Virus record (IMG/VR): IMGVR_UViG_3300032288_002578
Location: 1-48,580 of that record
Strand: one strand, 5' to 3'
DNA from: a virus
Length of the DNA stretch: 48,580 nucleotides
Positions 1 through 48,580 of this stretch are shown here, in pieces. The notes under the pieces were generated by a model. It did no database searches, had not been told where the DNA came from, and saw nothing but the letters and a program-made list of their open reading frames with translations. The position numbers were made by a program, and so were the translations under genes. Every line of letters begins with the position of its first letter. Position 1 is the first letter of the stretch.

Positions 1-354
1 GTAATTTCTGGCTAAGGGGGCTAAATAGCGTAAACGTTGGGCATTTTCGGCTGAAATTCCCGGAGATAGGGGTTTTTTGCGGATATAGCCTGTTTTTTGG
101 GTAAAATTCGACGGAAACGGGAGTTTTTGGTCAATTTTGCTTCGAAAATCGCCATTTTTGACCCAATATTGCACTGTAGAACGTCGAAAAGGTGGCGAAA
201 ATGCGTTTCCAATGGCTTGAAGTGCCCATCCAGCCTCAAAAAGTTGCCTAGCACGGCAATAAAGTTGCTGTTTTGACCCACTCAACGAACGGAGGAGGGT
301 AATTTCTGATTCTGGGAGCGATTCTTCTCTCGCATAACGTCGACGTTCTTCCAT
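1..354 (-). CDS. HTH protein, 3' end beyond window
   Basis: The frame is open from the ATG at 354 to the window edge (118 codons, no stop). The middle holds a probable helix-turn-helix: LFEAGWALQAIGNAF followed by RRSTVQYWV, the layout of small phage DNA-binding proteins. A -10-like TAAAGT with an upstream TGC lies 7 nt before the ATG and no Shine-Dalgarno is visible, so translation may be leaderless. A shifted frame in the same place (21-281) is an overlap shadow. Its target and role are unknown. Confidence 0.6.
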   Translation of the reverse strand, partial: MEERRRYAREESLPESEITLLRSLSGSKQQLYCRARQLFEAGWALQAIGNAFSPPFRRSTVQYWVKNGDFRSKIDQKLPFPSNFTQKTGYIRKKPLSPGISAENAQRLRYLAPLARNY

Positions 355-359
355 AACGT

Positions 360-922
360 ATACTTTAGCACGTTCTGTACAAGACAATGGGCGTCGAAGG
401 CTTCTGTACTGACGATTAAAAATGATACATTAACGATTTTTGCCTTTGGCGTATCAGACGGGAGTCCTAGTCCGGGAGACCTTTCGTAATCGTTTCGTGA
501 TGTTCAAAAATAAACGGGAACAGCATTTCATTCGCAACCAAACAATTACTCATTTGTAGCCTAATGATTACTTATTTACATCTCCAGTCAATGATTGCTA
601 TAAAAAATAATCTAGATAGCAACTAATCTGAACACCCTTACAACTTTTATGCTAAAACTTATCAACTTGACACTAAAAAACAATTCTTATTACTAATCAA
701 ACATAGACATAGACATAAATTATTTTTTGATTGACATCTAACGCTCTAGCAATGTCATTACATAAGAGACATAAAAGATTAGACATAAAGACAAAGACAC
801 TAAGACAAGTAAAACTAAAACATAAGTTGTATAAACACTTAGGCAACATTCCATTTTAGTATCAGCGTGAGTTGCTAAATAATAAACTTGACAAGACCCC
901 GCATAGTTGATAACCTTAGTGT
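360..922. other. AT-rich intergenic region with GACA/GACATA repeats
   Basis: About 560 bases separate divergent genes, with no convincing ORF. From about 700 to 830 the + strand repeats short GACATA, AAGACA and TAAGACA units, which could be iteron-like or simply AT-rich low complexity. The right end carries the promoter of the phosphatase gene. ACGT and GTAC stop occurring within this region (last GTAC about 406). Confidence 0.45.
888..916 (+). promoter_or_regulatory. Promoter of phosphatase gene, likely leaderless
   Basis: TTGACA, 17-nt spacer, TAACCT. The -10 box ends 6 nt before the ATG at 923, so transcription should start at or next to the start codon. Confidence 0.65.
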
Positions 923-1507
923 ATGAATACTAACAATGATAGAGAGACTAAGACAATGACAACTAATGAACCAGATTACAGAGAGTCAGTTGCTAGAGAC
1001 CCATTCGCAGGGGATGACATCAACTTGCCTTTATGGTCAGAGATTCTACCTAACCTATGGCAAGGTGGCACTTACGATAATGACAGAGTTGGAGACCGCA
1101 GTTGTCAGTTAGACATACCCGCAATTACCCGCAGAGAGTTCGATAGTGTCTACACCTTTTACGCCTTCGCCAATCCAGTTGATTGGCAAGTAAAAGAATA
1201 CCGCTATGGCTATTACGACTCTCCAGATACAGACTTCCCCGTATCGGAGTTCAAGCGTATTGTTGAGATGGCTCACGCTGATTGGAAGCGTGGAGAGAGA
1301 GTTCTAATTAGATGTCAAGCGGGACTGAATAGGTCAGGCATAATCACCGCTCTAGTGTTGATTCGAGATGGCTACTCACCGCTTGAAGCAATAGACCTAA
1401 TGAGAGATACCAGACACCCTTATGTCTTATTCAATAAGCATTTCGAGAATTGGATTCTGAAGCAACCAGTTGAATTTTGGCGAGAGAATCTAACTACCGA
1501 ATTCTAA
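923..1507 (+). CDS. Protein-tyrosine / dual-specificity phosphatase-like protein
   Basis: Residues 130-138 read RCQAGLNRS, a CX5R(S) phosphatase loop with nucleophile Cys131 and Arg137. The usual HC is RC here. An upstream YYDSPDTDFP segment (about 98-107) could supply the general-acid aspartate. At 194 residues it is the size of a compact cysteine phosphatase. It would hydrolyse phosphotyrosine, phosphoserine or a small phosphorylated substrate; which one is not visible. The 923 start fits a leaderless mRNA; ATG 956 is an alternative without a good ribosome site. The 3' end overlaps the terminase gene tail to tail by 14 nt. Confidence 0.8.
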   Translation: MNTNNDRETKTMTTNEPDYRESVARDPFAGDDINLPLWSEILPNLWQGGTYDNDRVGDRSCQLDIPAITRREFDSVYTFYAFANPVDWQVKEYRYGYYDSPDTDFPVSEFKRIVEMAHADWKRGERVLIRCQAGLNRSGIITALVLIRDGYSPLEAIDLMRDTRHPYVLFNKHFENWILKQPVEFWRENLTTEF

Positions 1508-2885
1508 AGAGACTACTTTTAGAGTCAGGTAATCTACGAGACCCCATTGACTTAGCGGTTATCTTACCGCCAGTAAATCCAGGGGGCGGCTTGATTAGTA
1601 GAGCAGTAAGAGCGTGGACTAAAGCGTCTACTCGGTCAGGCGACTTACCTTCACCTGGAACCCACGAGACCATTTGAGATTCTAGGTCAGCAAGATAACC
1701 AATGTGGTGAACACGCCCTTGCTCATAACCTAACACCACAGGCTCGGCTCTAAGAGCCTTGCCATACTTCGAGTGGACTTCAAGCACCTTGATACTAGGG
1801 TCAATGGTGTTGATAGCATTTCTAACTAACGCACCACCTTGATTGACTTCGGCTACAACAGGACAACCCCACTTGCGAGCCATAGCAACTACACGATTAG
1901 CCCAGACATCAGGCGACCCTAACACGCTAGCGTCTTCAAGCACCCACGCTTCCCGCTTATACAAGTCTCTCTCACCAGTTGAAGCAACTACAACAATTCC
2001 ACATTCATCTCTAGGATTCTCGGCTACCGAAGGGTCTACACCAATTACTCTAAGTGGAGTGTTGAGTGGATAAGCAGATTGTCTATGATTCTCGATTAGT
2101 TCATCAGTCCATAAAGCACCTTCGACTGAATCTAACATCTCACCATAAAGTTCTTGTTGAGCAAGTCTAGTTCCAGCGTAGACACCTGTAATAGCGTCAA
2201 GGTAAGCAGTTGATAAGTTTCCAGAGTTGTCCATAGTTGAACCACGACTAATCACAACACGACCAGTATTTTTTGCTTCTTCTAATAATTTGTAAAGCAA
2301 TGGAACACGCTTCGGAGTTGTAGTAATCATAATTTGTGGATTACGACCTAGACGAGTTCCAACACGCAAGTTATCGAACGCAGTCATACCCGCCGCATCA
2401 GGTGTTTGTCTCCAAGCGGCGACCTCATCTCCCCAAGCGTGAGTGAATTGTGGACCACGCAATGAGTCAGGTTCATCAGCAGTAAAGCAAGTCGCAGTAT
2501 TTCCGTTGGGCCAAGTTAGTCTTCGCTTCGAAGGTTCATACAATGGTCTCTCACTAGGTGGAGACACATTCATAATTCCAGATTCACCTTCGACAATAAC
2601 ATCTCGAACATCCGCCGCTGTTCTAGCAACTAGAGCGAATCGTCTCTGTCCAGTATTAGTGTATTTCGCTTGCTCACGAACCCACTCTGCCGCTGCCCTT
2701 GTCTTACCAGCACCACGACCAGCAAGATACATCCAAATTGCCCAATCACCTTCAGGTGCTTGCTGTTCAGGTCTACCCCAGACAGACCAATCCCACATAA
2801 GAGTATCGGGGTCGAACCCAGATAGGATAATCGCTCTCTCGTCATCAGGCAAGAGAGCGATTTGTTCCATAAGACTTTTAGCCAT
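1494..2885 (-). CDS. terL: Terminase large subunit
   Basis: A 463-residue DNA-packaging motor. Walker A is AGRGAGKT (about 55-62), Walker B ends WGDE (151-154), then a TTTP coupling-like motif, and a nuclease start VIGVDPS with later acidic residues. It would bind the small subunit and portal, cut concatemers and pump DNA into the prohead. The start MAKSLMEQ lies 17 nt after the preceding stop; a longer frame from 2978 would overlap that gene heavily. No strong Shine-Dalgarno is present, so translational coupling is likely. The portal gene is not adjacent, which is unusual. Confidence 0.95.
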   Translation of the reverse strand: MAKSLMEQIALLPDDERAIILSGFDPDTLMWDWSVWGRPEQQAPEGDWAIWMYLAGRGAGKTRAAAEWVREQAKYTNTGQRRFALVARTAADVRDVIVEGESGIMNVSPPSERPLYEPSKRRLTWPNGNTATCFTADEPDSLRGPQFTHAWGDEVAAWRQTPDAAGMTAFDNLRVGTRLGRNPQIMITTTPKRVPLLYKLLEEAKNTGRVVISRGSTMDNSGNLSTAYLDAITGVYAGTRLAQQELYGEMLDSVEGALWTDELIENHRQSAYPLNTPLRVIGVDPSVAENPRDECGIVVVASTGERDLYKREAWVLEDASVLGSPDVWANRVVAMARKWGCPVVAEVNQGGALVRNAINTIDPSIKVLEVHSKYGKALRAEPVVLGYEQGRVHHIGYLADLESQMVSWVPGEGKSPDRVDALVHALTALLIKPPPGFTGGKITAKSMGSRRLPDSKSSLFRIR

Positions 2886-2901
2886 AGGTCTATTGTATAG
2901 A

Positions 2902-3456
2902 CTACAAAATGGCTCTATTCTTCGATTGAATCGGAGTGTAGACCCTACTTTGACCATTGTGGTCAGTCTTATAGCCATAGCGTGCTAGTCGGAATCGAAT
3001 AGCAGAGTGAGACACACCTAGTCGCTTACCTAAGCGATAAAGTGGCACGCCTTCAACTTCGTGAGCGTGATTGAGCAGTCTCACATACTCTTCGGCTTCC
3101 GCTCTGAATCGCATAGCGTTAGAGCGAACCTGTTGAGCCATAGGTTGTAGTTCAAGCAAGCGAGCCAAGATTTCAGGTGAAGGCTCGACAAACTCTCGCT
3201 TTGCCTTTTCAGGATAAACAGGTGGTTCAGGAATAACATAAGAATCATCCAGTTCAATTGTTTGAGAGTGTTCTGAAACAATCTGTCTAGTTCTCTCTCT
3301 AGTGATTCCACATACTTCCGCAATGCTAGTTAGAGTCCATCCAGCGTTTTTGAGATTGACAATGTATTGGTTTCTTTCATCAACATCATTCACCTTCAAA
3401 AACTTATTTCTAACTTCATCAGGAAGATTTATTAGTTTCTTGATTTGTTTTGGCAT
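2902..3456 (-). CDS. Two-HTH protein, candidate terminase small subunit
   Basis: 184 residues with two helix-turn-helix segments: LTSIAEVCGITRERTRQIV (about 42-60, sigma region-4-like) and YRLGKRLGVSHSAIRFRLA near the C-terminus, joined by a proline-rich then helical linker. Position directly upstream of and co-oriented with the large terminase suggests a DNA-recognition small subunit. A transcription regulator is an equally plausible reading because terminase small subunits vary widely. Confidence in DNA binding is high, in packaging moderate. Confidence 0.6.
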   Translation of the reverse strand: MPKQIKKLINLPDEVRNKFLKVNDVDERNQYIVNLKNAGWTLTSIAEVCGITRERTRQIVSEHSQTIELDDSYVIPEPPVYPEKAKREFVEPSPEILARLLELQPMAQQVRSNAMRFRAEAEEYVRLLNHAHEVEGVPLYRLGKRLGVSHSAIRFRLARYGYKTDHNGQSRVYTPIQSKNRAIL

Positions 3457-3467
3457 TTCTATTCTTT

Positions 3468-3638
3468 CTATACTCTTTGTGCCAGTAAAGCAGACACAAT
3501 TGAAGACAGACCCAGAGCAAGCACAATGTTGCCAGAGTCATTTACGAAGATGGCTACGAAAATAGCCACCGCAGATAGTGAGACCGCTAAAACAGCAGAC
3601 CACACCACATCACGAAGGCGTGCTAGTAATTTCCACAT
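3468..3638 (-). CDS. Small membrane protein (56 aa)
   Basis: Starts MWKLLARLRDVVW, followed by two hydrophobic stretches (about 14-31 and 38-52). The ATG overlaps the stop of the HTH gene upstream as TAATG, indicating translational coupling. No family recognised. Confidence 0.6.
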   Translation of the reverse strand: MWKLLARLRDVVWSAVLAVSLSAVAIFVAIFVNDSGNIVLALGLSSIVSALLAQRV

Positions 3639-3871
3639 TACTTCCACGCACCAATTGCCTTCATCAACTCATTCGGACTTACCTTTAGCAACTCGCAGAG
3701 TGTTGAGAGAGTTCCAGATGGAATCTCACGCTGTAAGTGGAAGTAGCGACTTAGGCTCGACTTCTGTAATCCGTGAGCGTTAGCAAACTGATTTAGCGAA
3801 GGGTAGCCCATCTTTTGATAGCGAGCGACAAACCAATCCCAAGTTGCTTCAGATTGTTTATTTCTTTTCAT
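3638..3871 (-). CDS. Small HTH DNA-binding protein
   Basis: 77 residues from ATG 3871, chosen because GGAG lies 10 nt upstream; an in-frame extension to 3916 lacks a ribosome site. The segment LNQFANAHGLQKSSLSRYFH is a clear helix-turn-helix, followed by a Cro/XRE-like tail (GTLSTLCELLKVSPNELMK). It probably acts as a local repressor or activator of this operon. Confidence 0.7.
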   Translation of the reverse strand: MKRNKQSEATWDWFVARYQKMGYPSLNQFANAHGLQKSSLSRYFHLQREIPSGTLSTLCELLKVSPNELMKAIGAWK

Positions 3872-4055
3872 TTTTCTTTTCTCCAGTTTCTTTGTCTTTA
3901 GGTAAGACAACTCCAAGTAGAGTTATCGGTTCTTCATTCCAATCCAAGTCCAAGTCTTCATCTCGAAGTGGATTGACTTTGTTGCTAATAATTAGAGCAA
4001 CCGCAATGATTCCAATGAAGAGCAGAGCGATTAGTCCTAGATTTACAATGTCCAT
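3858..4055 (-). CDS. Single-span membrane protein (65 aa)
   Basis: One strong transmembrane helix (about residues 5-25, LGLIALLFIGIIAVALII) followed by an acidic then lysine-rich cytoplasmic tail ending EKKNEKK. The start overlaps the stop of the deacetylase-like gene as TAATG. Role unknown. Confidence 0.65.
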   Translation of the reverse strand: MDIVNLGLIALLFIGIIAVALIISNKVNPLRDEDLDLDWNEEPITLLGVVLPKDKETGEKKNEKK

Positions 4056-5026
4056 TAGACAGCAACTTTCTTAGTTCCGTTGTAGATGTCAGAGACAACA
4101 TTCGCCCAGATTCTAGGCGTGTGTGTCTCCGCTTGATAACCACCAGCACCACCGATAAGCACTCGACCTTCGGAGTGGCGGTTAGCCAAGTCAGCGACAA
4201 CCTTAGACGCATAGTGGTAGCCATCATAGGTGTATTTGAGACCCCAATACTCGCCTTCGTGTCCGTCAGCACCAGTTGCTAGCAGAATCACATCAGGTTT
4301 GTAAGAGTCAATCTTCTCGGCAATGTCGTCAATAGCCCAAGCAAATGCTTCATCACCTTCGCCCTGTTGAAGAGCGTAGTTGTAGATTTGTTTGTCTTCT
4401 ATCTCATAAAGATAGTTGCCAGTCTCTCCACGAATCCAAGTGTCAGAGTGAGTTGGATAAATTCCGTGTCCGTGAATCGAGAAGGTTGGAATACCAGAGT
4501 TCTCCAGTAGATTCTGAACACCATCTCCAGCGTTCACATCCCAGTCAATGTAGACAGGTCTCAACCCAGCCTTCTGAAACTCCAGAGTAGCCCAAGCGAA
4601 GTCATTGAATACGCAGAAGCCTTCAGACCATCCGTATTGAGCGTGGTGCTTAGCACCCTGTGGATTGAAGCCCACCTGTATTTCTCCAGCAATCATCTTC
4701 TCGGTCAGTCTCGCAGTTCCAGCGAACATCTTTAGAGCAATCTCACCCATCTCTAACCTATGTCCATACCAATCGTGGCTAAGACCTTCGTCAAGCACTT
4801 CAGATACAAACTTAGGGGAGTGAATACTCTCTAGGCGTTCTCGGTCGCCAGAGTCCACTTCAGGCTCGATTACGACCACATTATCCGAACCCAGTTCAGA
4901 GACTAGGTAATCGGTAGCAATCTTCGCCCGAATAGGCTTAGTTGGATGTGAGCCATCTCCGCTTCCAAGTAGCCACTTCAGGTAATCATCGCCATAGGCT
5001 ATGTGTAATTTTTCTTTATTTGTCAT
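4055..5026 (-). CDS. Histone deacetylase / AcuC-like amidohydrolase with altered metal site
   Basis: 323 residues, normal length for the family. Conserved elements: tandem His127-His128 in GAKHHAQYGWSEGFC, FND at 140-142, the metal loop DWDVNAGDGV (161-170), Asp254 in TGADGHEGE, and the GGY tyrosine at 297. In canonical enzymes the loop is DxDxHxGDG and its His is a zinc ligand; here that position is Asn165. Zinc may be held differently, or the fold may act as a binder. Known relatives remove acetyl groups from lysines, polyamines or small molecules. It leads an operon with the small membrane and HTH genes. Confidence 0.8.
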   Translation of the reverse strand: MTNKEKLHIAYGDDYLKWLLGSGDGSHPTKPIRAKIATDYLVSELGSDNVVVIEPEVDSGDRERLESIHSPKFVSEVLDEGLSHDWYGHRLEMGEIALKMFAGTARLTEKMIAGEIQVGFNPQGAKHHAQYGWSEGFCVFNDFAWATLEFQKAGLRPVYIDWDVNAGDGVQNLLENSGIPTFSIHGHGIYPTHSDTWIRGETGNYLYEIEDKQIYNYALQQGEGDEAFAWAIDDIAEKIDSYKPDVILLATGADGHEGEYWGLKYTYDGYHYASKVVADLANRHSEGRVLIGGAGGYQAETHTPRIWANVVSDIYNGTKKVAV

Positions 5027-5052
5027 TGTTTCTTTCTTCTTTCTTTTATTTG

Positions 5053-5081
5053 AGTTTATCTGTTATTGACTCTTATGTCAA
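5053..5081 (-). promoter_or_regulatory. Promoter of deacetylase-like operon
   Basis: TTGACA, 17-nt spacer, TAAACT; the -35 box lies 3 nt from a copy of the repeated TTCCAGGGG/TTCCACCC element. Confidence 0.7.
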
Positions 5082-5084
5082 AAC

Positions 5085-5114
5085 GGGGGGTGGAAAATCA
5101 CCACTCCCCTGGAA
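5085..5114 (+). repeat. Intergenic element A, copy 1
   Basis: GGGGGGTGGAAAA, a short spacer, then CACTCCCCTGGAA. First of 17 similar elements found only in gaps between transcription units from 5.1 to 28.3 kb. Confidence 0.7.
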
Positions 5115-5137
5115 TAAAGACATTTCAGGTCAGTTCA

Positions 5138-5296
5138 TCAGAAGATTTTTCCCTTCTGCCTACGCCCGACAGAGCCTTTGAAGTCTGCCTTTGGATAGAT
5201 GTTGTAGCATAGCCAGTCAAGTTTCTTTGATAATCCATAAAGACCAAAGGCTAACCTTCGTAGCACCCAGTAAAGAGTTTGATACACGATTTTCAT
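5138..5296 (-). CDS. Small basic protein (52 aa)
   Basis: Starts at ATG 5296 after a good AAGGAG site. Aromatic and basic (LYWVLRRLAFGLYGLSKKLD); possibly membrane-associated through an amphipathic helix. The ATG overlaps the previous stop as ATGA. No family recognised. Confidence 0.6.
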   Translation of the reverse strand: MKIVYQTLYWVLRRLAFGLYGLSKKLDWLCYNIYPKADFKGSVGRRQKGKIF

Positions 5297-5463
5297 CTGT
5301 TCTCCTTCTCGCTGATAATAATCACTCGTCTGCTCGGAGAGACTTGGATGTCAAGTCCTAAATCTGTTTGATTTATGAAGTGTATCTGTCTCCGTAGAGC
5401 AAACTTGAGACCAGCAATGAACATAAGTGCCATTGCGGGAATTACAGCCCAGAGTGCTACCAT
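5293..5463 (-). CDS. Small membrane protein (56 aa)
   Basis: N-terminal hydrophobic segment (VALWAVIPAMALMFIAGL), then a soluble tail. AAAGGA precedes ATG 5463. Coupled by ATGA to the next gene and driven by the promoter at 5489-5517. Confidence 0.6.
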   Translation of the reverse strand: MVALWAVIPAMALMFIAGLKFALRRQIHFINQTDLGLDIQVSPSRRVIIISEKENR

Positions 5464-5488
5464 AGTTAGTCCTTTCGTCTTTACTTCT

Positions 5489-5517
5489 AGATTACCACTT
5501 ATAGTCTAGTTTGTCAA
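5489..5517 (-). promoter_or_regulatory. Promoter
   Basis: TTGACA, 17-nt spacer, TAATCT, upstream of the two small membrane/basic protein genes; the -35 box abuts the stop codon of the next gene. Confidence 0.6.
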
Positions 5518-5519
5518 TA

Positions 5520-5747
5520 CTAGGCTTCGGGAATCTCAATGGGGGATTCTGACACCATTGCCAGTTCTGGCTTATTTGCTTCCAACTTAGAGATAAAACT
5601 CTCCGTGTCCACCATCCAGCCAGAGATTAGTAGCCTATCTACTCCAGAGTGAGACTCCGTATGTTGCTCGTCTAGTTTCTTTAGAGCATACTTGGCTAGT
5701 GAGATAGCAAAGGCTAACTCTTCGTCATTTAGATTGAGATTTGGCAT
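5520..5747 (-). CDS. Hypothetical helical protein (75 aa)
   Basis: AAAGGAC precedes ATG 5747. The N-terminal half (NDEELAFAISLAKYALKKLD) is predicted amphipathic helix. Acidic, no cysteines, no recognised family. Confidence 0.6.
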   Translation of the reverse strand: MPNLNLNDEELAFAISLAKYALKKLDEQHTESHSGVDRLLISGWMVDTESFISKLEANKPELAMVSESPIEIPEA

Positions 5748-5789
5748 TTCTGTCCTTTCGTCTTATGTGTAAGTGTTTCCTACTATTAC

Positions 5790-5818
5790 AGAATAGCACA
5801 CTAATCTTCTGTTGGCAA
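5790..5818 (-). promoter_or_regulatory. Promoter
   Basis: TTGCCA, 17-nt spacer, TATTCT with TGC just before it, overlapping the 3' end of the upstream gene. Confidence 0.55.
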
Positions 5819-6064
5819 GTCTCCGAGCCGAGATTTTAGTTCAATTTCGCTGTATTTGTAGAGTTCAGCAAACATTGAATCGGCATTGGGGTTTAGACCA
5901 GATTTGACCAGATAATCCACTCCAACCAAGATGTTGAATAGAGTTTCATCACTAAAGTCATACTCATTGGCAAAGTCTAAAACTTTAGCCTTTACACCTT
6001 TGTCATAAGCAGATAAAAACTCTAGAACTTCTGAATCTGTCATCTCTAAAACGGACTTCTTCAT
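5801..6064 (-). CDS. Hypothetical acidic helical protein (87 aa)
   Basis: AAAGG precedes ATG 6064. Mostly predicted helix, with no transmembrane segment or metal motif. It is the first gene after element A copy 2 and the extended -10 promoter at 6090-6115. Function not recognised. Confidence 0.6.
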   Translation of the reverse strand: MKKSVLEMTDSEVLEFLSAYDKGVKAKVLDFANEYDFSDETLFNILVGVDYLVKSGLNPNADSMFAELYKYSEIELKSRLGDLPTED

Positions 6065-6089
6065 AACAAACCTTTCGCTAACTACCTTT

Positions 6090-6115
6090 ATTGTAGCACC
6101 AATAACCGCAGTCTA
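6090..6115 (-). promoter_or_regulatory. Extended -10 promoter next to element A
   Basis: TGCTACAAT without a good -35. The CCACCCC end of element A ends 20 nt upstream of the -10 box, the same spacing as at the 10,433 gene, so the element may take the place of the -35 contact. Confidence 0.5.
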
Positions 6116-6141
6116 GGGGTGGAAAATGGAGACCCCCCTGG
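6116..6141 (+). repeat. Intergenic element A, copy 2
   Basis: AGGGGTGGAAAA, spacer, ACCCCCCTGG. It sits between a terminator and the promoter of the 6,064 gene. Confidence 0.7.
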
Positions 6142-6190
6142 CTTATGTCATAGATTTCAAAATGTCAGAGGTTGGGTTTATACTTCCCGA

Positions 6191-6220
6191 AATAAAAAAA
6201 CCCCGTGCCTTTCGGCACGG
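6191..6220 (-). terminator. Rho-independent terminator
   Basis: CCGTGCC/GGCACGG hairpin followed on the minus strand by a run of seven T; ends the 6,622 gene. Confidence 0.85.
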
Positions 6221-6241
6221 AGTTCCAGGGGGGCGGCTATT

Positions 6242-6622
6242 TTATAGGCAGATGTCAGCCGAACAATGTCTTCCGTGTCCAACTCTGTTCGGGAAACTAC
6301 AATTGAAGTGTGGAACTGGGTGTTCATCTTTACATCTTTGGCAATCGTCAGTTTCAGCCTGTCGCTTTGCTTCGTATTGCTGTCTCGCTAATTCTTCAGC
6401 CACTCTTTCTTGCTCACGCCTTTCAGCAAGTATTGCCTGATACTCTGGGCTTTCAGTTTTCTTAGGGGCTTTCAAGTATTCAGCAATAAGTTCGCTGGCA
6501 ATTTCTTTACTAGAGAAAACTATTTCATTCAGTTTTTCGCTCAAGTTAGGTGCGTATCTTTCTTTATCTAACCGCTTTAGAAATGCCCATTGCTTCTCTG
6601 TAATTCCAATTTTATTTTCCAT
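6242..6622 (-). CDS. Phage protein with C-terminal Cys/His cluster (126 aa)
   Basis: The N-terminus ITEKQWAFLKRLDKERY resembles the start of the neighbouring DUF6011 protein (SERQVSFIETLLRERVW), suggesting a shared helical module. A charged coiled-coil segment follows (about 60-92). The C-terminus carries CQRC, then His/Cys residues ending CSADIC, a probable zinc site. A good AGGAAGGA site precedes ATG 6622. Confidence 0.65.
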   Translation of the reverse strand: MENKIGITEKQWAFLKRLDKERYAPNLSEKLNEIVFSSKEIASELIAEYLKAPKKTESPEYQAILAERREQERVAEELARQQYEAKRQAETDDCQRCKDEHPVPHFNCSFPNRVGHGRHCSADICL

Positions 6623-6644
6623 TTATTTTCCTTCCTACATTTTC

Positions 6645-6674
6645 AGTATAGCACTATAACGCTAACCTTGTCAA
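6645..6674 (-). promoter_or_regulatory. Promoter
   Basis: TTGACA, 18-nt spacer, TGC-TATACT (extended -10). Confidence 0.75.
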
Positions 6675-7108
6675 ACATTTTTGATACAGACAGGGCCGAT
6701 TCCCTGCTCAACGCTTGCTGGGTCAGACAAGAATCTACCGCAGACACAACATAAGCCAGTCGCAGTTCCGAAGGCTCTCGCTTGCTCTAGGGTCATTTTC
6801 TGTTCAGGCTTCAGTTTGTAGATAGCACCCTGCTCATACTCCCACCCACCAGACAAGACAAGTTTCTTGGCATAAAGTCTGCCAGTCTCTCGACTTGGTT
6901 GAACTCGGTAGATGTTTCCATCTTCAAGTTGATAAACACCCATCTCGATACCAGCCAATCTTGACACCTTCGGTGCTTTTAGCAAGTTGTCAATTAGACC
7001 GCTTGCGTCTTTGCTAGTGAGAATCGAAAAATCTATTTCCTGTTCCCACACTCTTTCTCTAAGTAAAGTCTCAATGAAACTCACTTGGCGTTCGCTTGCT
7101 TTATTCAT
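6671..7108 (-). CDS. DUF6011 zinc-motif protein
   Basis: The C-terminal 30 residues contain LCCVCGRFLSDP and then GIGPVC, the DUF6011 signature (CxxCGRxLxDPxSxxxGIGPxC), which probably binds zinc. The N-terminal helical region matches the start of the 6,622 gene product; a central segment (about 60-100) is beta-rich. Two adjacent ATGs (7111, 7108) are possible; the second has the better distance from AAGGAA. DUF6011 is common in actinophages and plasmids, and its function is unknown. Confidence 0.8.
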   Translation of the reverse strand: MNKASERQVSFIETLLRERVWEQEIDFSILTSKDASGLIDNLLKAPKVSRLAGIEMGVYQLEDGNIYRVQPSRETGRLYAKKLVLSGGWEYEQGAIYKLKPEQKMTLEQARAFGTATGLCCVCGRFLSDPASVEQGIGPVCIKNV

Positions 7109-7137
7109 CATTTCCTTCTTTCTCTCCTTCCATAATC

Positions 7138-7166
7138 AGTATAGCACTTGACTCTGATAAACGCAA
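7138..7166 (-). promoter_or_regulatory. Promoter
   Basis: TTGCGT, 17-nt spacer, TGC-TATACT. Confidence 0.65.
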
Positions 7167-7202
7167 CTATAAAGGCGTGTCTTATGTCATAAACCGAAGG
7201 GA

Positions 7203-7232
7203 CTCCGGGGGCAGCATCTCTTTCCACCCACC
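7203..7232 (-). repeat. Intergenic element A, copy 3 (variant)
   Basis: On the + strand CTCCGGGGGC, spacer, CTTTCCACCCACC. The TTCCAGGGGG half is degenerate. Confidence 0.55.
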
Positions 7233-7245
7233 GCACGCCTTCGAA

Positions 7246-7277
7246 ATAAAAAAAGAGCCAGATTTCTCTGGCTCTTT
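7246..7277 (-). terminator. Terminator
   Basis: AGAGCCAGA/TCTGGCTCT hairpin followed on the minus strand by seven T. Confidence 0.85.
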
Positions 7278-7329
7278 CCGTAGGGAGTGGTGATAAATAA
7301 GCAGTTTAGCCACTTACTTAGGTGGAGTC

Positions 7330-7569
7330 TTACTCGCCCTTCAAAACCTTCAGGCGTTCCAGAATTGCGTCTAGAACTTCAGTCAATGCTTTTAGATTGT
7401 CAAGCGACAAGTCTTGAGCAGTCTTACTTCTAGCGATTACCGAAACATTATTCTTCATAATCTCTAGCAGACTATCCATACCGCTACCAACTTCTTTGTA
7501 AGCGATAAGCAGTTCGCCAAGTTCCATCTCTGAAACTTTGTCAATCATTTCTTGATACTTTTTTTCCAT
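7330..7569 (-). CDS. Hypothetical helical protein (79 aa)
   Basis: Almost entirely predicted alpha-helix with heptad-like leucines, so a small coiled-coil or helical bundle. Last gene of a three-gene unit behind two membrane proteins, so possibly peripheral to the membrane. Its ribosome site is purine-rich but weak. Confidence 0.6.
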   Translation of the reverse strand: MEKKYQEMIDKVSEMELGELLIAYKEVGSGMDSLLEIMKNNVSVIARSKTAQDLSLDNLKALTEVLDAILERLKVLKGE

Positions 7570-7570
7570 T

Positions 7571-7744
7571 TTATCTTTCTTTCTTTTTCAAGTATTCGGC
7601 AACTGAAATTACAATCGAACCGAAGATTAGTAATACTCCAAGTCCAGCACCAACTAGAAATGAATTTATACTTCCGTGCTGACTTGTGAAATAGAATCCA
7701 GCACTTGCTGAAACCGCACCTAAACCAAATAACAGATACTTCAC
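7571..7744 (-). CDS. Small membrane protein with GTG start (57 aa)
   Basis: The GTG start overlaps the TGA stop of the preceding gene (GTGA), a coupled arrangement. Two hydrophobic segments (about 3-20 and 28-50) end in a KKKER tail. Possibly partners the upstream membrane protein. No family recognised. Confidence 0.55.
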   Translation of the reverse strand: MKYLLFGLGAVSASAGFYFTSQHGSINSFLVGAGLGVLLIFGSIVISVAEYLKKKER

Positions 7745-7953
7745 TTATCTACCTTTCTCCAAACCAAATCAAGCACGAACAGCAATTCGACCACTCCACC
7801 TAGAACTAATCCGTGAATAAACACTTCACTAGCATTACCGATTGGTGTAGCACCATAAGCAATTAGACCAGCGTGGAATAGAACCCAAGCAACAGCAACC
7901 GCAGGGATAATTAGAACTCCAGCAACCAGTCTGGCAATCACATACTTTGTCAT
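7741..7953 (-). CDS. Membrane protein (70 aa)
   Basis: Two predicted transmembrane helices (about 5-30 and 45-64). Strong AAGGAG before ATG 7953. First gene of the unit driven from 7974-8001. Role unknown; the small size and two spans would allow a holin- or antiholin-like part, but nothing specific supports that. Confidence 0.6.
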   Translation of the reverse strand: MTKYVIARLVAGVLIIPAVAVAWVLFHAGLIAYGATPIGNASEVFIHGLVLGGVVELLFVLDLVWRKVDK

Positions 7954-7973
7954 TTATCTCTCCTTCAATTTCA

Positions 7974-8001
7974 AGTTTATAGGCTATTTTAGATTTGTCA
8001 A
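7974..8001 (-). promoter_or_regulatory. Promoter
   Basis: TTGACA, 16-nt spacer, TAAACT. Confidence 0.6.
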
Positions 8002-8005
8002 GTGT

Positions 8006-8248
8006 TTAGTTATTCGGGTCGTAATCTGCGTAGTAGTCGTCTCTATCTTCAGATAGCGAACTCTCTCGGTAAGTAGCACCGCAGAACTCACACTCGATAG
8101 CGTAGTTGCCCCAGTCGTCAGTTGCTGTCTCTCCAGCACCATTTTCTTTTAGGCACTCTTCATTTTCGCACTCGAACGCTTCATACGAAACTTCTTGTGA
8201 ATAAATACCAGAACCACGCATTGAACCTGGTGGATAATTATCAAACAT
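8006..8248 (-). CDS. Zinc-ribbon-like acidic protein (80 aa)
   Basis: Two cysteine pairs, CENEEC (27-32) and CEFC (53-56), could form a zinc ribbon; the C-terminus is Asp/Tyr-rich. The start overlaps the end of the regulator gene, with AAGGAG inside that gene. Confidence 0.6.
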   Translation of the reverse strand: MFDNYPPGSMRGSGIYSQEVSYEAFECENEECLKENGAGETATDDWGNYAIECEFCGATYRESSLSEDRDDYYADYDPNN

Positions 8249-8519
8249 TTACGAACTCCTTATCTCTGTCGAACTCATTTATGTAGAACTCCCAACCGCC
8301 CATACGATAACCAACTTCGATTACTATCTGGTTAGTCGGAACTCCTAAAGCGTAAGCAATAGATTCCATAATCACGGAAGACGCTTCTTTATGACCCCTT
8401 TCGATTTCCGAAAGATAGCCTAGAGCAACATTTGCTTTCTTGCTAATCTGTCGCAGAGTTAGACCCTTTTCGGTTCTCAACTCTCGCAACACTTCTCCAA
8501 GTGCTTCCTTGAACATCAT
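8241..8519 (-). CDS. XRE-family regulator, ClgR-like
   Basis: Residues 5-70 form an XRE helix-turn-helix. LRQISKKANVALGYLSEIER followed by GHKEASS matches the actinobacterial ClgR pattern (GYLSEVERGxKEASSE), a family that activates clp protease and stress genes. A phage copy might redirect host proteolysis or control the surrounding unit. The two start ATGs are adjacent; the first overlaps the previous stop. The ClgR affiliation comes from motif memory, not a search. Confidence 0.8.
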   Translation of the reverse strand: MMFKEALGEVLRELRTEKGLTLRQISKKANVALGYLSEIERGHKEASSVIMESIAYALGVPTNQIVIEVGYRMGGWEFYINEFDRDKEFVNV

Positions 8520-8701
8520 TATTGTCTCTCCACATCATTATCTTCGGCAACCTTTATCAGTTTCCAATCGTGAATCTTACGACCATCAACTAGAGTGGTT
8601 TTGATTTTGAAGTTTGCTTCTCTTTCTGTCTTTGCTTGAATCTTCAGAATCTCTAGGGGGTCTAGTCCAGAGACTTTGAAGTAATAGTTTTTATTAGCCA
8701 T
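8519..8701 (-). CDS. Hypothetical protein (60 aa)
   Basis: Start MANKNYYF at 8701 is preceded by GAAGGAGA; an upstream in-frame ATG at 8734 has no site. Predicted beta-alpha-beta fold (KVSGLDPLEILKIQAKTERE). Not recognised. Confidence 0.6.
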   Translation of the reverse strand: MANKNYYFKVSGLDPLEILKIQAKTEREANFKIKTTLVDGRKIHDWKLIKVAEDNDVERQ

Positions 8702-8987
8702 CTTCGTCTCCTTCTTCATCTTTGTATTCAACAAACAGGTCTAGGTGGAAGTTCTCGACAACTGCGTAAGCAGGTGCTTCAGTTTCTCCGCCTTTGTAAG
8801 TGAAACCTATCGGCAAACTAATCTTCACATCTGGCTTCCCATCAGACACCAAGTGAATTGCTGTCAAGCAAACAGGGTGGAGTTCTGTCGGAACAGGTGG
8901 ATAGCAGTTGCCTACTAGGTGTAGTTTTAGTTTCTCTTCGAGTGGTAAATCCGTCTCCAAGATTCCCATTAGGTTCATTAGTCCCAT
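8694..8987 (-). CDS. Hypothetical beta-rich protein (97 aa)
   Basis: AAAGGAC precedes ATG 8987. Acidic C-terminal tail (YKDEEGDEDG). No metal or nucleotide motif. First gene of the unit that also encodes the ClgR-like regulator. Confidence 0.6.
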   Translation of the reverse strand: MGLMNLMGILETDLPLEEKLKLHLVGNCYPPVPTELHPVCLTAIHLVSDGKPDVKISLPIGFTYKGGETEAPAYAVVENFHLDLFVEYKDEEGDEDG

Positions 8988-9026
8988 CTTTTGTCCTTTC
9001 GTCTTTATTGTCTCTCTGACATTACA

Positions 9027-9055
9027 AGTATAACAAATTTGTTATTATTCCGCAA
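9027..9055 (-). promoter_or_regulatory. Promoter
   Basis: TTGCGG, 17-nt spacer, TATACT, overlapping the 3' end of the 9,254 gene. Confidence 0.55.
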
Positions 9056-9254
9056 CTACCTTTACAGCATTTTCGGGAACAGATACCGATACTTTCGGTC
9101 CCAAATAGGTAGGGTCTTTTGTTAGGTCGTAGTAGTGAGCAACTACTTCAATCAGACTTTGTTGAATAAAGTCCGTAGCAGTAATTCCGTCTTTCACAAC
9201 TCCACCAGTCTCGACTTCAAAGTCAAGCGATACGCTTAGGTTGATTTTTGCCAT
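9045..9254 (-). CDS. Hypothetical protein (69 aa)
   Basis: AAGAAGGTG precedes ATG 9254. Alternating hydrophobic beta strands at both ends around a central helix. Function unknown. Confidence 0.6.
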   Translation of the reverse strand: MAKINLSVSLDFEVETGGVVKDGITATDFIQQSLIEVVAHYYDLTKDPTYLGPKVSVSVPENAVKVVAE

Positions 9255-9336
9255 TGGTTTTACACCTTCTTTCTTGCTTCTTATTTTACACTTTTTGATT
9301 ATGTTTTATTATCACGGAAACTTCCGCACATTATTT

Positions 9337-9365
9337 ATCTTATCAGACATAGGTGTCCGTGTCAA
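9337..9365 (-). promoter_or_regulatory. Promoter abutting element A
   Basis: TTGACA, 17-nt spacer, TAAGAT. The -35 box touches the CCCCCTGGGG end of element A copy 4. Confidence 0.75.
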
Positions 9366-9366
9366 T

Positions 9367-9396
9367 CCCCAGGGGGTAATACTAATTCCACCCCCC
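9367..9396 (-). repeat. Intergenic element A, copy 4
   Basis: CCCCAGGGGG, spacer, AATTCCACCCCCC on the + strand. Confidence 0.75.
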
Positions 9397-9411
9397 AGAA
9401 GCACAAAGAAA

Positions 9412-9437
9412 GAAGCCAGACTTTCGTCTGGCTCTTT
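9412..9437 (-). terminator. Terminator
   Basis: GCCAGAC/GTCTGGC hairpin with a CTTTCG loop between the NlpC/P60 gene and element A. Confidence 0.75.
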
Positions 9438-9452
9438 CGTTTGATTTGAAAC

Positions 9453-10046
9453 TTATGGAGTTTCTAGAATCCGCACATAAACTATTCGACTATTTTGGAA
9501 ATCAGTAATCGGTTGTATGTGAGTTCCACCGAAGCCACGATTGGCGTTTATGACCTTACCCTTACCAATGTAGATGGCAGAGTGATAGAAGGACTTGTAG
9601 CCCTTGTAGCCGAAGACTACGACATCTCCGACCTTTAGGTCTTGCTTCTTTACTCTCTTGCCAGCGTAGGCTTGCTTAGTGGCAGAGTGTGGCAGTTCCC
9701 TACCAACTTGCTCGTAAGCCCATCTGACCATACCAGAGCAATCCCACCCATAAATAGAAGACCCTGAAAATACATAGGGGGTTCTACCTACTCGGTGAAT
9801 TAGGCGGATAACTACTTTATTCAGTTTCTCCCTGTTTTGAACCAATCTCTTTTCGTAAATAACTCGCTTCTCTAAGAAAGTTAGTTCTCTCTTTTGAATC
9901 ATAGTTAGAAACGAAATAGTTTTCGGTTCGGTTCGAGTTTCCACACTCTTTGTCTTTACTTCATTTGATAACTGACTGGCACTTGCTGAAGATGTTGAAC
10001 ACCCACACAGCACTACTGCCAATGTTATTGTCAGCAACCATCTCAT
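9453..10046 (-). CDS. NlpC/P60 peptidoglycan hydrolase, predicted lipoprotein
   Basis: Signal sequence of 15 residues ending VVLCGC (Cys16), a plausible lipobox, so export and lipid anchoring are likely. A helical stalk (about 45-85) leads to an NlpC/P60 domain: catalytic Cys103 in GWDCSGMV, His155 in FYHSAIYIG and a polar residue in NANRGFGG. It would cut peptide stems of peptidoglycan. A secreted wall hydrolase within an early-looking small-gene region suggests remodelling of the host envelope or exclusion of other phages rather than simple lysis. Confidence 0.85.
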   Translation of the reverse strand: MRWLLTITLAVVLCGCSTSSASASQLSNEVKTKSVETRTEPKTISFLTMIQKRELTFLEKRVIYEKRLVQNREKLNKVVIRLIHRVGRTPYVFSGSSIYGWDCSGMVRWAYEQVGRELPHSATKQAYAGKRVKKQDLKVGDVVVFGYKGYKSFYHSAIYIGKGKVINANRGFGGTHIQPITDFQNSRIVYVRILETP

Positions 10047-10160
10047 TAGGCGACCTACCTTTCCTTGCGTTAGTTCTTGGTCGTTGTTTGTTTTGGTTCT
10101 CCCAATACTTACTATTCAGTTTTGTTATTACAGGATAGCACCTATCGGTGTCCATAAATG

Positions 10161-10433
10161 CTATTGTATCTCTGTTTTCTGCTTCTTGTCAAGCGTTTTG
10201 GTGTGTCCTAGCAGATTCAATGCGTATTCCACATCAACTATCTTGATTACAGCAAGTGCTTTGGAATAATCTATTTCGCTTCCATCTTTATTACATAAGA
10301 AGACCGCAGTTTCTTCGCTTCCCTTTAGATTCTGACATAAGACCGCAACAAACTCGCCAGTTTGAAGCCTAAACACGAACCCTATTCTTTCAGGCGAAGC
10401 ATAAATCATTTCAACAGGTTCAGCCAGATACAT
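10161..10433 (-). CDS. Hypothetical protein (90 aa), probably leaderless
   Basis: Start MYLAEPVEM is placed 7 nt after the -10-like TAGAAT; longer in-frame extensions cross the terminator and element A. CCACCCC of element A lies 20 nt from the -10 box. The product is beta-rich with two isolated cysteines. Function unknown. Confidence 0.55.
   Translation of the reverse strand: MYLAEPVEMIYASPERIGFVFRLQTGEFVAVLCQNLKGSEETAVFLCNKDGSEIDYSKALAVIKIVDVEYALNLLGHTKTLDKKQKTEIQ
10163..10192 (-). promoter_or_regulatory. Promoter
   Basis: TTGACA, 18-nt spacer, TACAAT, upstream of the NlpC/P60 gene and overlapping the end of the 10,433 gene. Confidence 0.7.
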
Positions 10434-10465
10434 AAGAACTATTCTACCTTCAACAAACAATCTGT

Positions 10466-10494
10466 GGGGGTGGAAATGGGGTAGCCCCCTGGAA
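10466..10494 (+). repeat. Intergenic element A, copy 5
   Basis: GGGGGTGGAAAT, spacer, AGCCCCCTGGAAA. Confidence 0.75.
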
Positions 10495-10535
10495 ATCCGT
10501 AAGAAAGTTGCGTGTCGGTGGTCGCTGATAAAATA

Positions 10536-10559
10536 AACGCCCAGATTTCTCTGGGCGTT
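10536..10559 (-). terminator. Terminator bracketed by CGGTGGT words
   Basis: AACGCCCAGA/TCTGGGCGTT hairpin followed on the minus strand by TTTATTTTATC. TGTCGGTGGT occurs on both sides (about 10513 and 10562). Confidence 0.8.
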
Positions 10560-10582
10560 ATGTCGGTGGTTGGTTGTAAGAT

Positions 10583-10795
10583 TTAGAACTCTACCGCAGG
10601 GGCTGAATCCATTATTACTGCGATAGCGTTTGTGATGGCGTTCTGCTCGTCTGTTTCGCAAGTGTTGAACTCCCACTCTTCATCTGCTTCGACCCACACA
10701 TCTCCGTTCTCAAAGTTGATACTGACATCTGGGGCTGTCTCCCATTTCTTAGTGTCGGTATCATACATAACTACAAAGTGATACTGCTTACCCAT
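10583..10795 (-). CDS. Hypothetical acidic protein (70 aa)
   Basis: GGAGAG precedes ATG 10795, inside the end of the DUF4314 gene. Beta-rich and Trp/Glu-rich (WVEADEEWEFNTCETDEQ), with a helical C-terminus. No family recognised. Confidence 0.6.
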   Translation of the reverse strand: MGKQYHFVVMYDTDTKKWETAPDVSINFENGDVWVEADEEWEFNTCETDEQNAITNAIAVIMDSAPAVEF

Positions 10796-11003
10796 TTACA
10801 CTCTCCCTAATCTCTCTCCAAGAATCTCCCGAACCTTCGATAAGACTTAGGTTCGAACCATTTTCCCACTCGACCAGAATTGTTCGGCAACCCCAGGGGT
10901 CAATGTATTCTCCAACTTTAGTTCCAACCGCACCTGACCTTAGCGAAGTGTAAGGGTCGCTAGTTGAAATTAGTTCTATTGTTATTTTTTCTTTAGTTGT
11001 CAT
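10788..11003 (-). CDS. DUF4314-like protein
   Basis: 71 residues following the DUF4314 layout: IELISTSDPYTSLRSGAVGT, then a WENGSNLSLIEG strand pair near the C-terminus. These small SH3-like beta proteins are common in mobile elements; function unknown. AAGGAGAG precedes ATG 11003. Confidence 0.75.
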   Translation of the reverse strand: MTTKEKITIELISTSDPYTSLRSGAVGTKVGEYIDPWGCRTILVEWENGSNLSLIEGSGDSWREIRESVNG

Positions 11004-11407
11004 TTGTCTCTCCTTATTCTTCCAGCACCATAAATAAACTTAGAAAGTCTTTCTAAGTCTTTGTTTTTAGAAATCTGGTTGTAGAAACTTTTAGGTGCGT
11101 AGTTGAATAACTTTTCGCCCTTCTGCTTGTCGGTTTTTAGTTTCGACATTTCCACGCCAACTTTTTCCAAAGCGGAAATCTCTGACTTAGTTAGCCAGTA
11201 GAATCCATAAGTCCAGTTGAAACCATTACTGGTTCTAAACACTTTTACAATGTAGCCCTTCGAGTTTTTTCGATACTTACCACCAGAGGTGTTATCTTCA
11301 AACTCAATAATCACATTGAAAGTTTTGAACTTTAGTTTTGCGGTAAATTGGTTGAACCAACCATCAACTAACGCTAACTCTTCCAGTTTTGTCTCTTTAG
11401 TTTTCAA
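11000..11407 (-). CDS. Hypothetical basic protein (135 aa), TTG start
   Basis: The start is TTG at 11407 because GGAGAGACAA lies directly before it, the same leader as the next gene, and no ATG fits. Aromatic-rich beta region (about 25-80), then a lysine-rich helical tail ending IYGAGRIRRDK. Possibly a nucleic-acid binder by charge; not recognised. Confidence 0.6.
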   Translation of the reverse strand: MKTKETKLEELALVDGWFNQFTAKLKFKTFNVIIEFEDNTSGGKYRKNSKGYIVKVFRTSNGFNWTYGFYWLTKSEISALEKVGVEMSKLKTDKQKGEKLFNYAPKSFYNQISKNKDLERLSKFIYGAGRIRRDK

Positions 11408-11546
11408 TTGTCTCTCCTGTCAATTCGTTCCAAGCAACTTCCGCAGTCAAGGGGTCAATGATTCCTTCTTTGACCAGACTGGAAAGCAACTCGAAAGTAA
11501 ATCTTTCTAGACACTCTCCGCACTCGCATTTACTACTCAACATCAT
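11397..11546 (-). CDS. Small Cys-cluster protein (49 aa)
   Basis: Starts at an ATG nested in the GATGATGATG end of the upstream gene. CECGEC (7-12) is a likely half metal site; the rest is helical (FELLSSLVKEGIIDPLTAEV). Overlaps the following TTG-started gene. Too short for automated ORF thresholds but consistent with the operon packing. Confidence 0.5.
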   Translation of the reverse strand: MMLSSKCECGECLERFTFELLSSLVKEGIIDPLTAEVAWNELTGETIEN

Positions 11547-11778
11547 CATCACCCAGCCCAACCATTTCATCAAGAATAGCCATCACGCTTTCACCGATAA
11601 TTCGGTCAATGGTGTTTTCTTTTTCTTTGCGAATAGCAAGTATCACTTCGCTACTAAGTTGCTTGCCATCTTCATCTTCAAAGTCTTCTTCGGAGATTAG
11701 CATAAACTCAACCAACTCGTTCGGCTTGTAATCTTGTTCAAGCATTTTGATTAGGTCTTCTACTTTTGTCATTGACAT
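11533..11778 (-). CDS. Hypothetical acidic protein (81 aa)
   Basis: Strongly acidic and helical (ISEEDFEDEDGKQLSSEV). AAGGTAGG precedes ATG 11778, which overlaps the preceding stop as TAATG. An acidic small protein in a takeover-like region could mimic DNA, but no specific evidence supports that. Confidence 0.6.
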   Translation of the reverse strand: MSMTKVEDLIKMLEQDYKPNELVEFMLISEEDFEDEDGKQLSSEVILAIRKEKENTIDRIIGESVMAILDEMVGLGDDDVE

Positions 11779-12011
11779 TAGCGACCTACCTTCTCAACAA
11801 ACTCATTGAAATAATCTACTGCTTGCTCGCTAAAGTTTTCAGCAAGTCCACCATAGTAATCTTGTTCTTCAACAAATGAATCCCAGAGTTCAGGTGAAAT
11901 AGTTTTGTCGGAATTAGAAGCAACATCTTCTCTGGAGTTGATTTGCCAGAGCAACTGCTCGCCTGATTCATAGTGGTTCTCAATGAACTCGATTAGTTTT
12001 TCTTTTGTCAT
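11778..12011 (-). CDS. Hypothetical acidic protein (77 aa)
   Basis: AAAGGAG precedes ATG 12011. Acidic, mostly helical, no cysteine. First gene of a five-gene unit driven from 12050-12077. Confidence 0.6.
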   Translation of the reverse strand: MTKEKLIEFIENHYESGEQLLWQINSREDVASNSDKTISPELWDSFVEEQDYYGGLAENFSEQAVDYFNEFVEKVGR

Positions 12012-12049
12012 TTTGTCGTGTCTCCTTTCAAGAAACTCTTTACTTTTTT

Positions 12050-12077
12050 ATTATACAGATTTTATGAAGCGTGTCAA
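12050..12077 (-). promoter_or_regulatory. Promoter
   Basis: TTGACA, 16-nt spacer, TATAAT. Confidence 0.8.
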
Positions 12078-12082
12078 GTATT

Positions 12083-12568
12083 TCACTCGGCAATTTCAAC
12101 GCAGTCTGCGAAGCAAACTTCACAATGAAATCCCTGCTCGACATACTCGTCAGTTCTATCGCAGTCGTGCTTAGAGCAAGGACATTTTTCATCTTTGACT
12201 ACTAATGGTCTGCGTGGTTCGTTCGGGAAATCTTTTATGTCTCTGGCTATCAACTCGGATAAAGTTCTGCGACCAGATTTCAATGGCATACAATTTTCTA
12301 ACTTGTTCCAAATCTCTCCTTCGAAGTTTAGTTGTCCATACTTGGATAAGTGTTCGCTAAATTCAGGAAACTTTTTTCTAAAGGTGTCGCCATACTCTTT
12401 ATCAAGTCTGATTTCCCACAATACTTTATTGCTATCTTCTTCTGGGTCATTTGTTTTATAGACTTTGAAGTCATACCAACCTTCGTATCTGGTTCGGTAT
12501 TGTTCGGCTATGTCTTTGTTGTCGTGTTTTTTGAACACGATTCGGTATTCGTTTATACTCTTAGGCAT
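12083..12568 (-). CDS. Protein with C-terminal zinc cluster (161 aa)
   Basis: The basic, aromatic N-terminal half is not recognised. The C-terminal 35 residues hold CPCSKHDC, then CEVC and FADC, enough ligands for one or two zinc ions. Start 12568 lies inside the end of the preceding small gene, suggesting coupling. Confidence 0.6.
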   Translation of the reverse strand: MPKSINEYRIVFKKHDNKDIAEQYRTRYEGWYDFKVYKTNDPEEDSNKVLWEIRLDKEYGDTFRKKFPEFSEHLSKYGQLNFEGEIWNKLENCMPLKSGRRTLSELIARDIKDFPNEPRRPLVVKDEKCPCSKHDCDRTDEYVEQGFHCEVCFADCVEIAE

Positions 12569-12716
12569 TTGTCTTCACTCTCTTTTTTACAACACGCCAC
12601 TTGCGACCTGACCAAGACACGATTCCAATTCCGTAATCCTTCGCTAACTTTTCATTTGCGAATTCAAATGGTGCGAATCCCTGACCTTGAATCTCGACTA
12701 GATAAACTATTTTCAT
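12561..12716 (-). CDS. Small basic protein (51 aa)
   Basis: AAGGAGAGAAGAA precedes ATG 12716, which overlaps the previous stop as ATGA. Beta-rich N-terminus (KIVYLVEIQGQGFAPFEF) and a basic tail (GRKWRVVKKRVK). Confidence 0.6.
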   Translation of the reverse strand: MKIVYLVEIQGQGFAPFEFANEKLAKDYGIGIVSWSGRKWRVVKKRVKTNA

Positions 12717-12877
12717 TTCTTCTCTCCTTCGTCATTTACATAATCAAAGATACTAACTTCTTCCCCATTTAGCAACTTCTTATCAACTTCATCATCAAAT
12801 ACCCACTCAAAGAATCTCTTTACTTTCTCTGGAGTGTCTAGCACTTCTTCAACAGACTTTATTTCTTTATCAGCCAT
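12713..12877 (-). CDS. Small acidic protein (54 aa)
   Basis: AAGGAGAAATAA precedes ATG 12877. Helical and acidic. Its stop overlaps the next ATG. A promoter should lie at 12890-12925, but I see only a weak GATAAA -10. Confidence 0.6.
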   Translation of the reverse strand: MADKEIKSVEEVLDTPEKVKRFFEWVFDDEVDKKLLNGEEVSIFDYVNDEGEKK

Positions 12878-12927
12878 TTATTTCTCCTTCGTAATTTATC
12901 GGCACACTAACTAGAACTGAAATCAAA

Positions 12928-13419
12928 TCAAGATTCTTCCTGGAATTTCTCGATTCGTTTCGCACCCTTGTCTCGAAGAGCAAACCAGCCATACTTACCT
13001 TCGGCAAATCTCCACCAGACCTTCACGAGTTCGTAGCCCTTGCTTGCGTAGAACGCTTGCTTACGAGATAACTTCTCGGCAACCGAGACATTGACCCACT
13101 CGACCGAGCCATCTTCTTTCTCGATACGCCACACTTCGCCATACTTGCCATTGACTATCTTGGCATTGACCAAGTTGCCATCTAAATCAACCAAGCCCAA
13201 CTCCCAGTCGAGACCTTGATTACGAACAATGTTCAACTCTCTACGAACTGACCGAATAGCCCCATCTATGTAGAGTGGCAAATCATCAACTGACCTTGCT
13301 TCTCTGCGAAGTCTGTCATCTTCTTCTTGTAAAGATTCAATGGACTTCTCCAAACGAACTGCTAACTCTTCCCACTCTTCAGGGGCGACATCATCTCTGA
13401 ACCAGATTCTTTCTGACAT
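12928..13419 (-). CDS. Hypothetical protein (163 aa)
   Basis: N-terminal coiled coil (about 15-50, EEWEELAVRLEKSIESLQEE), then a Trp-rich beta domain that ends with basic residues. ATG 13419 directly follows the stop of the 13,581 gene (TAGATG), so expression depends on it. Not recognised. Confidence 0.65.
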   Translation of the reverse strand: MSERIWFRDDVAPEEWEELAVRLEKSIESLQEEDDRLRREARSVDDLPLYIDGAIRSVRRELNIVRNQGLDWELGLVDLDGNLVNAKIVNGKYGEVWRIEKEDGSVEWVNVSVAEKLSRKQAFYASKGYELVKVWWRFAEGKYGWFALRDKGAKRIEKFQEES

Positions 13420-13581
13420 CTATCTCTCGACTTTCTTTAGTTGATTCGGGTCAATAGAACGCAGAGAACCATTTGGTCTCCCGACTATCCACTCTCCATT
13501 TCGAACAGGCGAACTCTTCTCGGCAACTACATAAATCAGGTTGCCACCTTTCAGAATCCTAACTTTATCTCCAATGTTCAT
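13420..13581 (-). CDS. Small SH3-like protein (53 aa)
   Basis: GGAAAGGAGATGGAA precedes ATG 13581. MNIGDKVRILKGG and VRNGEWIVG suggest a small beta barrel of KOW/SH3 type. First gene of its unit. Confidence 0.6.
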   Translation of the reverse strand: MNIGDKVRILKGGNLIYVVAEKSSPVRNGEWIVGRPNGSLRSIDPNQLKKVER

Positions 13582-13605
13582 TTCCATCTCCTTTCCTACA
13601 TTTCC

Positions 13606-13633
13606 AGTATAACAGGTATCTCTGACAAATCAA
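13606..13633 (-). promoter_or_regulatory. Promoter
   Basis: TTGATT, 16-nt spacer beginning TGTCAGAG, TATACT. The TGTC after the -35 is shared by many promoters here. Confidence 0.65.
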
Positions 13634-13782
13634 GTCTAAGACAAGAAATAATTTGCCGAGACCCAAAGAGCAACTTTGGCAACCAAGACACGAACTTCAA
13701 GAACTCGCAACCGCACAGCAACCACACTCCTTCCACTTCTATTATACAAGATAAGACCGACAAAGCAAGCACATTTGCGAAA

Positions 13783-13812
13783 TTCCAGGGGAGTGCCACA
13801 ATTCCACCCACC
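13783..13812 (-). repeat. Intergenic element A, copy 6
   Basis: TTCCAGGGGAG, spacer, AATTCCACCCACC on the + strand. The bases between 13,640 and 13,848 otherwise show no gene. Confidence 0.7.
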
Positions 13813-13847
13813 AACCGCAGTCGGATTCGGATTTCGGGGGTAAGAGA

Positions 13848-13893
13848 AATCCCCCCAAGTCAAACTTTGTAAGGAGTAAATCTTGGGGGGATT
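13848..13893 (-). terminator. Long hairpin, terminator of micro-ORF unit
   Basis: AATCCCCCCAAG and CTTGGGGGGATT form a perfect 12-bp stem around a loop of about 22 nt; on the minus strand TTTCTCTT follows. Confidence 0.75.
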
Positions 13894-13903
13894 CAAACAA
13901 GGG

Positions 13904-13954
13904 TCAGCCTACATCTGCCCAACGAAAGCGAACGACAAACTTCACACCAGACAT
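13904..13954 (-). CDS. Micro-ORF (16 aa) in its own transcription unit
   Basis: A strong promoter (13978-14006), the leader GGAAGGAAGGTGATGAA, ATG, 16 codons (MSGVKFVVRFRWADVG) and a stop are followed by a terminator. The leader nearly matches that of the 14,879 gene (MSEFVEVGF), so this may be the truncated remains of a similar gene, a regulatory leader or a real microprotein. Confidence 0.4.
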   Translation of the reverse strand: MSGVKFVVRFRWADVG

Positions 13955-13977
13955 TTCATCACCTTCCTTCCACTATT

Positions 13978-14006
13978 AGTATAGCAGGGGGGTATGACAT
14001 TGGCAA
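13978..14006 (-). promoter_or_regulatory. Promoter of micro-ORF unit
   Basis: TTGCCA, 17-nt spacer starting ATGTC, TGC-TATACT. Confidence 0.75.
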
Positions 14007-14017
14007 GATAGACACAA

Positions 14018-14040
14018 GGGCTAGTTTCCCCAACTAGCCC
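14018..14040 (-). terminator. Terminator
   Basis: GGGCTAGTT/AACTAGCCC hairpin downstream of the 14,321 gene. Confidence 0.75.
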
Positions 14041-14057
14041 AAGCAGTCTCGGCACGA

Positions 14058-14321
14058 CTAAGGAATCACAACTTCCCAGCCATCAGCGACTTTACGCACA
14101 GAACCAGGGCATTGGTATCCGAAGTCGTATCCTTCTGAAGCCCACCGCAAACCTTCGCTGTAAGCAACAGGCGAGCAAGCGTTAGCACCTTCTTCCGAAG
14201 AATAGAGCAACCAACTCACCTTGATTCCGCCACGCTGACCGATTAGGTCTTCGCTTGGATAAGGAGAACTAACTGAACAAGCACGCCACCAAGAATCTAC
14301 AAACTCTCTTTCCATTTCCAT
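14058..14321 (-). CDS. Hypothetical protein (87 aa)
   Basis: Trp/Tyr-rich with three cysteines, no clear fold. ATG 14321 follows GTAGGTG; the second ATG, six bases on, is also possible. A single-gene unit between promoter and terminator. Confidence 0.6.
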   Translation of the reverse strand: MEMEREFVDSWWRACSVSSPYPSEDLIGQRGGIKVSWLLYSSEEGANACSPVAYSEGLRWASEGYDFGYQCPGSVRKVADGWEVVIP

Positions 14322-14345
14322 CACCTACTCTCTCCCCACAATTCA

Positions 14346-14366
14346 ATTATACCAATGACCACCGAC
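14346..14366 (-). promoter_or_regulatory. Promoter with TGTCGGTGGT spacer word
   Basis: TGTCGGTGGT, 5 nt, TGG-TATAAT (extended -10), no clear -35. One of about ten promoters carrying this spacer word. Confidence 0.6.
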
Positions 14367-14478
14367 AAACACCAGTAGGCAAAGATAACGATTTGATAAC
14401 GAAAGAATCTGTGAGATAAGAAATGTAGCAAAGAGAACTTGACAACCCAGAGCAAAGGTGTTGTAATAATAATCGCTT

Positions 14479-14505
14479 GGGTGGAAATTGGGTTATCCCC
14501 TGGAA
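14479..14505 (+). repeat. Intergenic element A, copy 7
   Basis: GGGTGGAAAT, spacer, TATCCCCTGGAAA. The 14,376-14,585 gap also has a TTGACA-N17-TGTAAT match on the + strand upstream and a terminator hairpin downstream. Confidence 0.75.
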
Positions 14506-14547
14506 ATCGGTAAGATGTCGGTGGTTATGGCTAAGATAAGGCGAACC

Positions 14548-14574
14548 CCCAGACGACCCCCGAATCGTCTAGGG
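14548..14574 (-). terminator. Terminator
   Basis: CCCAGACGA/TCGTCTAGGG hairpin at the end of the 14,879 gene. Confidence 0.7.
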
Positions 14575-14585
14575 ATTCTAACGAA

Positions 14586-14879
14586 CTAAACAGCCCGAAC
14601 GAAATCGTATTCGGAAACCCGAACTACTGCTTCGTATGCTTCAGGATAGTTCTCGGCAAGAGCCTTCAAGTCGGCACTTCGGTTTGACCCATTGACCAAC
14701 TTGTAAGCAACAGCACCGCCTATCTTGGCGACCTTTGCTTCGCCAAGTGCTTCACGCAGAATCTTCTCTGCTTCAGCCTTCTTAGCCTTGCCTTCCGCTT
14801 CTAGTGCTTTACCAGCCACGAAATCGGCAAGAGCCTTGCGAACTTCGGAACTGAATCCTACTTCAACAAACTCACTCAT
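14586..14879 (-). CDS. Coiled-coil protein, paralogue 1 (97 aa)
   Basis: VEVGF at 5-9, a lysine/alanine coiled coil (about 20-50), GGAVAYK, and a C-terminal segment with D-LK-L---PE--EAV and YDFV. The same layout occurs in the 19,308 gene, so the two are paralogues. The last part recalls the small domain next to YqaJ-type phage exonucleases (DxKxLKxxHPExYEKY), which would suggest a recombination accessory role; that is inference. Start chosen at MSEF, by analogy with the micro-ORF leader. Confidence 0.65.
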   Translation of the reverse strand: MSEFVEVGFSSEVRKALADFVAGKALEAEGKAKKAEAEKILREALGEAKVAKIGGAVAYKLVNGSNRSADLKALAENYPEAYEAVVRVSEYDFVRAV

Positions 14880-14912
14880 CTTCATCACCTTCCTTCCTTC
14901 CCCAACACTTTC

Positions 14913-14941
14913 AGTATAACAGGGGGGTCTGACACGCACAA
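14913..14941 (-). promoter_or_regulatory. Promoter
   Basis: TTGTGC, 17-nt spacer beginning GTGTCAG, TATACT. Confidence 0.65.
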
Positions 14942-15045
14942 GTTCAAACCACCCCCAGTAGATTACGATTTGATAACTAATCGTCTTTGATTATTACAGC
15001 AACCACCGACATTGCTTCGCTTCTTATCGTCTATAACATAAGAAA

Positions 15046-15076
15046 TCCGGGGGGTTATGTTATTTCCACCCACCCC
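15046..15076 (-). repeat. Intergenic element A, copy 8 (variant)
   Basis: ATCCGGGGGG, spacer, ATTTCCACCCACC. The surrounding gap, 14,942-15,108, also holds ACCACCGACATT followed by a TAATAA -10-like box (about 14,990-15,010) but no ORF. Confidence 0.6.
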
Positions 15077-15108
15077 GCACGCTTCGCTTCGACTTGGGTA
15101 GAGAAATA

Positions 15109-15127
15109 CCCCCGACAGAATCGGGGG
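15109..15127 (-). terminator. Terminator
   Basis: CCCCCGA/TCGGGGG hairpin ending the 15,332 gene. Confidence 0.75.
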
Positions 15128-15140
15128 TTCGCTATCTCTT

Positions 15141-15332
15141 CTACTGCTCGATAACTTCAACTCGGAGAGATTCATACTCTTCGTTGTATTTCACAAGTCG
15201 AACTATGTCTTCTGACACTAACGACTTCATACTTAGTATCATCTGCTCTTCGTCTTTGCCTTCAAACAAATCTTCGTGTTCGCCTTCTGGCTCGAACTCA
15301 AAGAATAGACCTACTCTATAAACTTTGCTCAT
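15141..15332 (-). CDS. Hypothetical acidic protein (63 aa)
   Basis: MSKVYRVGLFFEFEPEGEHE: an N-terminal beta strand, then acidic helices. The ATG overlaps the preceding stop as ATGA, with a GGGGGGTGG purine tract before it. Confidence 0.6.
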   Translation of the reverse strand: MSKVYRVGLFFEFEPEGEHEDLFEGKDEEQMILSMKSLVSEDIVRLVKYNEEYESLRVEVIEQ

Positions 15333-15550
15333 AGCACCCACCCCCCTTCTTTCTCGTCATAGAACTTCGGCACGCTGGAACTCTCGACTTCGACCTTCTC
15401 AACTAGGTCGGAATCTATAACTTGCTCTTTGCGACACAGGGGGCAGAACAACTTACCTTCCTTCGATAGCACTTGGTCGCCCCAGAACCAGCACGCAGAA
15501 TCCGAACACTTGACAACATAAACAGCCATTTCTATTTCCTTTCTAATCAT
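15329..15550 (-). CDS. Small zinc-ribbon protein (73 aa)
   Basis: CSDSAC and FCPLC pairs frame a short beta ribbon. ATG 15550 follows AAGGAG; a second start (MAVYVVK) after AAAGGA is nearly as good, giving 66 residues. Possibly DNA- or protein-binding. Confidence 0.65.
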   Translation of the reverse strand: MIRKEIEMAVYVVKCSDSACWFWGDQVLSKEGKLFCPLCRKEQVIDSDLVEKVEVESSSVPKFYDEKEGGWVL

Positions 15551-15572
15551 TGCTTCTCCTTCCTACATTTCT

Positions 15573-15601
15573 ATAATAACAAGAGCCACCGACATTGGAC
15601 A
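15573..15601 (-). promoter_or_regulatory. Promoter with ATGTCGGTGG spacer
   Basis: TGTCCA, 17-nt spacer ATGTCGGTGGCTCTTGT, TATTAT. Confidence 0.6.
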
Positions 15602-15659
15602 TTTGTCGTGTCGGAATAACATAAGACCTTATTTCACAAACGAAGGAGAGGGGGCTTCT

Positions 15660-15686
15660 GGGTGGAAAGTTGGTATCCCCCTGGAA
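15660..15686 (+). repeat. Intergenic element A, copy 9
   Basis: GGGTGGAAAG, spacer, TATCCCCCTGGAA, followed by TGTCGGTGGT, a terminator and a second TGTCGGTGGT. Confidence 0.75.
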
Positions 15687-15727
15687 TTTTTTGGATTTTC
15701 AAGATGTCGGTGGTTTGTGATAAAGAG

Positions 15728-15755
15728 AAACTCCGCACTTTTCAGCACGGAGTTT
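15728..15755 (-). terminator. Terminator
   Basis: AAACTCCG/CGGAGTTT hairpin ending the 16,657 gene, with CGGTGGT words on both sides. Confidence 0.8.
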
Positions 15756-15772
15756 GTCGGTGGTTGGTTGTA

Positions 15773-16657
15773 TTATTTTGAAATCAGTTGATAATCATTT
15801 GTCATTGTGTATTGTGGATTTGCTTTATACCACGCAAGCGTTTCTCGCATAATTTTTGTAATCTCTTTATTTGCTTTCTCAATAATCTCTGACCTGACTA
15901 CTTCCAGGGGTTGCCCTGTTTTGTGAGCAATAGCAATTAGCACCTTCTCTATCTCTGCGATAGTCTCGGCACGCTTTTCCAGTTTCTCACTTCGCTTCGA
16001 GTTAGATGAAGCAGTCCAAATTAGTTGGTCTTTTACCCAGATTCTCGCAGTTCTCTCTGTCTTTAGAGTTTCGGTGTAAGTATTACTCCAGCCACGAACT
16101 TTCAAATCTGAACCATCAGGATTCCAGATACCAGTCGCAAGTCGCTTCGCTTCTCTCTCGGCTTTCTTGGCTTCTCTCTCTGCCCTTGCTTTCACAACTG
16201 CTGGGTCCTCTATCTGACACTTCCGCATAAAGTATTCGCTTGGTGCGTCAGGATAACAAACCGAACACGCTTTCTCGCCAGCAAGACCAGCAATTTCTAA
16301 TCTGTCCTGCCCAGACAACTCGGTAATCCAAATGTATTGAGTTGAAGGGAAACAGGTCGAGCAATTTCTCGAAGCGTGTATGTGTCCATTAGAATTACTA
16401 ACCAAGTAAGCCCTAGCCCAACCTGTGTATTTATTACTCAATTCTGCTATCAAGCGTGTCTCGATTAGCAACTTGTCCATCAGTTTAGAGATTTCTTTCT
16501 GGGTTGCTGGGATTCTGTATTTTTGGTGTTCAGACTTTTCGTAATGCTCAACAGCACTTCTTAGTCTGTCAATTTGAACTTCTAGCCACCACTTCTCTTG
16601 AATTGCTTTATCAAGTGCGGTGTCTATCTCGACAGGGGTTTTTAGTTCATCAGTCAT
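15773..16657 (-). CDS. Conserved actinophage protein with Cys-rich core (294 aa)
   Basis: Helical N-terminus, then the conserved core WARAYLVSNSNGHIHASRNC, CSTCFP and GEKACSVCYPDAPSEY, a pattern I recognise from many actinophage early regions. A basic coiled coil (about 155-175) and a helical C-terminus follow. The CxxC pairs and histidines could bind zinc. Function undetermined. AAGGAGAG precedes ATG 16657. Confidence 0.8.
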   Translation of the reverse strand: MTDELKTPVEIDTALDKAIQEKWWLEVQIDRLRSAVEHYEKSEHQKYRIPATQKEISKLMDKLLIETRLIAELSNKYTGWARAYLVSNSNGHIHASRNCSTCFPSTQYIWITELSGQDRLEIAGLAGEKACSVCYPDAPSEYFMRKCQIEDPAVVKARAEREAKKAEREAKRLATGIWNPDGSDLKVRGWSNTYTETLKTERTARIWVKDQLIWTASSNSKRSEKLEKRAETIAEIEKVLIAIAHKTGQPLEVVRSEIIEKANKEITKIMRETLAWYKANPQYTMTNDYQLISK

Positions 16658-16676
16658 TTATCTCTCCTTCATCTAA

Positions 16677-16705
16677 ATTGTATCAGTTAGCAACGACATA
16701 CGCAA
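16677..16705 (-). promoter_or_regulatory. Promoter
   Basis: TTGCGT, 17-nt spacer starting ATGTCG, TACAAT. Confidence 0.7.
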
Positions 16706-16732
16706 GGGGGAAATGCCGAAGATTTTAGAAAT

Positions 16733-16760
16733 TGCCAGGGGGTAGTAGATTTTCCACCCG
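16733..16760 (-). repeat. Intergenic element A, copy 10
   Basis: TGCCAGGGGG, spacer, ATTTTCCACCCG, about 30 nt upstream of the 16,677 promoter. Confidence 0.75.
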
Positions 16761-16773
16761 AACGGCAGATTCT

Positions 16774-16790
16774 TCCGGGAATTTCCCGGA
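16774..16790. repeat. Perfect 17-bp inverted repeat, possible operator
   Basis: TCCGGGAA-T-TTCCCGGA, two 8-bp arms about one base, just outside element A copy 10. The symmetry and short length suit a dimeric regulator site rather than a terminator. Confidence 0.5.
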
Positions 16791-16858
16791 ATTTCTTTAT
16801 GCTTATGTTATAGATTTCTAGGACTCGGTGCGTGTCGGTGGTTCGTGGTAAAGCGAAA

Positions 16859-16882
16859 CCCCCCGACATTTCTATCGGGGGG
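16859..16882 (-). terminator. Terminator
   Basis: CCCCCGA/TCGGGGG hairpin downstream of the 17,179 gene; TGTCGGTGGT lies about 20 nt beyond it. Confidence 0.75.
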
Positions 16883-16897
16883 CAAACTGCTATCTAA

Positions 16898-17179
16898 CTA
16901 ATCCCAGCCATAGCAACCGCAGTAATACTCGTCTGTGTCGCTTTGTGGGTGGTGGGTAAAGAAGGGAAGTTGAACCCTAGATTCTGTTGAACTCTTACAG
17001 CGACTGCCATAATAACTACACTCGGCAATTCTGCCAGTCAAGTCTGGTTCAGTCTCGACTTCGTAAGCACCTTCACGGATTCCAGCACACGAAACGCAAA
17101 CTGGCTTTCTCTCGCCAGTCTCCTTATCGGTGTATTCACCTTGAGATGTGTGTCCGCATTTCATAAATTGTCTCGGCAT
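16898..17179 (-). CDS. Zinc-binding-type protein (93 aa)
   Basis: Cysteine motifs MKCGHTSQ, VCVSC and the C-terminal YYCGCYGWD suggest one or two zinc sites. A conserved small actinophage family by appearance. AAAGGAGAAATAA precedes ATG 17179. Confidence 0.65.
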   Translation of the reverse strand: MPRQFMKCGHTSQGEYTDKETGERKPVCVSCAGIREGAYEVETEPDLTGRIAECSYYGSRCKSSTESRVQLPFFTHHPQSDTDEYYCGCYGWD

Positions 17180-17209
17180 TTATTTCTCCTTTCGTTTCGA
17201 CACTTTCAA

Positions 17210-17232
17210 CTTATCGGCAACCACCGACATTA
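17210..17232 (-). promoter_or_regulatory. Promoter with ATGTCGGTGGT spacer
   Basis: AATGTCGGTGGTTGCC then GATAAG; the -35 is weak. Confidence 0.5.
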
Positions 17233-17394
17233 CTCACCTTCAAGGTAAGCAACTTTAGGGCGGTTGAACTCGTCAGCGTTGAATCTCTGAACGAACGCAA
17301 TAGCGGATTTCCAGTCTTTGAAGTTCAACTTTACTGGTGGCTCTTTGCGATTATCGGTATCTGCTATCCAAACTGGAACTTTGTATTCTGTCAT
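17230..17394 (-). CDS. Hypothetical protein (54 aa)
   Basis: Start MTEYKVPVW at 17394 follows AAGGAAAGGA; a longer frame to 17454 runs through the promoter. Compact beta-alpha fold (LNFKDWKSAIAFVQRFNA). Not recognised. Confidence 0.6.
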   Translation of the reverse strand: MTEYKVPVWIADTDNRKEPPVKLNFKDWKSAIAFVQRFNADEFNRPKVAYLEGE

Positions 17395-17419
17395 TTGATT
17401 TCCTTTCCTTGACATTTCT

Positions 17420-17447
17420 ATTGTATCACTTGTCTCTGACATTTCAA
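17420..17447 (-). promoter_or_regulatory. Promoter
   Basis: TTGAAA, 16-nt spacer starting TGTCAGAG, TACAAT. Confidence 0.65.
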
Positions 17448-17450
17448 GTA

Positions 17451-17843
17451 TCAACTCGGTATTCCATCTGGGAACTCGGCAAACAATTTGATAGCGAACT
17501 CCTTTGCTTCTTGTGCGTCAAACATTGGTTCGGAATAGTATTCGGTATCATTTGCTGACCAGACTTCAAACCAGGGATTCATAGACGAGTGGAAGTATTC
17601 ATCTCCCTTGTCGAGCCACTCTCCGAGTTCTTTATCGTTGGTGATTCCGAATCTCTCTAGGTTGTCGGTGTATCGGATTATCTCTGCTGTTTCATCAGGG
17701 TCTCGTCTAGCGTAGATTCTCATTTCACCATTTCGAACCACAAAGAACGGATTACCTTCAACGCCCCAAACGGATTCGTGATTTGTTTCCCACACCCAGA
17801 ACTCAGGTGATAACTTATCGGGATTTAGAATTGTCTCTGTCAT
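17451..17843 (-). CDS. Hypothetical acidic protein (130 aa)
   Basis: Trp-rich beta N-terminus (FWVWETNHESVWGVEGNPFF), then an acidic helical C-terminus. AGGAG precedes ATG 17843. It is third in a unit behind two small genes. Function unknown. Confidence 0.6.
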   Translation of the reverse strand: MTETILNPDKLSPEFWVWETNHESVWGVEGNPFFVVRNGEMRIYARRDPDETAEIIRYTDNLERFGITNDKELGEWLDKGDEYFHSSMNPWFEVWSANDTEYYSEPMFDAQEAKEFAIKLFAEFPDGIPS

Positions 17844-18011
17844 TTATTCTCCTACTATCATTTGAATTGGAACTGATAATCCCTTTGGATTATGAGTTTC
17901 GCATTTCTGCGGATTCTCGCACGGAACGAGAATTAGTTTCGGTGGAACGATTCCGAGAGCAAACATTTCTGCTTGCTCTTGGTCGCCCTTGCGTTCTTGG
18001 AACTCTCTCAT
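17844..18011 (-). CDS. Small protein (55 aa)
   Basis: MREFQERKGDQEQAEMFALG, then a proline-rich strand with CENPQKC. The ATG overlaps the previous stop as TAATG, with GGAG just inside the upstream gene; its stop abuts the next ATG. Confidence 0.55.
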   Translation of the reverse strand: MREFQERKGDQEQAEMFALGIVPPKLILVPCENPQKCETHNPKGLSVPIQMIVGE

Positions 18012-18226
18012 TAGATACTCCACGCACCGAAGTCTAAATCAGCGGCGATTCGGCGAGCATCACTCCACGCACTCTCGCCATAGAAATACTTACGCTTCTT
18101 TGACTTCTTATCTAACACATACCAGTAGTCCTGCTCAAACACCGCACTACCTACTCCAACTTCGACTTCGGCACTCGAATAAACGACATACCAGTCTTTG
18201 ACTAATGACACACTTGGCTTTTCCAT
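18011..18226 (-). CDS. Hypothetical protein (71 aa)
   Basis: Start MEKPSVSLV at 18226, 9 nt after AAGGAG. The sequence alternates beta strands (DWYVVYSSAEVEVGVGSAVF) with a basic KKSKKRK patch, then a helix. Not recognised. Confidence 0.6.
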   Translation of the reverse strand: MEKPSVSLVKDWYVVYSSAEVEVGVGSAVFEQDYWYVLDKKSKKRKYFYGESAWSDARRIAADLDFGAWSI

Positions 18227-18250
18227 ACTTACCATCTCCTTCAATTTCAA

Positions 18251-18272
18251 TTTATCGGCAACCACCGACATT
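18251..18272 (-). promoter_or_regulatory. Promoter with ATGTCGGTGGT spacer
   Basis: CAATGTCGGTGGTTGCC then GATAAA; TTGATA lies 19 nt upstream of the -10. Confidence 0.5.
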
Positions 18273-18277
18273 GGCTA

Positions 18278-18430
18278 TCAAGCAAACTTGACAACTTTCT
18301 TTACGCTGGCAACAAACTTCTCCCAACGCTGTTGCTGTTTCTGCTCACGAGCAACTTTGGCTTCCCATAATGCTCGGCGTTCAGCAACTGCTTCCGCAGA
18401 GAACCACTCTTGGCGAACTGACTTTTCCAT
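18278..18430 (-). CDS. Small helical protein (50 aa)
   Basis: MEKSVRQEWFSAEAVAERRA followed by a basic helix. GGAG lies 12 nt before ATG 18430, longer than usual. No known family. Confidence 0.55.
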   Translation of the reverse strand: MEKSVRQEWFSAEAVAERRALWEAKVAREQKQQQRWEKFVASVKKVVKFA

Positions 18431-18457
18431 CTCGAATCACTCTCCTTCCACTATCAG

Positions 18458-18485
18458 TTTATAGCACCCCCCCGACATTTGTCAA
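18458..18485 (-). promoter_or_regulatory. Promoter
   Basis: TTGACA, 16-nt spacer AATGTCGGGGGGGTGC, TATAAA. Confidence 0.7.
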
Positions 18486-18530
18486 GGTTGAAACGCATAA
18501 TTATAGAAATTATTAGAAATCGGCAGAAAT

Positions 18531-18558
18531 CCCAGGGGGGTAGTCAGATTCCACCCAC
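18531..18558 (-). repeat. Intergenic element A, copy 11
   Basis: CCCAGGGGGGT, spacer, AGATTCCACCCAC. Copies 11 and 12 face each other across a terminator. Confidence 0.75.
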
Positions 18559-18594
18559 GCAACTCCAGTTGAGATGAATCCGGGAATAGCATAA

Positions 18595-18616
18595 GAGCCG
18601 AGATTTCTCTCGGCTC
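18595..18616 (-). terminator. Terminator
   Basis: GAGCCGAG/CTCGGCTC hairpin between two element A copies, downstream of the 18,821 gene. Confidence 0.7.
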
Positions 18617-18619
18617 TGT

Positions 18620-18646
18620 GGGTGGAAAGTGGATTACCCCTGGAAA
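18620..18646 (+). repeat. Intergenic element A, copy 12
   Basis: GGGTGGAAAG, spacer, TTACCCCTGGAAA, directly after the stop of the 18,821 gene. Confidence 0.7.
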
Positions 18647-18647
18647 A

Positions 18648-18821
18648 TCAAGCCCAGTCTCGCAGGGCTTGAAGTTTGTTTGTTTGGCGAGTGCGTAATC
18701 TCCGTGTTCGCCTATCAGCGTGAGTTCCGTTCGCACCCGAACTATTGCGTTGCCTAAGAATCTTGGCAAGTTCCCTTGATTCAAGATTCCGTCTCGCTTG
18801 ATTCGCTTTGTCAAGTTTCAT
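18648..18821 (-). CDS. Small arginine-rich protein (57 aa)
   Basis: MKLDKANQARRNLESRELAK, then RRTRRLRTRQ: strongly basic and helical, likely nucleic-acid binding. Start 18821 follows AAGGAGAGATACGAA. Confidence 0.6.
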   Translation of the reverse strand: MKLDKANQARRNLESRELAKILRQRNSSGANGTHADRRTRRLRTRQTNKLQALRDWA

Positions 18822-18844
18822 TTCGTATCTCTCCTTCACTATCT

Positions 18845-18873
18845 AGTATAGCAGTTAGGACTGACATTGACAA
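18845..18873 (-). promoter_or_regulatory. Promoter
   Basis: TTGTCA, 17-nt spacer starting ATGTCAG, TGC-TATACT. Confidence 0.8.
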
Positions 18874-18884
18874 GGGTAAAGAGC

Positions 18885-18926
18885 AACCCTTGCCGAGAGA
18901 AAAGAGGTCAAGATTCGGCAAGGGTT
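18885..18926 (-). terminator. Hairpin, probable terminator
   Basis: AACCCTTGCCGA/TCGGCAAGGGTT, a 12-bp perfect stem around an 18-nt loop. Confidence 0.65.
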
Positions 18927-18930
18927 TATT

Positions 18931-18979
18931 CGGGGCGGTGGCGGTTCAGATTTGAAAGGAAGTGATAGCCACCACCCCG
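18931..18979 (-). terminator. GC-rich hairpin after paralogue 2
   Basis: CGGGGCGGTGGC pairs with GCCACCACCCCG (11 of 12) around a 25-nt loop. It lies directly after the stop of the 19,308 gene, so two stable hairpins stand in tandem. Confidence 0.6.
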
Positions 18980-18984
18980 AAGTC

Positions 18985-19308
18985 TTACTTCACGACTGAA
19001 ATAAAGTCGTAAGGGTTGCTGTATGAGACTTCAGCAAACACTTCAGGGAACTTCTCCTGAAGGACCTTTCGGTCAATGTCGGTGCGGTCTCGGTGAGCAA
19101 TTTTGAACGCTGGCGAACCGCTAATCGTTGCGATTTCCGCAAGCCCTAACTTTTCACGCAAGATTACTTCCGCTTTCGCCCGGCGGTCTTTGGCTTCTTT
19201 CTCGGCAAGACTTGCTTCAGCAAAGTCCTTGAGGGCCTGTCGTGCCTGTTTGTCGAAACCAACTTCAACTTTAGTTCCGAACTCGGTTGGTGTAATAGTC
19301 TTGGACAT
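18985..19308 (-). CDS. Coiled-coil protein, paralogue 2 (107 aa)
   Basis: Paralogue of the 14,879 gene: VEVGFDKQARQALKDF, a charged coiled coil, GSPAFKIAHRDRTDID, KVLQEKFPEVFAE and a final YDFISVV. Start MSKTITPTE at 19308 follows AGGAAG; the in-frame extension to 19383 runs into the promoter. As for paralogue 1, similarity to YqaJ-neighbour domains is only suggestive. Confidence 0.65.
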   Translation of the reverse strand: MSKTITPTEFGTKVEVGFDKQARQALKDFAEASLAEKEAKDRRAKAEVILREKLGLAEIATISGSPAFKIAHRDRTDIDRKVLQEKFPEVFAEVSYSNPYDFISVVK

Positions 19309-19361
19309 CTTACTTCCTACTTTCTTTTTGTCGTTTCGTGGCAACTCCTGCCACTCTTTTA

Positions 19362-19390
19362 TTATTACAGATACCACCGACATTTGTCAA
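19362..19390 (-). promoter_or_regulatory. Promoter, best match to the TGTCGGTGGT class
   Basis: TTGACA, 17-nt spacer AATGTCGGTGGTATCTG, TAATAA. Confidence 0.75.
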
Positions 19391-19409
19391 TAGTTTCCGC
19401 AAACTTTTT

Positions 19410-19850
19410 TTAGTCAATTCGAGATTCCATAAACGCTTGAATCCCTTGCGACCGCAAGTAAGCGGCGACTTTACCGCAGACTTGTTGTTTCAACTGGAGA
19501 GACTGGCGTGTCGGTGCGAATCCGTCTCTGTCGTGTAGCCAGATAGAAACGCCACGATAACCAACACCCTGGACCCAATGCTTGCTGGCGTGTCCATTAG
19601 CGACTAACCAGCGTGCGAATCCTGACCGAGCAGAATCAAGCACGACCCAGGCAAATCCGCAAACGCCATCAGCAACGAACCAAGTTTGTTTGTTGTAGTC
19701 AATGTCGTTTCCAAGCGGAGTGGTTGGAGTGCCAACTATCATTGGAGTTGGTGCTTTAGCGGTGGCAAGTGCTTCGTGAGAAACACGCTTCATCTCTTGC
19801 CAAATGTTTTGGAACTTCACTTCATTAGAAGCGGAGATTTTTTGAACCAT
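19410..19850 (-). CDS. Conserved phage protein (146 aa)
   Basis: Core QTWFVADGVCGFAWVVLDSA and RGVSIWLHDRDGFAPTRQSL, a compact alpha/beta protein of a type seen in actinophages. GAAAGGA precedes ATG 19850. Catalytic role not evident. Confidence 0.65.
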   Translation of the reverse strand: MVQKISASNEVKFQNIWQEMKRVSHEALATAKAPTPMIVGTPTTPLGNDIDYNKQTWFVADGVCGFAWVVLDSARSGFARWLVANGHASKHWVQGVGYRGVSIWLHDRDGFAPTRQSLQLKQQVCGKVAAYLRSQGIQAFMESRID

Positions 19851-19882
19851 CTTTTTTTCCTTTCTTTCTTTCTTACATACTT

Positions 19883-19912
19883 AGAATACCAGTTGCGACT
19901 GACATTTGTCAA
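19883..19912 (-). promoter_or_regulatory. Promoter
   Basis: TTGACA, 18-nt spacer starting AATGTCAG, TATTCT. Confidence 0.65.
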
Positions 19913-19919
19913 TAGCGAC

Positions 19920-20216
19920 TTAGTATAATTCAGAAAGTTTTTTGTTCCCGAAATGTAGGTCTCGTTCGACTTTCAAGCCGAAAGGACCGGAAAGCGATTC
20001 AAGTTCGCTTAGGTAGAAATAACCTAACTCTTTCTCGAATCCATCAACCAGTCCAAAGAACTCGTCTTTGCCATCAAACTCGGTGGCATACCAAGTCCAG
20101 TTAGCCCAGGGGGTAAAGAACTTCACCACAACTTCTGCTTCCAGTCCAAGCGATTCGCCTGAACCAATTGGTTTATTCTCGAACTTCTTTTGAATCTCTT
20201 TAGTCATTAGTTTCAT
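19920..20216 (-). CDS. DUF2958 protein
   Basis: 98 residues with the family pattern MKLMTKEIQKKFE, VVVKFFTPWANWTWYATEFD, GYFYLSELES and GPFGLKVERDLHF. DUF2958 is common on plasmids and phages; function unknown. The start at 20216 follows AAAGGAG. An upstream GTG extension is not needed. Confidence 0.85.
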   Translation of the reverse strand: MKLMTKEIQKKFENKPIGSGESLGLEAEVVVKFFTPWANWTWYATEFDGKDEFFGLVDGFEKELGYFYLSELESLSGPFGLKVERDLHFGNKKLSELY

Positions 20217-20236
20217 AATAACTCCTTTCACTTCTT

Positions 20237-20265
20237 ATTGAATCATAGATTCCAACAAATGTCAA
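20237..20265 (-). promoter_or_regulatory. Promoter, TTCAAT class
   Basis: TTGACA, 17-nt spacer ending ATCTATGA, TTCAATAA. Confidence 0.7.
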
Positions 20266-20290
20266 GGCGTGTCGCAAATAATTTAGAAAT

Positions 20291-20320
20291 TTCCAGGGGG
20301 TCATAGGTTTTCCACCCCCC
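20291..20320 (-). repeat. Intergenic element A, copy 13
   Basis: TTCCAGGGGG, spacer, GTTTTCCACCCCCC. On the minus strand GCGACACGCC and the -35 box follow. Confidence 0.8.
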
Positions 20321-20341
20321 TTCGCAATTTGGATAAAGATA

Positions 20342-20361
20342 AAGACTGGATTTCTCCAGTC
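20342..20361 (-). terminator. Terminator
   Basis: AGACTGGA/TCCAGTCT hairpin followed on the minus strand by TTTATCTTTATCC. Confidence 0.75.
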
Positions 20362-20383
20362 TCGTATCTCTCTGCTTGGCGAT

Positions 20384-20539
20384 TTACTCTACGCCATAAC
20401 TTTCACAGATTTCAGCAACTGCGTCATTGAGTTCGTTGATTAGCAAACTAATCTCGTTCTCGTTCAGGTCGCTACCATCAAGCATTTCTTGCGTTAGCGT
20501 GCTTTGCCAAACAATGTTGGGGTCTCTTTCTGTCTCCAT
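20384..20539 (-). CDS. Small acidic protein (51 aa)
   Basis: METERDPNIVWQSTLTQEML, then an acidic helix. GGAAGGTGGTGGG precedes ATG 20539. Single-gene unit. Not recognised. Confidence 0.6.
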   Translation of the reverse strand: METERDPNIVWQSTLTQEMLDGSDLNENEISLLINELNDAVAEICESYGVE

Positions 20540-20567
20540 TTTCCCACCACCTTCCGTGTCCATTTCT

Positions 20568-20595
20568 ATTATACAGATTACCTACGACATTTCAA
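20568..20595 (-). promoter_or_regulatory. Promoter
   Basis: TTGAAA, 16-nt spacer starting TGTCG, TATAAT. Confidence 0.7.
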
Positions 20596-20601
20596 GTCTA
20601 T

Positions 20602-20753
20602 CCGTTAGCGTTTCTCACATCTGCTACATACCAGAAACGCTATCCGTTAGTCTCTATCGCTTTACTCTTATAGGTTCGGGCTTACTTTCGCTTGCCGTTA
20701 GGCGAGCCGTTATTAGTAGCATTACGCAAGCCGTTAGAATCCACACGCCGTTA
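20602..20753. repeat. Six CCGTTA repeats with a terminator hairpin
   Basis: CCGTTA occurs at 20602, 20644, 20695, 20707, 20731 and 20748, usually as GCCGTTAG. The gap between the 21,116 and 20,539 genes also holds an AGCGTTTCT/AGAAACGCT hairpin (20607-20641), a plausible terminator. ACGCAAGCCG, one of the repeat contexts, recurs near 23,157 and in the 28-30 kb region. Confidence 0.55.
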
Positions 20754-21116
20754 GTCATTGTCGAACCAATGCTCTAAATCAACGAACTCGATTTCGATTT
20801 TCACTACTCTCTCGCCCCAGTCGTCTAAGTCGGCAATGGTGGCATACACAGGGTAATAGCCATCTCCCAAGCCTGTCCGTGAAACGACACCGATTCCAGC
20901 GTGTCCTGCTGGATAGGTTAGTTGTCCGTTGAAATCATCCGCAAGCGTTCTTTGGCAAGCCCCAGCGTAAGAATAGTGTCCGTCTGGAACTCTCTCGCCG
21001 AACTGCTCACTTCCGAAGTCTGAAAGATAACTAGGGTCGGTAATCAGAATCTGACCGCTATCAACTCCGCAATAGCCGATTAGTTGTTTCCGTGTTTTTA
21101 TTTTTGTTTTAGACAT
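20751..21116 (-). CDS. DUF4241-like conserved phage protein (121 aa)
   Basis: GVDSGQILITDPSYL near the start and GLGDGYYPVYATI in the second half resemble DUF4241/phage families with a GDGxYPVY strand motif. Start MSKTKIKTR at 21116 follows GAAGGAGA; upstream ATGs lie inside the neighbour. Predicted beta sandwich; function unknown. Confidence 0.65.
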   Translation of the reverse strand: MSKTKIKTRKQLIGYCGVDSGQILITDPSYLSDFGSEQFGERVPDGHYSYAGACQRTLADDFNGQLTYPAGHAGIGVVSRTGLGDGYYPVYATIADLDDWGERVVKIEIEFVDLEHWFDND

Positions 21117-21357
21117 TGGCGTTCTCCTTCTCATAACCTTTATCCATCTTTTTATACATTTGCTCGGTAGCAAACGCTTTAGCGAGTTGCTCGGTGGCGA
21201 ACTCGAATCTTTGTTCTTGGTCTCGGTATGTAGGCAACTCGGCACGACCCCAGCGAACAATAACTCGATTCTCGACTTGAGTAATCGTGTATCGCTTTCG
21301 GTAGCCAAACTGCCCACGCCGACCTTGCGACCTAGAGATTAGGTTTATTCTTTCCAT
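21109..21357 (-). CDS. Small WGR-like protein (82 aa)
   Basis: YTITQVENRVIVRWGRAE, then a helix with FEFATEQLAKAFATEQMYKK and KGYE, which follows the WGR domain order (strand-WGR-helix-KKxxKGY). WGR domains bind DNA ends and nucleic acids in PARPs and bacterial regulators. The ATG overlaps the preceding stop as TGATG. Confidence 0.6.
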   Translation of the reverse strand: MERINLISRSQGRRGQFGYRKRYTITQVENRVIVRWGRAELPTYRDQEQRFEFATEQLAKAFATEQMYKKMDKGYEKENANV

Positions 21358-21695
21358 CAGAACCCACTCACGCTGTCGCTTATGAACCTGTATGCTTTGT
21401 CGGCAAACACATCTGGGCTATCTTTGAATAGAACCTGATTACCTGTATCGTAAGATTCTGTCTCCAAGATTCCAGTCAAGACTGCGACCCTAGCGAGTGC
21501 CAAAGATAAAGTAGCGAAATACTCGTTCCACTCATTTACCACATTGTCTACGCACTTCACCCTGAACACAAACTCACCAGTTGAGTTTTGGAAAGTGTCA
21601 ATAGTGATGGTGCTGTATTCACCTAAGTCAAACACAAGTGGCTTAGAAAGCATTTGTAGTCTGCTTGGTTCAGTATGTATTCCTAGATTTTCCAT
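21357..21695 (-). CDS. Hypothetical protein (112 aa)
   Basis: AAAGGAG precedes ATG 21695. Beta-rich middle (STITIDTFQNSTGEFVFRVK) and helical C-terminus. First of three coupled genes with the WGR-like and DUF4241-like proteins. Not recognised. Confidence 0.6.
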   Translation of the reverse strand: MENLGIHTEPSRLQMLSKPLVFDLGEYSTITIDTFQNSTGEFVFRVKCVDNVVNEWNEYFATLSLALARVAVLTGILETESYDTGNQVLFKDSPDVFADKAYRFISDSVSGF

Positions 21696-21718
21696 TTTGT
21701 CTCCTTTCAGACAATTTC

Positions 21719-21748
21719 AGTATAGCAACAAGGTCTGACATTACGCAA
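21719..21748 (-). promoter_or_regulatory. Promoter
   Basis: TTGCGT, 18-nt spacer starting AATGTCAG, TGC-TATACT, overlapping the end of the Api92-like gene. Confidence 0.7.
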
Positions 21749-22403
21749 CTATCGGAAATAGCACAGACAGGTCGTAATCAGCAGTTTCATCCCAGTCCAG
21801 ATTTCCATCTTTATCTAAGACACCACCTGCTTTGACATACATCTCTGAAGTAATTTCAACACAAGAATCGTTCAGTATGTCTCCCTTATCAACTTCAAAT
21901 GTTCCAATGAAGTTCATACCTTCTTCGTAATAGTGATTCACAACACGAACCCCATACTTCTCGGAAAGCGTGTGCCAGAACTGGCACGCTGGAGACCACG
22001 CAGTAGAGAATCCAACCTTGAACACGAACTCGTCTCCAGATGGCTCTATTCCAGTTAGCGTTAGTGATTCTTGGTTTATGTCCCACTTCGTTCCCCAATG
22101 GGCTAAGTGCCAGTCGTAAGAGTTCTGGTAATCGTAATCAAGGTCTCCCTTGATGGCGTGAGCAAACGATTCGTTTGATTCAGTCGTTCCACTTGTCTTG
22201 GGGTCAACCATCACATCAGGCATTGGCACTAGAGACTGAAACGAGAATAAGTTTGGGTGTTCTGTGAAAGAATCGTATGCCAACTTCTCTTTGTTCCAGT
22301 TGTAGTAATTCTTGTAAGTTCCTTCTTTGGCAGTAGCCAAGATTAGTTCAAGTGTCTCTTTGTCTCCATAGACTTCAACATCATTAGTTGCCCAGTTTGG
22401 CAT
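21741..22403 (-). CDS. Api92-like / DUF1281 ferredoxin-fold protein
   Basis: 220 residues starting MPNWATNDVEVYG, with SLVPMPDV, LAHWGTKWD, FSTAWSPACQFWHTLSEKYG and HYYEEGMNFIGTFE, the signature of the Api92/YubB family on phages and plasmids. The domain has a ferredoxin-like fold without an iron-sulphur cluster; biological role unknown. AAAGGAAC precedes ATG 22403. Confidence 0.85.
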   Translation of the reverse strand: MPNWATNDVEVYGDKETLELILATAKEGTYKNYYNWNKEKLAYDSFTEHPNLFSFQSLVPMPDVMVDPKTSGTTESNESFAHAIKGDLDYDYQNSYDWHLAHWGTKWDINQESLTLTGIEPSGDEFVFKVGFSTAWSPACQFWHTLSEKYGVRVVNHYYEEGMNFIGTFEVDKGDILNDSCVEITSEMYVKAGGVLDKDGNLDWDETADYDLSVLFPIVA

Positions 22404-22446
22404 TGGCAGTTCCTTTCGTTAGTTTGTTTATTTCTGCTACATAACT

Positions 22447-22475
22447 ATTGAAACACGAAATGCCATCTTTGTCAA
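22447..22475 (-). promoter_or_regulatory. Promoter, TTCAAT class
   Basis: TTGACA, 17-nt spacer, TTCAATAG. Confidence 0.7.
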
Positions 22476-22568
22476 GTTTATTTATAGCATTTCTTGAAAT
22501 TATTTTTTGAGTCTGCGTCAGGTTTGTAGCGTAAGCGTTATGTAATTCCAGGCGAAGGCTGGATACCT

Positions 22569-22594
22569 GGGTGGAAAAGTGCCTACCCCCTGGA
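22569..22594 (+). repeat. Intergenic element A, copy 14
   Basis: GGGTGGAAAAG, spacer, TACCCCCTGGA. Confidence 0.75.
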
Positions 22595-22610
22595 TTCCAG
22601 ATACGAATAA

Positions 22611-22634
22611 ACCCCAAGCGAACTTGGGGCTTTT
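22611..22634 (-). terminator. Terminator
   Basis: CCCCAAG/CTTGGGG hairpin with a CGAA loop, T-rich on both strands. Confidence 0.75.
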
Positions 22635-22650
22635 CGATTTGTGGTGATGG

Positions 22651-23079
22651 CTAATGAACGATTACTCTGTTCACGCTTTCGTAAGGTTCGCCACCTAACT
22701 CTTTCATCTCGACTTTGTAGGTTATTGGGAACACTTTGGAGAACGCATCTCGAACGCTTGCTGAAATGTCTGTCCAAGAATCAGAATCTCTATACAGCGT
22801 TGATGAATCTCCAGAATCAGGGTGGTAGTTTTGAATCGCATCAGGTTCGGTGTAATCACCAACTATCACAACTCTGTCTCCACACCAACGACCTGAAACA
22901 TCTGTTGCGGGCCAGTCTCCACCACCGCTTGCTGGTGAACTCATTACCAGCAGGTAGATGGCATCCGCTAGGCTCGCATCCGTTCCTGTGTGTTCATACT
23001 GCTTGCTGAACAACCCGATTCTGTGCGGGTCTACAACTTCCTGTTTATCTAGATTTACTAACTTGTGGTATTGACCCAT
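22651..23079 (-). CDS. Conserved actinophage protein (142 aa)
   Basis: MGQYHKLVNLDKQEVVDPHR and a central GRWCGDRVVIVGDY match a small protein family often seen in actinobacterial phages and plasmids. Mixed alpha/beta, no catalytic motif evident. GGAAGGA precedes ATG 23079. Confidence 0.7.
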   Translation of the reverse strand: MGQYHKLVNLDKQEVVDPHRIGLFSKQYEHTGTDASLADAIYLLVMSSPASGGGDWPATDVSGRWCGDRVVIVGDYTEPDAIQNYHPDSGDSSTLYRDSDSWTDISASVRDAFSKVFPITYKVEMKELGGEPYESVNRVIVH

Positions 23080-23132
23080 CCGTTATTCCTTCCGTCTCTA
23101 ATCACTTGCCGACTTTTATCGGCTACTCTTTT

Positions 23133-23161
23133 ATGGTATCGTATCGGCTCACTTTACGCAA
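23133..23161 (-). promoter_or_regulatory. Promoter
   Basis: TTGCGT, 17-nt spacer, TACCAT; the -35 lies in an ACGCAAGCCG word. Confidence 0.55.
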
Positions 23162-23176
23162 GCCGACACGAATCTT

Positions 23177-25105
23177 TTATCCGTTCCGCTTACCGATTTT
23201 CTCGACAGCACGAACTGCTGATTCACCAATTAGCGTGGCGATTTCACTTGCCGACTGCTCTGGTTTCAGGCAGACCAACTGGGCATCCGTTCCGTCAAGA
23301 TAAGAACGAGCAGAACTTCCGTTGTCGAATGTCAGCCACAGAACCGCAACTCCGTTCGAGTTGAACTTCTGAATCCACTCACGAACCTGCGGTCTAATGT
23401 CGTGGCGGTAATAACCATCTGACACCACAACCAACATTCTCGCACCAGAGCCATAGCAAAGGTTCAGCGAACCTTCAAGAGCCTGAAACGCTTGGACACA
23501 TTCTTCCGTTCCATCTGCTGCGGAGTAGACCTTCACTTCGTCAAGGTGCTGACCCGGCTTTAGCGTAGGGAACACAGAGTTTCCGTAGTAGACCATAGCG
23601 GTTCTCGCCTGAACTCTGCGACCTGATTCGGACAGAACCCAAGCGGTGCTTGCCATAGGATTCATAGCACCACCCATAGAACCAGAAATGTCCACAGCAA
23701 CGCCAATGGTCAGAGTTGGCTCGTCAGTCATTTTACGAATCCTACGAGACCAAGCATCAACTTGCTGATGGATTCCCTTCGACTTCAACGCCTGACCCTG
23801 AACTACTGAACGAGTGCGAAGTCTACCTGGGGGCAGAACGCTGTTCACTTCGATAACATCTCTCTCACGATACTTTGCTTTTTCCAATGCTTTAGCAACA
23901 CGCACAGCGGCAACTCTCTCGTCAGCAGATGGCTTTCGACTTTCGATTAGGCGAGAGTTTGTATCAGAGCCATCACCAGGACCACTTGTCTTGGCAAATA
24001 CTTTTTGGGCGACCTGCTGGTTCTTACCCTTCTCCTTGCTAACTTGCTCACGCTGTTTCGCATCTTCTGACCAATCGTCTTTTGTGATTTCATCATCAAG
24101 GTCAGACTGGTTTGAGATTTGAACATTGTCTCTAGCATCCTGAATCGCATCACGAATCATTTGCTCGATTGGCGATAAAGGTTTGGATTCTGATTTGCCA
24201 TCTTCTGATTCTGATTCTGATTCTGATTCTGAATCACCATCATCAGAACTTTCACTTGGAGATGGAGTGCCATCAGGAGATGGAGTGCCACCACCAATTG
24301 GAGATGGATAACCACAGATGATAGGGCCTTCAACATCTCCCTTCTCACCCTTCTCTTTAGAAGTCTCTGTAAGAATCTCTACCCACTTTTTAGCGAGTGG
24401 ATAAAGTTCGGTGGCATCATTGTGCTTGTCGTGTGCTTGGAACGCAATCCAAACTTCACGCAACTTTTCAATTACATCAGCACCTAAGATACCTTCAAGA
24501 ATCGGAACGACAGGTTCGACATCACTAGGTTCAAGAACACCAGCATCAACACGACCAAGAGTAAGGGCAGCAAGTAATCCAGCACCACGAACATTCGCAA
24601 CTTTGTCGAGTTGTTTGTCAAGGTCTGCCATCACAATTTCCATAGCACAGGCACGAAGTAGCACACGCTTATCAGGCATAGTGCGAACACCAAACGATTC
24701 GATTCGACCTTCTTCCAAATTGTGAAGTGCTGAAAATACTTCGCTGTTTTTTTCAACAGCATCATAAGCATCAAGCAAAGACCAACGAGTGAATCGTGCG
24801 TGTAGTGATTCGTGGAAAATAGCACCAGCACCCTTAGCGTATTCGAGTTGAGTTCTGCGTTTAGTAATGTCTCCAATGTCTACTGGTAGTGCGTTGTCAA
24901 AAGCAATCTTGGTGTTGATTTCAATCTCGGCAGTAGCAGGGTTGAATAGAGCAGGGGCAGGGGCAGAAGTTGTCTCTGACAAGTTCACAACTAGGTCTGT
25001 TCGGAACGACCAGTCATTGACTAACTGACCTACCTTAGCACCTAGACCCAGCCACTCGTGGGGGGTTGGATTCGCTTTAGGAATCGTAGTTGAAAAGTGA
25101 GCCAT
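23177..25105 (-). CDS. VWA protein with HExxH, CobT-like partner of AAA+ ATPase
   Basis: 642 residues. HESLH at 98-102 within AGAIFHESLHARF is a metal-binding HExxH motif. Residues 270-310 are Pro/Ser then Ser-Glu repeats, a flexible linker. A VWA domain (about 463-640) has the MIDAS motif DISGS (471-475). This order matches CobT and related VWA partners of MoxR/CobS AAA+ ATPases, which remodel a client or insert metal. The AAA+ gene lies just upstream in the same orientation. No cobalamin pathway is present, so the client is likely another protein. Such pairs occur in large phages with unknown purpose. Confidence 0.85.
   Translation of the reverse strand: MAHFSTTIPKANPTPHEWLGLGAKVGQLVNDWSFRTDLVVNLSETTSAPAPALFNPATAEIEINTKIAFDNALPVDIGDITKRRTQLEYAKGAGAIFHESLHARFTRWSLLDAYDAVEKNSEVFSALHNLEEGRIESFGVRTMPDKRVLLRACAMEIVMADLDKQLDKVANVRGAGLLAALTLGRVDAGVLEPSDVEPVVPILEGILGADVIEKLREVWIAFQAHDKHNDATELYPLAKKWVEILTETSKEKGEKGDVEGPIICGYPSPIGGGTPSPDGTPSPSESSDDGDSESESESESEDGKSESKPLSPIEQMIRDAIQDARDNVQISNQSDLDDEITKDDWSEDAKQREQVSKEKGKNQQVAQKVFAKTSGPGDGSDTNSRLIESRKPSADERVAAVRVAKALEKAKYRERDVIEVNSVLPPGRLRTRSVVQGQALKSKGIHQQVDAWSRRIRKMTDEPTLTIGVAVDISGSMGGAMNPMASTAWVLSESGRRVQARTAMVYYGNSVFPTLKPGQHLDEVKVYSAADGTEECVQAFQALEGSLNLCYGSGARMLVVVSDGYYRHDIRPQVREWIQKFNSNGVAVLWLTFDNGSSARSYLDGTDAQLVCLKPEQSASEIATLIGESAVRAVEKIGKRNG
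24205..24234 (-). repeat. Five-unit 6-bp tandem repeat in VWA gene
   Basis: TCTGAT repeated four times plus TCTGAA on the + strand encodes the Ser-Glu run of the linker. Such a repeat can change length by slippage without a frameshift. Confidence 0.85.
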
Positions 25106-25144
25106 CTGGCATCACATCCTTTCTGAAAAAATCATTACATAATT

Positions 25145-25173
25145 ATTGAACCACACTATTTGGTTTTTGTCAA
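25145..25173 (-). promoter_or_regulatory. Promoter, TTCAAT class
   Basis: TTGACA, 17-nt spacer, TTCAATAA, between the AAA+ and VWA genes. Confidence 0.75.
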
Positions 25174-25179
25174 GTATTT

Positions 25180-25214
25180 CGGGGGAGTGGGGAATCGAGT
25201 TCAACCCACCCCCC
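25180..25214 (-). repeat. Intergenic element A, copy 15 (divergent)
   Basis: GGGGGAGTGG, spacer, TTCAACCCACCCCCCC. The two halves are recognisable but TTCCA is lost; the least certain copy. Confidence 0.4.
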
Positions 25215-25220
25215 CTTTTA

Positions 25221-25261
25221 GCCAGAATCTGATTTTGGGGAAGGAAGGACTAGATTCTGGC
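25221..25261 (-). terminator. Hairpin at end of AAA+ gene
   Basis: GCCAGAATCT/AGATTCTGGC, a 10-bp perfect stem overlapping the stop codon. It probably ends or attenuates the AAA+ transcript before the VWA promoter. Confidence 0.65.
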
Positions 25262-26251
25262 TGGCTCTACGACTTCGCCAAAGGTTTTGGAGAATACTTC
25301 CGCAACCACAGGTCTGTCGAGTTCAGGTGCTGATGCGATTAGATTTGAAATCGCCCAAGATGTTCCGAAGTTTTCGGCAAGCAACTTGAAGGTCAGCACT
25401 TCACGCATTTGTGGAGACCACGAAACTTCGCCTGACAAATAACGCTTGGCAAGGTTTTGGCTCGCAGTAATCACAGGCATTGGCACACCCAACTTCTTGG
25501 CGATTGTCCAGTCAGTTAGCATCTCTGCCTGAACGCCAAAGCGTGAAAGCAGGGCCTCTGACAAACGAACACCAGGAGCATTAGGGTTAGTAGCGGCGAC
25601 CACATAGAAACCATCTTGAACTTGGACAACGCCACGCTCCGGGTTTTGAGTGATTCGCAACTCGTTTCGACCATCCATCAGACCATAGACCAGCGATAGA
25701 ACTTTAGGGTCAATCAAACCAATCTCGTCAATGAACAAGACTTTACCTTGCTCGATTGCTTGGACTAGAGGACCATCAACCCAGTCGAATCCGCCACTTG
25801 GAGTTTGGACATAGCCACCAACAAAGTCAGCAACTTCTGTATCTCCAGTTCCAATGATGGTAATCAGGTCAGCACCAAAGGCGGCTTCAAGCAACGCAGT
25901 CTTACCAGTTCCTGGAGGACCATAAACAAGCGTGTATTGCTTGATGTCTCGTGCTTTACGCAAGGTTGGAATGTCAGCGTGTTCACCCCACGAACGACTT
26001 GTATAAGTCTCGCCATTAGGTCGAACATAAACATTCTCACCAGTCATTGGTTCGGCACTCACGACACCACGCACCTTTTTAGTAGTAGTAGCACCATCTC
26101 GAACTCTGATAACAGCACGACCAGAATCTTCGTGATAGAACTTTGTTAGTTTGTCTCCATAGGTGTCGTTCACAAACTGACCAAACACGCCACGAATGGC
26201 ATCTGGTAAATCAGGACTGAACCCTTGAGTTGTTTCGGTAATTGTATTCAT
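25250..26251 (-). CDS. AAA+ ATPase, MoxR/CobS type
   Basis: 333 residues. Walker A GPPGTGKT (111-118), Walker B VLFIDEIG (171-178), sensor 1 in VVAATNPN, and an LSRFG segment near the arginine-finger position. Domain order and length fit MoxR/CobS ATPases, which form rings and act with a VWA protein. The downstream VWA-HExxH gene is the obvious partner. AAGGAG precedes ATG 26251. Confidence 0.9.
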   Translation of the reverse strand: MNTITETTQGFSPDLPDAIRGVFGQFVNDTYGDKLTKFYHEDSGRAVIRVRDGATTTKKVRGVVSAEPMTGENVYVRPNGETYTSRSWGEHADIPTLRKARDIKQYTLVYGPPGTGKTALLEAAFGADLITIIGTGDTEVADFVGGYVQTPSGGFDWVDGPLVQAIEQGKVLFIDEIGLIDPKVLSLVYGLMDGRNELRITQNPERGVVQVQDGFYVVAATNPNAPGVRLSEALLSRFGVQAEMLTDWTIAKKLGVPMPVITASQNLAKRYLSGEVSWSPQMREVLTFKLLAENFGTSWAISNLIASAPELDRPVVAEVFSKTFGEVVEPARI

Positions 26252-26267
26252 TATTTTAGTCTCCTTC

Positions 26268-26756
26268 CTAGACTGCTACTTCTGCGTTGAATGGTTCTTC
26301 ACTCCAACCTAACGCTTTACGACTTCTCTCGATTCGGCGATAAAGTTGATTTGGAGTTTTACTTTGTTGGATGGCAGATAAATCTTCATAAGAGAATTCA
26401 ACTACCAGTGGTTTTTCATAGAGTGTCCAACCTTGTCCAACTAAGTTTCGGAAACTTCCGTTGAGTTTGGCAAACACTTCTGCCACATAATTTTCGACAC
26501 CAATTTCAATTGGATTCTTTTCGAACTCTCCATAAGCATCTCTACTAGGTGCTGAAACATTTAGGCGTTCAACCTGCCAGTTTCGGCGTGGATGCCAAAT
26601 AGAGATTCTCCTACGAATGTAGGCAGGGTTCACAACTTCATTCTCCAAAGAGATTGAGTGTGGAGTTAGAATCACCTGAAAGGTGTATTGGTCTTTTCGA
26701 AACTCTAGGTAAAGGGCTTTACCCACAGCATCTTTTTTGGTTTTCGCAGTTGTCAT
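26268..26756 (-). CDS. Hypothetical protein upstream of the AAA+/VWA pair (162 aa)
   Basis: Beta-rich with a basic patch (YIRRRISIWHPRRNWQVERL) and a helical C-terminus. Sixteen bases separate it from the AAA+ gene, and they probably share the promoter at 26796-26824, so it may be a client or adaptor of the ATPase system. GGAAGGAC precedes ATG 26756. Confidence 0.65.
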   Translation of the reverse strand: MTTAKTKKDAVGKALYLEFRKDQYTFQVILTPHSISLENEVVNPAYIRRRISIWHPRRNWQVERLNVSAPSRDAYGEFEKNPIEIGVENYVAEVFAKLNGSFRNLVGQGWTLYEKPLVVEFSYEDLSAIQQSKTPNQLYRRIERSRKALGWSEEPFNAEVAV

Positions 26757-26795
26757 TTTTTGTCCTTCCGTTCTGCGTTTTTTTCTTACATTCTT

Positions 26796-26824
26796 ATTGA
26801 ACCATAGATTCTACTCTATGTCAA
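26796..26824 (-). promoter_or_regulatory. Promoter, TTCAAT class
   Basis: TTGACA, 17-nt spacer ending ATCTATGG, TTCAATAA; near-identical to the 20,237 promoter. Confidence 0.75.
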
Positions 26825-27095
26825 GTCCATCCTGAATCTTTTTTTGGCGTGTCTCTGTTTCGATAACAAGGTCTTCTCGACAATCGCTACAAACCTTGAA
26901 CACCTTGTCTCTCCAGTTGCTAACGACTGTGTGAATGTGATTACCTTCAGGGCACAGGTCGCAAGGGTCTCTGTGTGGGTTGAACGCTTTTCCCAAATAG
27001 AACTGGTCATAGCAATCATCACACCAAGATTCAGTAAAGCCATCAAAGTATGCTGACTTGGTAGCGTAGGCATTAGAGCAATTATTACAGGTCAT
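26811..27095 (-). CDS. Multi-cysteine zinc protein (94 aa)
   Basis: Four cysteine pairs (CNNC, CDDC, CDLC, CSDC) suggest two zinc ribbons. GAAGGTG precedes ATG 27095, which overlaps the previous stop as TAATG. Confidence 0.65.
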   Translation of the reverse strand: MTCNNCSNAYATKSAYFDGFTESWCDDCYDQFYLGKAFNPHRDPCDLCPEGNHIHTVVSNWRDKVFKVCSDCREDLVIETETRQKKIQDGLDIE

Positions 27096-27331
27096 TAGTC
27101 AAGCACCTTCAGAATGATAAAGCCAACTTCTTCAATGAATTCTGTTTTGGCTCGCTCGAACTGCTCTTGGTTGTCGAAGTGGAAATACACTCGTTCGTCA
27201 TAGTAGAAGTCTTCATCAAAGACCACCTTGCCATCTCCAATGACGAGTATCACTTCTTCTGGGTCCCAACTAGGGTCTCCTTGAACCAATGCGTCTACAA
27301 AGGTCAGGTTGTCGTATGGGTTGTTTGTCAT
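27095..27331 (-). CDS. Hypothetical acidic protein (78 aa)
   Basis: Start MTNNPYDN at 27331 is preceded by GAAGGAG; an ATG 18 bases upstream lacks a site. Beta-rich and acidic (DGKVVFDEDFYYDERVYFHF). Confidence 0.6.
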   Translation of the reverse strand: MTNNPYDNLTFVDALVQGDPSWDPEEVILVIGDGKVVFDEDFYYDERVYFHFDNQEQFERAKTEFIEEVGFIILKVLD

Positions 27332-27355
27332 TTTGTCTCCTTCGTTCATACCCCC

Positions 27356-27384
27356 AGTATGCCAGAAAGCAGAACTCGTGTCAA
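27356..27384 (-). promoter_or_regulatory. Promoter
   Basis: TTGACA, 17-nt spacer, CATACT. Confidence 0.65.
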
Positions 27385-27416
27385 GTTCATTTATAGAAAT
27401 TATTTCAGGCGTGTCG

Positions 27417-27445
27417 CCCAGGGGGTGATACCTTTTCCACCCACC
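27417..27445 (-). repeat. Intergenic element A, copy 16
   Basis: CCCAGGGGG, spacer, CTTTTCCACCCACC; on the minus strand followed by GCGACACGCC, as at copy 13. Confidence 0.8.
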
Positions 27446-27664
27446 TTACAGAACTGGTTTCGCACACTCCAAGCAAACTATCCATTCAGATTCGTCATCA
27501 AGGGCGAGCAGGAAGGGAACAAACTTCTTCCCATCAGCGAGTTCGCCAACTGGTTCAAAGCAAGTCTCGCAACTTTCAAAGTCGCTAGTCTCTAGCCCAA
27601 TTTCATTTGCTAAACGCTGTTCTTCAGCGTTCTCTATAGTGTGGAGTTCAATGTGTCGCATCAT
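27446..27664 (-). CDS. Small CxxC protein (72 aa)
   Basis: CETC and CLEC pairs frame a beta hairpin, likely one zinc. Start MMRHIELH at 27664 or 27661; the longer frame to 27757 crosses the word-usage boundary and overlaps the next gene. No clear Shine-Dalgarno. Confidence 0.6.
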   Translation of the reverse strand: MMRHIELHTIENAEEQRLANEIGLETSDFESCETCFEPVGELADGKKFVPFLLALDDESEWIVCLECAKPVL

Positions 27665-27711
27665 AGTTTTATGATAAAACATCCCACAATGCGTGATTTG
27701 AGACTCCGCTG

Positions 27712-27957
27712 TTACGTTACAGAGTCTCCCTCTAGTCCGAACTCTTTCTTCCTCCACACACTGGGTGCGTGGTTCCTTTCGACGTCCGTTTGCACATCCG
27801 TTGACTCGTACACACGTATCACGCTGATGCAGGGGTCACCCGTCTCGAACTCGTTATCTTCGCTAGCCGATGTAGGCAAGCCGTCATGCGTGTAGCAAAC
27901 TGGCACGCCGACCCAACCGTTGCGATGTCCTATCGCAAGCCACTCGTCAAAATCCAT
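27712..27957 (-). CDS. Conserved actinophage protein (81 aa)
   Basis: MDFDEWLAIGHRNGWVGVPV and CYTHDGLP, then an acidic middle with GDPCISVIRVY, a small family I recognise from many actinophages. Function unknown. AAAGG precedes ATG 27957. It is the first gene on the ACGT-containing side of the boundary. Confidence 0.75.
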   Translation of the reverse strand: MDFDEWLAIGHRNGWVGVPVCYTHDGLPTSASEDNEFETGDPCISVIRVYESTDVQTDVERNHAPSVWRKKEFGLEGDSVT

Positions 27958-28400
27958 ATCCGTTAAACCTTTCTGGCTTTCTATCCCAAGCCGTCATTGA
28001 TTCCCACCCTACACCCAAGCCGTTGAATTTCGCAAGGCGGTTTGTGAGTCATCCGTCTATAACGCAAGCCGTTAAGTTACAGATGAGGTGCGGCTGAAGA
28101 GTTCTTTCTCTGCGGCTCGCCGTGCAGCAAACGAAGAAGACTCATCCGTCTGAAGAATTACATAACCGTTATGTTACAAATGCCCCGTATCCCTCGCCGT
28201 TCATCACTTCGAGTGGGAAGAAGTCAGACGCTTCGGGGTTTCTAACACAAGCCGTTATGTTTCAAATTGCGGGAGGGAGAAGCCGGGGTGGAAAAACCGC
28301 TGCCCCCTGGGAAACGGCTGAAAAAGAATTCTGCGGGACGGATTTATAACTTAGTGCTTATGCTACAGAAAGCCTTACACCGAAATGTCAGTGGTTCGTG
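27958..28400. other. Gene-poor 440-nt region with CGGCTTG repeats
   Basis: No supported ORF. On the minus strand CGGCTTG occurs as TTAACGGCTTGCG, TTCAACGGCTTGGG, ATGACGGCTTGGG and ATAACGGCTTGTG, and element A copy 17 lies here. Richer in CG dinucleotides than the 5-27 kb zone. Probably regulatory; no clear promoter seen. Confidence 0.4.
28285..28314 (+). repeat. Intergenic element A, copy 17
   Basis: GGGGTGGAAAAA, spacer, GCCCCCTGGGAAA. The last copy in the window and the only one outside the palindrome-poor arc. Confidence 0.75.
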
Positions 28401-29183
28401 CTATGCGGAAACTTGGAACAAGTTGGACATCTTGCCCAAGATTTCTAGAGACTTTAGGTCGACGTCGCCAGTCGCTTGCGACTGAGCGTATCCAAGGTTT
28501 CGCTGAAACTTTGCGTAAGCGTATCGAGTCTTGGCATCGAAGATGCCACGTTCAAGTTGTCGAGCGTCGACAACAACGTTCAACGCCAGTTGAACTAACT
28601 GGACGTTCTTGTGCTTTGACCCAAAGCGTAACTGAGCAACAGACACCGTTGGAAGCGTAGTGCTCTCCCCTTCACGTTTGTAACGTAAGAACCTATCCGT
28701 TGGGTTGAAGGGACGTCCAAACCCAAGAACCTCGTAACAAAAACGCACCCGTTCATAAACCCCATTGTTCCCATTCGCTTGCCGTTGTATTGGGCTAGCC
28801 GTCATACCTTCAATGGTTGTGATTAACCCGTCCGTTTTCCAACGCTTGCCGTCAATTACAATTCCAACATGTGGCACGCCGTAATCGGAAACCGTCGACG
28901 TTTCGAAGAAGACAATGTCTCCCCGCTTGGGGTTCTGAAATAACCGTCCGTGTTTGATGAACGTGCTGAGGGCAACGGGCGTTTGTGACATAACGGGTAA
29001 AGGCAAGCCGACTTCCCTCGCAACGACGTCGATAAACATTCCGTCCCAAGGCAAGCCGTTAGTTCCTAACCGCTCGCCGAAGATGTTGTCCCGTTGCTCC
29101 TTGGATACGTACCCGTTGTAACTTTGGGCTTGTGTTACAAATTTTTCGAGAGGGGAATCACTCGCCGTCTTCAGAAACTGCAT
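28401..29183 (-). CDS. CHAP-like cell-wall protein lacking the catalytic cysteine
   Basis: 260 residues. The N-terminal domain has the CHAP/amidase layout: GLPWDGMFIDVVAREVGLP, PKRGDIVFFE and GVPHVGIVID. Active relatives have Cys where Asp follows PW; here the codon is GAC. The His of PHVG is kept. The C-terminus (GSKHKNVQLVQLALNVVVDA and AKFQRNLGYA) looks like a peptidoglycan-binding repeat. It may bind wall without cutting, as a spike or tail-tip part, or use another nucleophile. Coupled to the small upstream gene. Confidence 0.7.
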   Translation of the reverse strand: MQFLKTASDSPLEKFVTQAQSYNGYVSKEQRDNIFGERLGTNGLPWDGMFIDVVAREVGLPLPVMSQTPVALSTFIKHGRLFQNPKRGDIVFFETSTVSDYGVPHVGIVIDGKRWKTDGLITTIEGMTASPIQRQANGNNGVYERVRFCYEVLGFGRPFNPTDRFLRYKREGESTTLPTVSVAQLRFGSKHKNVQLVQLALNVVVDARQLERGIFDAKTRYAYAKFQRNLGYAQSQATGDVDLKSLEILGKMSNLFQVSA

Positions 29184-29346
29184 CAGCCTTTTGCTCTCCC
29201 GCTAAAGTTTGAAGTTCGTGCAGAAGGTTCACGGCTTCGTTAGCACGAGCCGTTACTCGCACGTGTTCAAGTCTAGTCGACGCAAGCCGAATGTCTTCGG
29301 AGAGGCGAGTTGCTAAGTCGGCTGCCATTTCAATTATATCATTCAT
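29158..29346 (-). CDS. Small coiled-coil protein (62 aa)
   Basis: Nearly all helix (NDIIEMAADLATRLSEDIRL). MNDIIEM at 29346 overlaps the previous stop; MTMSKMND five codons upstream is possible. Coupled to the CHAP-like gene. Confidence 0.55.
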   Translation of the reverse strand: MNDIIEMAADLATRLSEDIRLASTRLEHVRVTARANEAVNLLHELQTLAGEQKADAVSEDGE

Positions 29347-30238
29347 CTTTGACATTGTCAACTACTTCCGCATCTACGATTTCTTCTTCAGGTTTTCTTG
29401 TAGCGTCAATTGCGTTCTGTGCAATACGTTGCAAACGTTCAGCAATGATGCTTGCTGCTGGACGAACGTCGAGAGTAACATCAGTGTTGATGTCAAACCC
29501 TGCACGCACGCCAGCACGGTCAAGAATTTCGGTGGCTGCTTTGAGTTTAACGGGTTCGCTCTCAGCGGATTCCATTAAGGACTCAAGTGTGTCGACGGCG
29601 GTTGGGGCTGCTTGGGTCAAACGTGAACGAGCACGTTCAACGCTATCCGTTGGTTTGTTACGTAAGGAACCTAAATGCACCCTACACATGCCGTCATCTT
29701 GTGGACGTCCTCCAGTCCATAATTGGCAACGCAAGCCGTCATCCTTGATGGCTTTGCAACGTGAAGGAAGGGGAAACCGTTTCTTCGGTTCGATACCCGT
29801 TGCCTCAATTTCGTTTGATTGCTTTACCCACGCCTTTGTTGCACCAAGCACCCAAGGCGGAACAACGACATCCGATGCGTCTTCAACGAGTAAATCGTAA
29901 CCCGTTAGATAGTCTGAGTTCTTGTCCTTCGGGTTGGTGAGTATTGCTTGCTTTTCTGTAATAGAACGCAAACGTTGTTGAGTTTGCATCTCTTGTGACA
30001 ATGCTTGAATTAGTCCCGTTGGAACGCCGTTGACGGCGTAGACTGGTAGCCAGTTAAGTTTTGCTCGACGTAAGGCTTGCCGATTCTCGAAAGTATCTTC
30101 GCAGATGCCACGGTCGGTTTCTTCGATGCCGTAGTCAGAAAGGTCTGGACGTAGGTTGATAGGAGTGTCGACTTGGATTACTGGAGCCTCGACTTCGGGT
30201 TTAGCGAAGGGGTCGGGAGTGTGTTGTAGTTCTGACAT
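29339..30238 (-). CDS. Terminase-small-like protein with zinc knuckle (299 aa)
   Basis: N-terminal linker, a helical part (RQALRRAKLNWLP), then RCKAIKDDGLRC and MCRVHLGS, a Cys/His knuckle common in phage small-terminase-like proteins. The C-terminal AAPTAVDTLESLMESAESEP and LKAATEILDRAGVRAG matches helical repeats in actinophage packaging-associated proteins. It could be the true small terminase, although it lies 26 kb from the large subunit. AAGGACG precedes ATG 30238. Confidence 0.55.
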   Translation of the reverse strand: MSELQHTPDPFAKPEVEAPVIQVDTPINLRPDLSDYGIEETDRGICEDTFENRQALRRAKLNWLPVYAVNGVPTGLIQALSQEMQTQQRLRSITEKQAILTNPKDKNSDYLTGYDLLVEDASDVVVPPWVLGATKAWVKQSNEIEATGIEPKKRFPLPSRCKAIKDDGLRCQLWTGGRPQDDGMCRVHLGSLRNKPTDSVERARSRLTQAAPTAVDTLESLMESAESEPVKLKAATEILDRAGVRAGFDINTDVTLDVRPAASIIAERLQRIAQNAIDATRKPEEEIVDAEVVDNVKDE

Positions 30239-30252
30239 AAACGTCCTTAAGA

Positions 30253-30293
30253 GTCAGACGGGAAGATTGGGGAGAGACTACTTCCCGCCTGAC
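30253..30293. promoter_or_regulatory. Leader hairpin before the 30,238 gene
   Basis: GTCAG-ACGGGAAG and CTTCCCG-CCTGAC form an interrupted 12-bp stem. Read on the minus strand its 3' foot lies within about 8 nt of AAGGACG, so it could mask the ribosome site. On the + strand a CTTTTTGC tract follows. Confidence 0.4.
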
Positions 30294-30455
30294 CCGTTCT
30301 TTTTGCATGTTTGCAATACAAAGGGTGTCTCTTCCCGAAGGTTTTTATAGAACCTTCTACGTATCACTATAAACGGAAGTGCAATTACCGATTGGACGAA
30401 TTTTTGGAAAAGTTGTGGCTTTGGCGAGGGTTTTCTATTTACAAAGACAAAAAAA

Positions 30456-30490
30456 TCCCCGAAAAATCAAGGAAGTTGAAATTTCGGGGA
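30456..30490 (-). terminator. Bidirectional terminator
   Basis: TCCCCGAAA/TTTCGGGGA stem with T runs on both strands, ending the 30,873 unit. Confidence 0.8.
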
Positions 30491-30507
30491 AATTTTTTGA
30501 AAGTGAT

Positions 30508-30873
30508 TTAAGATTTCTTCTTTTTAGAGTTTTTCTTTTGCTCTAACAACCAGTCTGCTTGCTGGTGTGGAAGTCGTCCTTCGTTGTTTGCAGGGTGTCG
30601 CATTTTGCTACCCTTCTCGCAAGGACACATTCCGTCATTGCCACAAGCACAAGTCCGTTCTTCTTTTAGAACTTTTATGACTTCTTCATAACGCTCTTCG
30701 CTTTTCGCTTTTGCTCTTTCAATAACTTTAGGGTCATCAGTTTTAAGAATGATTTTCCCGCTTTTGTCGTCAATCATCCAACGACCATACTTGTCACGAG
30801 CGAACGTGCTTACTGTTCTTTTGATTTTTCTAAACTTGATGCTTCTGTATAGGTCTCTAATCCAATATCTCAT
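30508..30873 (-). CDS. Basic protein with CxC..CxC cluster (121 aa)
   Basis: Basic N-terminus, a coiled coil (about 48-72), then CACGNDGMCPCEKGS, a compact metal site, and a lysine tail (KKNSKKKKS). Overlaps the end of the Mom-like gene and is probably co-transcribed with it. AGGAG precedes ATG 30873. Confidence 0.6.
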   Translation of the reverse strand: MRYWIRDLYRSIKFRKIKRTVSTFARDKYGRWMIDDKSGKIILKTDDPKVIERAKAKSEERYEEVIKVLKEERTCACGNDGMCPCEKGSKMRHPANNEGRLPHQQADWLLEQKKNSKKKKS

Positions 30874-31504
30874 TTTGCTTCTCTCCTGTCTTTGGATATG
30901 GTTTTATTTCGTAATTCAGTTTTAGTAGAAGTTCTTTTCTACGACTCTTCGATTTTGTGTTGAAGAAAACGTAGCGATGCTTTCTTGGTCTTTCGTGTCT
31001 TTGGAGTCTGTCTCCATAAAACGCTTTTGCACCATTGACTCCGCCATGCTCGTCGAATATGTGTCGGGCATGAGAACCAGTTTTTCCATCTAGTCTCCAT
31101 TCTACATGGCGGTCTGACATTCCCGTGTAAATCCAGTTTGTGGCTTGATAAACAATTCCAATATGACCAGCATCAATCTCGGCATAAGAAACTATTATAT
31201 CTTTTTCTTTAGGAAGCAGTCTTAGGCTACGACCAATCAAATACGATTCCGTGTTTTTGGGAGTTCCGTCTTTAATCCATAACCTAGTAAGTTCTAAAAC
31301 TTTGTCTGCTTCTTCAATTCCACATAGCCCAACACACAAACTGCGGGATGCTGGCTTTCCGAAAATTACACAGCCAATCATTTCTTGACCATCGAACAGA
31401 CCATAGGCAAACATAGTGTTTGCTTTACGGTGCAGGTAATGGTTAGCGACAACCATCTCGTTGGCGGTCTTGCTATCTATCTTGTTGATTGTGTAATTTA
31501 TCAT
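30857..31504 (-). CDS. Mom-like DNA base-modification enzyme
   Basis: 215 residues with the Mom family pattern in a GNAT-like fold: ANHYLHRKANTMFAYGLFDG, GCVIFGKPAS, ELTRLWIKDG, PKNTESYLIGRSLRLLP, VSYAEIDAGHIGIVYQATNW and IYTG. Phage Mu Mom converts certain adenines to a carbamoylmethyl-type form that blocks many restriction enzymes. Here it would mark phage DNA in the cell. Mu regulates mom through Com and Dam methylation; no such control is visible. A close ATG start at 31504 lacks a strong ribosome site and probably couples to the preceding gene. Confidence 0.8.
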   Translation of the reverse strand: MINYTINKIDSKTANEMVVANHYLHRKANTMFAYGLFDGQEMIGCVIFGKPASRSLCVGLCGIEEADKVLELTRLWIKDGTPKNTESYLIGRSLRLLPKEKDIIVSYAEIDAGHIGIVYQATNWIYTGMSDRHVEWRLDGKTGSHARHIFDEHGGVNGAKAFYGDRLQRHERPRKHRYVFFNTKSKSRRKELLLKLNYEIKPYPKTGEKQNEILD

Positions 31505-31510
31505 CTGTTG

Positions 31511-31759
31511 CTACATCGGGTCTTTGTCGTTTTTGCCTTTGTCTTCATCATCGAATTTTGGATGACGCAGGTTGTCAAAATTATATAGCCAATCTTTTGC
31601 TTGGGGAATCTTTATCTCTGGGTTAGTCTCAATTTCCATAACATAGTCATAGACATAACAAAGCAAAGTCTTACCTGTCTTTTCATCGATTAGTTCATAC
31701 TCGATAAGCATCTCGACGTGGTCAATGATTTTGCCAAGTGCTTCTTGTTTACTCGCCAT
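31511..31759 (-). CDS. Hypothetical protein (82 aa)
   Basis: GGAAGGAGG precedes ATG 31759, one of the strongest sites here. Helical N-terminus, acidic C-terminus (DDEDKGKNDKDPM). Its stop lies 6 nt before the Mom-like start. Confidence 0.6.
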   Translation of the reverse strand: MASKQEALGKIIDHVEMLIEYELIDEKTGKTLLCYVYDYVMEIETNPEIKIPQAKDWLYNFDNLRHPKFDDEDKGKNDKDPM

Positions 31760-31904
31760 TTTCAGAACCTCCTTCCGAATCTTTTAGTTTCTTTTCTTCG
31801 CATACTTTGCAGTGGCAATACCAAACATTGTCATACCATTTGATTTCTGGTCTACAATTTTCGTGATTGCCAGTCATACAGAATCCACAAATCCTGTCAC
31901 TCAT
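31749..31904 (-). CDS. Small zinc-finger-like protein (51 aa)
   Basis: CGFC, HENC, YCHC and VC residues could bind one or two zinc ions. The ATG overlaps the glycosyltransferase stop as ATGA. In phage Mu a small zinc protein, Com, activates mom translation; this one is two genes upstream of the Mom-like gene, a speculative parallel. Confidence 0.55.
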   Translation of the reverse strand: MSDRICGFCMTGNHENCRPEIKWYDNVWYCHCKVCEEKKLKDSEGGSENGE

Positions 31905-32569
31905 GCTGGTTTCATTTCGTAAATAATTCCCTTGTGATGTTTTACTCGAACCGTCGGGTCGACGTAAGTTTTGATTCCGTTTTCCCTAGCGTTCATACAC
32001 CAAGAATAATCTTCACCAACATTTACTGCTACTGGAAACGCTTCCCACTTGACGTGTTTTATTTCAAACCAAGGGCGAGAGCATTTTTCAAATACTCCAG
32101 ATTTCATAGCAACGAATCCAAATCCAATTCCAAATACTTCGACTGGTTCATCTTGCATAAAGAATTCTTTTTCGTTTACTAATCTTGGCAGTTGCTCTTT
32201 ATCGAAGAAGGCACATGCGACTGAACCTGCTAAGTCAATCATGTAGAGTCCACCGACAACATCTAGGTCTGATTCATAAATCTTGGCGAACGCTTCAACA
32301 TCCCATTCGATATCAGAATCAATCCAAAAGATTTTGCCATAAGTGAATTCACCACGACCAATTTCTGATGCTCCCCAATCAACGCCTTCCATATCCAAAG
32401 CGACTTGCTCACGAGCAGATGGAATGAATGAAGATTCTCGGTTTAACCATTTGTAAGTTAGACCTCGTTCATTCAGCCACTTCGTTGTCTCAAGCAAACT
32501 TTTGACATAGGCGTTGTGAATCATCTTTCCTGGTGTGGCAATCACAACATCGTAGTGGGGCTTACTCAT
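31901..32569 (-). CDS. Glycosyltransferase, GT-A type
   Basis: 222 residues. N-terminal DVVIATPGKMIHNAYVKSL, a central FWIDSDIEWD with the DxD-like nucleotide-sugar motif, FGIGFGFVAMKS and VGEDYSWCMNARENG near the C-terminus. The family is common in phages and would glycosylate a virion protein, DNA base or host surface. Start MSKPHYD at 32569 follows AAAAGGAC. Confidence 0.8.
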   Translation of the reverse strand: MSKPHYDVVIATPGKMIHNAYVKSLLETTKWLNERGLTYKWLNRESSFIPSAREQVALDMEGVDWGASEIGRGEFTYGKIFWIDSDIEWDVEAFAKIYESDLDVVGGLYMIDLAGSVACAFFDKEQLPRLVNEKEFFMQDEPVEVFGIGFGFVAMKSGVFEKCSRPWFEIKHVKWEAFPVAVNVGEDYSWCMNARENGIKTYVDPTVRVKHHKGIIYEMKPA

Positions 32570-32975
32570 AGTCCTTTTCTTCAATATCCATTTCCATTTG
32601 TTGAGCCATTCTCTGTTGTGAGATTTGTAGCCACGCTTTCATAAAGAAGTTGAACTGACCAAAGTCTAGTGACTCGACTATCTCAAACTGTTTAGGATTA
32701 ACCAAACATAATTGAATATACTCGTGCACCAGTTCTATTTGACTTCTACCGCTGACGTGCATCAGTTTCATAAGTTTAGACATTGGCAGTTCGTTTAGAC
32801 CAATCAGGTCAAATTCGTAACCCTCGATTGCCATCGTGGTGATGGCAAAATTTTCGAACGCTGATTCTATTTCTTCAATTGTTTCGGCTGAGAGTTGAGG
32901 TTCTGAATGTGGGCTTTTATTTCCCTCATTTTTTCCGTCTCTAGGCTCGTTGGAATTTCCTTGGGTGTTGTCCAT
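32562..32975 (-). CDS. Hypothetical helical protein, tail-chaperone-like (137 aa)
   Basis: Low-complexity N-terminus, then helices with LPMSKLMKLMHVSGRSQIEL and DFGQFNFFMKAWLQIS, a pattern resembling phage tail-assembly chaperones; no tape-measure gene is adjacent, so this is tentative. AAGGAG precedes ATG 32975. It overlaps the preceding gene by 109 nt in another frame. Confidence 0.55.
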   Translation of the reverse strand: MDNTQGNSNEPRDGKNEGNKSPHSEPQLSAETIEEIESAFENFAITTMAIEGYEFDLIGLNELPMSKLMKLMHVSGRSQIELVHEYIQLCLVNPKQFEIVESLDFGQFNFFMKAWLQISQQRMAQQMEMDIEEKDYE

Positions 32976-33613
32976 TTTTGATTCTCCTTCATATTTTTAT
33001 TTGTGTATGGTTCTAGTTTAGTTTTACAGTCGTTGCAATAAAGTTGATTTTCTTCGACTGGAACTTCTTTTAGTTTTTTTGGTTCTCTATCGTAAACAGA
33101 TTGTGTAGAGCACATTCCACGACATATGTACTTAGGCTCAACCTTTTTAAGTTTTAAAGCCAACTCGACTGGAACTCTTTTAGTTTTTTTACAAGATTGG
33201 CAGTCGATAGTGACTTTATTGTTTTGTTCATTGGCGACATAAACCCAGCCTTTGGCTTCACATGAAGGACATTTTCTAGTCTCTTCATCTGGAACATCGG
33301 TCTCGATTTCATCTTTGTAAAGAACTAATGTTTTGCCAGTTATCTCGGCAGTATCTTTGACAGCCTTTTTTATTATTTCTTCTGGGTCTATCCATAGAGT
33401 CTCGTCATAAAGATACAAATCAACCACGATATTGACGTAGTAGGTAGTAAGTTCCCTTAGTCCACCTAAACTCCAAGCAGCAGTGAAGTCAAGTTTTGGG
33501 TTGACCAAATTTAGTTGCTTAGTTAATTCGTCAGTAACATCTTCGTAGTAGTCGCTAGTCACTGGAGTTTTAGGCTCGTGATAGACAGACACTATTGCTT
33601 TGGCTATGTACAT
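32867..33613 (-). CDS. Zinc-ribbon protein (248 aa)
   Basis: N-terminal alpha/beta domain, then CPSCEAKGW, CQSCKKT, CRGMC and CNDCKT, at least two zinc ribbons. The C-terminal 36 residues lie in the overlap with the next gene. AAAGGAC precedes ATG 33613. Confidence 0.6.
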   Translation of the reverse strand: MYIAKAIVSVYHEPKTPVTSDYYEDVTDELTKQLNLVNPKLDFTAAWSLGGLRELTTYYVNIVVDLYLYDETLWIDPEEIIKKAVKDTAEITGKTLVLYKDEIETDVPDEETRKCPSCEAKGWVYVANEQNNKVTIDCQSCKKTKRVPVELALKLKKVEPKYICRGMCSTQSVYDREPKKLKEVPVEENQLYCNDCKTKLEPYTNKNMKENQKWTTPKEIPTSLETEKMREIKAHIQNLNSQPKQLKK

Positions 33614-33636
33614 TTCGTCCTTTCGTCTTATATCTA

Positions 33637-33665
33637 ATTATACGCCTAATCGACAATTTTTGCAA
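33637..33665 (-). promoter_or_regulatory. Promoter
   Basis: TTGCAA, 17-nt spacer, TATAAT, overlapping the 3' end of the 34,096 gene. Confidence 0.65.
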
Positions 33666-34096
33666 AGCAAAACGTCGAATCCTGTCGCCTCTGAAACAAT
33701 TAAGCCTGTCGCAGTAACTGGAACTGGAGACACTGCCCCATCATTTCCACATCTATCGCACTTCTGCTCAATAAGCCAATCAACAGCAAAACCTCTATCG
33801 TAAGCAGTCTTTAGTCCTAAACCTAAAGCATGGAACTGACCAGCACCGCTTGTCTTTCTCAAGAAGCAACGAACATCTCCAACAGACAAAACTGGTCTAA
33901 GTTTCTTACAAGGACATTCCATCTTTGAAGGCTTGCAATAAACTCCATAAGAAGTCTCGTGTCTACCTACTGGATGTCCACAAACACAGATTCGATTATC
34001 TCTGTCCAATCTCTTCTGTCGACTTAGTTTTGCTTCAGCCTCAACTACGTCTCCATAAGAAAAATCAACAAACTCAAAGGGGTCTTTTTCGACCAT
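33638..34096 (-). CDS. Cys-rich protein (152 aa)
   Basis: CVCGHPVGRHE, MECPCKKLRPV, then CDRCGND and LCKNC give two or three metal clusters. FHALGLGLKTAYDRGFAVDW forms a helix between them. Similar proteins occur in actinophages. AGGAG precedes ATG 34096. Confidence 0.65.
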   Translation of the reverse strand: MVEKDPFEFVDFSYGDVVEAEAKLSRQKRLDRDNRICVCGHPVGRHETSYGVYCKPSKMECPCKKLRPVLSVGDVRCFLRKTSGAGQFHALGLGLKTAYDRGFAVDWLIEQKCDRCGNDGAVSPVPVTATGLIVSEATGFDVLLCKNCRLGV

Positions 34097-34545
34097 CTTT
34101 TCTCCTAACTTTTGAGTACTAAAACTCTACCACAACTTTTCTGAATATCTTGAATATCCTGAATGTTTTGTCAAGTTTCTGTATATCTGTATGTCGACTT
34201 ATTTTCCTTACGCATATAGAAAAAAATTTCTAGGGTAACCAAAAATATAGTCGACATTCTGATATACAGGTATTCAGAATATTCAGAATATTCAGGGATA
34301 CTATCAAGAAAACCTTACCACGAACTAAAGATTTTTGCTAGTATCTACCCCTTTTTCTACTATCCGTTTTCTTAGATTTTCAAATAACTTTTTCTGCTAG
34401 TATCACAGCATTTTCTCAGGAATTGAGCCTTGTCCCAAGCATACCATAATACAATAGATTCTATTAAAAACATTCAGAACATTCAGAAAAAATATATAAT
34501 GTTAACCCCAAAGTCCCCCCTGATTTTATAGGGTAAAATAGACAT
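34097..34545. promoter_or_regulatory. Divergent control region with inverted repeat and iterons
   Basis: AT-rich 450-nt gap between divergent genes. CTGTATATCTGTATGTCGACT (left, about 34178-34198) is mirrored by AGTCGACATTCTGATATACAG (right, 34249-34269). Outside these, ATTCAG/CTGAAT units repeat: three CTGAAT/TTGAAT on the left (34140-34165), three AATATTCAG on the right (34271-34297) and two ACATTCAG near 34471. Candidate origin or operator hub. Confidence 0.55.
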
Positions 34546-34785
34546 ATGTCATTCCCAATCAACGAATATCAAGAAGCAGTTGAACAGAATCTGCGTAAGA
34601 TTCGACTCTGCAAAAACGTCGTTGACGAGGTTCACAGACATCTAATTGACCCCTTATATCCCGAAGACAAGGCAGACTTACTCTTAGCCACCGAGTATCT
34701 CCTTGATGCAGTTGTTTGTCTTACAAACGACGTTTCCGAAATGGTGTGGCACGACCAACTAAGAAAACCTACTCCAGAAAGTTAA
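34546..34785 (+). CDS. Hypothetical helical protein (79 aa), leaderless
   Basis: TAAAAT ends 6 nt before ATG 34546 and no Shine-Dalgarno is present. Helical with leucine spacing (LLLATEYLLDAVVCLTNDV). First + strand gene before the large surface protein. Confidence 0.6.
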   Translation: MSFPINEYQEAVEQNLRKIRLCKNVVDEVHRHLIDPLYPEDKADLLLATEYLLDAVVCLTNDVSEMVWHDQLRKPTPES

Positions 34786-34792
34786 ATAATAG

Positions 34793-37700
34793 ATGCTACG
34801 CTCCGAGAGGGGCGAGGGAGAGCGTCCAAAGCACAAACACCCAATAAGAAAAGGGTCACAAGTAATACTTGCAACCCTTTTTCTTGCTACGCCTATCTGT
34901 ATGGCACAGTCGGCGTTAGCACTTACTTCTTCGAATTCGGCTTTTGTAAAGCCTTCTGTGTCTTCTTCCATTGACGGAAGGCAACCACAAACACGCCTAG
35001 CAACCCTGTTAACCAGCCAAGAAAGATTCCCAGCCACAGGCTTGTCCAATCGAGGTTTATTACAATCTCCATTTCGACTCCTAACTTTAGAAGATATCAA
35101 CACTATAGAGTCTACCCTAGCAACCTACAAAAAGCAACTAGCCACACTCAAAGCAACTTCCCCCAAGAACACATCACCTAACAACGTCTCTGCCCTTAAT
35201 ACAGCCATTAGGGACGTCGAAACCAAGGTATCTGCCCTTGAAACTGCCCTTGCTGAAGCCAAAACAGCCTATGCCAAGCAACTTGATGCCCAAGAAACCC
35301 TAAGACGCTCCATAGCCAACTATGACTTAGCCGTTAGCAACGAACAAACCGCTAAACTCAAGGCAGATAGCGACAAATCTGCCCTTTCTGATGCTGAACT
35401 TAAGGTACAGACTGCTCAATCAACACTTGATGCGTCACTGGTGCGTCTAAATACAGCAATAGAAAACAAGCAGTCTGCCCAAGATGCCTTTAATCTTGCT
35501 GACGCATCATTGACGGGTCAAATAGAAATCACCGACAACGCCCTCACCAAACTTAACTTAGCAAAGTCAGCGTTAGCATCTGCCCAAACAGTTCTAGTAA
35601 ACACCCAAGAGCAGTACAACCAAATTCACGAAAGCACGCAGAATCTTGTTACTGCCTACAATCAGGCTTTAGAAGAATACACAGTTGCTTACAACAACTA
35701 TCTTGCGAAGCAGAGTGCTTATGTTACAGCCGAGTCTCATCTGAACCAGAAACTCTCAAGTCTTAACACAGCACAATGGAATTATGACAACTTGCTAATT
35801 CCAGACCCAAACTGGACACCACCTACTTATCAAAAAGAGCACATTCGCACAGTTCTAAATACTAGACAAGTAGAAGTTCGCACACTTGTTCCAACCACAA
35901 CTACCTCTTTCCAAGAGCAGGTAATCCCAAACCTACTGCCTAACCCAACACTAACCACCACAGATGGTTGGAGCGGAGTTTACTGGGGGTGGCAAGGCTC
36001 ACAGCCCGGTATGTACGATGGAGAGATTACCTTCTCTTATATGGACCAAACAGTCAGCCAAGGTCTCTACTCTGGACCTTTCAACAACGCAACTCTTACT
36101 TTATCTGCGGACTGGTTAAGCGACTGGACTGCGGACAGTTACTCAATGACTGTCACAGCAGAGGACATCAATCGAAACCCAGTTGGAACCGCTACATACA
36201 CCAACACAAGAACAGCACATGACTGGACAAATAGAAGTGTAACCCTCACAGCCACAGGACCTGTTTCTTACATAACTGTTTCATTCTCTGGAATAGACCA
36301 CGGTTTTTGGTATGGAATGTATGGACCTCGTATGAAAAATCCAGTACTACAAGTTACTCACGGAGAGTATGTAACTGAAACAACCTACGAAGAAGTCATC
36401 ACTTACGAGGAAGAAACTTACTACACCTACGAGACCTACTACACCACAGAAGTTATCCAACCGCAACAGGGTCTGACAGTTAGGGTTTATAACAACCTAC
36501 CTACGGCTAACCCTCAGCGTTCCGACACTGCTTACAACTTATGTAAGACAACCACACTTACCAGCATCAACCACAACTGGAGTGGCGGAGATATTCTAGG
36601 CTGCGGCGGAGACAGAGTAATGATTCACTACACTGGTTATCTCACACCAACCGAGAACATTACCTCTCTTAGAGGCTTGGCAGACGATGGCTTTTACTTA
36701 GATGTCAATGGCTCTAACGTCATCAACAACTGGACTCTAAAAGGTTGTAGCGGAAACTGGAACCCTGTCTCATTAGAAGCAGGTAAGACTTACGAGATTG
36801 ACGCTTGGTTCTTTGAATGGGGTGGCGGTGCTTGCTCCATCCTCAACTATCAATCCACCAATGGCGAGGGCGTGGTCCCAGAAGCGTGGTACACAAATGC
36901 TATCTCAGCACCTCTCATCAAAGACCCTGCTTTGCTACCTGCACTACAAGAAGCACAGGGCGAATATAACGAAGCACTCGCTTCTTACACAACAGCAAAC
37001 ATCCAATGGGTGGAAGCACAGGCTTTACAGCAGTCAGAAGCACAAGAATCTCTTAACGCTTATTACGCACTTATTGCCTCTGCCGAAGCAGAAAATGCTA
37101 TTTACGCTAAGTTACAGACGGAGGAGCAAAACTATAATTCTGCCGTTTCTGAAACTAACTTAGCCCAAGCAGAATATGACCAAGAGTTATCAAACCAAGA
37201 AGCGTTGAGTCTAGCAAAGGCGAGTGCTCAAACTAACTTAACTAATGTTACAGATTTAGTCGACTCAGCCACTCACCAATATAATAAAGATTCAGCCGAT
37301 TTGGTTACGGCTCAATCAGAACGAGCATCAGCACAAGAGGCTTCCGACCAGTCATTTAGTGCTTATGTTACAGCCATAGCCGCTACCGACTCATCACTCA
37401 AAGATAAGTCAGCCAGAGAAAACGAATACTCCGACTCGACATCTGTAACACAAGACGCTTATGTCACAGCCAGCAATTTAGTGTCCGTAGTTTCTTTCAC
37501 TGAAGTCGAAACTCTCTTAAGTAAAGAACCAGACCCTCAACCTGAACCTGAAGGTTCTCCAGACCTACCTACCGACCTTTCGGCAGATAACCTTATGGAC
37601 GTCGACCTCAACGAAGTTGACCCTACGGAACTTACCGAAGAGCAAGCAGAGCAACTTGTAGAGGCTGCTCTAGAGACCTTTGAAACAGCCACAGAAGGCT

Positions 37701-37984
37701 CACCAGAATACGAACAGGCTCTTGACGCCTTGTTCCTTGCTGCCCAGCAAGACGACATTCAAGTTGACCCAGCCCTTGCAGAGATTCCTGGTGTAGGACA
37801 GGCAGCCGAAGCAGTGGTTGCGGTTTTGAACATTGTTGGAAACGTTGGTGCTGACATCTCACCTAAAGCGAGAAAGAAAGCACAAGAGGTTGTTGTCACC
37901 ACCCTAATTGTTGGACAAATTGCCCAAACAGCAGCAATTGCAACAGCAACTGCAAGTTCAGGCTCTAGTTATAGGAGAAAGTAA
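34793..37984 (+). CDS. Giant secreted coiled-coil / PA14 protein (1063 aa)
   Basis: Signal-peptide-like start: a basic N-region (KHKHPIRKG), hydrophobic VILATLFLATPICM and AQSALA cleavage, about residue 42. Residues 90-340 form long Ala/Glu/Gln-rich coiled coils. A beta region follows (about 375-530, with WSGVYWGW). A PA14-like sugar-binding domain spans about 565-700 (TVRVYNNLP, LADDGFYLDVNG, GKTYEIDAWFFEWGG). Then more coiled coil, an acidic Pro/Glu linker and a hydrophobic C-terminus. Export suggests a host-surface or virion-release role rather than an ordinary tail fibre. It heads the cassette with holin-like genes. Confidence 0.7.
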   Translation: MLRSERGEGERPKHKHPIRKGSQVILATLFLATPICMAQSALALTSSNSAFVKPSVSSSIDGRQPQTRLATLLTSQERFPATGLSNRGLLQSPFRLLTLEDINTIESTLATYKKQLATLKATSPKNTSPNNVSALNTAIRDVETKVSALETALAEAKTAYAKQLDAQETLRRSIANYDLAVSNEQTAKLKADSDKSALSDAELKVQTAQSTLDASLVRLNTAIENKQSAQDAFNLADASLTGQIEITDNALTKLNLAKSALASAQTVLVNTQEQYNQIHESTQNLVTAYNQALEEYTVAYNNYLAKQSAYVTAESHLNQKLSSLNTAQWNYDNLLIPDPNWTPPTYQKEHIRTVLNTRQVEVRTLVPTTTTSFQEQVIPNLLPNPTLTTTDGWSGVYWGWQGSQPGMYDGEITFSYMDQTVSQGLYSGPFNNATLTLSADWLSDWTADSYSMTVTAEDINRNPVGTATYTNTRTAHDWTNRSVTLTATGPVSYITVSFSGIDHGFWYGMYGPRMKNPVLQVTHGEYVTETTYEEVITYEEETYYTYETYYTTEVIQPQQGLTVRVYNNLPTANPQRSDTAYNLCKTTTLTSINHNWSGGDILGCGGDRVMIHYTGYLTPTENITSLRGLADDGFYLDVNGSNVINNWTLKGCSGNWNPVSLEAGKTYEIDAWFFEWGGGACSILNYQSTNGEGVVPEAWYTNAISAPLIKDPALLPALQEAQGEYNEALASYTTANIQWVEAQALQQSEAQESLNAYYALIASAEAENAIYAKLQTEEQNYNSAVSETNLAQAEYDQELSNQEALSLAKASAQTNLTNVTDLVDSATHQYNKDSADLVTAQSERASAQEASDQSFSAYVTAIAATDSSLKDKSARENEYSDSTSVTQDAYVTASNLVSVVSFTEVETLLSKEPDPQPEPEGSPDLPTDLSADNLMDVDLNEVDPTELTEEQAEQLVEAALETFETATEGSPEYEQALDALFLAAQQDDIQVDPALAEIPGVGQAAEAVVAVLNIVGNVGADISPKARKKAQEVVVTTLIVGQIAQTAAIATATASSGSSYRRK

Positions 37985-38280
37985 TGAAAACATTTGGAAA
38001 CGTCATATTAAGAATTGTCGCAACGTTTGTTAATTCAGCACTAGCGGTTATCGGTGCTGGTTCCGTTGCAGGTTCTGTAAGCGGTATAGAGATACCAATT
38101 TGGTTTAGTGCGGTGATGGGTGGAGTTATGGCAGTCGCTAAGGTTGTCGAACTTCTATCCCTAGCGTTCCTGGAAGACGGAAAACTTACTAGAGCAGAGA
38201 TAGACGCTGCCTTCCGCCAAACTATCAAAATTAAAGACATAGACGAGAAAACCTCAACTAGCAAGAAAGAAGAAAAGTAA
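37984..38280 (+). CDS. Holin-like membrane protein 1 (98 aa)
   Basis: Two predicted transmembrane segments (about 8-32 and 38-58) and a charged tail ending TSTSKKEEK. Starts one base into the stop of the giant gene, with GGAG before it. Gene order with the next two and an M23 peptidase suggests lysis. Confidence 0.65.
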   Translation: MKTFGNVILRIVATFVNSALAVIGAGSVAGSVSGIEIPIWFSAVMGGVMAVAKVVELLSLAFLEDGKLTRAEIDAAFRQTIKIKDIDEKTSTSKKEEK

Positions 38281-38495
38281 TGAAAGATAAATTAATGCTA
38301 ATCATTACCATAGGCATACTTGCGTTCATAAGCGTAGTAGTTGTTGGCGAGTATGTAGCAATGCTAACAGCACAGCAAATTACGGGAGAAGCAGTAGCAA
38401 CCAACCCAGAAGCAATCGCTCTGGTACAGAACGCCCTCGTTGGTCTAATCGGTATTATCGGTGGATACTTCGCTGGCAAGAAAGAAGATAAATAA
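38280..38495 (+). CDS. Holin-like membrane protein 2 (71 aa)
   Basis: Two transmembrane helices (about 5-27 and 45-66) and a GKKEDK tail, a type II holin layout. The ATG overlaps the previous stop as TAATG. Confidence 0.65.
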   Translation: MKDKLMLIITIGILAFISVVVVGEYVAMLTAQQITGEAVATNPEAIALVQNALVGLIGIIGGYFAGKKEDK

Positions 38496-38689
38496 TGAAA
38501 AAAATAACTAAATTCCTCGGAGAACTTTTCAAAGACCTACTTGACCAAGCATGGACTCTACTAGGTCTTGCTTTGGGTTGGGTGCTTCTAGAAGGCTCTG
38601 CCAGAGATATCGTTGGCAAACTGATAGGTGTAACTCTACTTATTTGGGTACTAACCTTCCCTATCCGTCGTGAAAAAGACGACGAATAA
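38495..38689 (+). CDS. Small membrane protein 3 (64 aa)
   Basis: Amphipathic N-terminus, then one or two hydrophobic helices (WTLLGLALGWVLLEG and LIGVTLLIWVLTF) and a charged tail. TAATG overlap with the previous gene. Third of the lysis-type trio; could be an antiholin. Confidence 0.6.
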   Translation: MKKITKFLGELFKDLLDQAWTLLGLALGWVLLEGSARDIVGKLIGVTLLIWVLTFPIRREKDDE

Positions 38690-38722
38690 ATCAGCAACTT
38701 CCAAAAGTCTTACAATAAAACT

Positions 38723-39937
38723 ATGCCTAATTTAAACCCCGAAGAGCGTGACTTAGCGAACGCTTTGCTTCTGCTTGCTAAAAAGTATGGCAAGTTCAAT
38801 GAAGATGAAACAGGCATTTGGGCTGGCTATGAATCTGGTCAGGCGAACGAAGTTGCTGCTATTGGAGTCAAATGCTCCAACTGCGTTCTTTATCGTGGTG
38901 GCTCTGAGTGTGCCATCATCGATTTTGAAGTTGAACCAGATGGTAAATGTCGTTTTGCTGTAATTCCAGATGGCGTAGTTATGTCCAACCCAATCAAAAT
39001 AAGTCCAGAAGATATGGAGTTGTCTAACAACAGTCCTTGCTGGGATGGCTACAAGCAAGTTGGTATGAAAGAAAAAGATGGAAAGATGGTTCCTAACTGC
39101 GTTCCAGACAACGAAGCGTCTGTAACTGCAACAGCAGGTTCTAAGCCAGCACCTAAGAAAGACCAAATTAAAGGCTCTGACAAAAACAAAAAAGGTTCTG
39201 CTGCTACAGGTAAAGACATCAAGTTCACCGATTCAATCATCAAGGCTCTTGAAAAGAAAGTTGCTGACCACAACGAAAAAGCACCTAATGGTCGCAAAGT
39301 TACGTTAGCAAAACTCAAGGCTGTTTATCGTCGTGGTGCTGGAGCCTTCTCCTCCTCACACCGACCAGACCAGAATCGCAACTCTTGGGCTATGGCTCGT
39401 GTCAACGCTTTCCTAAAACTTGTTAAGTCTGGTAAACCTAACAACCCTAAGTACGTTCAAGACAATGACTTGCTTCCAAAGATGCACCCAAGAAGTTCAT
39501 CAGCATCTACTTTAAATCCATTACTGGCGTCGATGGTTTTTGCTCTAAACGATGAATCATGTCCACCAGCAACTCAAGATGTTGCTGTAAACCTTGCTAA
39601 TAGGGAGAAAGCAATTGAAGACGCAGGGTACGGACCGTTAAATCCTAAAGAACCAAACGAAGAGTTTTGGCAGGAGAAAGCCCAGCGTTGGGACGTCACT
39701 CCAGTAGAAGCCAAGAAGAGTGTGTGTGGGAATTGCGTAATGTTTATTCGCACACCAAAGATGTTGGACTGCATTGAAGGCGGAATTTCCGCTGGTGATT
39801 CTGGTCAACAAAATGCGTGGGATGCTATCGACAAAGCCGAACTTGGCTACTGCGAAGCATTCGACTTCAAATGTGCCGCCTCCAGAACTTGTTCTGCTTG
39901 GGTTGTTGGCGGACCAATCACTAAAGAAACTGAGTAG
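38723..39937 (+). CDS. Multi-domain Cys-rich phage protein (404 aa)
   Basis: The N-terminus carries KCSNCVLYRGGSECAIIDF and CRFAVIP; a similar CGNCVMF...CEAFDFKC set ends the protein. In between are NNSPCWDGYKQVGMKEKDGK with VPNCVP, and AVYRRGAGAFSSSHRPD with ARVNAFLKLVKSG, both recurrent in actinophage structural or prohead proteins. The cysteine sets resemble small iron-sulphur or zinc folds. -10-like TACAAT lies 6 nt before ATG, so the gene is probably leaderless. Virion role is inference. Confidence 0.6.
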   Translation: MPNLNPEERDLANALLLLAKKYGKFNEDETGIWAGYESGQANEVAAIGVKCSNCVLYRGGSECAIIDFEVEPDGKCRFAVIPDGVVMSNPIKISPEDMELSNNSPCWDGYKQVGMKEKDGKMVPNCVPDNEASVTATAGSKPAPKKDQIKGSDKNKKGSAATGKDIKFTDSIIKALEKKVADHNEKAPNGRKVTLAKLKAVYRRGAGAFSSSHRPDQNRNSWAMARVNAFLKLVKSGKPNNPKYVQDNDLLPKMHPRSSSASTLNPLLASMVFALNDESCPPATQDVAVNLANREKAIEDAGYGPLNPKEPNEEFWQEKAQRWDVTPVEAKKSVCGNCVMFIRTPKMLDCIEGGISAGDSGQQNAWDAIDKAELGYCEAFDFKCAASRTCSAWVVGGPITKETE

Positions 39938-39948
39938 AAAGTAAATCA

Positions 39949-40467
39949 ATGGCAAAGTACTTTGAACCATTTCCAGCAAAGACTCGTAACGACGAGTTTG
40001 GAAACCTAGCACCATATAGAAACGGACGTCCACATCGTGGGCAAGACTGGTCTCCAAAAGAGAAGTCACCAATTCCAGCAATCACATCAGGAACCGTCAT
40101 GGAAACTGGTTGGAGCGATGTTCTAGGTAACTACCTAATTCATAGCACCTTTGACAAGTTGTTTGTAATTTACGCACACCTTGCAGAACCAGCACCACTT
40201 AAGAAGGGTGACAAGGTTAAAGGTGGCGAGACCATCGTTGGTCTAGTCGGTGGTGGTAAGAACACTCCTAGCGGTTCAGCCTCAACTGGGGCCCACCTCC
40301 ACCTCTCAATCGGTAAGGACGTTAAGGTTCACCTTTGTGCTTACGAGAAGTTGGTTGACCCACTAAAGCACATCCTTGCAAACCTAGATGGTGAAGACAA
40401 GAAGCCTAGCGTTGCCGCTAAGACAGCAGCAGTTGTTAAGAAGGTAGTTCCTACCAAGAAGGCTTAA
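39949..40467 (+). CDS. M23 metallopeptidase, probable endolysin
   Basis: 172 residues. The zinc motif HRGQD (His29, Asp33) and AHLHLS (His116, His118) are intact, typical of lysostaphin-type endopeptidases that cut peptidoglycan cross-bridges. No signal peptide, so it would need the adjacent holin-like proteins to reach the wall. A basic Ala/Lys tail (AKTAAVVKKVVPTKKA) may bind the envelope. Confidence 0.85.
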   Translation: MAKYFEPFPAKTRNDEFGNLAPYRNGRPHRGQDWSPKEKSPIPAITSGTVMETGWSDVLGNYLIHSTFDKLFVIYAHLAEPAPLKKGDKVKGGETIVGLVGGGKNTPSGSASTGAHLHLSIGKDVKVHLCAYEKLVDPLKHILANLDGEDKKPSVAAKTAAVVKKVVPTKKA

Positions 40468-40489
40468 TCCCGACAAGGATAAAAAAGGA

Positions 40490-40534
40490 ATCCCCCAATC
40501 TGAATCACGGTTCAAGATTATTGGGGGATTTCTT
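40490..40534 (+). terminator. Terminator of lysis cassette
   Basis: TCCCCCAATC/GATTATTGGGGGA hairpin followed by TTTCTTTT. Confidence 0.85.
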
Positions 40535-40563
40535 TTATCTTAGCGGGACGCACCAGAAAGTCG

Positions 40564-40607
40564 GAAACCCCCCTAGAAAAAATGGAAGTAAAAACTAGGG
40601 GGGTTCC
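40564..40607. terminator. Bidirectional terminator
   Basis: AACCCCCCTAG/CTAGGGGGGTT stem between convergent units. The remaining bases to 40,735 hold short GACACTTAGACACTA repeats and no gene. Confidence 0.8.
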
Positions 40608-40735
40608 TCATTTCGACAGAAAGGAAGGAAATGACGTCTAAGAGTCCAAACACATAAAAACCCTCAGACACTTAGACACTAACACAAAACTAAAAAGTTT
40701 GCACAATTTGTTAAATTTTTTCTCAGCGTTTTAGA

Positions 40736-41056
40736 TTATAGATAATCCGCTATTTCTTTTTCAAGAGCAACTAGGTTTTTTGCACCAACAATCTTGTGCA
40801 CCACTTTGCCATCTTTAAACAATAACAACGTCGGCAAACTTGAAACCCCATACTCAGAAACTAAATCCCCTTCAACGTCTGCGTCCACCTTAACGACGTC
40901 GACCCTACCACGATAAGCATCAGCAAACATTTCCAAGATTGGCTTCATCATTTTGCAAGGCTGACACCACCCAGCCCAAAAATCTACAAGAACGATGCTA
41001 GGTGAATTAAGGACGTCGACGACAAATGATTCTTTAGTTGTATCTCTTACTAGCAT
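40736..41056 (-). CDS. Thioredoxin
   Basis: 106 residues. Active site WAGWCQPCK (Cys31, Cys34; CQPC instead of CGPC), cis-proline in SSLPTLLLF, normal thioredoxin length. Reduces disulphides; phage copies may serve ribonucleotide reductase or a polymerase. The ATG overlaps the metallopeptidase stop as TAATG. Confidence 0.9.
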   Translation of the reverse strand: MLVRDTTKESFVVDVLNSPSIVLVDFWAGWCQPCKMMKPILEMFADAYRGRVDVVKVDADVEGDLVSEYGVSSLPTLLLFKDGKVVHKIVGAKNLVALEKEIADYL

Positions 41057-41397
41057 TATTCCTCAGTTAGATATTTAAGTAGTTCTGGATTGTCTCGTAA
41101 AACAATTAAAAGAGTTTCTTCATAGATTGCGATAAACCAGTGCTCCCATGTTTCAAAGTCATCAGACTTTTTTGGTTTCACTGGAGTATTGAACACCATA
41201 CGAATTGCGTGCATTAGTTCGTGTACTAACGTCGAACGTTGACGAGTTGCAGTTAAGGCAGAGTCAATAACAATTAAATTGTCATTATCTTGCGTGTACC
41301 CAAAAGTACCGTCATTCAGCATTCCATCGCTTTTTCTATCACGAAGTACGACCTCAAATACTTGAGTTCCGATTCGGATTTTGGCTGGCGGGTTCAT
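41056..41397 (-). CDS. Small zinc metallopeptidase-like protein (113 aa)
   Basis: LVHELMHAIRMVF (His59, Glu60, His63) is an HExxH motif like those of ImmA/IrrE or SprT minimal proteases. The first 50 residues are beta-rich. TAAAAT lies 6 nt before the ATG with TGC ahead of it, so it is probably leaderless. Could cut a repressor or host regulator. Confidence 0.75.
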   Translation of the reverse strand: MNPPAKIRIGTQVFEVVLRDRKSDGMLNDGTFGYTQDNDNLIVIDSALTATRQRSTLVHELMHAIRMVFNTPVKPKKSDDFETWEHWFIAIYEETLLIVLRDNPELLKYLTEE

Positions 41398-41406
41398 GGG
41401 TCTATT

Positions 41407-42429
41407 TTAGCATTTTTGGAATACCAGCACTGGCTCATATTTATAGCCACCCTTGGTAATAGATGACAAAGACAGCCTTAATTCCTCTACAAAAGTGAAC
41501 CCTTCTTCTAGGGCAATCCGCTTGGTATCTGCCACCAGCGTCTTATGAGACCTTACGTCGGCGACATTGAGCACCATATATTTGTCTTTTTTTAGAGCCA
41601 CAAAAGCGTTACGAATTGTAGAACGTAAGAACCCCTCATTCCAAGATTCAACGCTATTGAATTTCATATAACTCTGCGTATCTTCAGTTGAGTATTTTTC
41701 TGTGTCAAAGTATGGCGGTGATGTAAAAGCAAAGTCAATCGACTCTGGTTCTAAAAATGTAATCTCACTACCTTGCATACGCAACTCAACAAAAGTGTTG
41801 CTTTCTACAGCAAAGTCCACAGCAATTTGCAAAAGTCCACGCATCGTATCTTCGGCAGGGTCTGTGCCAATATACGTCGCTACGTTTGTAGCAATCATTG
41901 CACCAAGCAATCTTCCACCATAACCACAACTCATATCCCACACGACTGCGTTATCTCCAGCGTATTTGCGATAGATGGCAGCAGCAGCCGTTGGTCTAAA
42001 GTTAGAAACAGATTGTGCACCAGAATAACTACGTAACGCTTTACGAATTCCAGCATCAGAGATAAAGTCTCCACGCACCATACGTCGACGAATTGCTTTC
42101 ATAAACAAAACGTCATCACCATAAATCTCCACGGGCGTCAGCATTGTGCCAACCTTCACGTTCCAAGAGTGGTGCATGTAACTCCACGCTAAAGCAAGAC
42201 CATGCATCGTCTGACGAATTACGTCGCCGTCAACGATTGTGTCTCCCTTTTCCAAGAAGTAGTCGAGCATCTTGTCATATTCTTTACGTCGCTCTTCTTC
42301 TGTCAGGTTGTATACAGGAAATCCATTACGTCGATAGTAATCAAAAACTTCTTGAGCAAACGCTTGCTGACCTTCTTCATCTAATCCAGCCCAAACGGAT
42401 TTAGATACGGGCTTGCTAAAATCAATCAT
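41407..42429 (-). CDS. DNA methyltransferase-like protein (340 aa)
   Basis: SAM motif I VVWDMSCGYGGRLLG (162-176) and catalytic FTSPPYFDTEKYS with SPPY at 237-240. The SPPY type methylates N4 of cytosine or N6 of adenine, or N2 of guanine in some RNA enzymes. Helical N-terminus (1-140) without a known recognition domain. Helps explain how palindromic words could be protected. Overlaps the preceding gene by 8 nt. Confidence 0.8.
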   Translation of the reverse strand: MIDFSKPVSKSVWAGLDEEGQQAFAQEVFDYYRRNGFPVYNLTEEERRKEYDKMLDYFLEKGDTIVDGDVIRQTMHGLALAWSYMHHSWNVKVGTMLTPVEIYGDDVLFMKAIRRRMVRGDFISDAGIRKALRSYSGAQSVSNFRPTAAAAIYRKYAGDNAVVWDMSCGYGGRLLGAMIATNVATYIGTDPAEDTMRGLLQIAVDFAVESNTFVELRMQGSEITFLEPESIDFAFTSPPYFDTEKYSTEDTQSYMKFNSVESWNEGFLRSTIRNAFVALKKDKYMVLNVADVRSHKTLVADTKRIALEEGFTFVEELRLSLSSITKGGYKYEPVLVFQKC

Positions 42430-42694
42430 TTTCTTCTTTTATTTGAAGTAATTCGGAAAGGCTTTTAAATCCTTCATCTTCTATTTCCAACCCACTCAAT
42501 AAAAGAGAGAACGCTTCATTAACAAAAGTTGCTGCAGTGGGGGTAAGACTATTTATAATTCCGTTTGCTTTGCAATATGCGAGTGGCAATCCTAAGTCGT
42601 TGTATTCAATAAATTCGGCAAACTCTTCGTCCCCCCTACAAGTGAGCCACAAATCTGCCAGTATTTTACATTTGTTTGCAAAGGTAGTTTCCAA
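42422..42694 (-). CDS. Hypothetical helical protein (90 aa)
   Basis: Helical, acidic C-terminus. EFIEYNDLGLPLAYCKANGI suggests a small MafB19/TY-chap-like fold, uncertain. No clear Shine-Dalgarno. Confidence 0.55.
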   Translation of the reverse strand: METTFANKCKILADLWLTCRGDEEFAEFIEYNDLGLPLAYCKANGIINSLTPTAATFVNEAFSLLLSGLEIEDEGFKSLSELLQIKEEND

Positions 42695-42696
42695 AT

Positions 42697-43596
42697 TTAA
42701 ATCTCCAGTTTTTGAACTACCGACTCTACATAAGAGTTAAGTGTTTCTATGTCCTTGTTGTTATGTATCTCTACATCAAATACGTAATCATTCAAAGCAC
42801 TCTCAGACGGGTGCTCATTTGCTGGTTCAACCCCATCACGAACGACTCTAATTACTATGCCACCAAGTTTTTTAATCGCATCTGCCTCATTTGGATAACG
42901 AACGTCGGCGATAACGGCTTTTGCTCCATCAGGTATTGAATCTAGAGCATAGTCAACCCAGAAGTCGTCGCCAAACATTTCACGACCAACTTCTGTACCA
43001 AAACGCTGAAGCAATCCACGAACGTGTGGACTACGCTCTTTCAAACCTTCCCAGCCATAAACGTCTACGCCAACACGCAAAGAAGTATTTTGAACTTCGT
43101 TCACGGTGATTCGTGGGTCAAGTTTGTACATAGCCTCTTTCATCGGCTTTGCAAATGAAAACTTTTGATAGCCATGCTTTTCTACCAAGTAGTCAGCAGC
43201 GGTGTCTTTACCAGAACGTGCCCAGCCAGAGATGCCAACAACTGTTACTCGTGGCTGAAGTTTTCCGTCTTTAAGTATGTAGATAGGTAGGTCTAGTGCT
43301 TCTGCGACTTGGACTTCGAGCGTCGCACCTTTAGAATTTCTCCAACCTTCCAATACGCAGACACAATCAACAGCCAGAACGTGAGGCAAATCACGACGCA
43401 TGTAATCACCCCAAGTGTTATTGGGAGCATCAGGACGTCCCGCACGAAGGAGGGCTTCCTCCAATGTTTTGCCGTCGTTGTGTGCTGGATTGATGACTTC
43501 ATATCCTAATCCTTTCAGTGTTTCTTCTGCTTCAAAGAATGCTGGAAAGTTCCAATCTTTGTGTCCCGTCATAGGACCTGCAATGTAAATCTTCAT
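42697..43596 (-). CDS. DUF4406 domain fused to nucleotide kinase
   Basis: Residues 1-110: MKIYIAGPMTGHKDWNFPAF and the VLEGWRNSKGATLEVQVA motif of DUF4406/deoxyribosyltransferase-like proteins. Residues 115-299: P-loop GWARSGKDT (124-132), then FSFAKPMKEA and VIADVRYPNEADAI typical of phage deoxynucleoside-monophosphate kinases. The fusion suggests nucleotide salvage, possibly for a modified base. Coupled by ATGA to the upstream coiled-coil gene. Confidence 0.8.
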   Translation of the reverse strand: MKIYIAGPMTGHKDWNFPAFFEAEETLKGLGYEVINPAHNDGKTLEEALLRAGRPDAPNNTWGDYMRRDLPHVLAVDCVCVLEGWRNSKGATLEVQVAEALDLPIYILKDGKLQPRVTVVGISGWARSGKDTAADYLVEKHGYQKFSFAKPMKEAMYKLDPRITVNEVQNTSLRVGVDVYGWEGLKERSPHVRGLLQRFGTEVGREMFGDDFWVDYALDSIPDGAKAVIADVRYPNEADAIKKLGGIVIRVVRDGVEPANEHPSESALNDYVFDVEIHNNKDIETLNSYVESVVQKLEI

Positions 43597-43730
43597 TTAT
43601 TCTCTTCCAACATTATTTGTAGAAATTCAAGTTTAGTTCTAAGAGCATCAATTCTTTCGGATATCCGCTCTACTTCTTTTCCGAGTGTTTCAAGTCTTTC
43701 CAGTATGGAATCTAGTTCTTCTAAGGTCAT
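43593..43730 (-). CDS. Small coiled-coil protein (45 aa)
   Basis: MTLEELDSILERLETLGKEV with regular leucine heptads. Stop overlaps the next ATG. Likely an oligomer. Confidence 0.6.
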   Translation of the reverse strand: MTLEELDSILERLETLGKEVERISERIDALRTKLEFLQIMLEENK

Positions 43731-43733
43731 TGA

Positions 43734-43907
43734 CTATTCGCCAGTCCCATCACAGATTTCCATTACCTTTTCGCCGAGGTACACGTCTTTGTATTTCTCA
43801 AAACAGTTATTGCTGTATATCTGTGGATTAAGTATCATCCAGACCACTGCTCCAAGTGTTGCTAACAGAGAGATTATTATTAATGCCAGAACGGTTCTAC
43901 TTTTCAA
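43734..43907 (-). CDS. Small membrane protein, TTG start (57 aa)
   Basis: AAAGGAT lies 5 nt before TTG 43907. One transmembrane helix (TVLALIIISLLATLGAVVWM), then a short outer segment with two cysteines. The start is inside the preceding gene. Confidence 0.55.
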   Translation of the reverse strand: MKSRTVLALIIISLLATLGAVVWMILNPQIYSNNCFEKYKDVYLGEKVMEICDGTGE

Positions 43908-44103
43908 TTTTTCTATCCTTTACAAGAGAATAAACAGCACTAAGGGCGTCGACCATTTCGTGTTCGCCATTACAACATGCTGGTTCGTACTCAAACGTTA
44001 CTGTAACCGTCGGGCAATCTGAACCCTTTGGTAGATGAATCTTATCTACCCTAAGTAGCGATAACCTAGATGGGTCTCTAGGCTCAATCTTCTTCTTGTT
44101 CAT
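43897..44103 (-). CDS. Hypothetical protein (68 aa)
   Basis: Basic start MNKKKIEPRDPSRLSLLRVD, then a beta strand pair with CCNGEHE. GAGG precedes ATG 44103. Overlaps neighbours at both ends. Confidence 0.55.
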   Translation of the reverse strand: MNKKKIEPRDPSRLSLLRVDKIHLPKGSDCPTVTVTFEYEPACCNGEHEMVDALSAVYSLVKDRKIEK

Positions 44104-44269
44104 CTATAAACCTCAATAGGGACGTCGACGAGAAGTGGTCTCTGTATATAGGTTCCAAATCATCATCTAATTGGAACTCAGAGCGATTAGCCAAAATCCA
44201 GTCCCTTATTCTTTTTCGCTCTTCAGCGATTCCATCTTTTCTGCCATAGTCATAGGCTTCAATACTCAT
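44084..44269 (-). CDS. Hypothetical protein (61 aa)
   Basis: MSIEAYDYGRKDGIAEERKR, helical, acidic end. ATG overlaps the preceding stop as ATGA. Confidence 0.55.
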   Translation of the reverse strand: MSIEAYDYGRKDGIAEERKRIRDWILANRSEFQLDDDLEPIYRDHFSSTSLLRFIDEQEED

Positions 44270-44556
44270 TTTAGTTTCCCGTTCACTTCAAAGATTTCAT
44301 CAATCATTGACTCAGCCCAGTGGCAGATATCACATTCTTCCCCAGTAACGTTCCAATAGTTGCAAACAGACAAATGACCTTCTAGCATTTGAAGCACTAC
44401 TGATTGACCATCATTTATTCCGTCTTGGTAAGACTTGTTCATTATGGTCTGAATGTTCTTGTCAATAAGAATTACCTGACTGCAACAGCCATCACATTCG
44501 TGACGTTCACTCTTATGAGTCAGGTCGTGCTCGCAGACATAGTAATTCATTTGCAT
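44266..44556 (-). CDS. Cys/His-rich protein (96 aa)
   Basis: CEHD, HECDGCC at the start and CDICHW near the end could form one zinc site. The centre is helical. ACAGG precedes ATG 44556, which overlaps the previous stop. Confidence 0.6.
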   Translation of the reverse strand: MQMNYYVCEHDLTHKSERHECDGCCSQVILIDKNIQTIMNKSYQDGINDGQSVVLQMLEGHLSVCNYWNVTGEECDICHWAESMIDEIFEVNGKLK

Positions 44557-44738
44557 TACCTGTCCCAGTTAATCGTCTTCTTCATTTTTGCCTTCTTCTT
44601 TTCAGATGGCTCGGTTGTCATCTTTATCCAAATAATACCAACAATGTTCAAGATAACAAATGGCAACGCACACCAGAAGAACACGGTAGGGGCTAGTCTC
44701 CAAAACTCAGACCAGAAGTACTCTGCGGTGATATTCAT
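44556..44738 (-). CDS. Single-span membrane protein (60 aa)
   Basis: MNITAEYFWSEFWRLAPTVF then a transmembrane helix and a lysine-rich cytoplasmic tail (KKKAKMKK). AAAGGAGG precedes the ATG pair 44741/44738. Confidence 0.6.
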   Translation of the reverse strand: MNITAEYFWSEFWRLAPTVFFWCALPFVILNIVGIIWIKMTTEPSEKKKAKMKKTINWDR

Positions 44739-44812
44739 CATCCTCCTTTCTAAAGTTATATAATAATGTATCATTTTTGTACAGATATGCCGTTATAAAC
44801 TTAAGTTTAAGT

Positions 44813-45226
44813 TTATACAGCAGGGTTGTCAGAGTCTGTCTCTTCGTGCTTCCAAACTGTTATTAGTTCGTTCAAACGACCAGCCAATACTGACAAAGCA
44901 GTTTCTTTAGCACCTTCAACATATCCAATGTCTTGGGCAATGTCTTCAATTACTAATTTATAAGCATCAGTTAAATTACTCACGGCTATCACCTCCTCTT
45001 TTTTTAACTCTAGAACAGGGCAGTACTCTACTTCTTTAGTTTGATTCATAAGAATGTCACCGTTTTTGTGGTAGGTACGTTGAAGCACAAGGTTGTGCAT
45101 CCAAACCGATTGTCTACGCATTTTATGTATAAGGTCTCCGCAGACTGAGCATTTAGCAAAAAACGAGCCATCTTTGCGATAGCCCTCTTCTACGTTAAGA
45201 GGTTCAAAAATCTTTTCGTCATTCAT
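44813..45226 (-). CDS. Zinc-site protein (137 aa), leaderless
   Basis: KCSVCGDLIHKM plus downstream His residues suggest one zinc. Helical C-terminus. TAAATT lies 6 nt before ATG 45226 with no Shine-Dalgarno. Confidence 0.6.
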   Translation of the reverse strand: MNDEKIFEPLNVEEGYRKDGSFFAKCSVCGDLIHKMRRQSVWMHNLVLQRTYHKNGDILMNQTKEVEYCPVLELKKEEVIAVSNLTDAYKLVIEDIAQDIGYVEGAKETALSVLAGRLNELITVWKHEETDSDNPAV

Positions 45227-45257
45227 AGTATCAATTTAGCAAACTTCTTTATAGAAG

Positions 45258-45599
45258 TCAACTACCCTCGGTGTCGTGTTTTTTGGCTTTCTGCTTTTCT
45301 TTGTATTCTTTAGCCAAGTTCTTATCGGTCTTGTTTTTGCTATGTACGGTCTTAACCATCTCTAAGGTGCAACTTCTGTAATAGGAGCCGTTTTTACCGC
45401 TACCAATTACGTCTATCCATTCAATGCCTTTTTCGGTTTTTACATACTTAACAAAGTTGTATCTGCCAGTCCACCCAGTAATCTTTAGTTCAGTTCCAGG
45501 TTTTACGTGGCGACCATTAATCTGCATCTCGGTTTTGATTTCCCATAAGTCATTAGGCTTAGGGGCATCTGGTACTTCAACCTTCTTTTTCCTACTCAT
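45258..45599 (-). CDS. Conserved actinophage SH3-like protein (113 aa), leaderless
   Basis: RHVKPGTELKITGWTGRYNF and EWIDVIGSGK are typical of a small actinophage family with a beta-barrel core; basic tail. A perfect promoter (45606-45634) ends 6 nt before ATG, so the mRNA should have no leader. Confidence 0.75.
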   Translation of the reverse strand: MSRKKKVEVPDAPKPNDLWEIKTEMQINGRHVKPGTELKITGWTGRYNFVKYVKTEKGIEWIDVIGSGKNGSYYRSCTLEMVKTVHSKNKTDKNLAKEYKEKQKAKKHDTEGS

Positions 45600-45605
45600 A
45601 CTTAG

Positions 45606-45634
45606 ATTATATACATGACCACTGACTTTGTCAA
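45606..45634 (-). promoter_or_regulatory. Promoter for leaderless gene
   Basis: TTGACA, 17-nt spacer, TATAAT; -10 ends 6 nt before ATG 45599. Confidence 0.85.
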
Positions 45635-45638
45635 AAGT

Positions 45639-45670
45639 AACCCCCCTACTACATAAACAATAGGGGGGTT
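45639..45670 (-). terminator. Terminator
   Basis: AACCCCCCTA/TAGGGGGGTT hairpin ending the PstS gene. Confidence 0.8.
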
Positions 45671-45685
45671 AAATAAACTTTTAGA

Positions 45686-46735
45686 TTAGCCAATAAGTTT
45701 AATTTGATTTAAAGCATTAGTCCTTAGCGTTCCACCAAGGGGAGAATAGCCCAAAACCGATGCCTTTGCTGGAGAACAAGTAGATATAACGTACTTAAAC
45801 CAGTCTTGAATAGCCTTACCCTTACCAACTGAAGTAGTTCCGCTTGTACGCTTTGGAGCCAATCCATAGGTAACAATTGACAATTGATAAGCACCACTAA
45901 CAACCTTGGTGAAGTCAATGTTCAAGGTTCCGTTAGTTGCGTCAGTTCCACCAGTGATTGGAGTCTGTGCGTTGATGAAACGACCAGCAGCCGAAGCGGT
46001 AGGAGCAACGAAAGCACCCGCTGCGTTTCTCAACTTAGCGATTGCAACGTCAGCCGAGATTGCGTCAGATAGGTCGAAGTAACCAAATGCGTTTGCGTTA
46101 TCTTCAATATACCCAGCCAACAACTGAGAATTAGGAAAAGAAATAGCATTAGAAGCAAGTCCACCAGATGCGGAAACCATGTCGCTACTACCCTTAGTCC
46201 AACCACCAACAGTCTGGCTTAGATAATTAGTTAGGTTTGAGTTTGTTCCAGAACCAGATGCACGGTAGGCAACCTTGATAACTTTCTTTGGCAACTTCAC
46301 ACGAGTGTTGAGAGCCTTGATTGCTGCGTCGTCCCAGCGGGTGATTGTGCCCTTTAGGATTCCAGAAATAATTTGCGGAGTTAGGTTTAGACCATCGCCG
46401 ACACCAACTGCTGAGTAAGCAAATGCGACAGGACCTCCAAATAGAGGTACGGTTACATAACCCTTATTAGGAAATCCGCTTATGTATGGTGAGTCTGTAG
46501 CAGCCCAATCAACATTTCCAATAGCAAACTCAGTGCGACCTGTACCAGAACCAGTAGAGACATAAGTCACACTGTCTGCCGAGTAGTTTGCTGAACAACT
46601 TTGTAGCAGTCCATTAGCAAAAGACGAGCCTTTTCCGCTTAAGGAATACCCAGCAGCCAAAGCAGAGTTGCTAGACATTAGTAGACCAATTACCGACAAC
46701 ACAGATGTCAGCAAGGCAATAGTTTTGTTTTTCAT
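45686..46735 (-). CDS. pstS: PstS-like phosphate-binding protein
   Basis: 349 residues with a signal peptide (about 27 residues, ending SNSALA). Ligand loops: GKGSSFANGLLQ, STGSGTGRTEFA, DWAATDSP and RASGSGTNSN match PstS. No lipobox, so secreted or cell-wall associated. It would bind phosphate for the host PstCAB transporter, known as an auxiliary metabolic gene in marine cyanophages. AGGAG precedes ATG 46735; no convincing PHO box was seen. Confidence 0.9.
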   Translation of the reverse strand: MKNKTIALLTSVLSVIGLLMSSNSALAAGYSLSGKGSSFANGLLQSCSANYSADSVTYVSTGSGTGRTEFAIGNVDWAATDSPYISGFPNKGYVTVPLFGGPVAFAYSAVGVGDGLNLTPQIISGILKGTITRWDDAAIKALNTRVKLPKKVIKVAYRASGSGTNSNLTNYLSQTVGGWTKGSSDMVSASGGLASNAISFPNSQLLAGYIEDNANAFGYFDLSDAISADVAIAKLRNAAGAFVAPTASAAGRFINAQTPITGGTDATNGTLNIDFTKVVSGAYQLSIVTYGLAPKRTSGTTSVGKGKAIQDWFKYVISTCSPAKASVLGYSPLGGTLRTNALNQIKLIG

Positions 46736-46839
46736 TTTTCTCCTGTTTGTTTACTTAATTAACAACGCTTGACAATTAAAGCATATGAAGATTAATAAAA
46801 GGTATAAACAAACTAAACAACGAAATAATTTTGAAAGAA

Positions 46840-46883
46840 TAAACCCCCCAGTCTAAACAAAAGAAGAAAGACTGAGGGGTTTA
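46840..46883 (-). terminator. Terminator at the end of the structured RNA block
   Basis: AAACCCCCCAGTCT/AGACTGAGGGGTTTA stem with one mismatch, T-rich on the minus strand. Confidence 0.8.
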
Positions 46884-46884
46884 G

Positions 46885-47160
46885 TGTGAGTAGGTGGGTT
46901 GCTTTTACCACCAGTGCCAAGTCAGTTCGGTTCTAACGCCGCTTTTCAGCACACCTGCTATTCGTCTTACTAAGACGACCCGTTGAGGTCTAGCAGTGCC
47001 TTACTCCCCCATCTGACGATTGGAGTTGTTCAGCCATACTCCAGACTCCCCGTCGGGAATCTGTTTGTGGATTGTCGGGAATCGAACCCGATTATTGCCT
47101 GTCAACAATCCGCCCTTGACTATCCAGCCAAGAGGTCTCCTACACTATCCAGTGCAGTAG
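46885..47160 (-). ncRNA. Structured RNA C with tRNA-like T-arm
   Basis: From the 47,167 promoter to the terminator, the minus strand folds into many hairpins with no ORF. Two 5' hairpins share the loop UGGAUA. A 5-bp T-arm stem (TCGGG/CCCGA around TTCGATT) is flanked by GGATTG/CAATCC, an acceptor-like stem, but no D or anticodon arm fits. Then CAGA..TCTG, GGAGT/ACTCC, a multibranch with GCAC/GTGC, TCGTCTT/AAGACGA, GCT-GAAA-AGC and GGTGG/CCACC. Possibly an ornate phage RNA such as GOLLD or ROOL, or a new class. Confidence 0.55.
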
Positions 47161-47166
47161 ATAATA

Positions 47167-47196
47167 ATCATATCTATATAACCACTAACTTGTCAA
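47167..47196 (-). promoter_or_regulatory. Promoter of RNA C
   Basis: TTGACA, 18-nt spacer, TATGAT. Confidence 0.65.
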
Positions 47197-47204
47197 ATCC
47201 ATTT

Positions 47205-47352
47205 GTGAGGTGGCTCGCTGTTTTACTTCAACTACTAGGCTATAGAGTCTGCTACATGAAAAATTACTTTTCCGTTACGCATCGTCGCACTCTTCGTTCC
47301 CTCGTAATACTAGGGAGTGCCCTAACCAGTTCGGCAATTCAACTTGCTAGTA
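47205..47352 (-). ncRNA. Structured RNA B
   Basis: After its own promoter, TGCC/GGCA closes a D-arm-like loop, then GCACTC/GAGTGC encloses CCCT/AGGG. No ORF and no T-arm. May be part of the same RNA as A and C or a separate transcript. Confidence 0.4.
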
Positions 47353-47358
47353 ATTAAT

Positions 47359-47387
47359 AAGATACATATCAATTGAACCTTTGTCAA
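47359..47387 (-). promoter_or_regulatory. Promoter-like site before RNA B
   Basis: TTGACA, 17-nt spacer, TATCTT. Confidence 0.55.
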
Positions 47388-47399
47388 GTTCATTTGCAA

Positions 47400-47580
47400 T
47401 ATTTTTTAAAAAGTTTGGAGAACCTAGTACTAACCCTTTCGGGAGTTCCCACTCTTTCGAGTCGTCTCAAGTTTTTACTCTGCTGGTTGGTTCTGTGGAC
47501 TCAGCAGTAAAGAGCCTTAAACGCCTAGCCTCACGACTAAGGTGCAGTACTTGACTGCAATGCCCCTAACGGGGTCATCG
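47400..47580 (-). ncRNA. Structured RNA A directly downstream of tmRNA
   Basis: Begins at the base after the tmRNA end. In order on the minus strand: CCCC/GGGG; TGCAGT/ACTGCA; UUAGUC-GUGA-GGCUAG; TTTACTGCTG/CAGCAGAGTAAA; ACTC-GAAA-GAGT; and CCC-GAAA-GGG inside GGGAAC/GTTCTCC, ending in T5. Three GNRA tetraloops in 180 nt argue for a real RNA. No protein frame. Family unknown. Confidence 0.5.
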
Positions 47581-47898
47581 TGGAGATGAGGGGAGTCGAA
47601 CCCCTGTCCTGACATATTCTGTTTGTTCTTCTACACGCTTAGGCTCTACCAGCCACGGTACTGCGAAGGCGGGATATTTAGAGGTCTCCTGCTGCAACCT
47701 TTTTGGTTGTCCTATTTATTTAAAACCTGAGTGCCCACTTAGGACTGGTGCTTTCTCAGGGGCGTCTAGCAATTTTTAGGCTGCTAGGGCGAATGCAGAA
47801 CGTGATTCAGCATTTATTTTTTGTAGCGGTTTTACAAGACTCCGCTATCTTGGCGTGCTTCACCAAACTTCAGATGCCAGTCGAAACCAGGCATCCCC
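47581..47898 (-). ncRNA. ssrA: tmRNA
   Basis: The 5' GGGGATG pairs with 3' CATCTCC (one G-U). The 5' end continues CCTGGTTTCGACTGG, and the T-arm near the 3' end is GGGGTTCGACTCCCC. The tag frame reads ...NAESRSAFALAA then TAA; the resume codon cannot be fixed by eye. CCA is not encoded (ACGA follows). tmRNA frees stalled ribosomes and tags their products for proteolysis. Phage copies may sustain translation during takeover. Confidence 0.93.
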
Positions 47899-47924
47899 TT
47901 GGTTCACTATTTAGTTATAAAAAT

Positions 47925-47953
47925 ATTATAGCAAATAAACTACTTATTGACAA
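47925..47953 (-). promoter_or_regulatory. Promoter of tmRNA
   Basis: TTGTCA, 17-nt spacer, TGC-TATAAT. The -35 overlaps the end of the small 47,940 gene. Confidence 0.8.
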
Positions 47954-48071
47954 GTTTACGCTTTACTTTATCAAAAACTTTTGGACGCTTCTTCCAAGCC
48001 TTTCCACAGTTTCTATCAGCATTGCTACCTTTTGCTGGAGAGTTTCCGCCTCCGCCTTTACCTTTAGCCAT
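47940..48071 (-). CDS. Small basic glycine-rich protein (43 aa)
   Basis: MAKGKGGGGNSPAKGSNADR then a lysine-rich helix. AAGGGA precedes ATG 48071. Found just upstream of the tmRNA promoter. Strongly basic; perhaps RNA- or DNA-associated. Confidence 0.55.
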   Translation of the reverse strand: MAKGKGGGGNSPAKGSNADRNCGKAWKKRPKVFDKVKRKLVNK

Positions 48072-48117
48072 GATTCCCTTCGATTAGATAAGTTCGCTAT
48101 TAGATTAACACAAGGAT

Positions 48118-48147
48118 TTGCATTCCTATAAAAAACGTGTCTATAAT
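48118..48147 (+). promoter_or_regulatory. Promoter
   Basis: TTGCAT, 18-nt spacer, TATAAT, upstream of the 48,189 gene. Confidence 0.7.
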
Positions 48148-48188
48148 GAGGTATAAAGGTTTTTTACCAAACGACAAAAGGAGAAACA

Positions 48189-48580
48189 ATGAAAGACGCA
48201 TTAGTAGAGCAGTATGCCCCAAGGTTAAGGGAACTACTTCCTTTGGCTAGAAAGGCTTATGGCTCTAGAAACACCGTATCACCACAGCACGATGCATCAC
48301 GTGAGTACACCAAATTGCTAGTCGAGTACTACAACAAGGGTGGCTCGCTGATTGCTATTTCTGAAGCAGTTGGAGTCACTTACGCTGGCGTACGTCGCAG
48401 AGTTACTACTGCAACTATTTTGCCACCAAACAAGCGTGTTCGTAGCAAGGCTACACCAGAGCAGATTCAAAGTGCTGTTGAAAGAATCAAAGCAGCCAAA
48501 TTGCTTGGAGTTGAAGAGTATCACGAGGCTCTACGCAAAGAGTATGAAGACAACGGAATCTCGTTGACTAAGATTGCCAA
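48189..48580 (+). CDS. HTH DNA-binding protein, 3' end beyond window
   Basis: AGGAGAAACA precedes ATG 48189. 130 residues are visible. GGSLIAISEAVGVTYAGVRR (about 51-70) is a helix-turn-helix; a second HTH-like segment (NGISLTKIA) begins at the edge. Helical between. Similar in type to the partial gene at the left edge, but not clearly homologous. Confidence 0.7.
   Translation, partial: MKDALVEQYAPRLRELLPLARKAYGSRNTVSPQHDASREYTKLLVEYYNKGGSLIAISEAVGVTYAGVRRRVTTATILPPNKRVRSKATPEQIQSAVERIKAAKLLGVEEYHEALRKEYEDNGISLTKIA

Follow-up and report, generated by a model that had tools for sequence, protein, structure and literature searches.

A 27-kb arc purged of restriction-type words in a probable actinobacteriophage genome, and its recurrence in related lineages

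Why would a phage genome lose short palindromic words from one arc and keep them elsewhere? The question is raised by an IMG/VR record (IMGVR_UViG_3300032288_002578) of 48,580 bases, classed as linear, which we analyzed over its full length and refer to as the window. The original prediction, made by eye, was that ACGT, CATG, TGCA and GTAC are missing from positions 410 to 27,711 and occur on both sides or just to the right. Tetramer counts confirmed the zeros: within this stretch each word has a count of 0, against Markov expectations of ∼50 for ACGT, ∼53 to 67 for CATG, ∼99 to 104 for TGCA and ∼58 for GTAC. All four occur to the right of the arc; in the left 409 bases, all but CATG do. The four further words said to be missing throughout, AGCT, GATC, CGCG and GCGC, indeed have 0 copies in the whole window. 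However, the resulting tally of 8 absent palindromes out of 16 was too low, as ATAT and TTAA had been overlooked. ATAT has 0 copies in the arc (∼92 expected) and 68 to its right (71 expected). TTAA occurs twice in 410 to 27,711, both times at the extreme edge (416 and 430), has 0 copies in 431 to 27,711 (∼114 expected) and has 84 to the right of the arc (117 expected). Thus, 10 of the 16 palindromic tetramers are missing from the arc at positions 431 to 27,711, six of them (ACGT, ATAT, CATG, GTAC, TGCA and TTAA) from the arc only and four window-wide. The expectations per word range from ∼50 to ∼115, rather than being ∼100 for each as first supposed. At their right-arm density of 18.3 per kb, the six arc-only words would be predicted ∼498 times in the 27.28 kb of the arc, and none was found.

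Extent and edges of the purge

The purge extends beyond palindromic tetramers. We scanned 618 distinct REBASE sites against a trinucleotide-based null, of which 410 were testable in the arc and 353 in the right arm. In the arc, 72 of 410 sites fell below 0.25 of expectation; for the right arm the figure was 17 of 353. Many of these sites are nested; the largely independent depleted specificities, as judged by reading the list, come to about 30 or more in the arc versus ∼8 in the right arm. Gapped palindromes are depleted in the arc (observed/expected: ACNGT 1/87, GTNAC 0/83), as are degenerate sites (GTYRAC 1/30, CGWCG 0/25, CCWWGG 0/19, with CASTG likewise purged) and asymmetric sites (CCTC 10/123, CACTG 1/55, CTCAG 1/48, CATCG 1/38). 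Restriction-site avoidance, in the sense of words lying far below composition-based expectation, is therefore present in the arc. Because gapped and asymmetric sites have been purged too, the target is restriction recognition and not palindromy; the depleted words are of restriction type, and an aversion to palindromes of a structural kind would not deplete CCTC. An apparent avoidance of CCWGG in the right arm only was rejected as a candidate, since it arises in part from a repeated element, GTGGAA-N-CCCCTGG, that accounts for 13 of the 31 CCWGG sites present in the arc; 13 of the 14 copies of this element lie between 5,090 and 27,440, and the 14th is at 28,288.

Both edges of the arc coincide with gene boundaries. 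The right edge, on the endolysin side, is the arc start (27,664 to 27,714). It is sharp (GTTAC at 27,711, ACGT at 27,714) and falls between two genes, as had been claimed, at the 48-bp gap separating minus-strand ORFs 27,446 to 27,663 and 27,712 to 27,957. The left edge, on the terminase (TerL) side, is the arc end (406 to 430), with the last GTAC at 406 and TTAA at 430. It corresponds to the start of the first late-operon gene, as seen on contig L002, which comes from another metagenome and encodes a terminase 100% identical to that of the window; on L002 the first late-operon ORF begins at TerEnd+1107. L002 runs beyond the left edge, and its word densities there are normal, so this edge is not an assembly artefact. 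Just inside it, positions 431 to 922 form a purged non-coding stretch, a candidate injection-stop region that contains short near-repeats only; Tandem Repeats Finder (TRF) detected no tandem array in the window.

The arc encodes a dual-specificity phosphatase-like protein on the plus strand (923 to 1,507; Pfam DSPc, 3e-9) and, on the minus strand, the terminase large subunit (1,494 to 2,978), a histone-deacetylase-domain protein (4,055 to 5,026; Pfam PF00850, 1e-40) and ∼45 mostly small genes of early-region type (3,638 to 27,331), which include HTH/ClgR-like and sigma-70 region-4 proteins. Near the arc start, also on the minus strand, lie a CobS-like AAA ATPase (25,250 to 26,251) and an adjoining 642-aa protein (23,177 to 25,105), a type of gene pair also found in Actinomycetia phage DSL-LC01, at 27 to 30 kb. 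Neither Pfam nor NCBIfam recognized a known anti-restriction gene in the arc. Promoter-like elements of the form TGTC[AG]G-N8-13-TAnnnT are scattered across it, 17 of the 18 copies lying between 4,441 and 21,740 and the lone right-arm copy at 46,698. Outside the arc, all on the minus strand, are the endolysin (28,401 to 29,183; PHROG, 4e-14), 0.7 kb from the arc start, and, in the unpurged arm, a Mom-like DNA modification protein (30,857 to 31,504; phrog_1384, 2e-56), an N6/N4-type DNA methyltransferase-like protein (41,407 to 42,429) and a DUF4406/deoxynucleoside monophosphate kinase fusion (42,697 to 43,596). Iteron-like AAGCCGTTA repeats at 27,880 to 28,260 were not found in the relatives.

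The arc in related lineages

The window is probably a fragment of a longer genome. Its terminase large subunit is 76.5% identical to that of DSL-LC01 (129 kb) and ∼62% identical to those of Microbacterium phages with genomes of ∼190 kb; the nearest terminases are thus those of actinophages and do not place the window in the Demerecviridae, the T5 family. Four related IMG/VR contigs self-close at 132 to 138 kb, so the window probably represents about one third of an actinobacteriophage genome of the ∼130-kb class. A PstS-like gene with 76% identity to a pst-operon gene of a Rhodoluna MAG, versus 29 to 37% identity to every other match listed, suggests a freshwater Microbacteriaceae host; a host search by tmRNA tag returned no match.

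A sister contig, G002, reveals how sites were lost. Its terminase shares 449 of 493 residues with that of the window, and the terminase tree places both within a single supported group. The G002 terminase gene contains six ACGT and four TGCA sites, and in the window all 10 are replaced with the amino acids unchanged. In the pre-terminase stretch of G002 (locus L005), ATAT, CATG, GTAC and TTAA are depleted, whereas ACGT and TGCA are kept. The synonymous disappearance of 10 of 10 sites shows removal in place, word by word, and argues against simple import of a foreign block.

We retrieved further relatives through terminase homologs and read the contigs whole, piecewise; like the window, most are metagenomic contigs. 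The endolysin and terminase served as landmarks, and arc boundaries were taken from a scan statistic blind to these landmarks. In nearly all lineages, the endolysin–terminase stretch has fewer sites than the remainder of its own genome would predict, and the words concerned are lineage-specific: 13 of the 14 genomes tested showed an arc-specific purge of 1 to 11 palindromes (p<1e-5), with near-expected counts elsewhere. For example, observed/expected counts in the arc versus the rest are 3/95 versus 666/686 for TTAA, 0/51 versus 557/531 for TGCA and 3/53 versus 225/224 for TCGA in G018, 3/53 versus 159/216 for AGCT in G028, and 0/50 versus 192/194 for ATAT in G013. Comparison with phage relatives thus bears out the observation in the window, with the position of the arc repeated across lineages and the word sets differing.

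With most of the informative words and genomes, the scan statistic placed the arc start 0.2 to 2.1 kb beyond the endolysin, and the arc end varies (TerEnd −8, −4 or +1 to +2.5 kb); arcs span about 15 to 32 kb across lineages. On a fine scale, sites return at the late-operon start, after 1 to 2 kb of mostly non-coding DNA. In the window, G013, G021 and G022 the end is a step, with density rising from ∼0 to normal within a few hundred bases. With distance from the endolysin end, site density climbs in G007, G028, G029, G016, G019 and G021 (rho 0.58 to 0.97), is negative in gradient in G013 and G011, and is flat, at zero throughout, in the window. In G018, G024, G028, G029, G016 and G019, a terminase-bearing block of 3 to 4 kb is unpurged, and beyond it, where sequence is available, the DNA is purged again. 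Most relatives carry tandem-repeat arrays 0 to 1.9 kb after the terminase, with short units that differ by lineage. Of 41 contigs ≥20 kb long, 21 have an end within the 0 to 5 kb downstream of the terminase; this clustering was dropped as a sign of a physical end, since the tandem-repeat arrays there are a sufficient cause.

Isolates provide known DNA ends for comparison. Big4, Pumpernickel, GodonK, Sixama and DSL-LC01 have a terminase and an early-gene block homologous to those of the window. Direct terminal repeats with identical copies are present in Big4 (17,669 bp), GodonK (7,581 bp) and Sixama (1,702 bp), and that of Pumpernickel is 19,963 bp (first 6,000 compared). In such linear isolate records the left end lies 20.5 to 27.3 kb before TerL, and the window's arc start lies 24.7 kb before it; in Big4 and Pumpernickel the left end is <2 kb from the endolysin, comparable to the 0.7 kb of the arc start. 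Unlike the window, the stretches of Big4 and GodonK, the two of the four that were scanned, showed no arc-limited avoidance, and DSL-LC01 showed no arc-limited purge, with ATAT and TTAA missing genome-wide.

Order of DNA entry and competing readings

In the reading that we consider likely, the phage has a linear genome whose endolysin end leads into the cell, and the arc is its left-terminal segment, carrying the early genes and transferred first. The arc start would then be the entering physical left end of the DNA in the window phage, as its sequence and those of the isolates suggest. From what is directly observed (a purge with clear edges, found again with different words at the homologous position, and in-place loss of sites in the terminase), we infer ordered or two-step entry followed by an anti-restriction step. 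DNA would enter in order, beginning at the endolysin-side end, and the arc would meet active host restriction enzymes; because this segment would arrive while restriction is active, recognition sites would be lost there, lineages shedding them by point, often synonymous, substitution. Early gene products of the arc would disable or outrun restriction before the remainder enters, and from the late operon onward sites would be tolerated, since restriction would already be countered. The sharp terminase-side edge would mark either a pause in entry, through a T5-like stop signal, or completed protection. The words avoided throughout the window, AGCT, GATC, GCGC, CGCG and GGCC, may reflect systems outside the reach of this protection. 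The suggestion that this DNA enters first and unprotected, as in T5, is thus supported by the position of the arc, shared among lineages whose word sets differ, the left ends of the isolates, the promoter-like elements and the repeat arrays. The number of specificities depleted in the arc and the rise in site density away from the endolysin end in six genomes also favor it. Against it stand the flat or reversed gradients of other genomes, the unpurged terminase block in six genomes, the absence of any recognized anti-restriction gene from the arc, and the lack of a comparable purge in T5 and of an arc-limited one in DSL-LC01. A weak point of an explanation by restriction is the sparseness of methyltransferases in the suggested host: Rhodoluna has few methyltransferase genes per genome (67 genomes), so the many purged words require a varied or changing host pool.

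The same order of entry could operate with no pause. DNA would enter continuously, slowly or coupled to transcription in a T7-like manner, an early anti-restriction protein would be made, and the purged length would reflect the time to protection. The density gradients from the endolysin end toward the terminase in several lineages and the variable arc ends favor this reading, whereas the step-like end at the late-operon start in four genomes, including the window, and the repeat arrays at the arc end in many lineages speak against it, and we regard it as unlikely.

Acquisition of the segment from a lineage with other hosts had been raised as an alternative in the original prediction; in such a mosaic, the arc would derive from phages whose hosts were richer in restriction systems. 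The sharp edges at gene boundaries would fit such an origin, as would the distribution of words, AGCT, GATC, CGCG and GCGC being missing from both parts and the extra words from one only. Nevertheless, ∼10 lineages are purged of different words at the same position, the in-arc terminase groups with its relatives and has synonymously lost the sites of its sister, and the pre-terminase stretch of G002 has lost four of the words but kept ACGT and TGCA. The fixed position and the synonymous losses contradict import, which is disfavored and very improbable. The Mom-like and methyltransferase genes in the window's unpurged arm raise the further idea that this arm is chemically protected and the arc is not; modification at replication should, however, reach the whole genome, and we know of no mechanism by which DNA modification spares one arc, which leaves this idea with hardly any probability. 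Finally, a cause other than restriction, such as codon usage or the regulatory or structural demands of early genes, would suit an arc that stands apart as an early region dense in genes. It has a negligible chance of being correct, given that counts are exactly zero, that gapped and asymmetric words of restriction type are affected and that the word sets differ by lineage.

Relation to known systems and meaning for the clade

The two-step entry of T5 is the textbook case, in which the left-terminal first-step transfer (FST) segment, carrying small pre-early genes and sitting in a long direct terminal repeat, enters first; the link to restriction rests on laboratory mutants and EcoRI. In the T5 genome the injection stop signal is annotated at 9140 to 10149, is non-coding and contains a 23-bp tandem array at 9574 to 9668, and the FST segment contains none of the six EcoRI sites; its 4-mer counts show no purge comparable to that of the arc. 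The injection stop region has been described as repeat-rich (PMC13250531), and a second report, which cites Davison and Brunel (1979), ties FST to insensitivity to restriction (PMC9345386). Together, the FST-linked insensitivity and the position of the EcoRI sites provide a precedent for the principle. The arc would resemble FST in its block of small genes with promoter-like elements, in the repeat arrays that relatives have at the far edge and, if the ends of the isolates are a guide, in lying at one physical end of a linear genome. Unlike FST (∼10 kb), it spans about 15 to 32 kb, involves tens of specificities and in some lineages includes the terminase; moreover, the TerL relatives are actinophages, and entry is here predicted from sequence.

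Selection that removes restriction words is also the basis of genome-wide site avoidance in phages (Rusinov et al. 2018, PMC6286503); unlike that phenomenon, the purge here affects one arc with a fixed start, and a keyword search of that paper gave no mention of position along the genome. The leading region of plasmids, with its anti-defense genes, is similar in that first-entering DNA faces host defense (PMC11602122), but plasmids enter single-stranded, and that work treats genes and whole-plasmid site counts, whereas the present case is an arc-limited purge. No report of arc-limited site avoidance was found in the literature searched, which lay largely outside subscription journals; as far as that literature shows, the breadth, size and clade-wide record of the purge, unlike the principle, are without precedent.

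It is an even call whether DNA entry in this freshwater actinobacteriophage clade takes place in two steps, the first bringing in 15 to 30 kb (up to about one fifth of the genome), such that entry polarity and stop signals are legible from genomes alone. If so, the arcs would amount to a natural experiment of the T5 type, covering tens of words and ∼10 lineages, in which only one positional segment pays for its sites. For uncultured phages, sequence would then suffice to infer the order of entry, how far anti-restriction reaches and where stop signals lie, and the arc would indicate where broad anti-restriction genes of new kinds should be sought.

Word purging in related phages

In six of the related contigs or genomes (G018, G024, G028, G029, G016 and G019), a 3–4 kb block holding the terminase large subunit gene is unpurged, and the non-coding stretch that follows it is purged in those with sequence there. 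The unpurged block may reflect recent gene replacement or weaker selection. Actinomycetia phage DSL-LC01 (loci L082–L084) contains no ATAT and no TTAA across its entire 129-kb genome.

Repeated elements within and beside the arc

The element GTGGAA-N8–16-CCCCTGG occurs in 14 copies, in both orientations, between positions 5090 and 28310; 13 lie inside the purged arc, and CCWGG sites are kept within the elements. Just beyond the arc start, outside the arc, are about nine AAGCCGTTA-like repeats (27880–28260). They may represent a terminus or an element used in packaging, and were not found in relatives.

Gene content, a host clue and possible DNA modification

The phage early-region genes include one for a histone-deacetylase-domain protein (4055–5026, minus strand; PF00850, 1e-40). 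A full-length phage-encoded tmRNA (47578–47898, minus strand; Rfam RF00023, 130 bits) encodes the tag AESRSAFALAA. The PstS-like phosphate-binding protein (45686–46735, minus strand), with 76% identity to a Rhodoluna pst operon gene, provides a clue to the possible host. Finally, a Mom-like protein (30857–31504), a methyltransferase (41407–42429) and a DUF4406/dNMP kinase fusion (42697–43596) together suggest that the phage DNA is modified.
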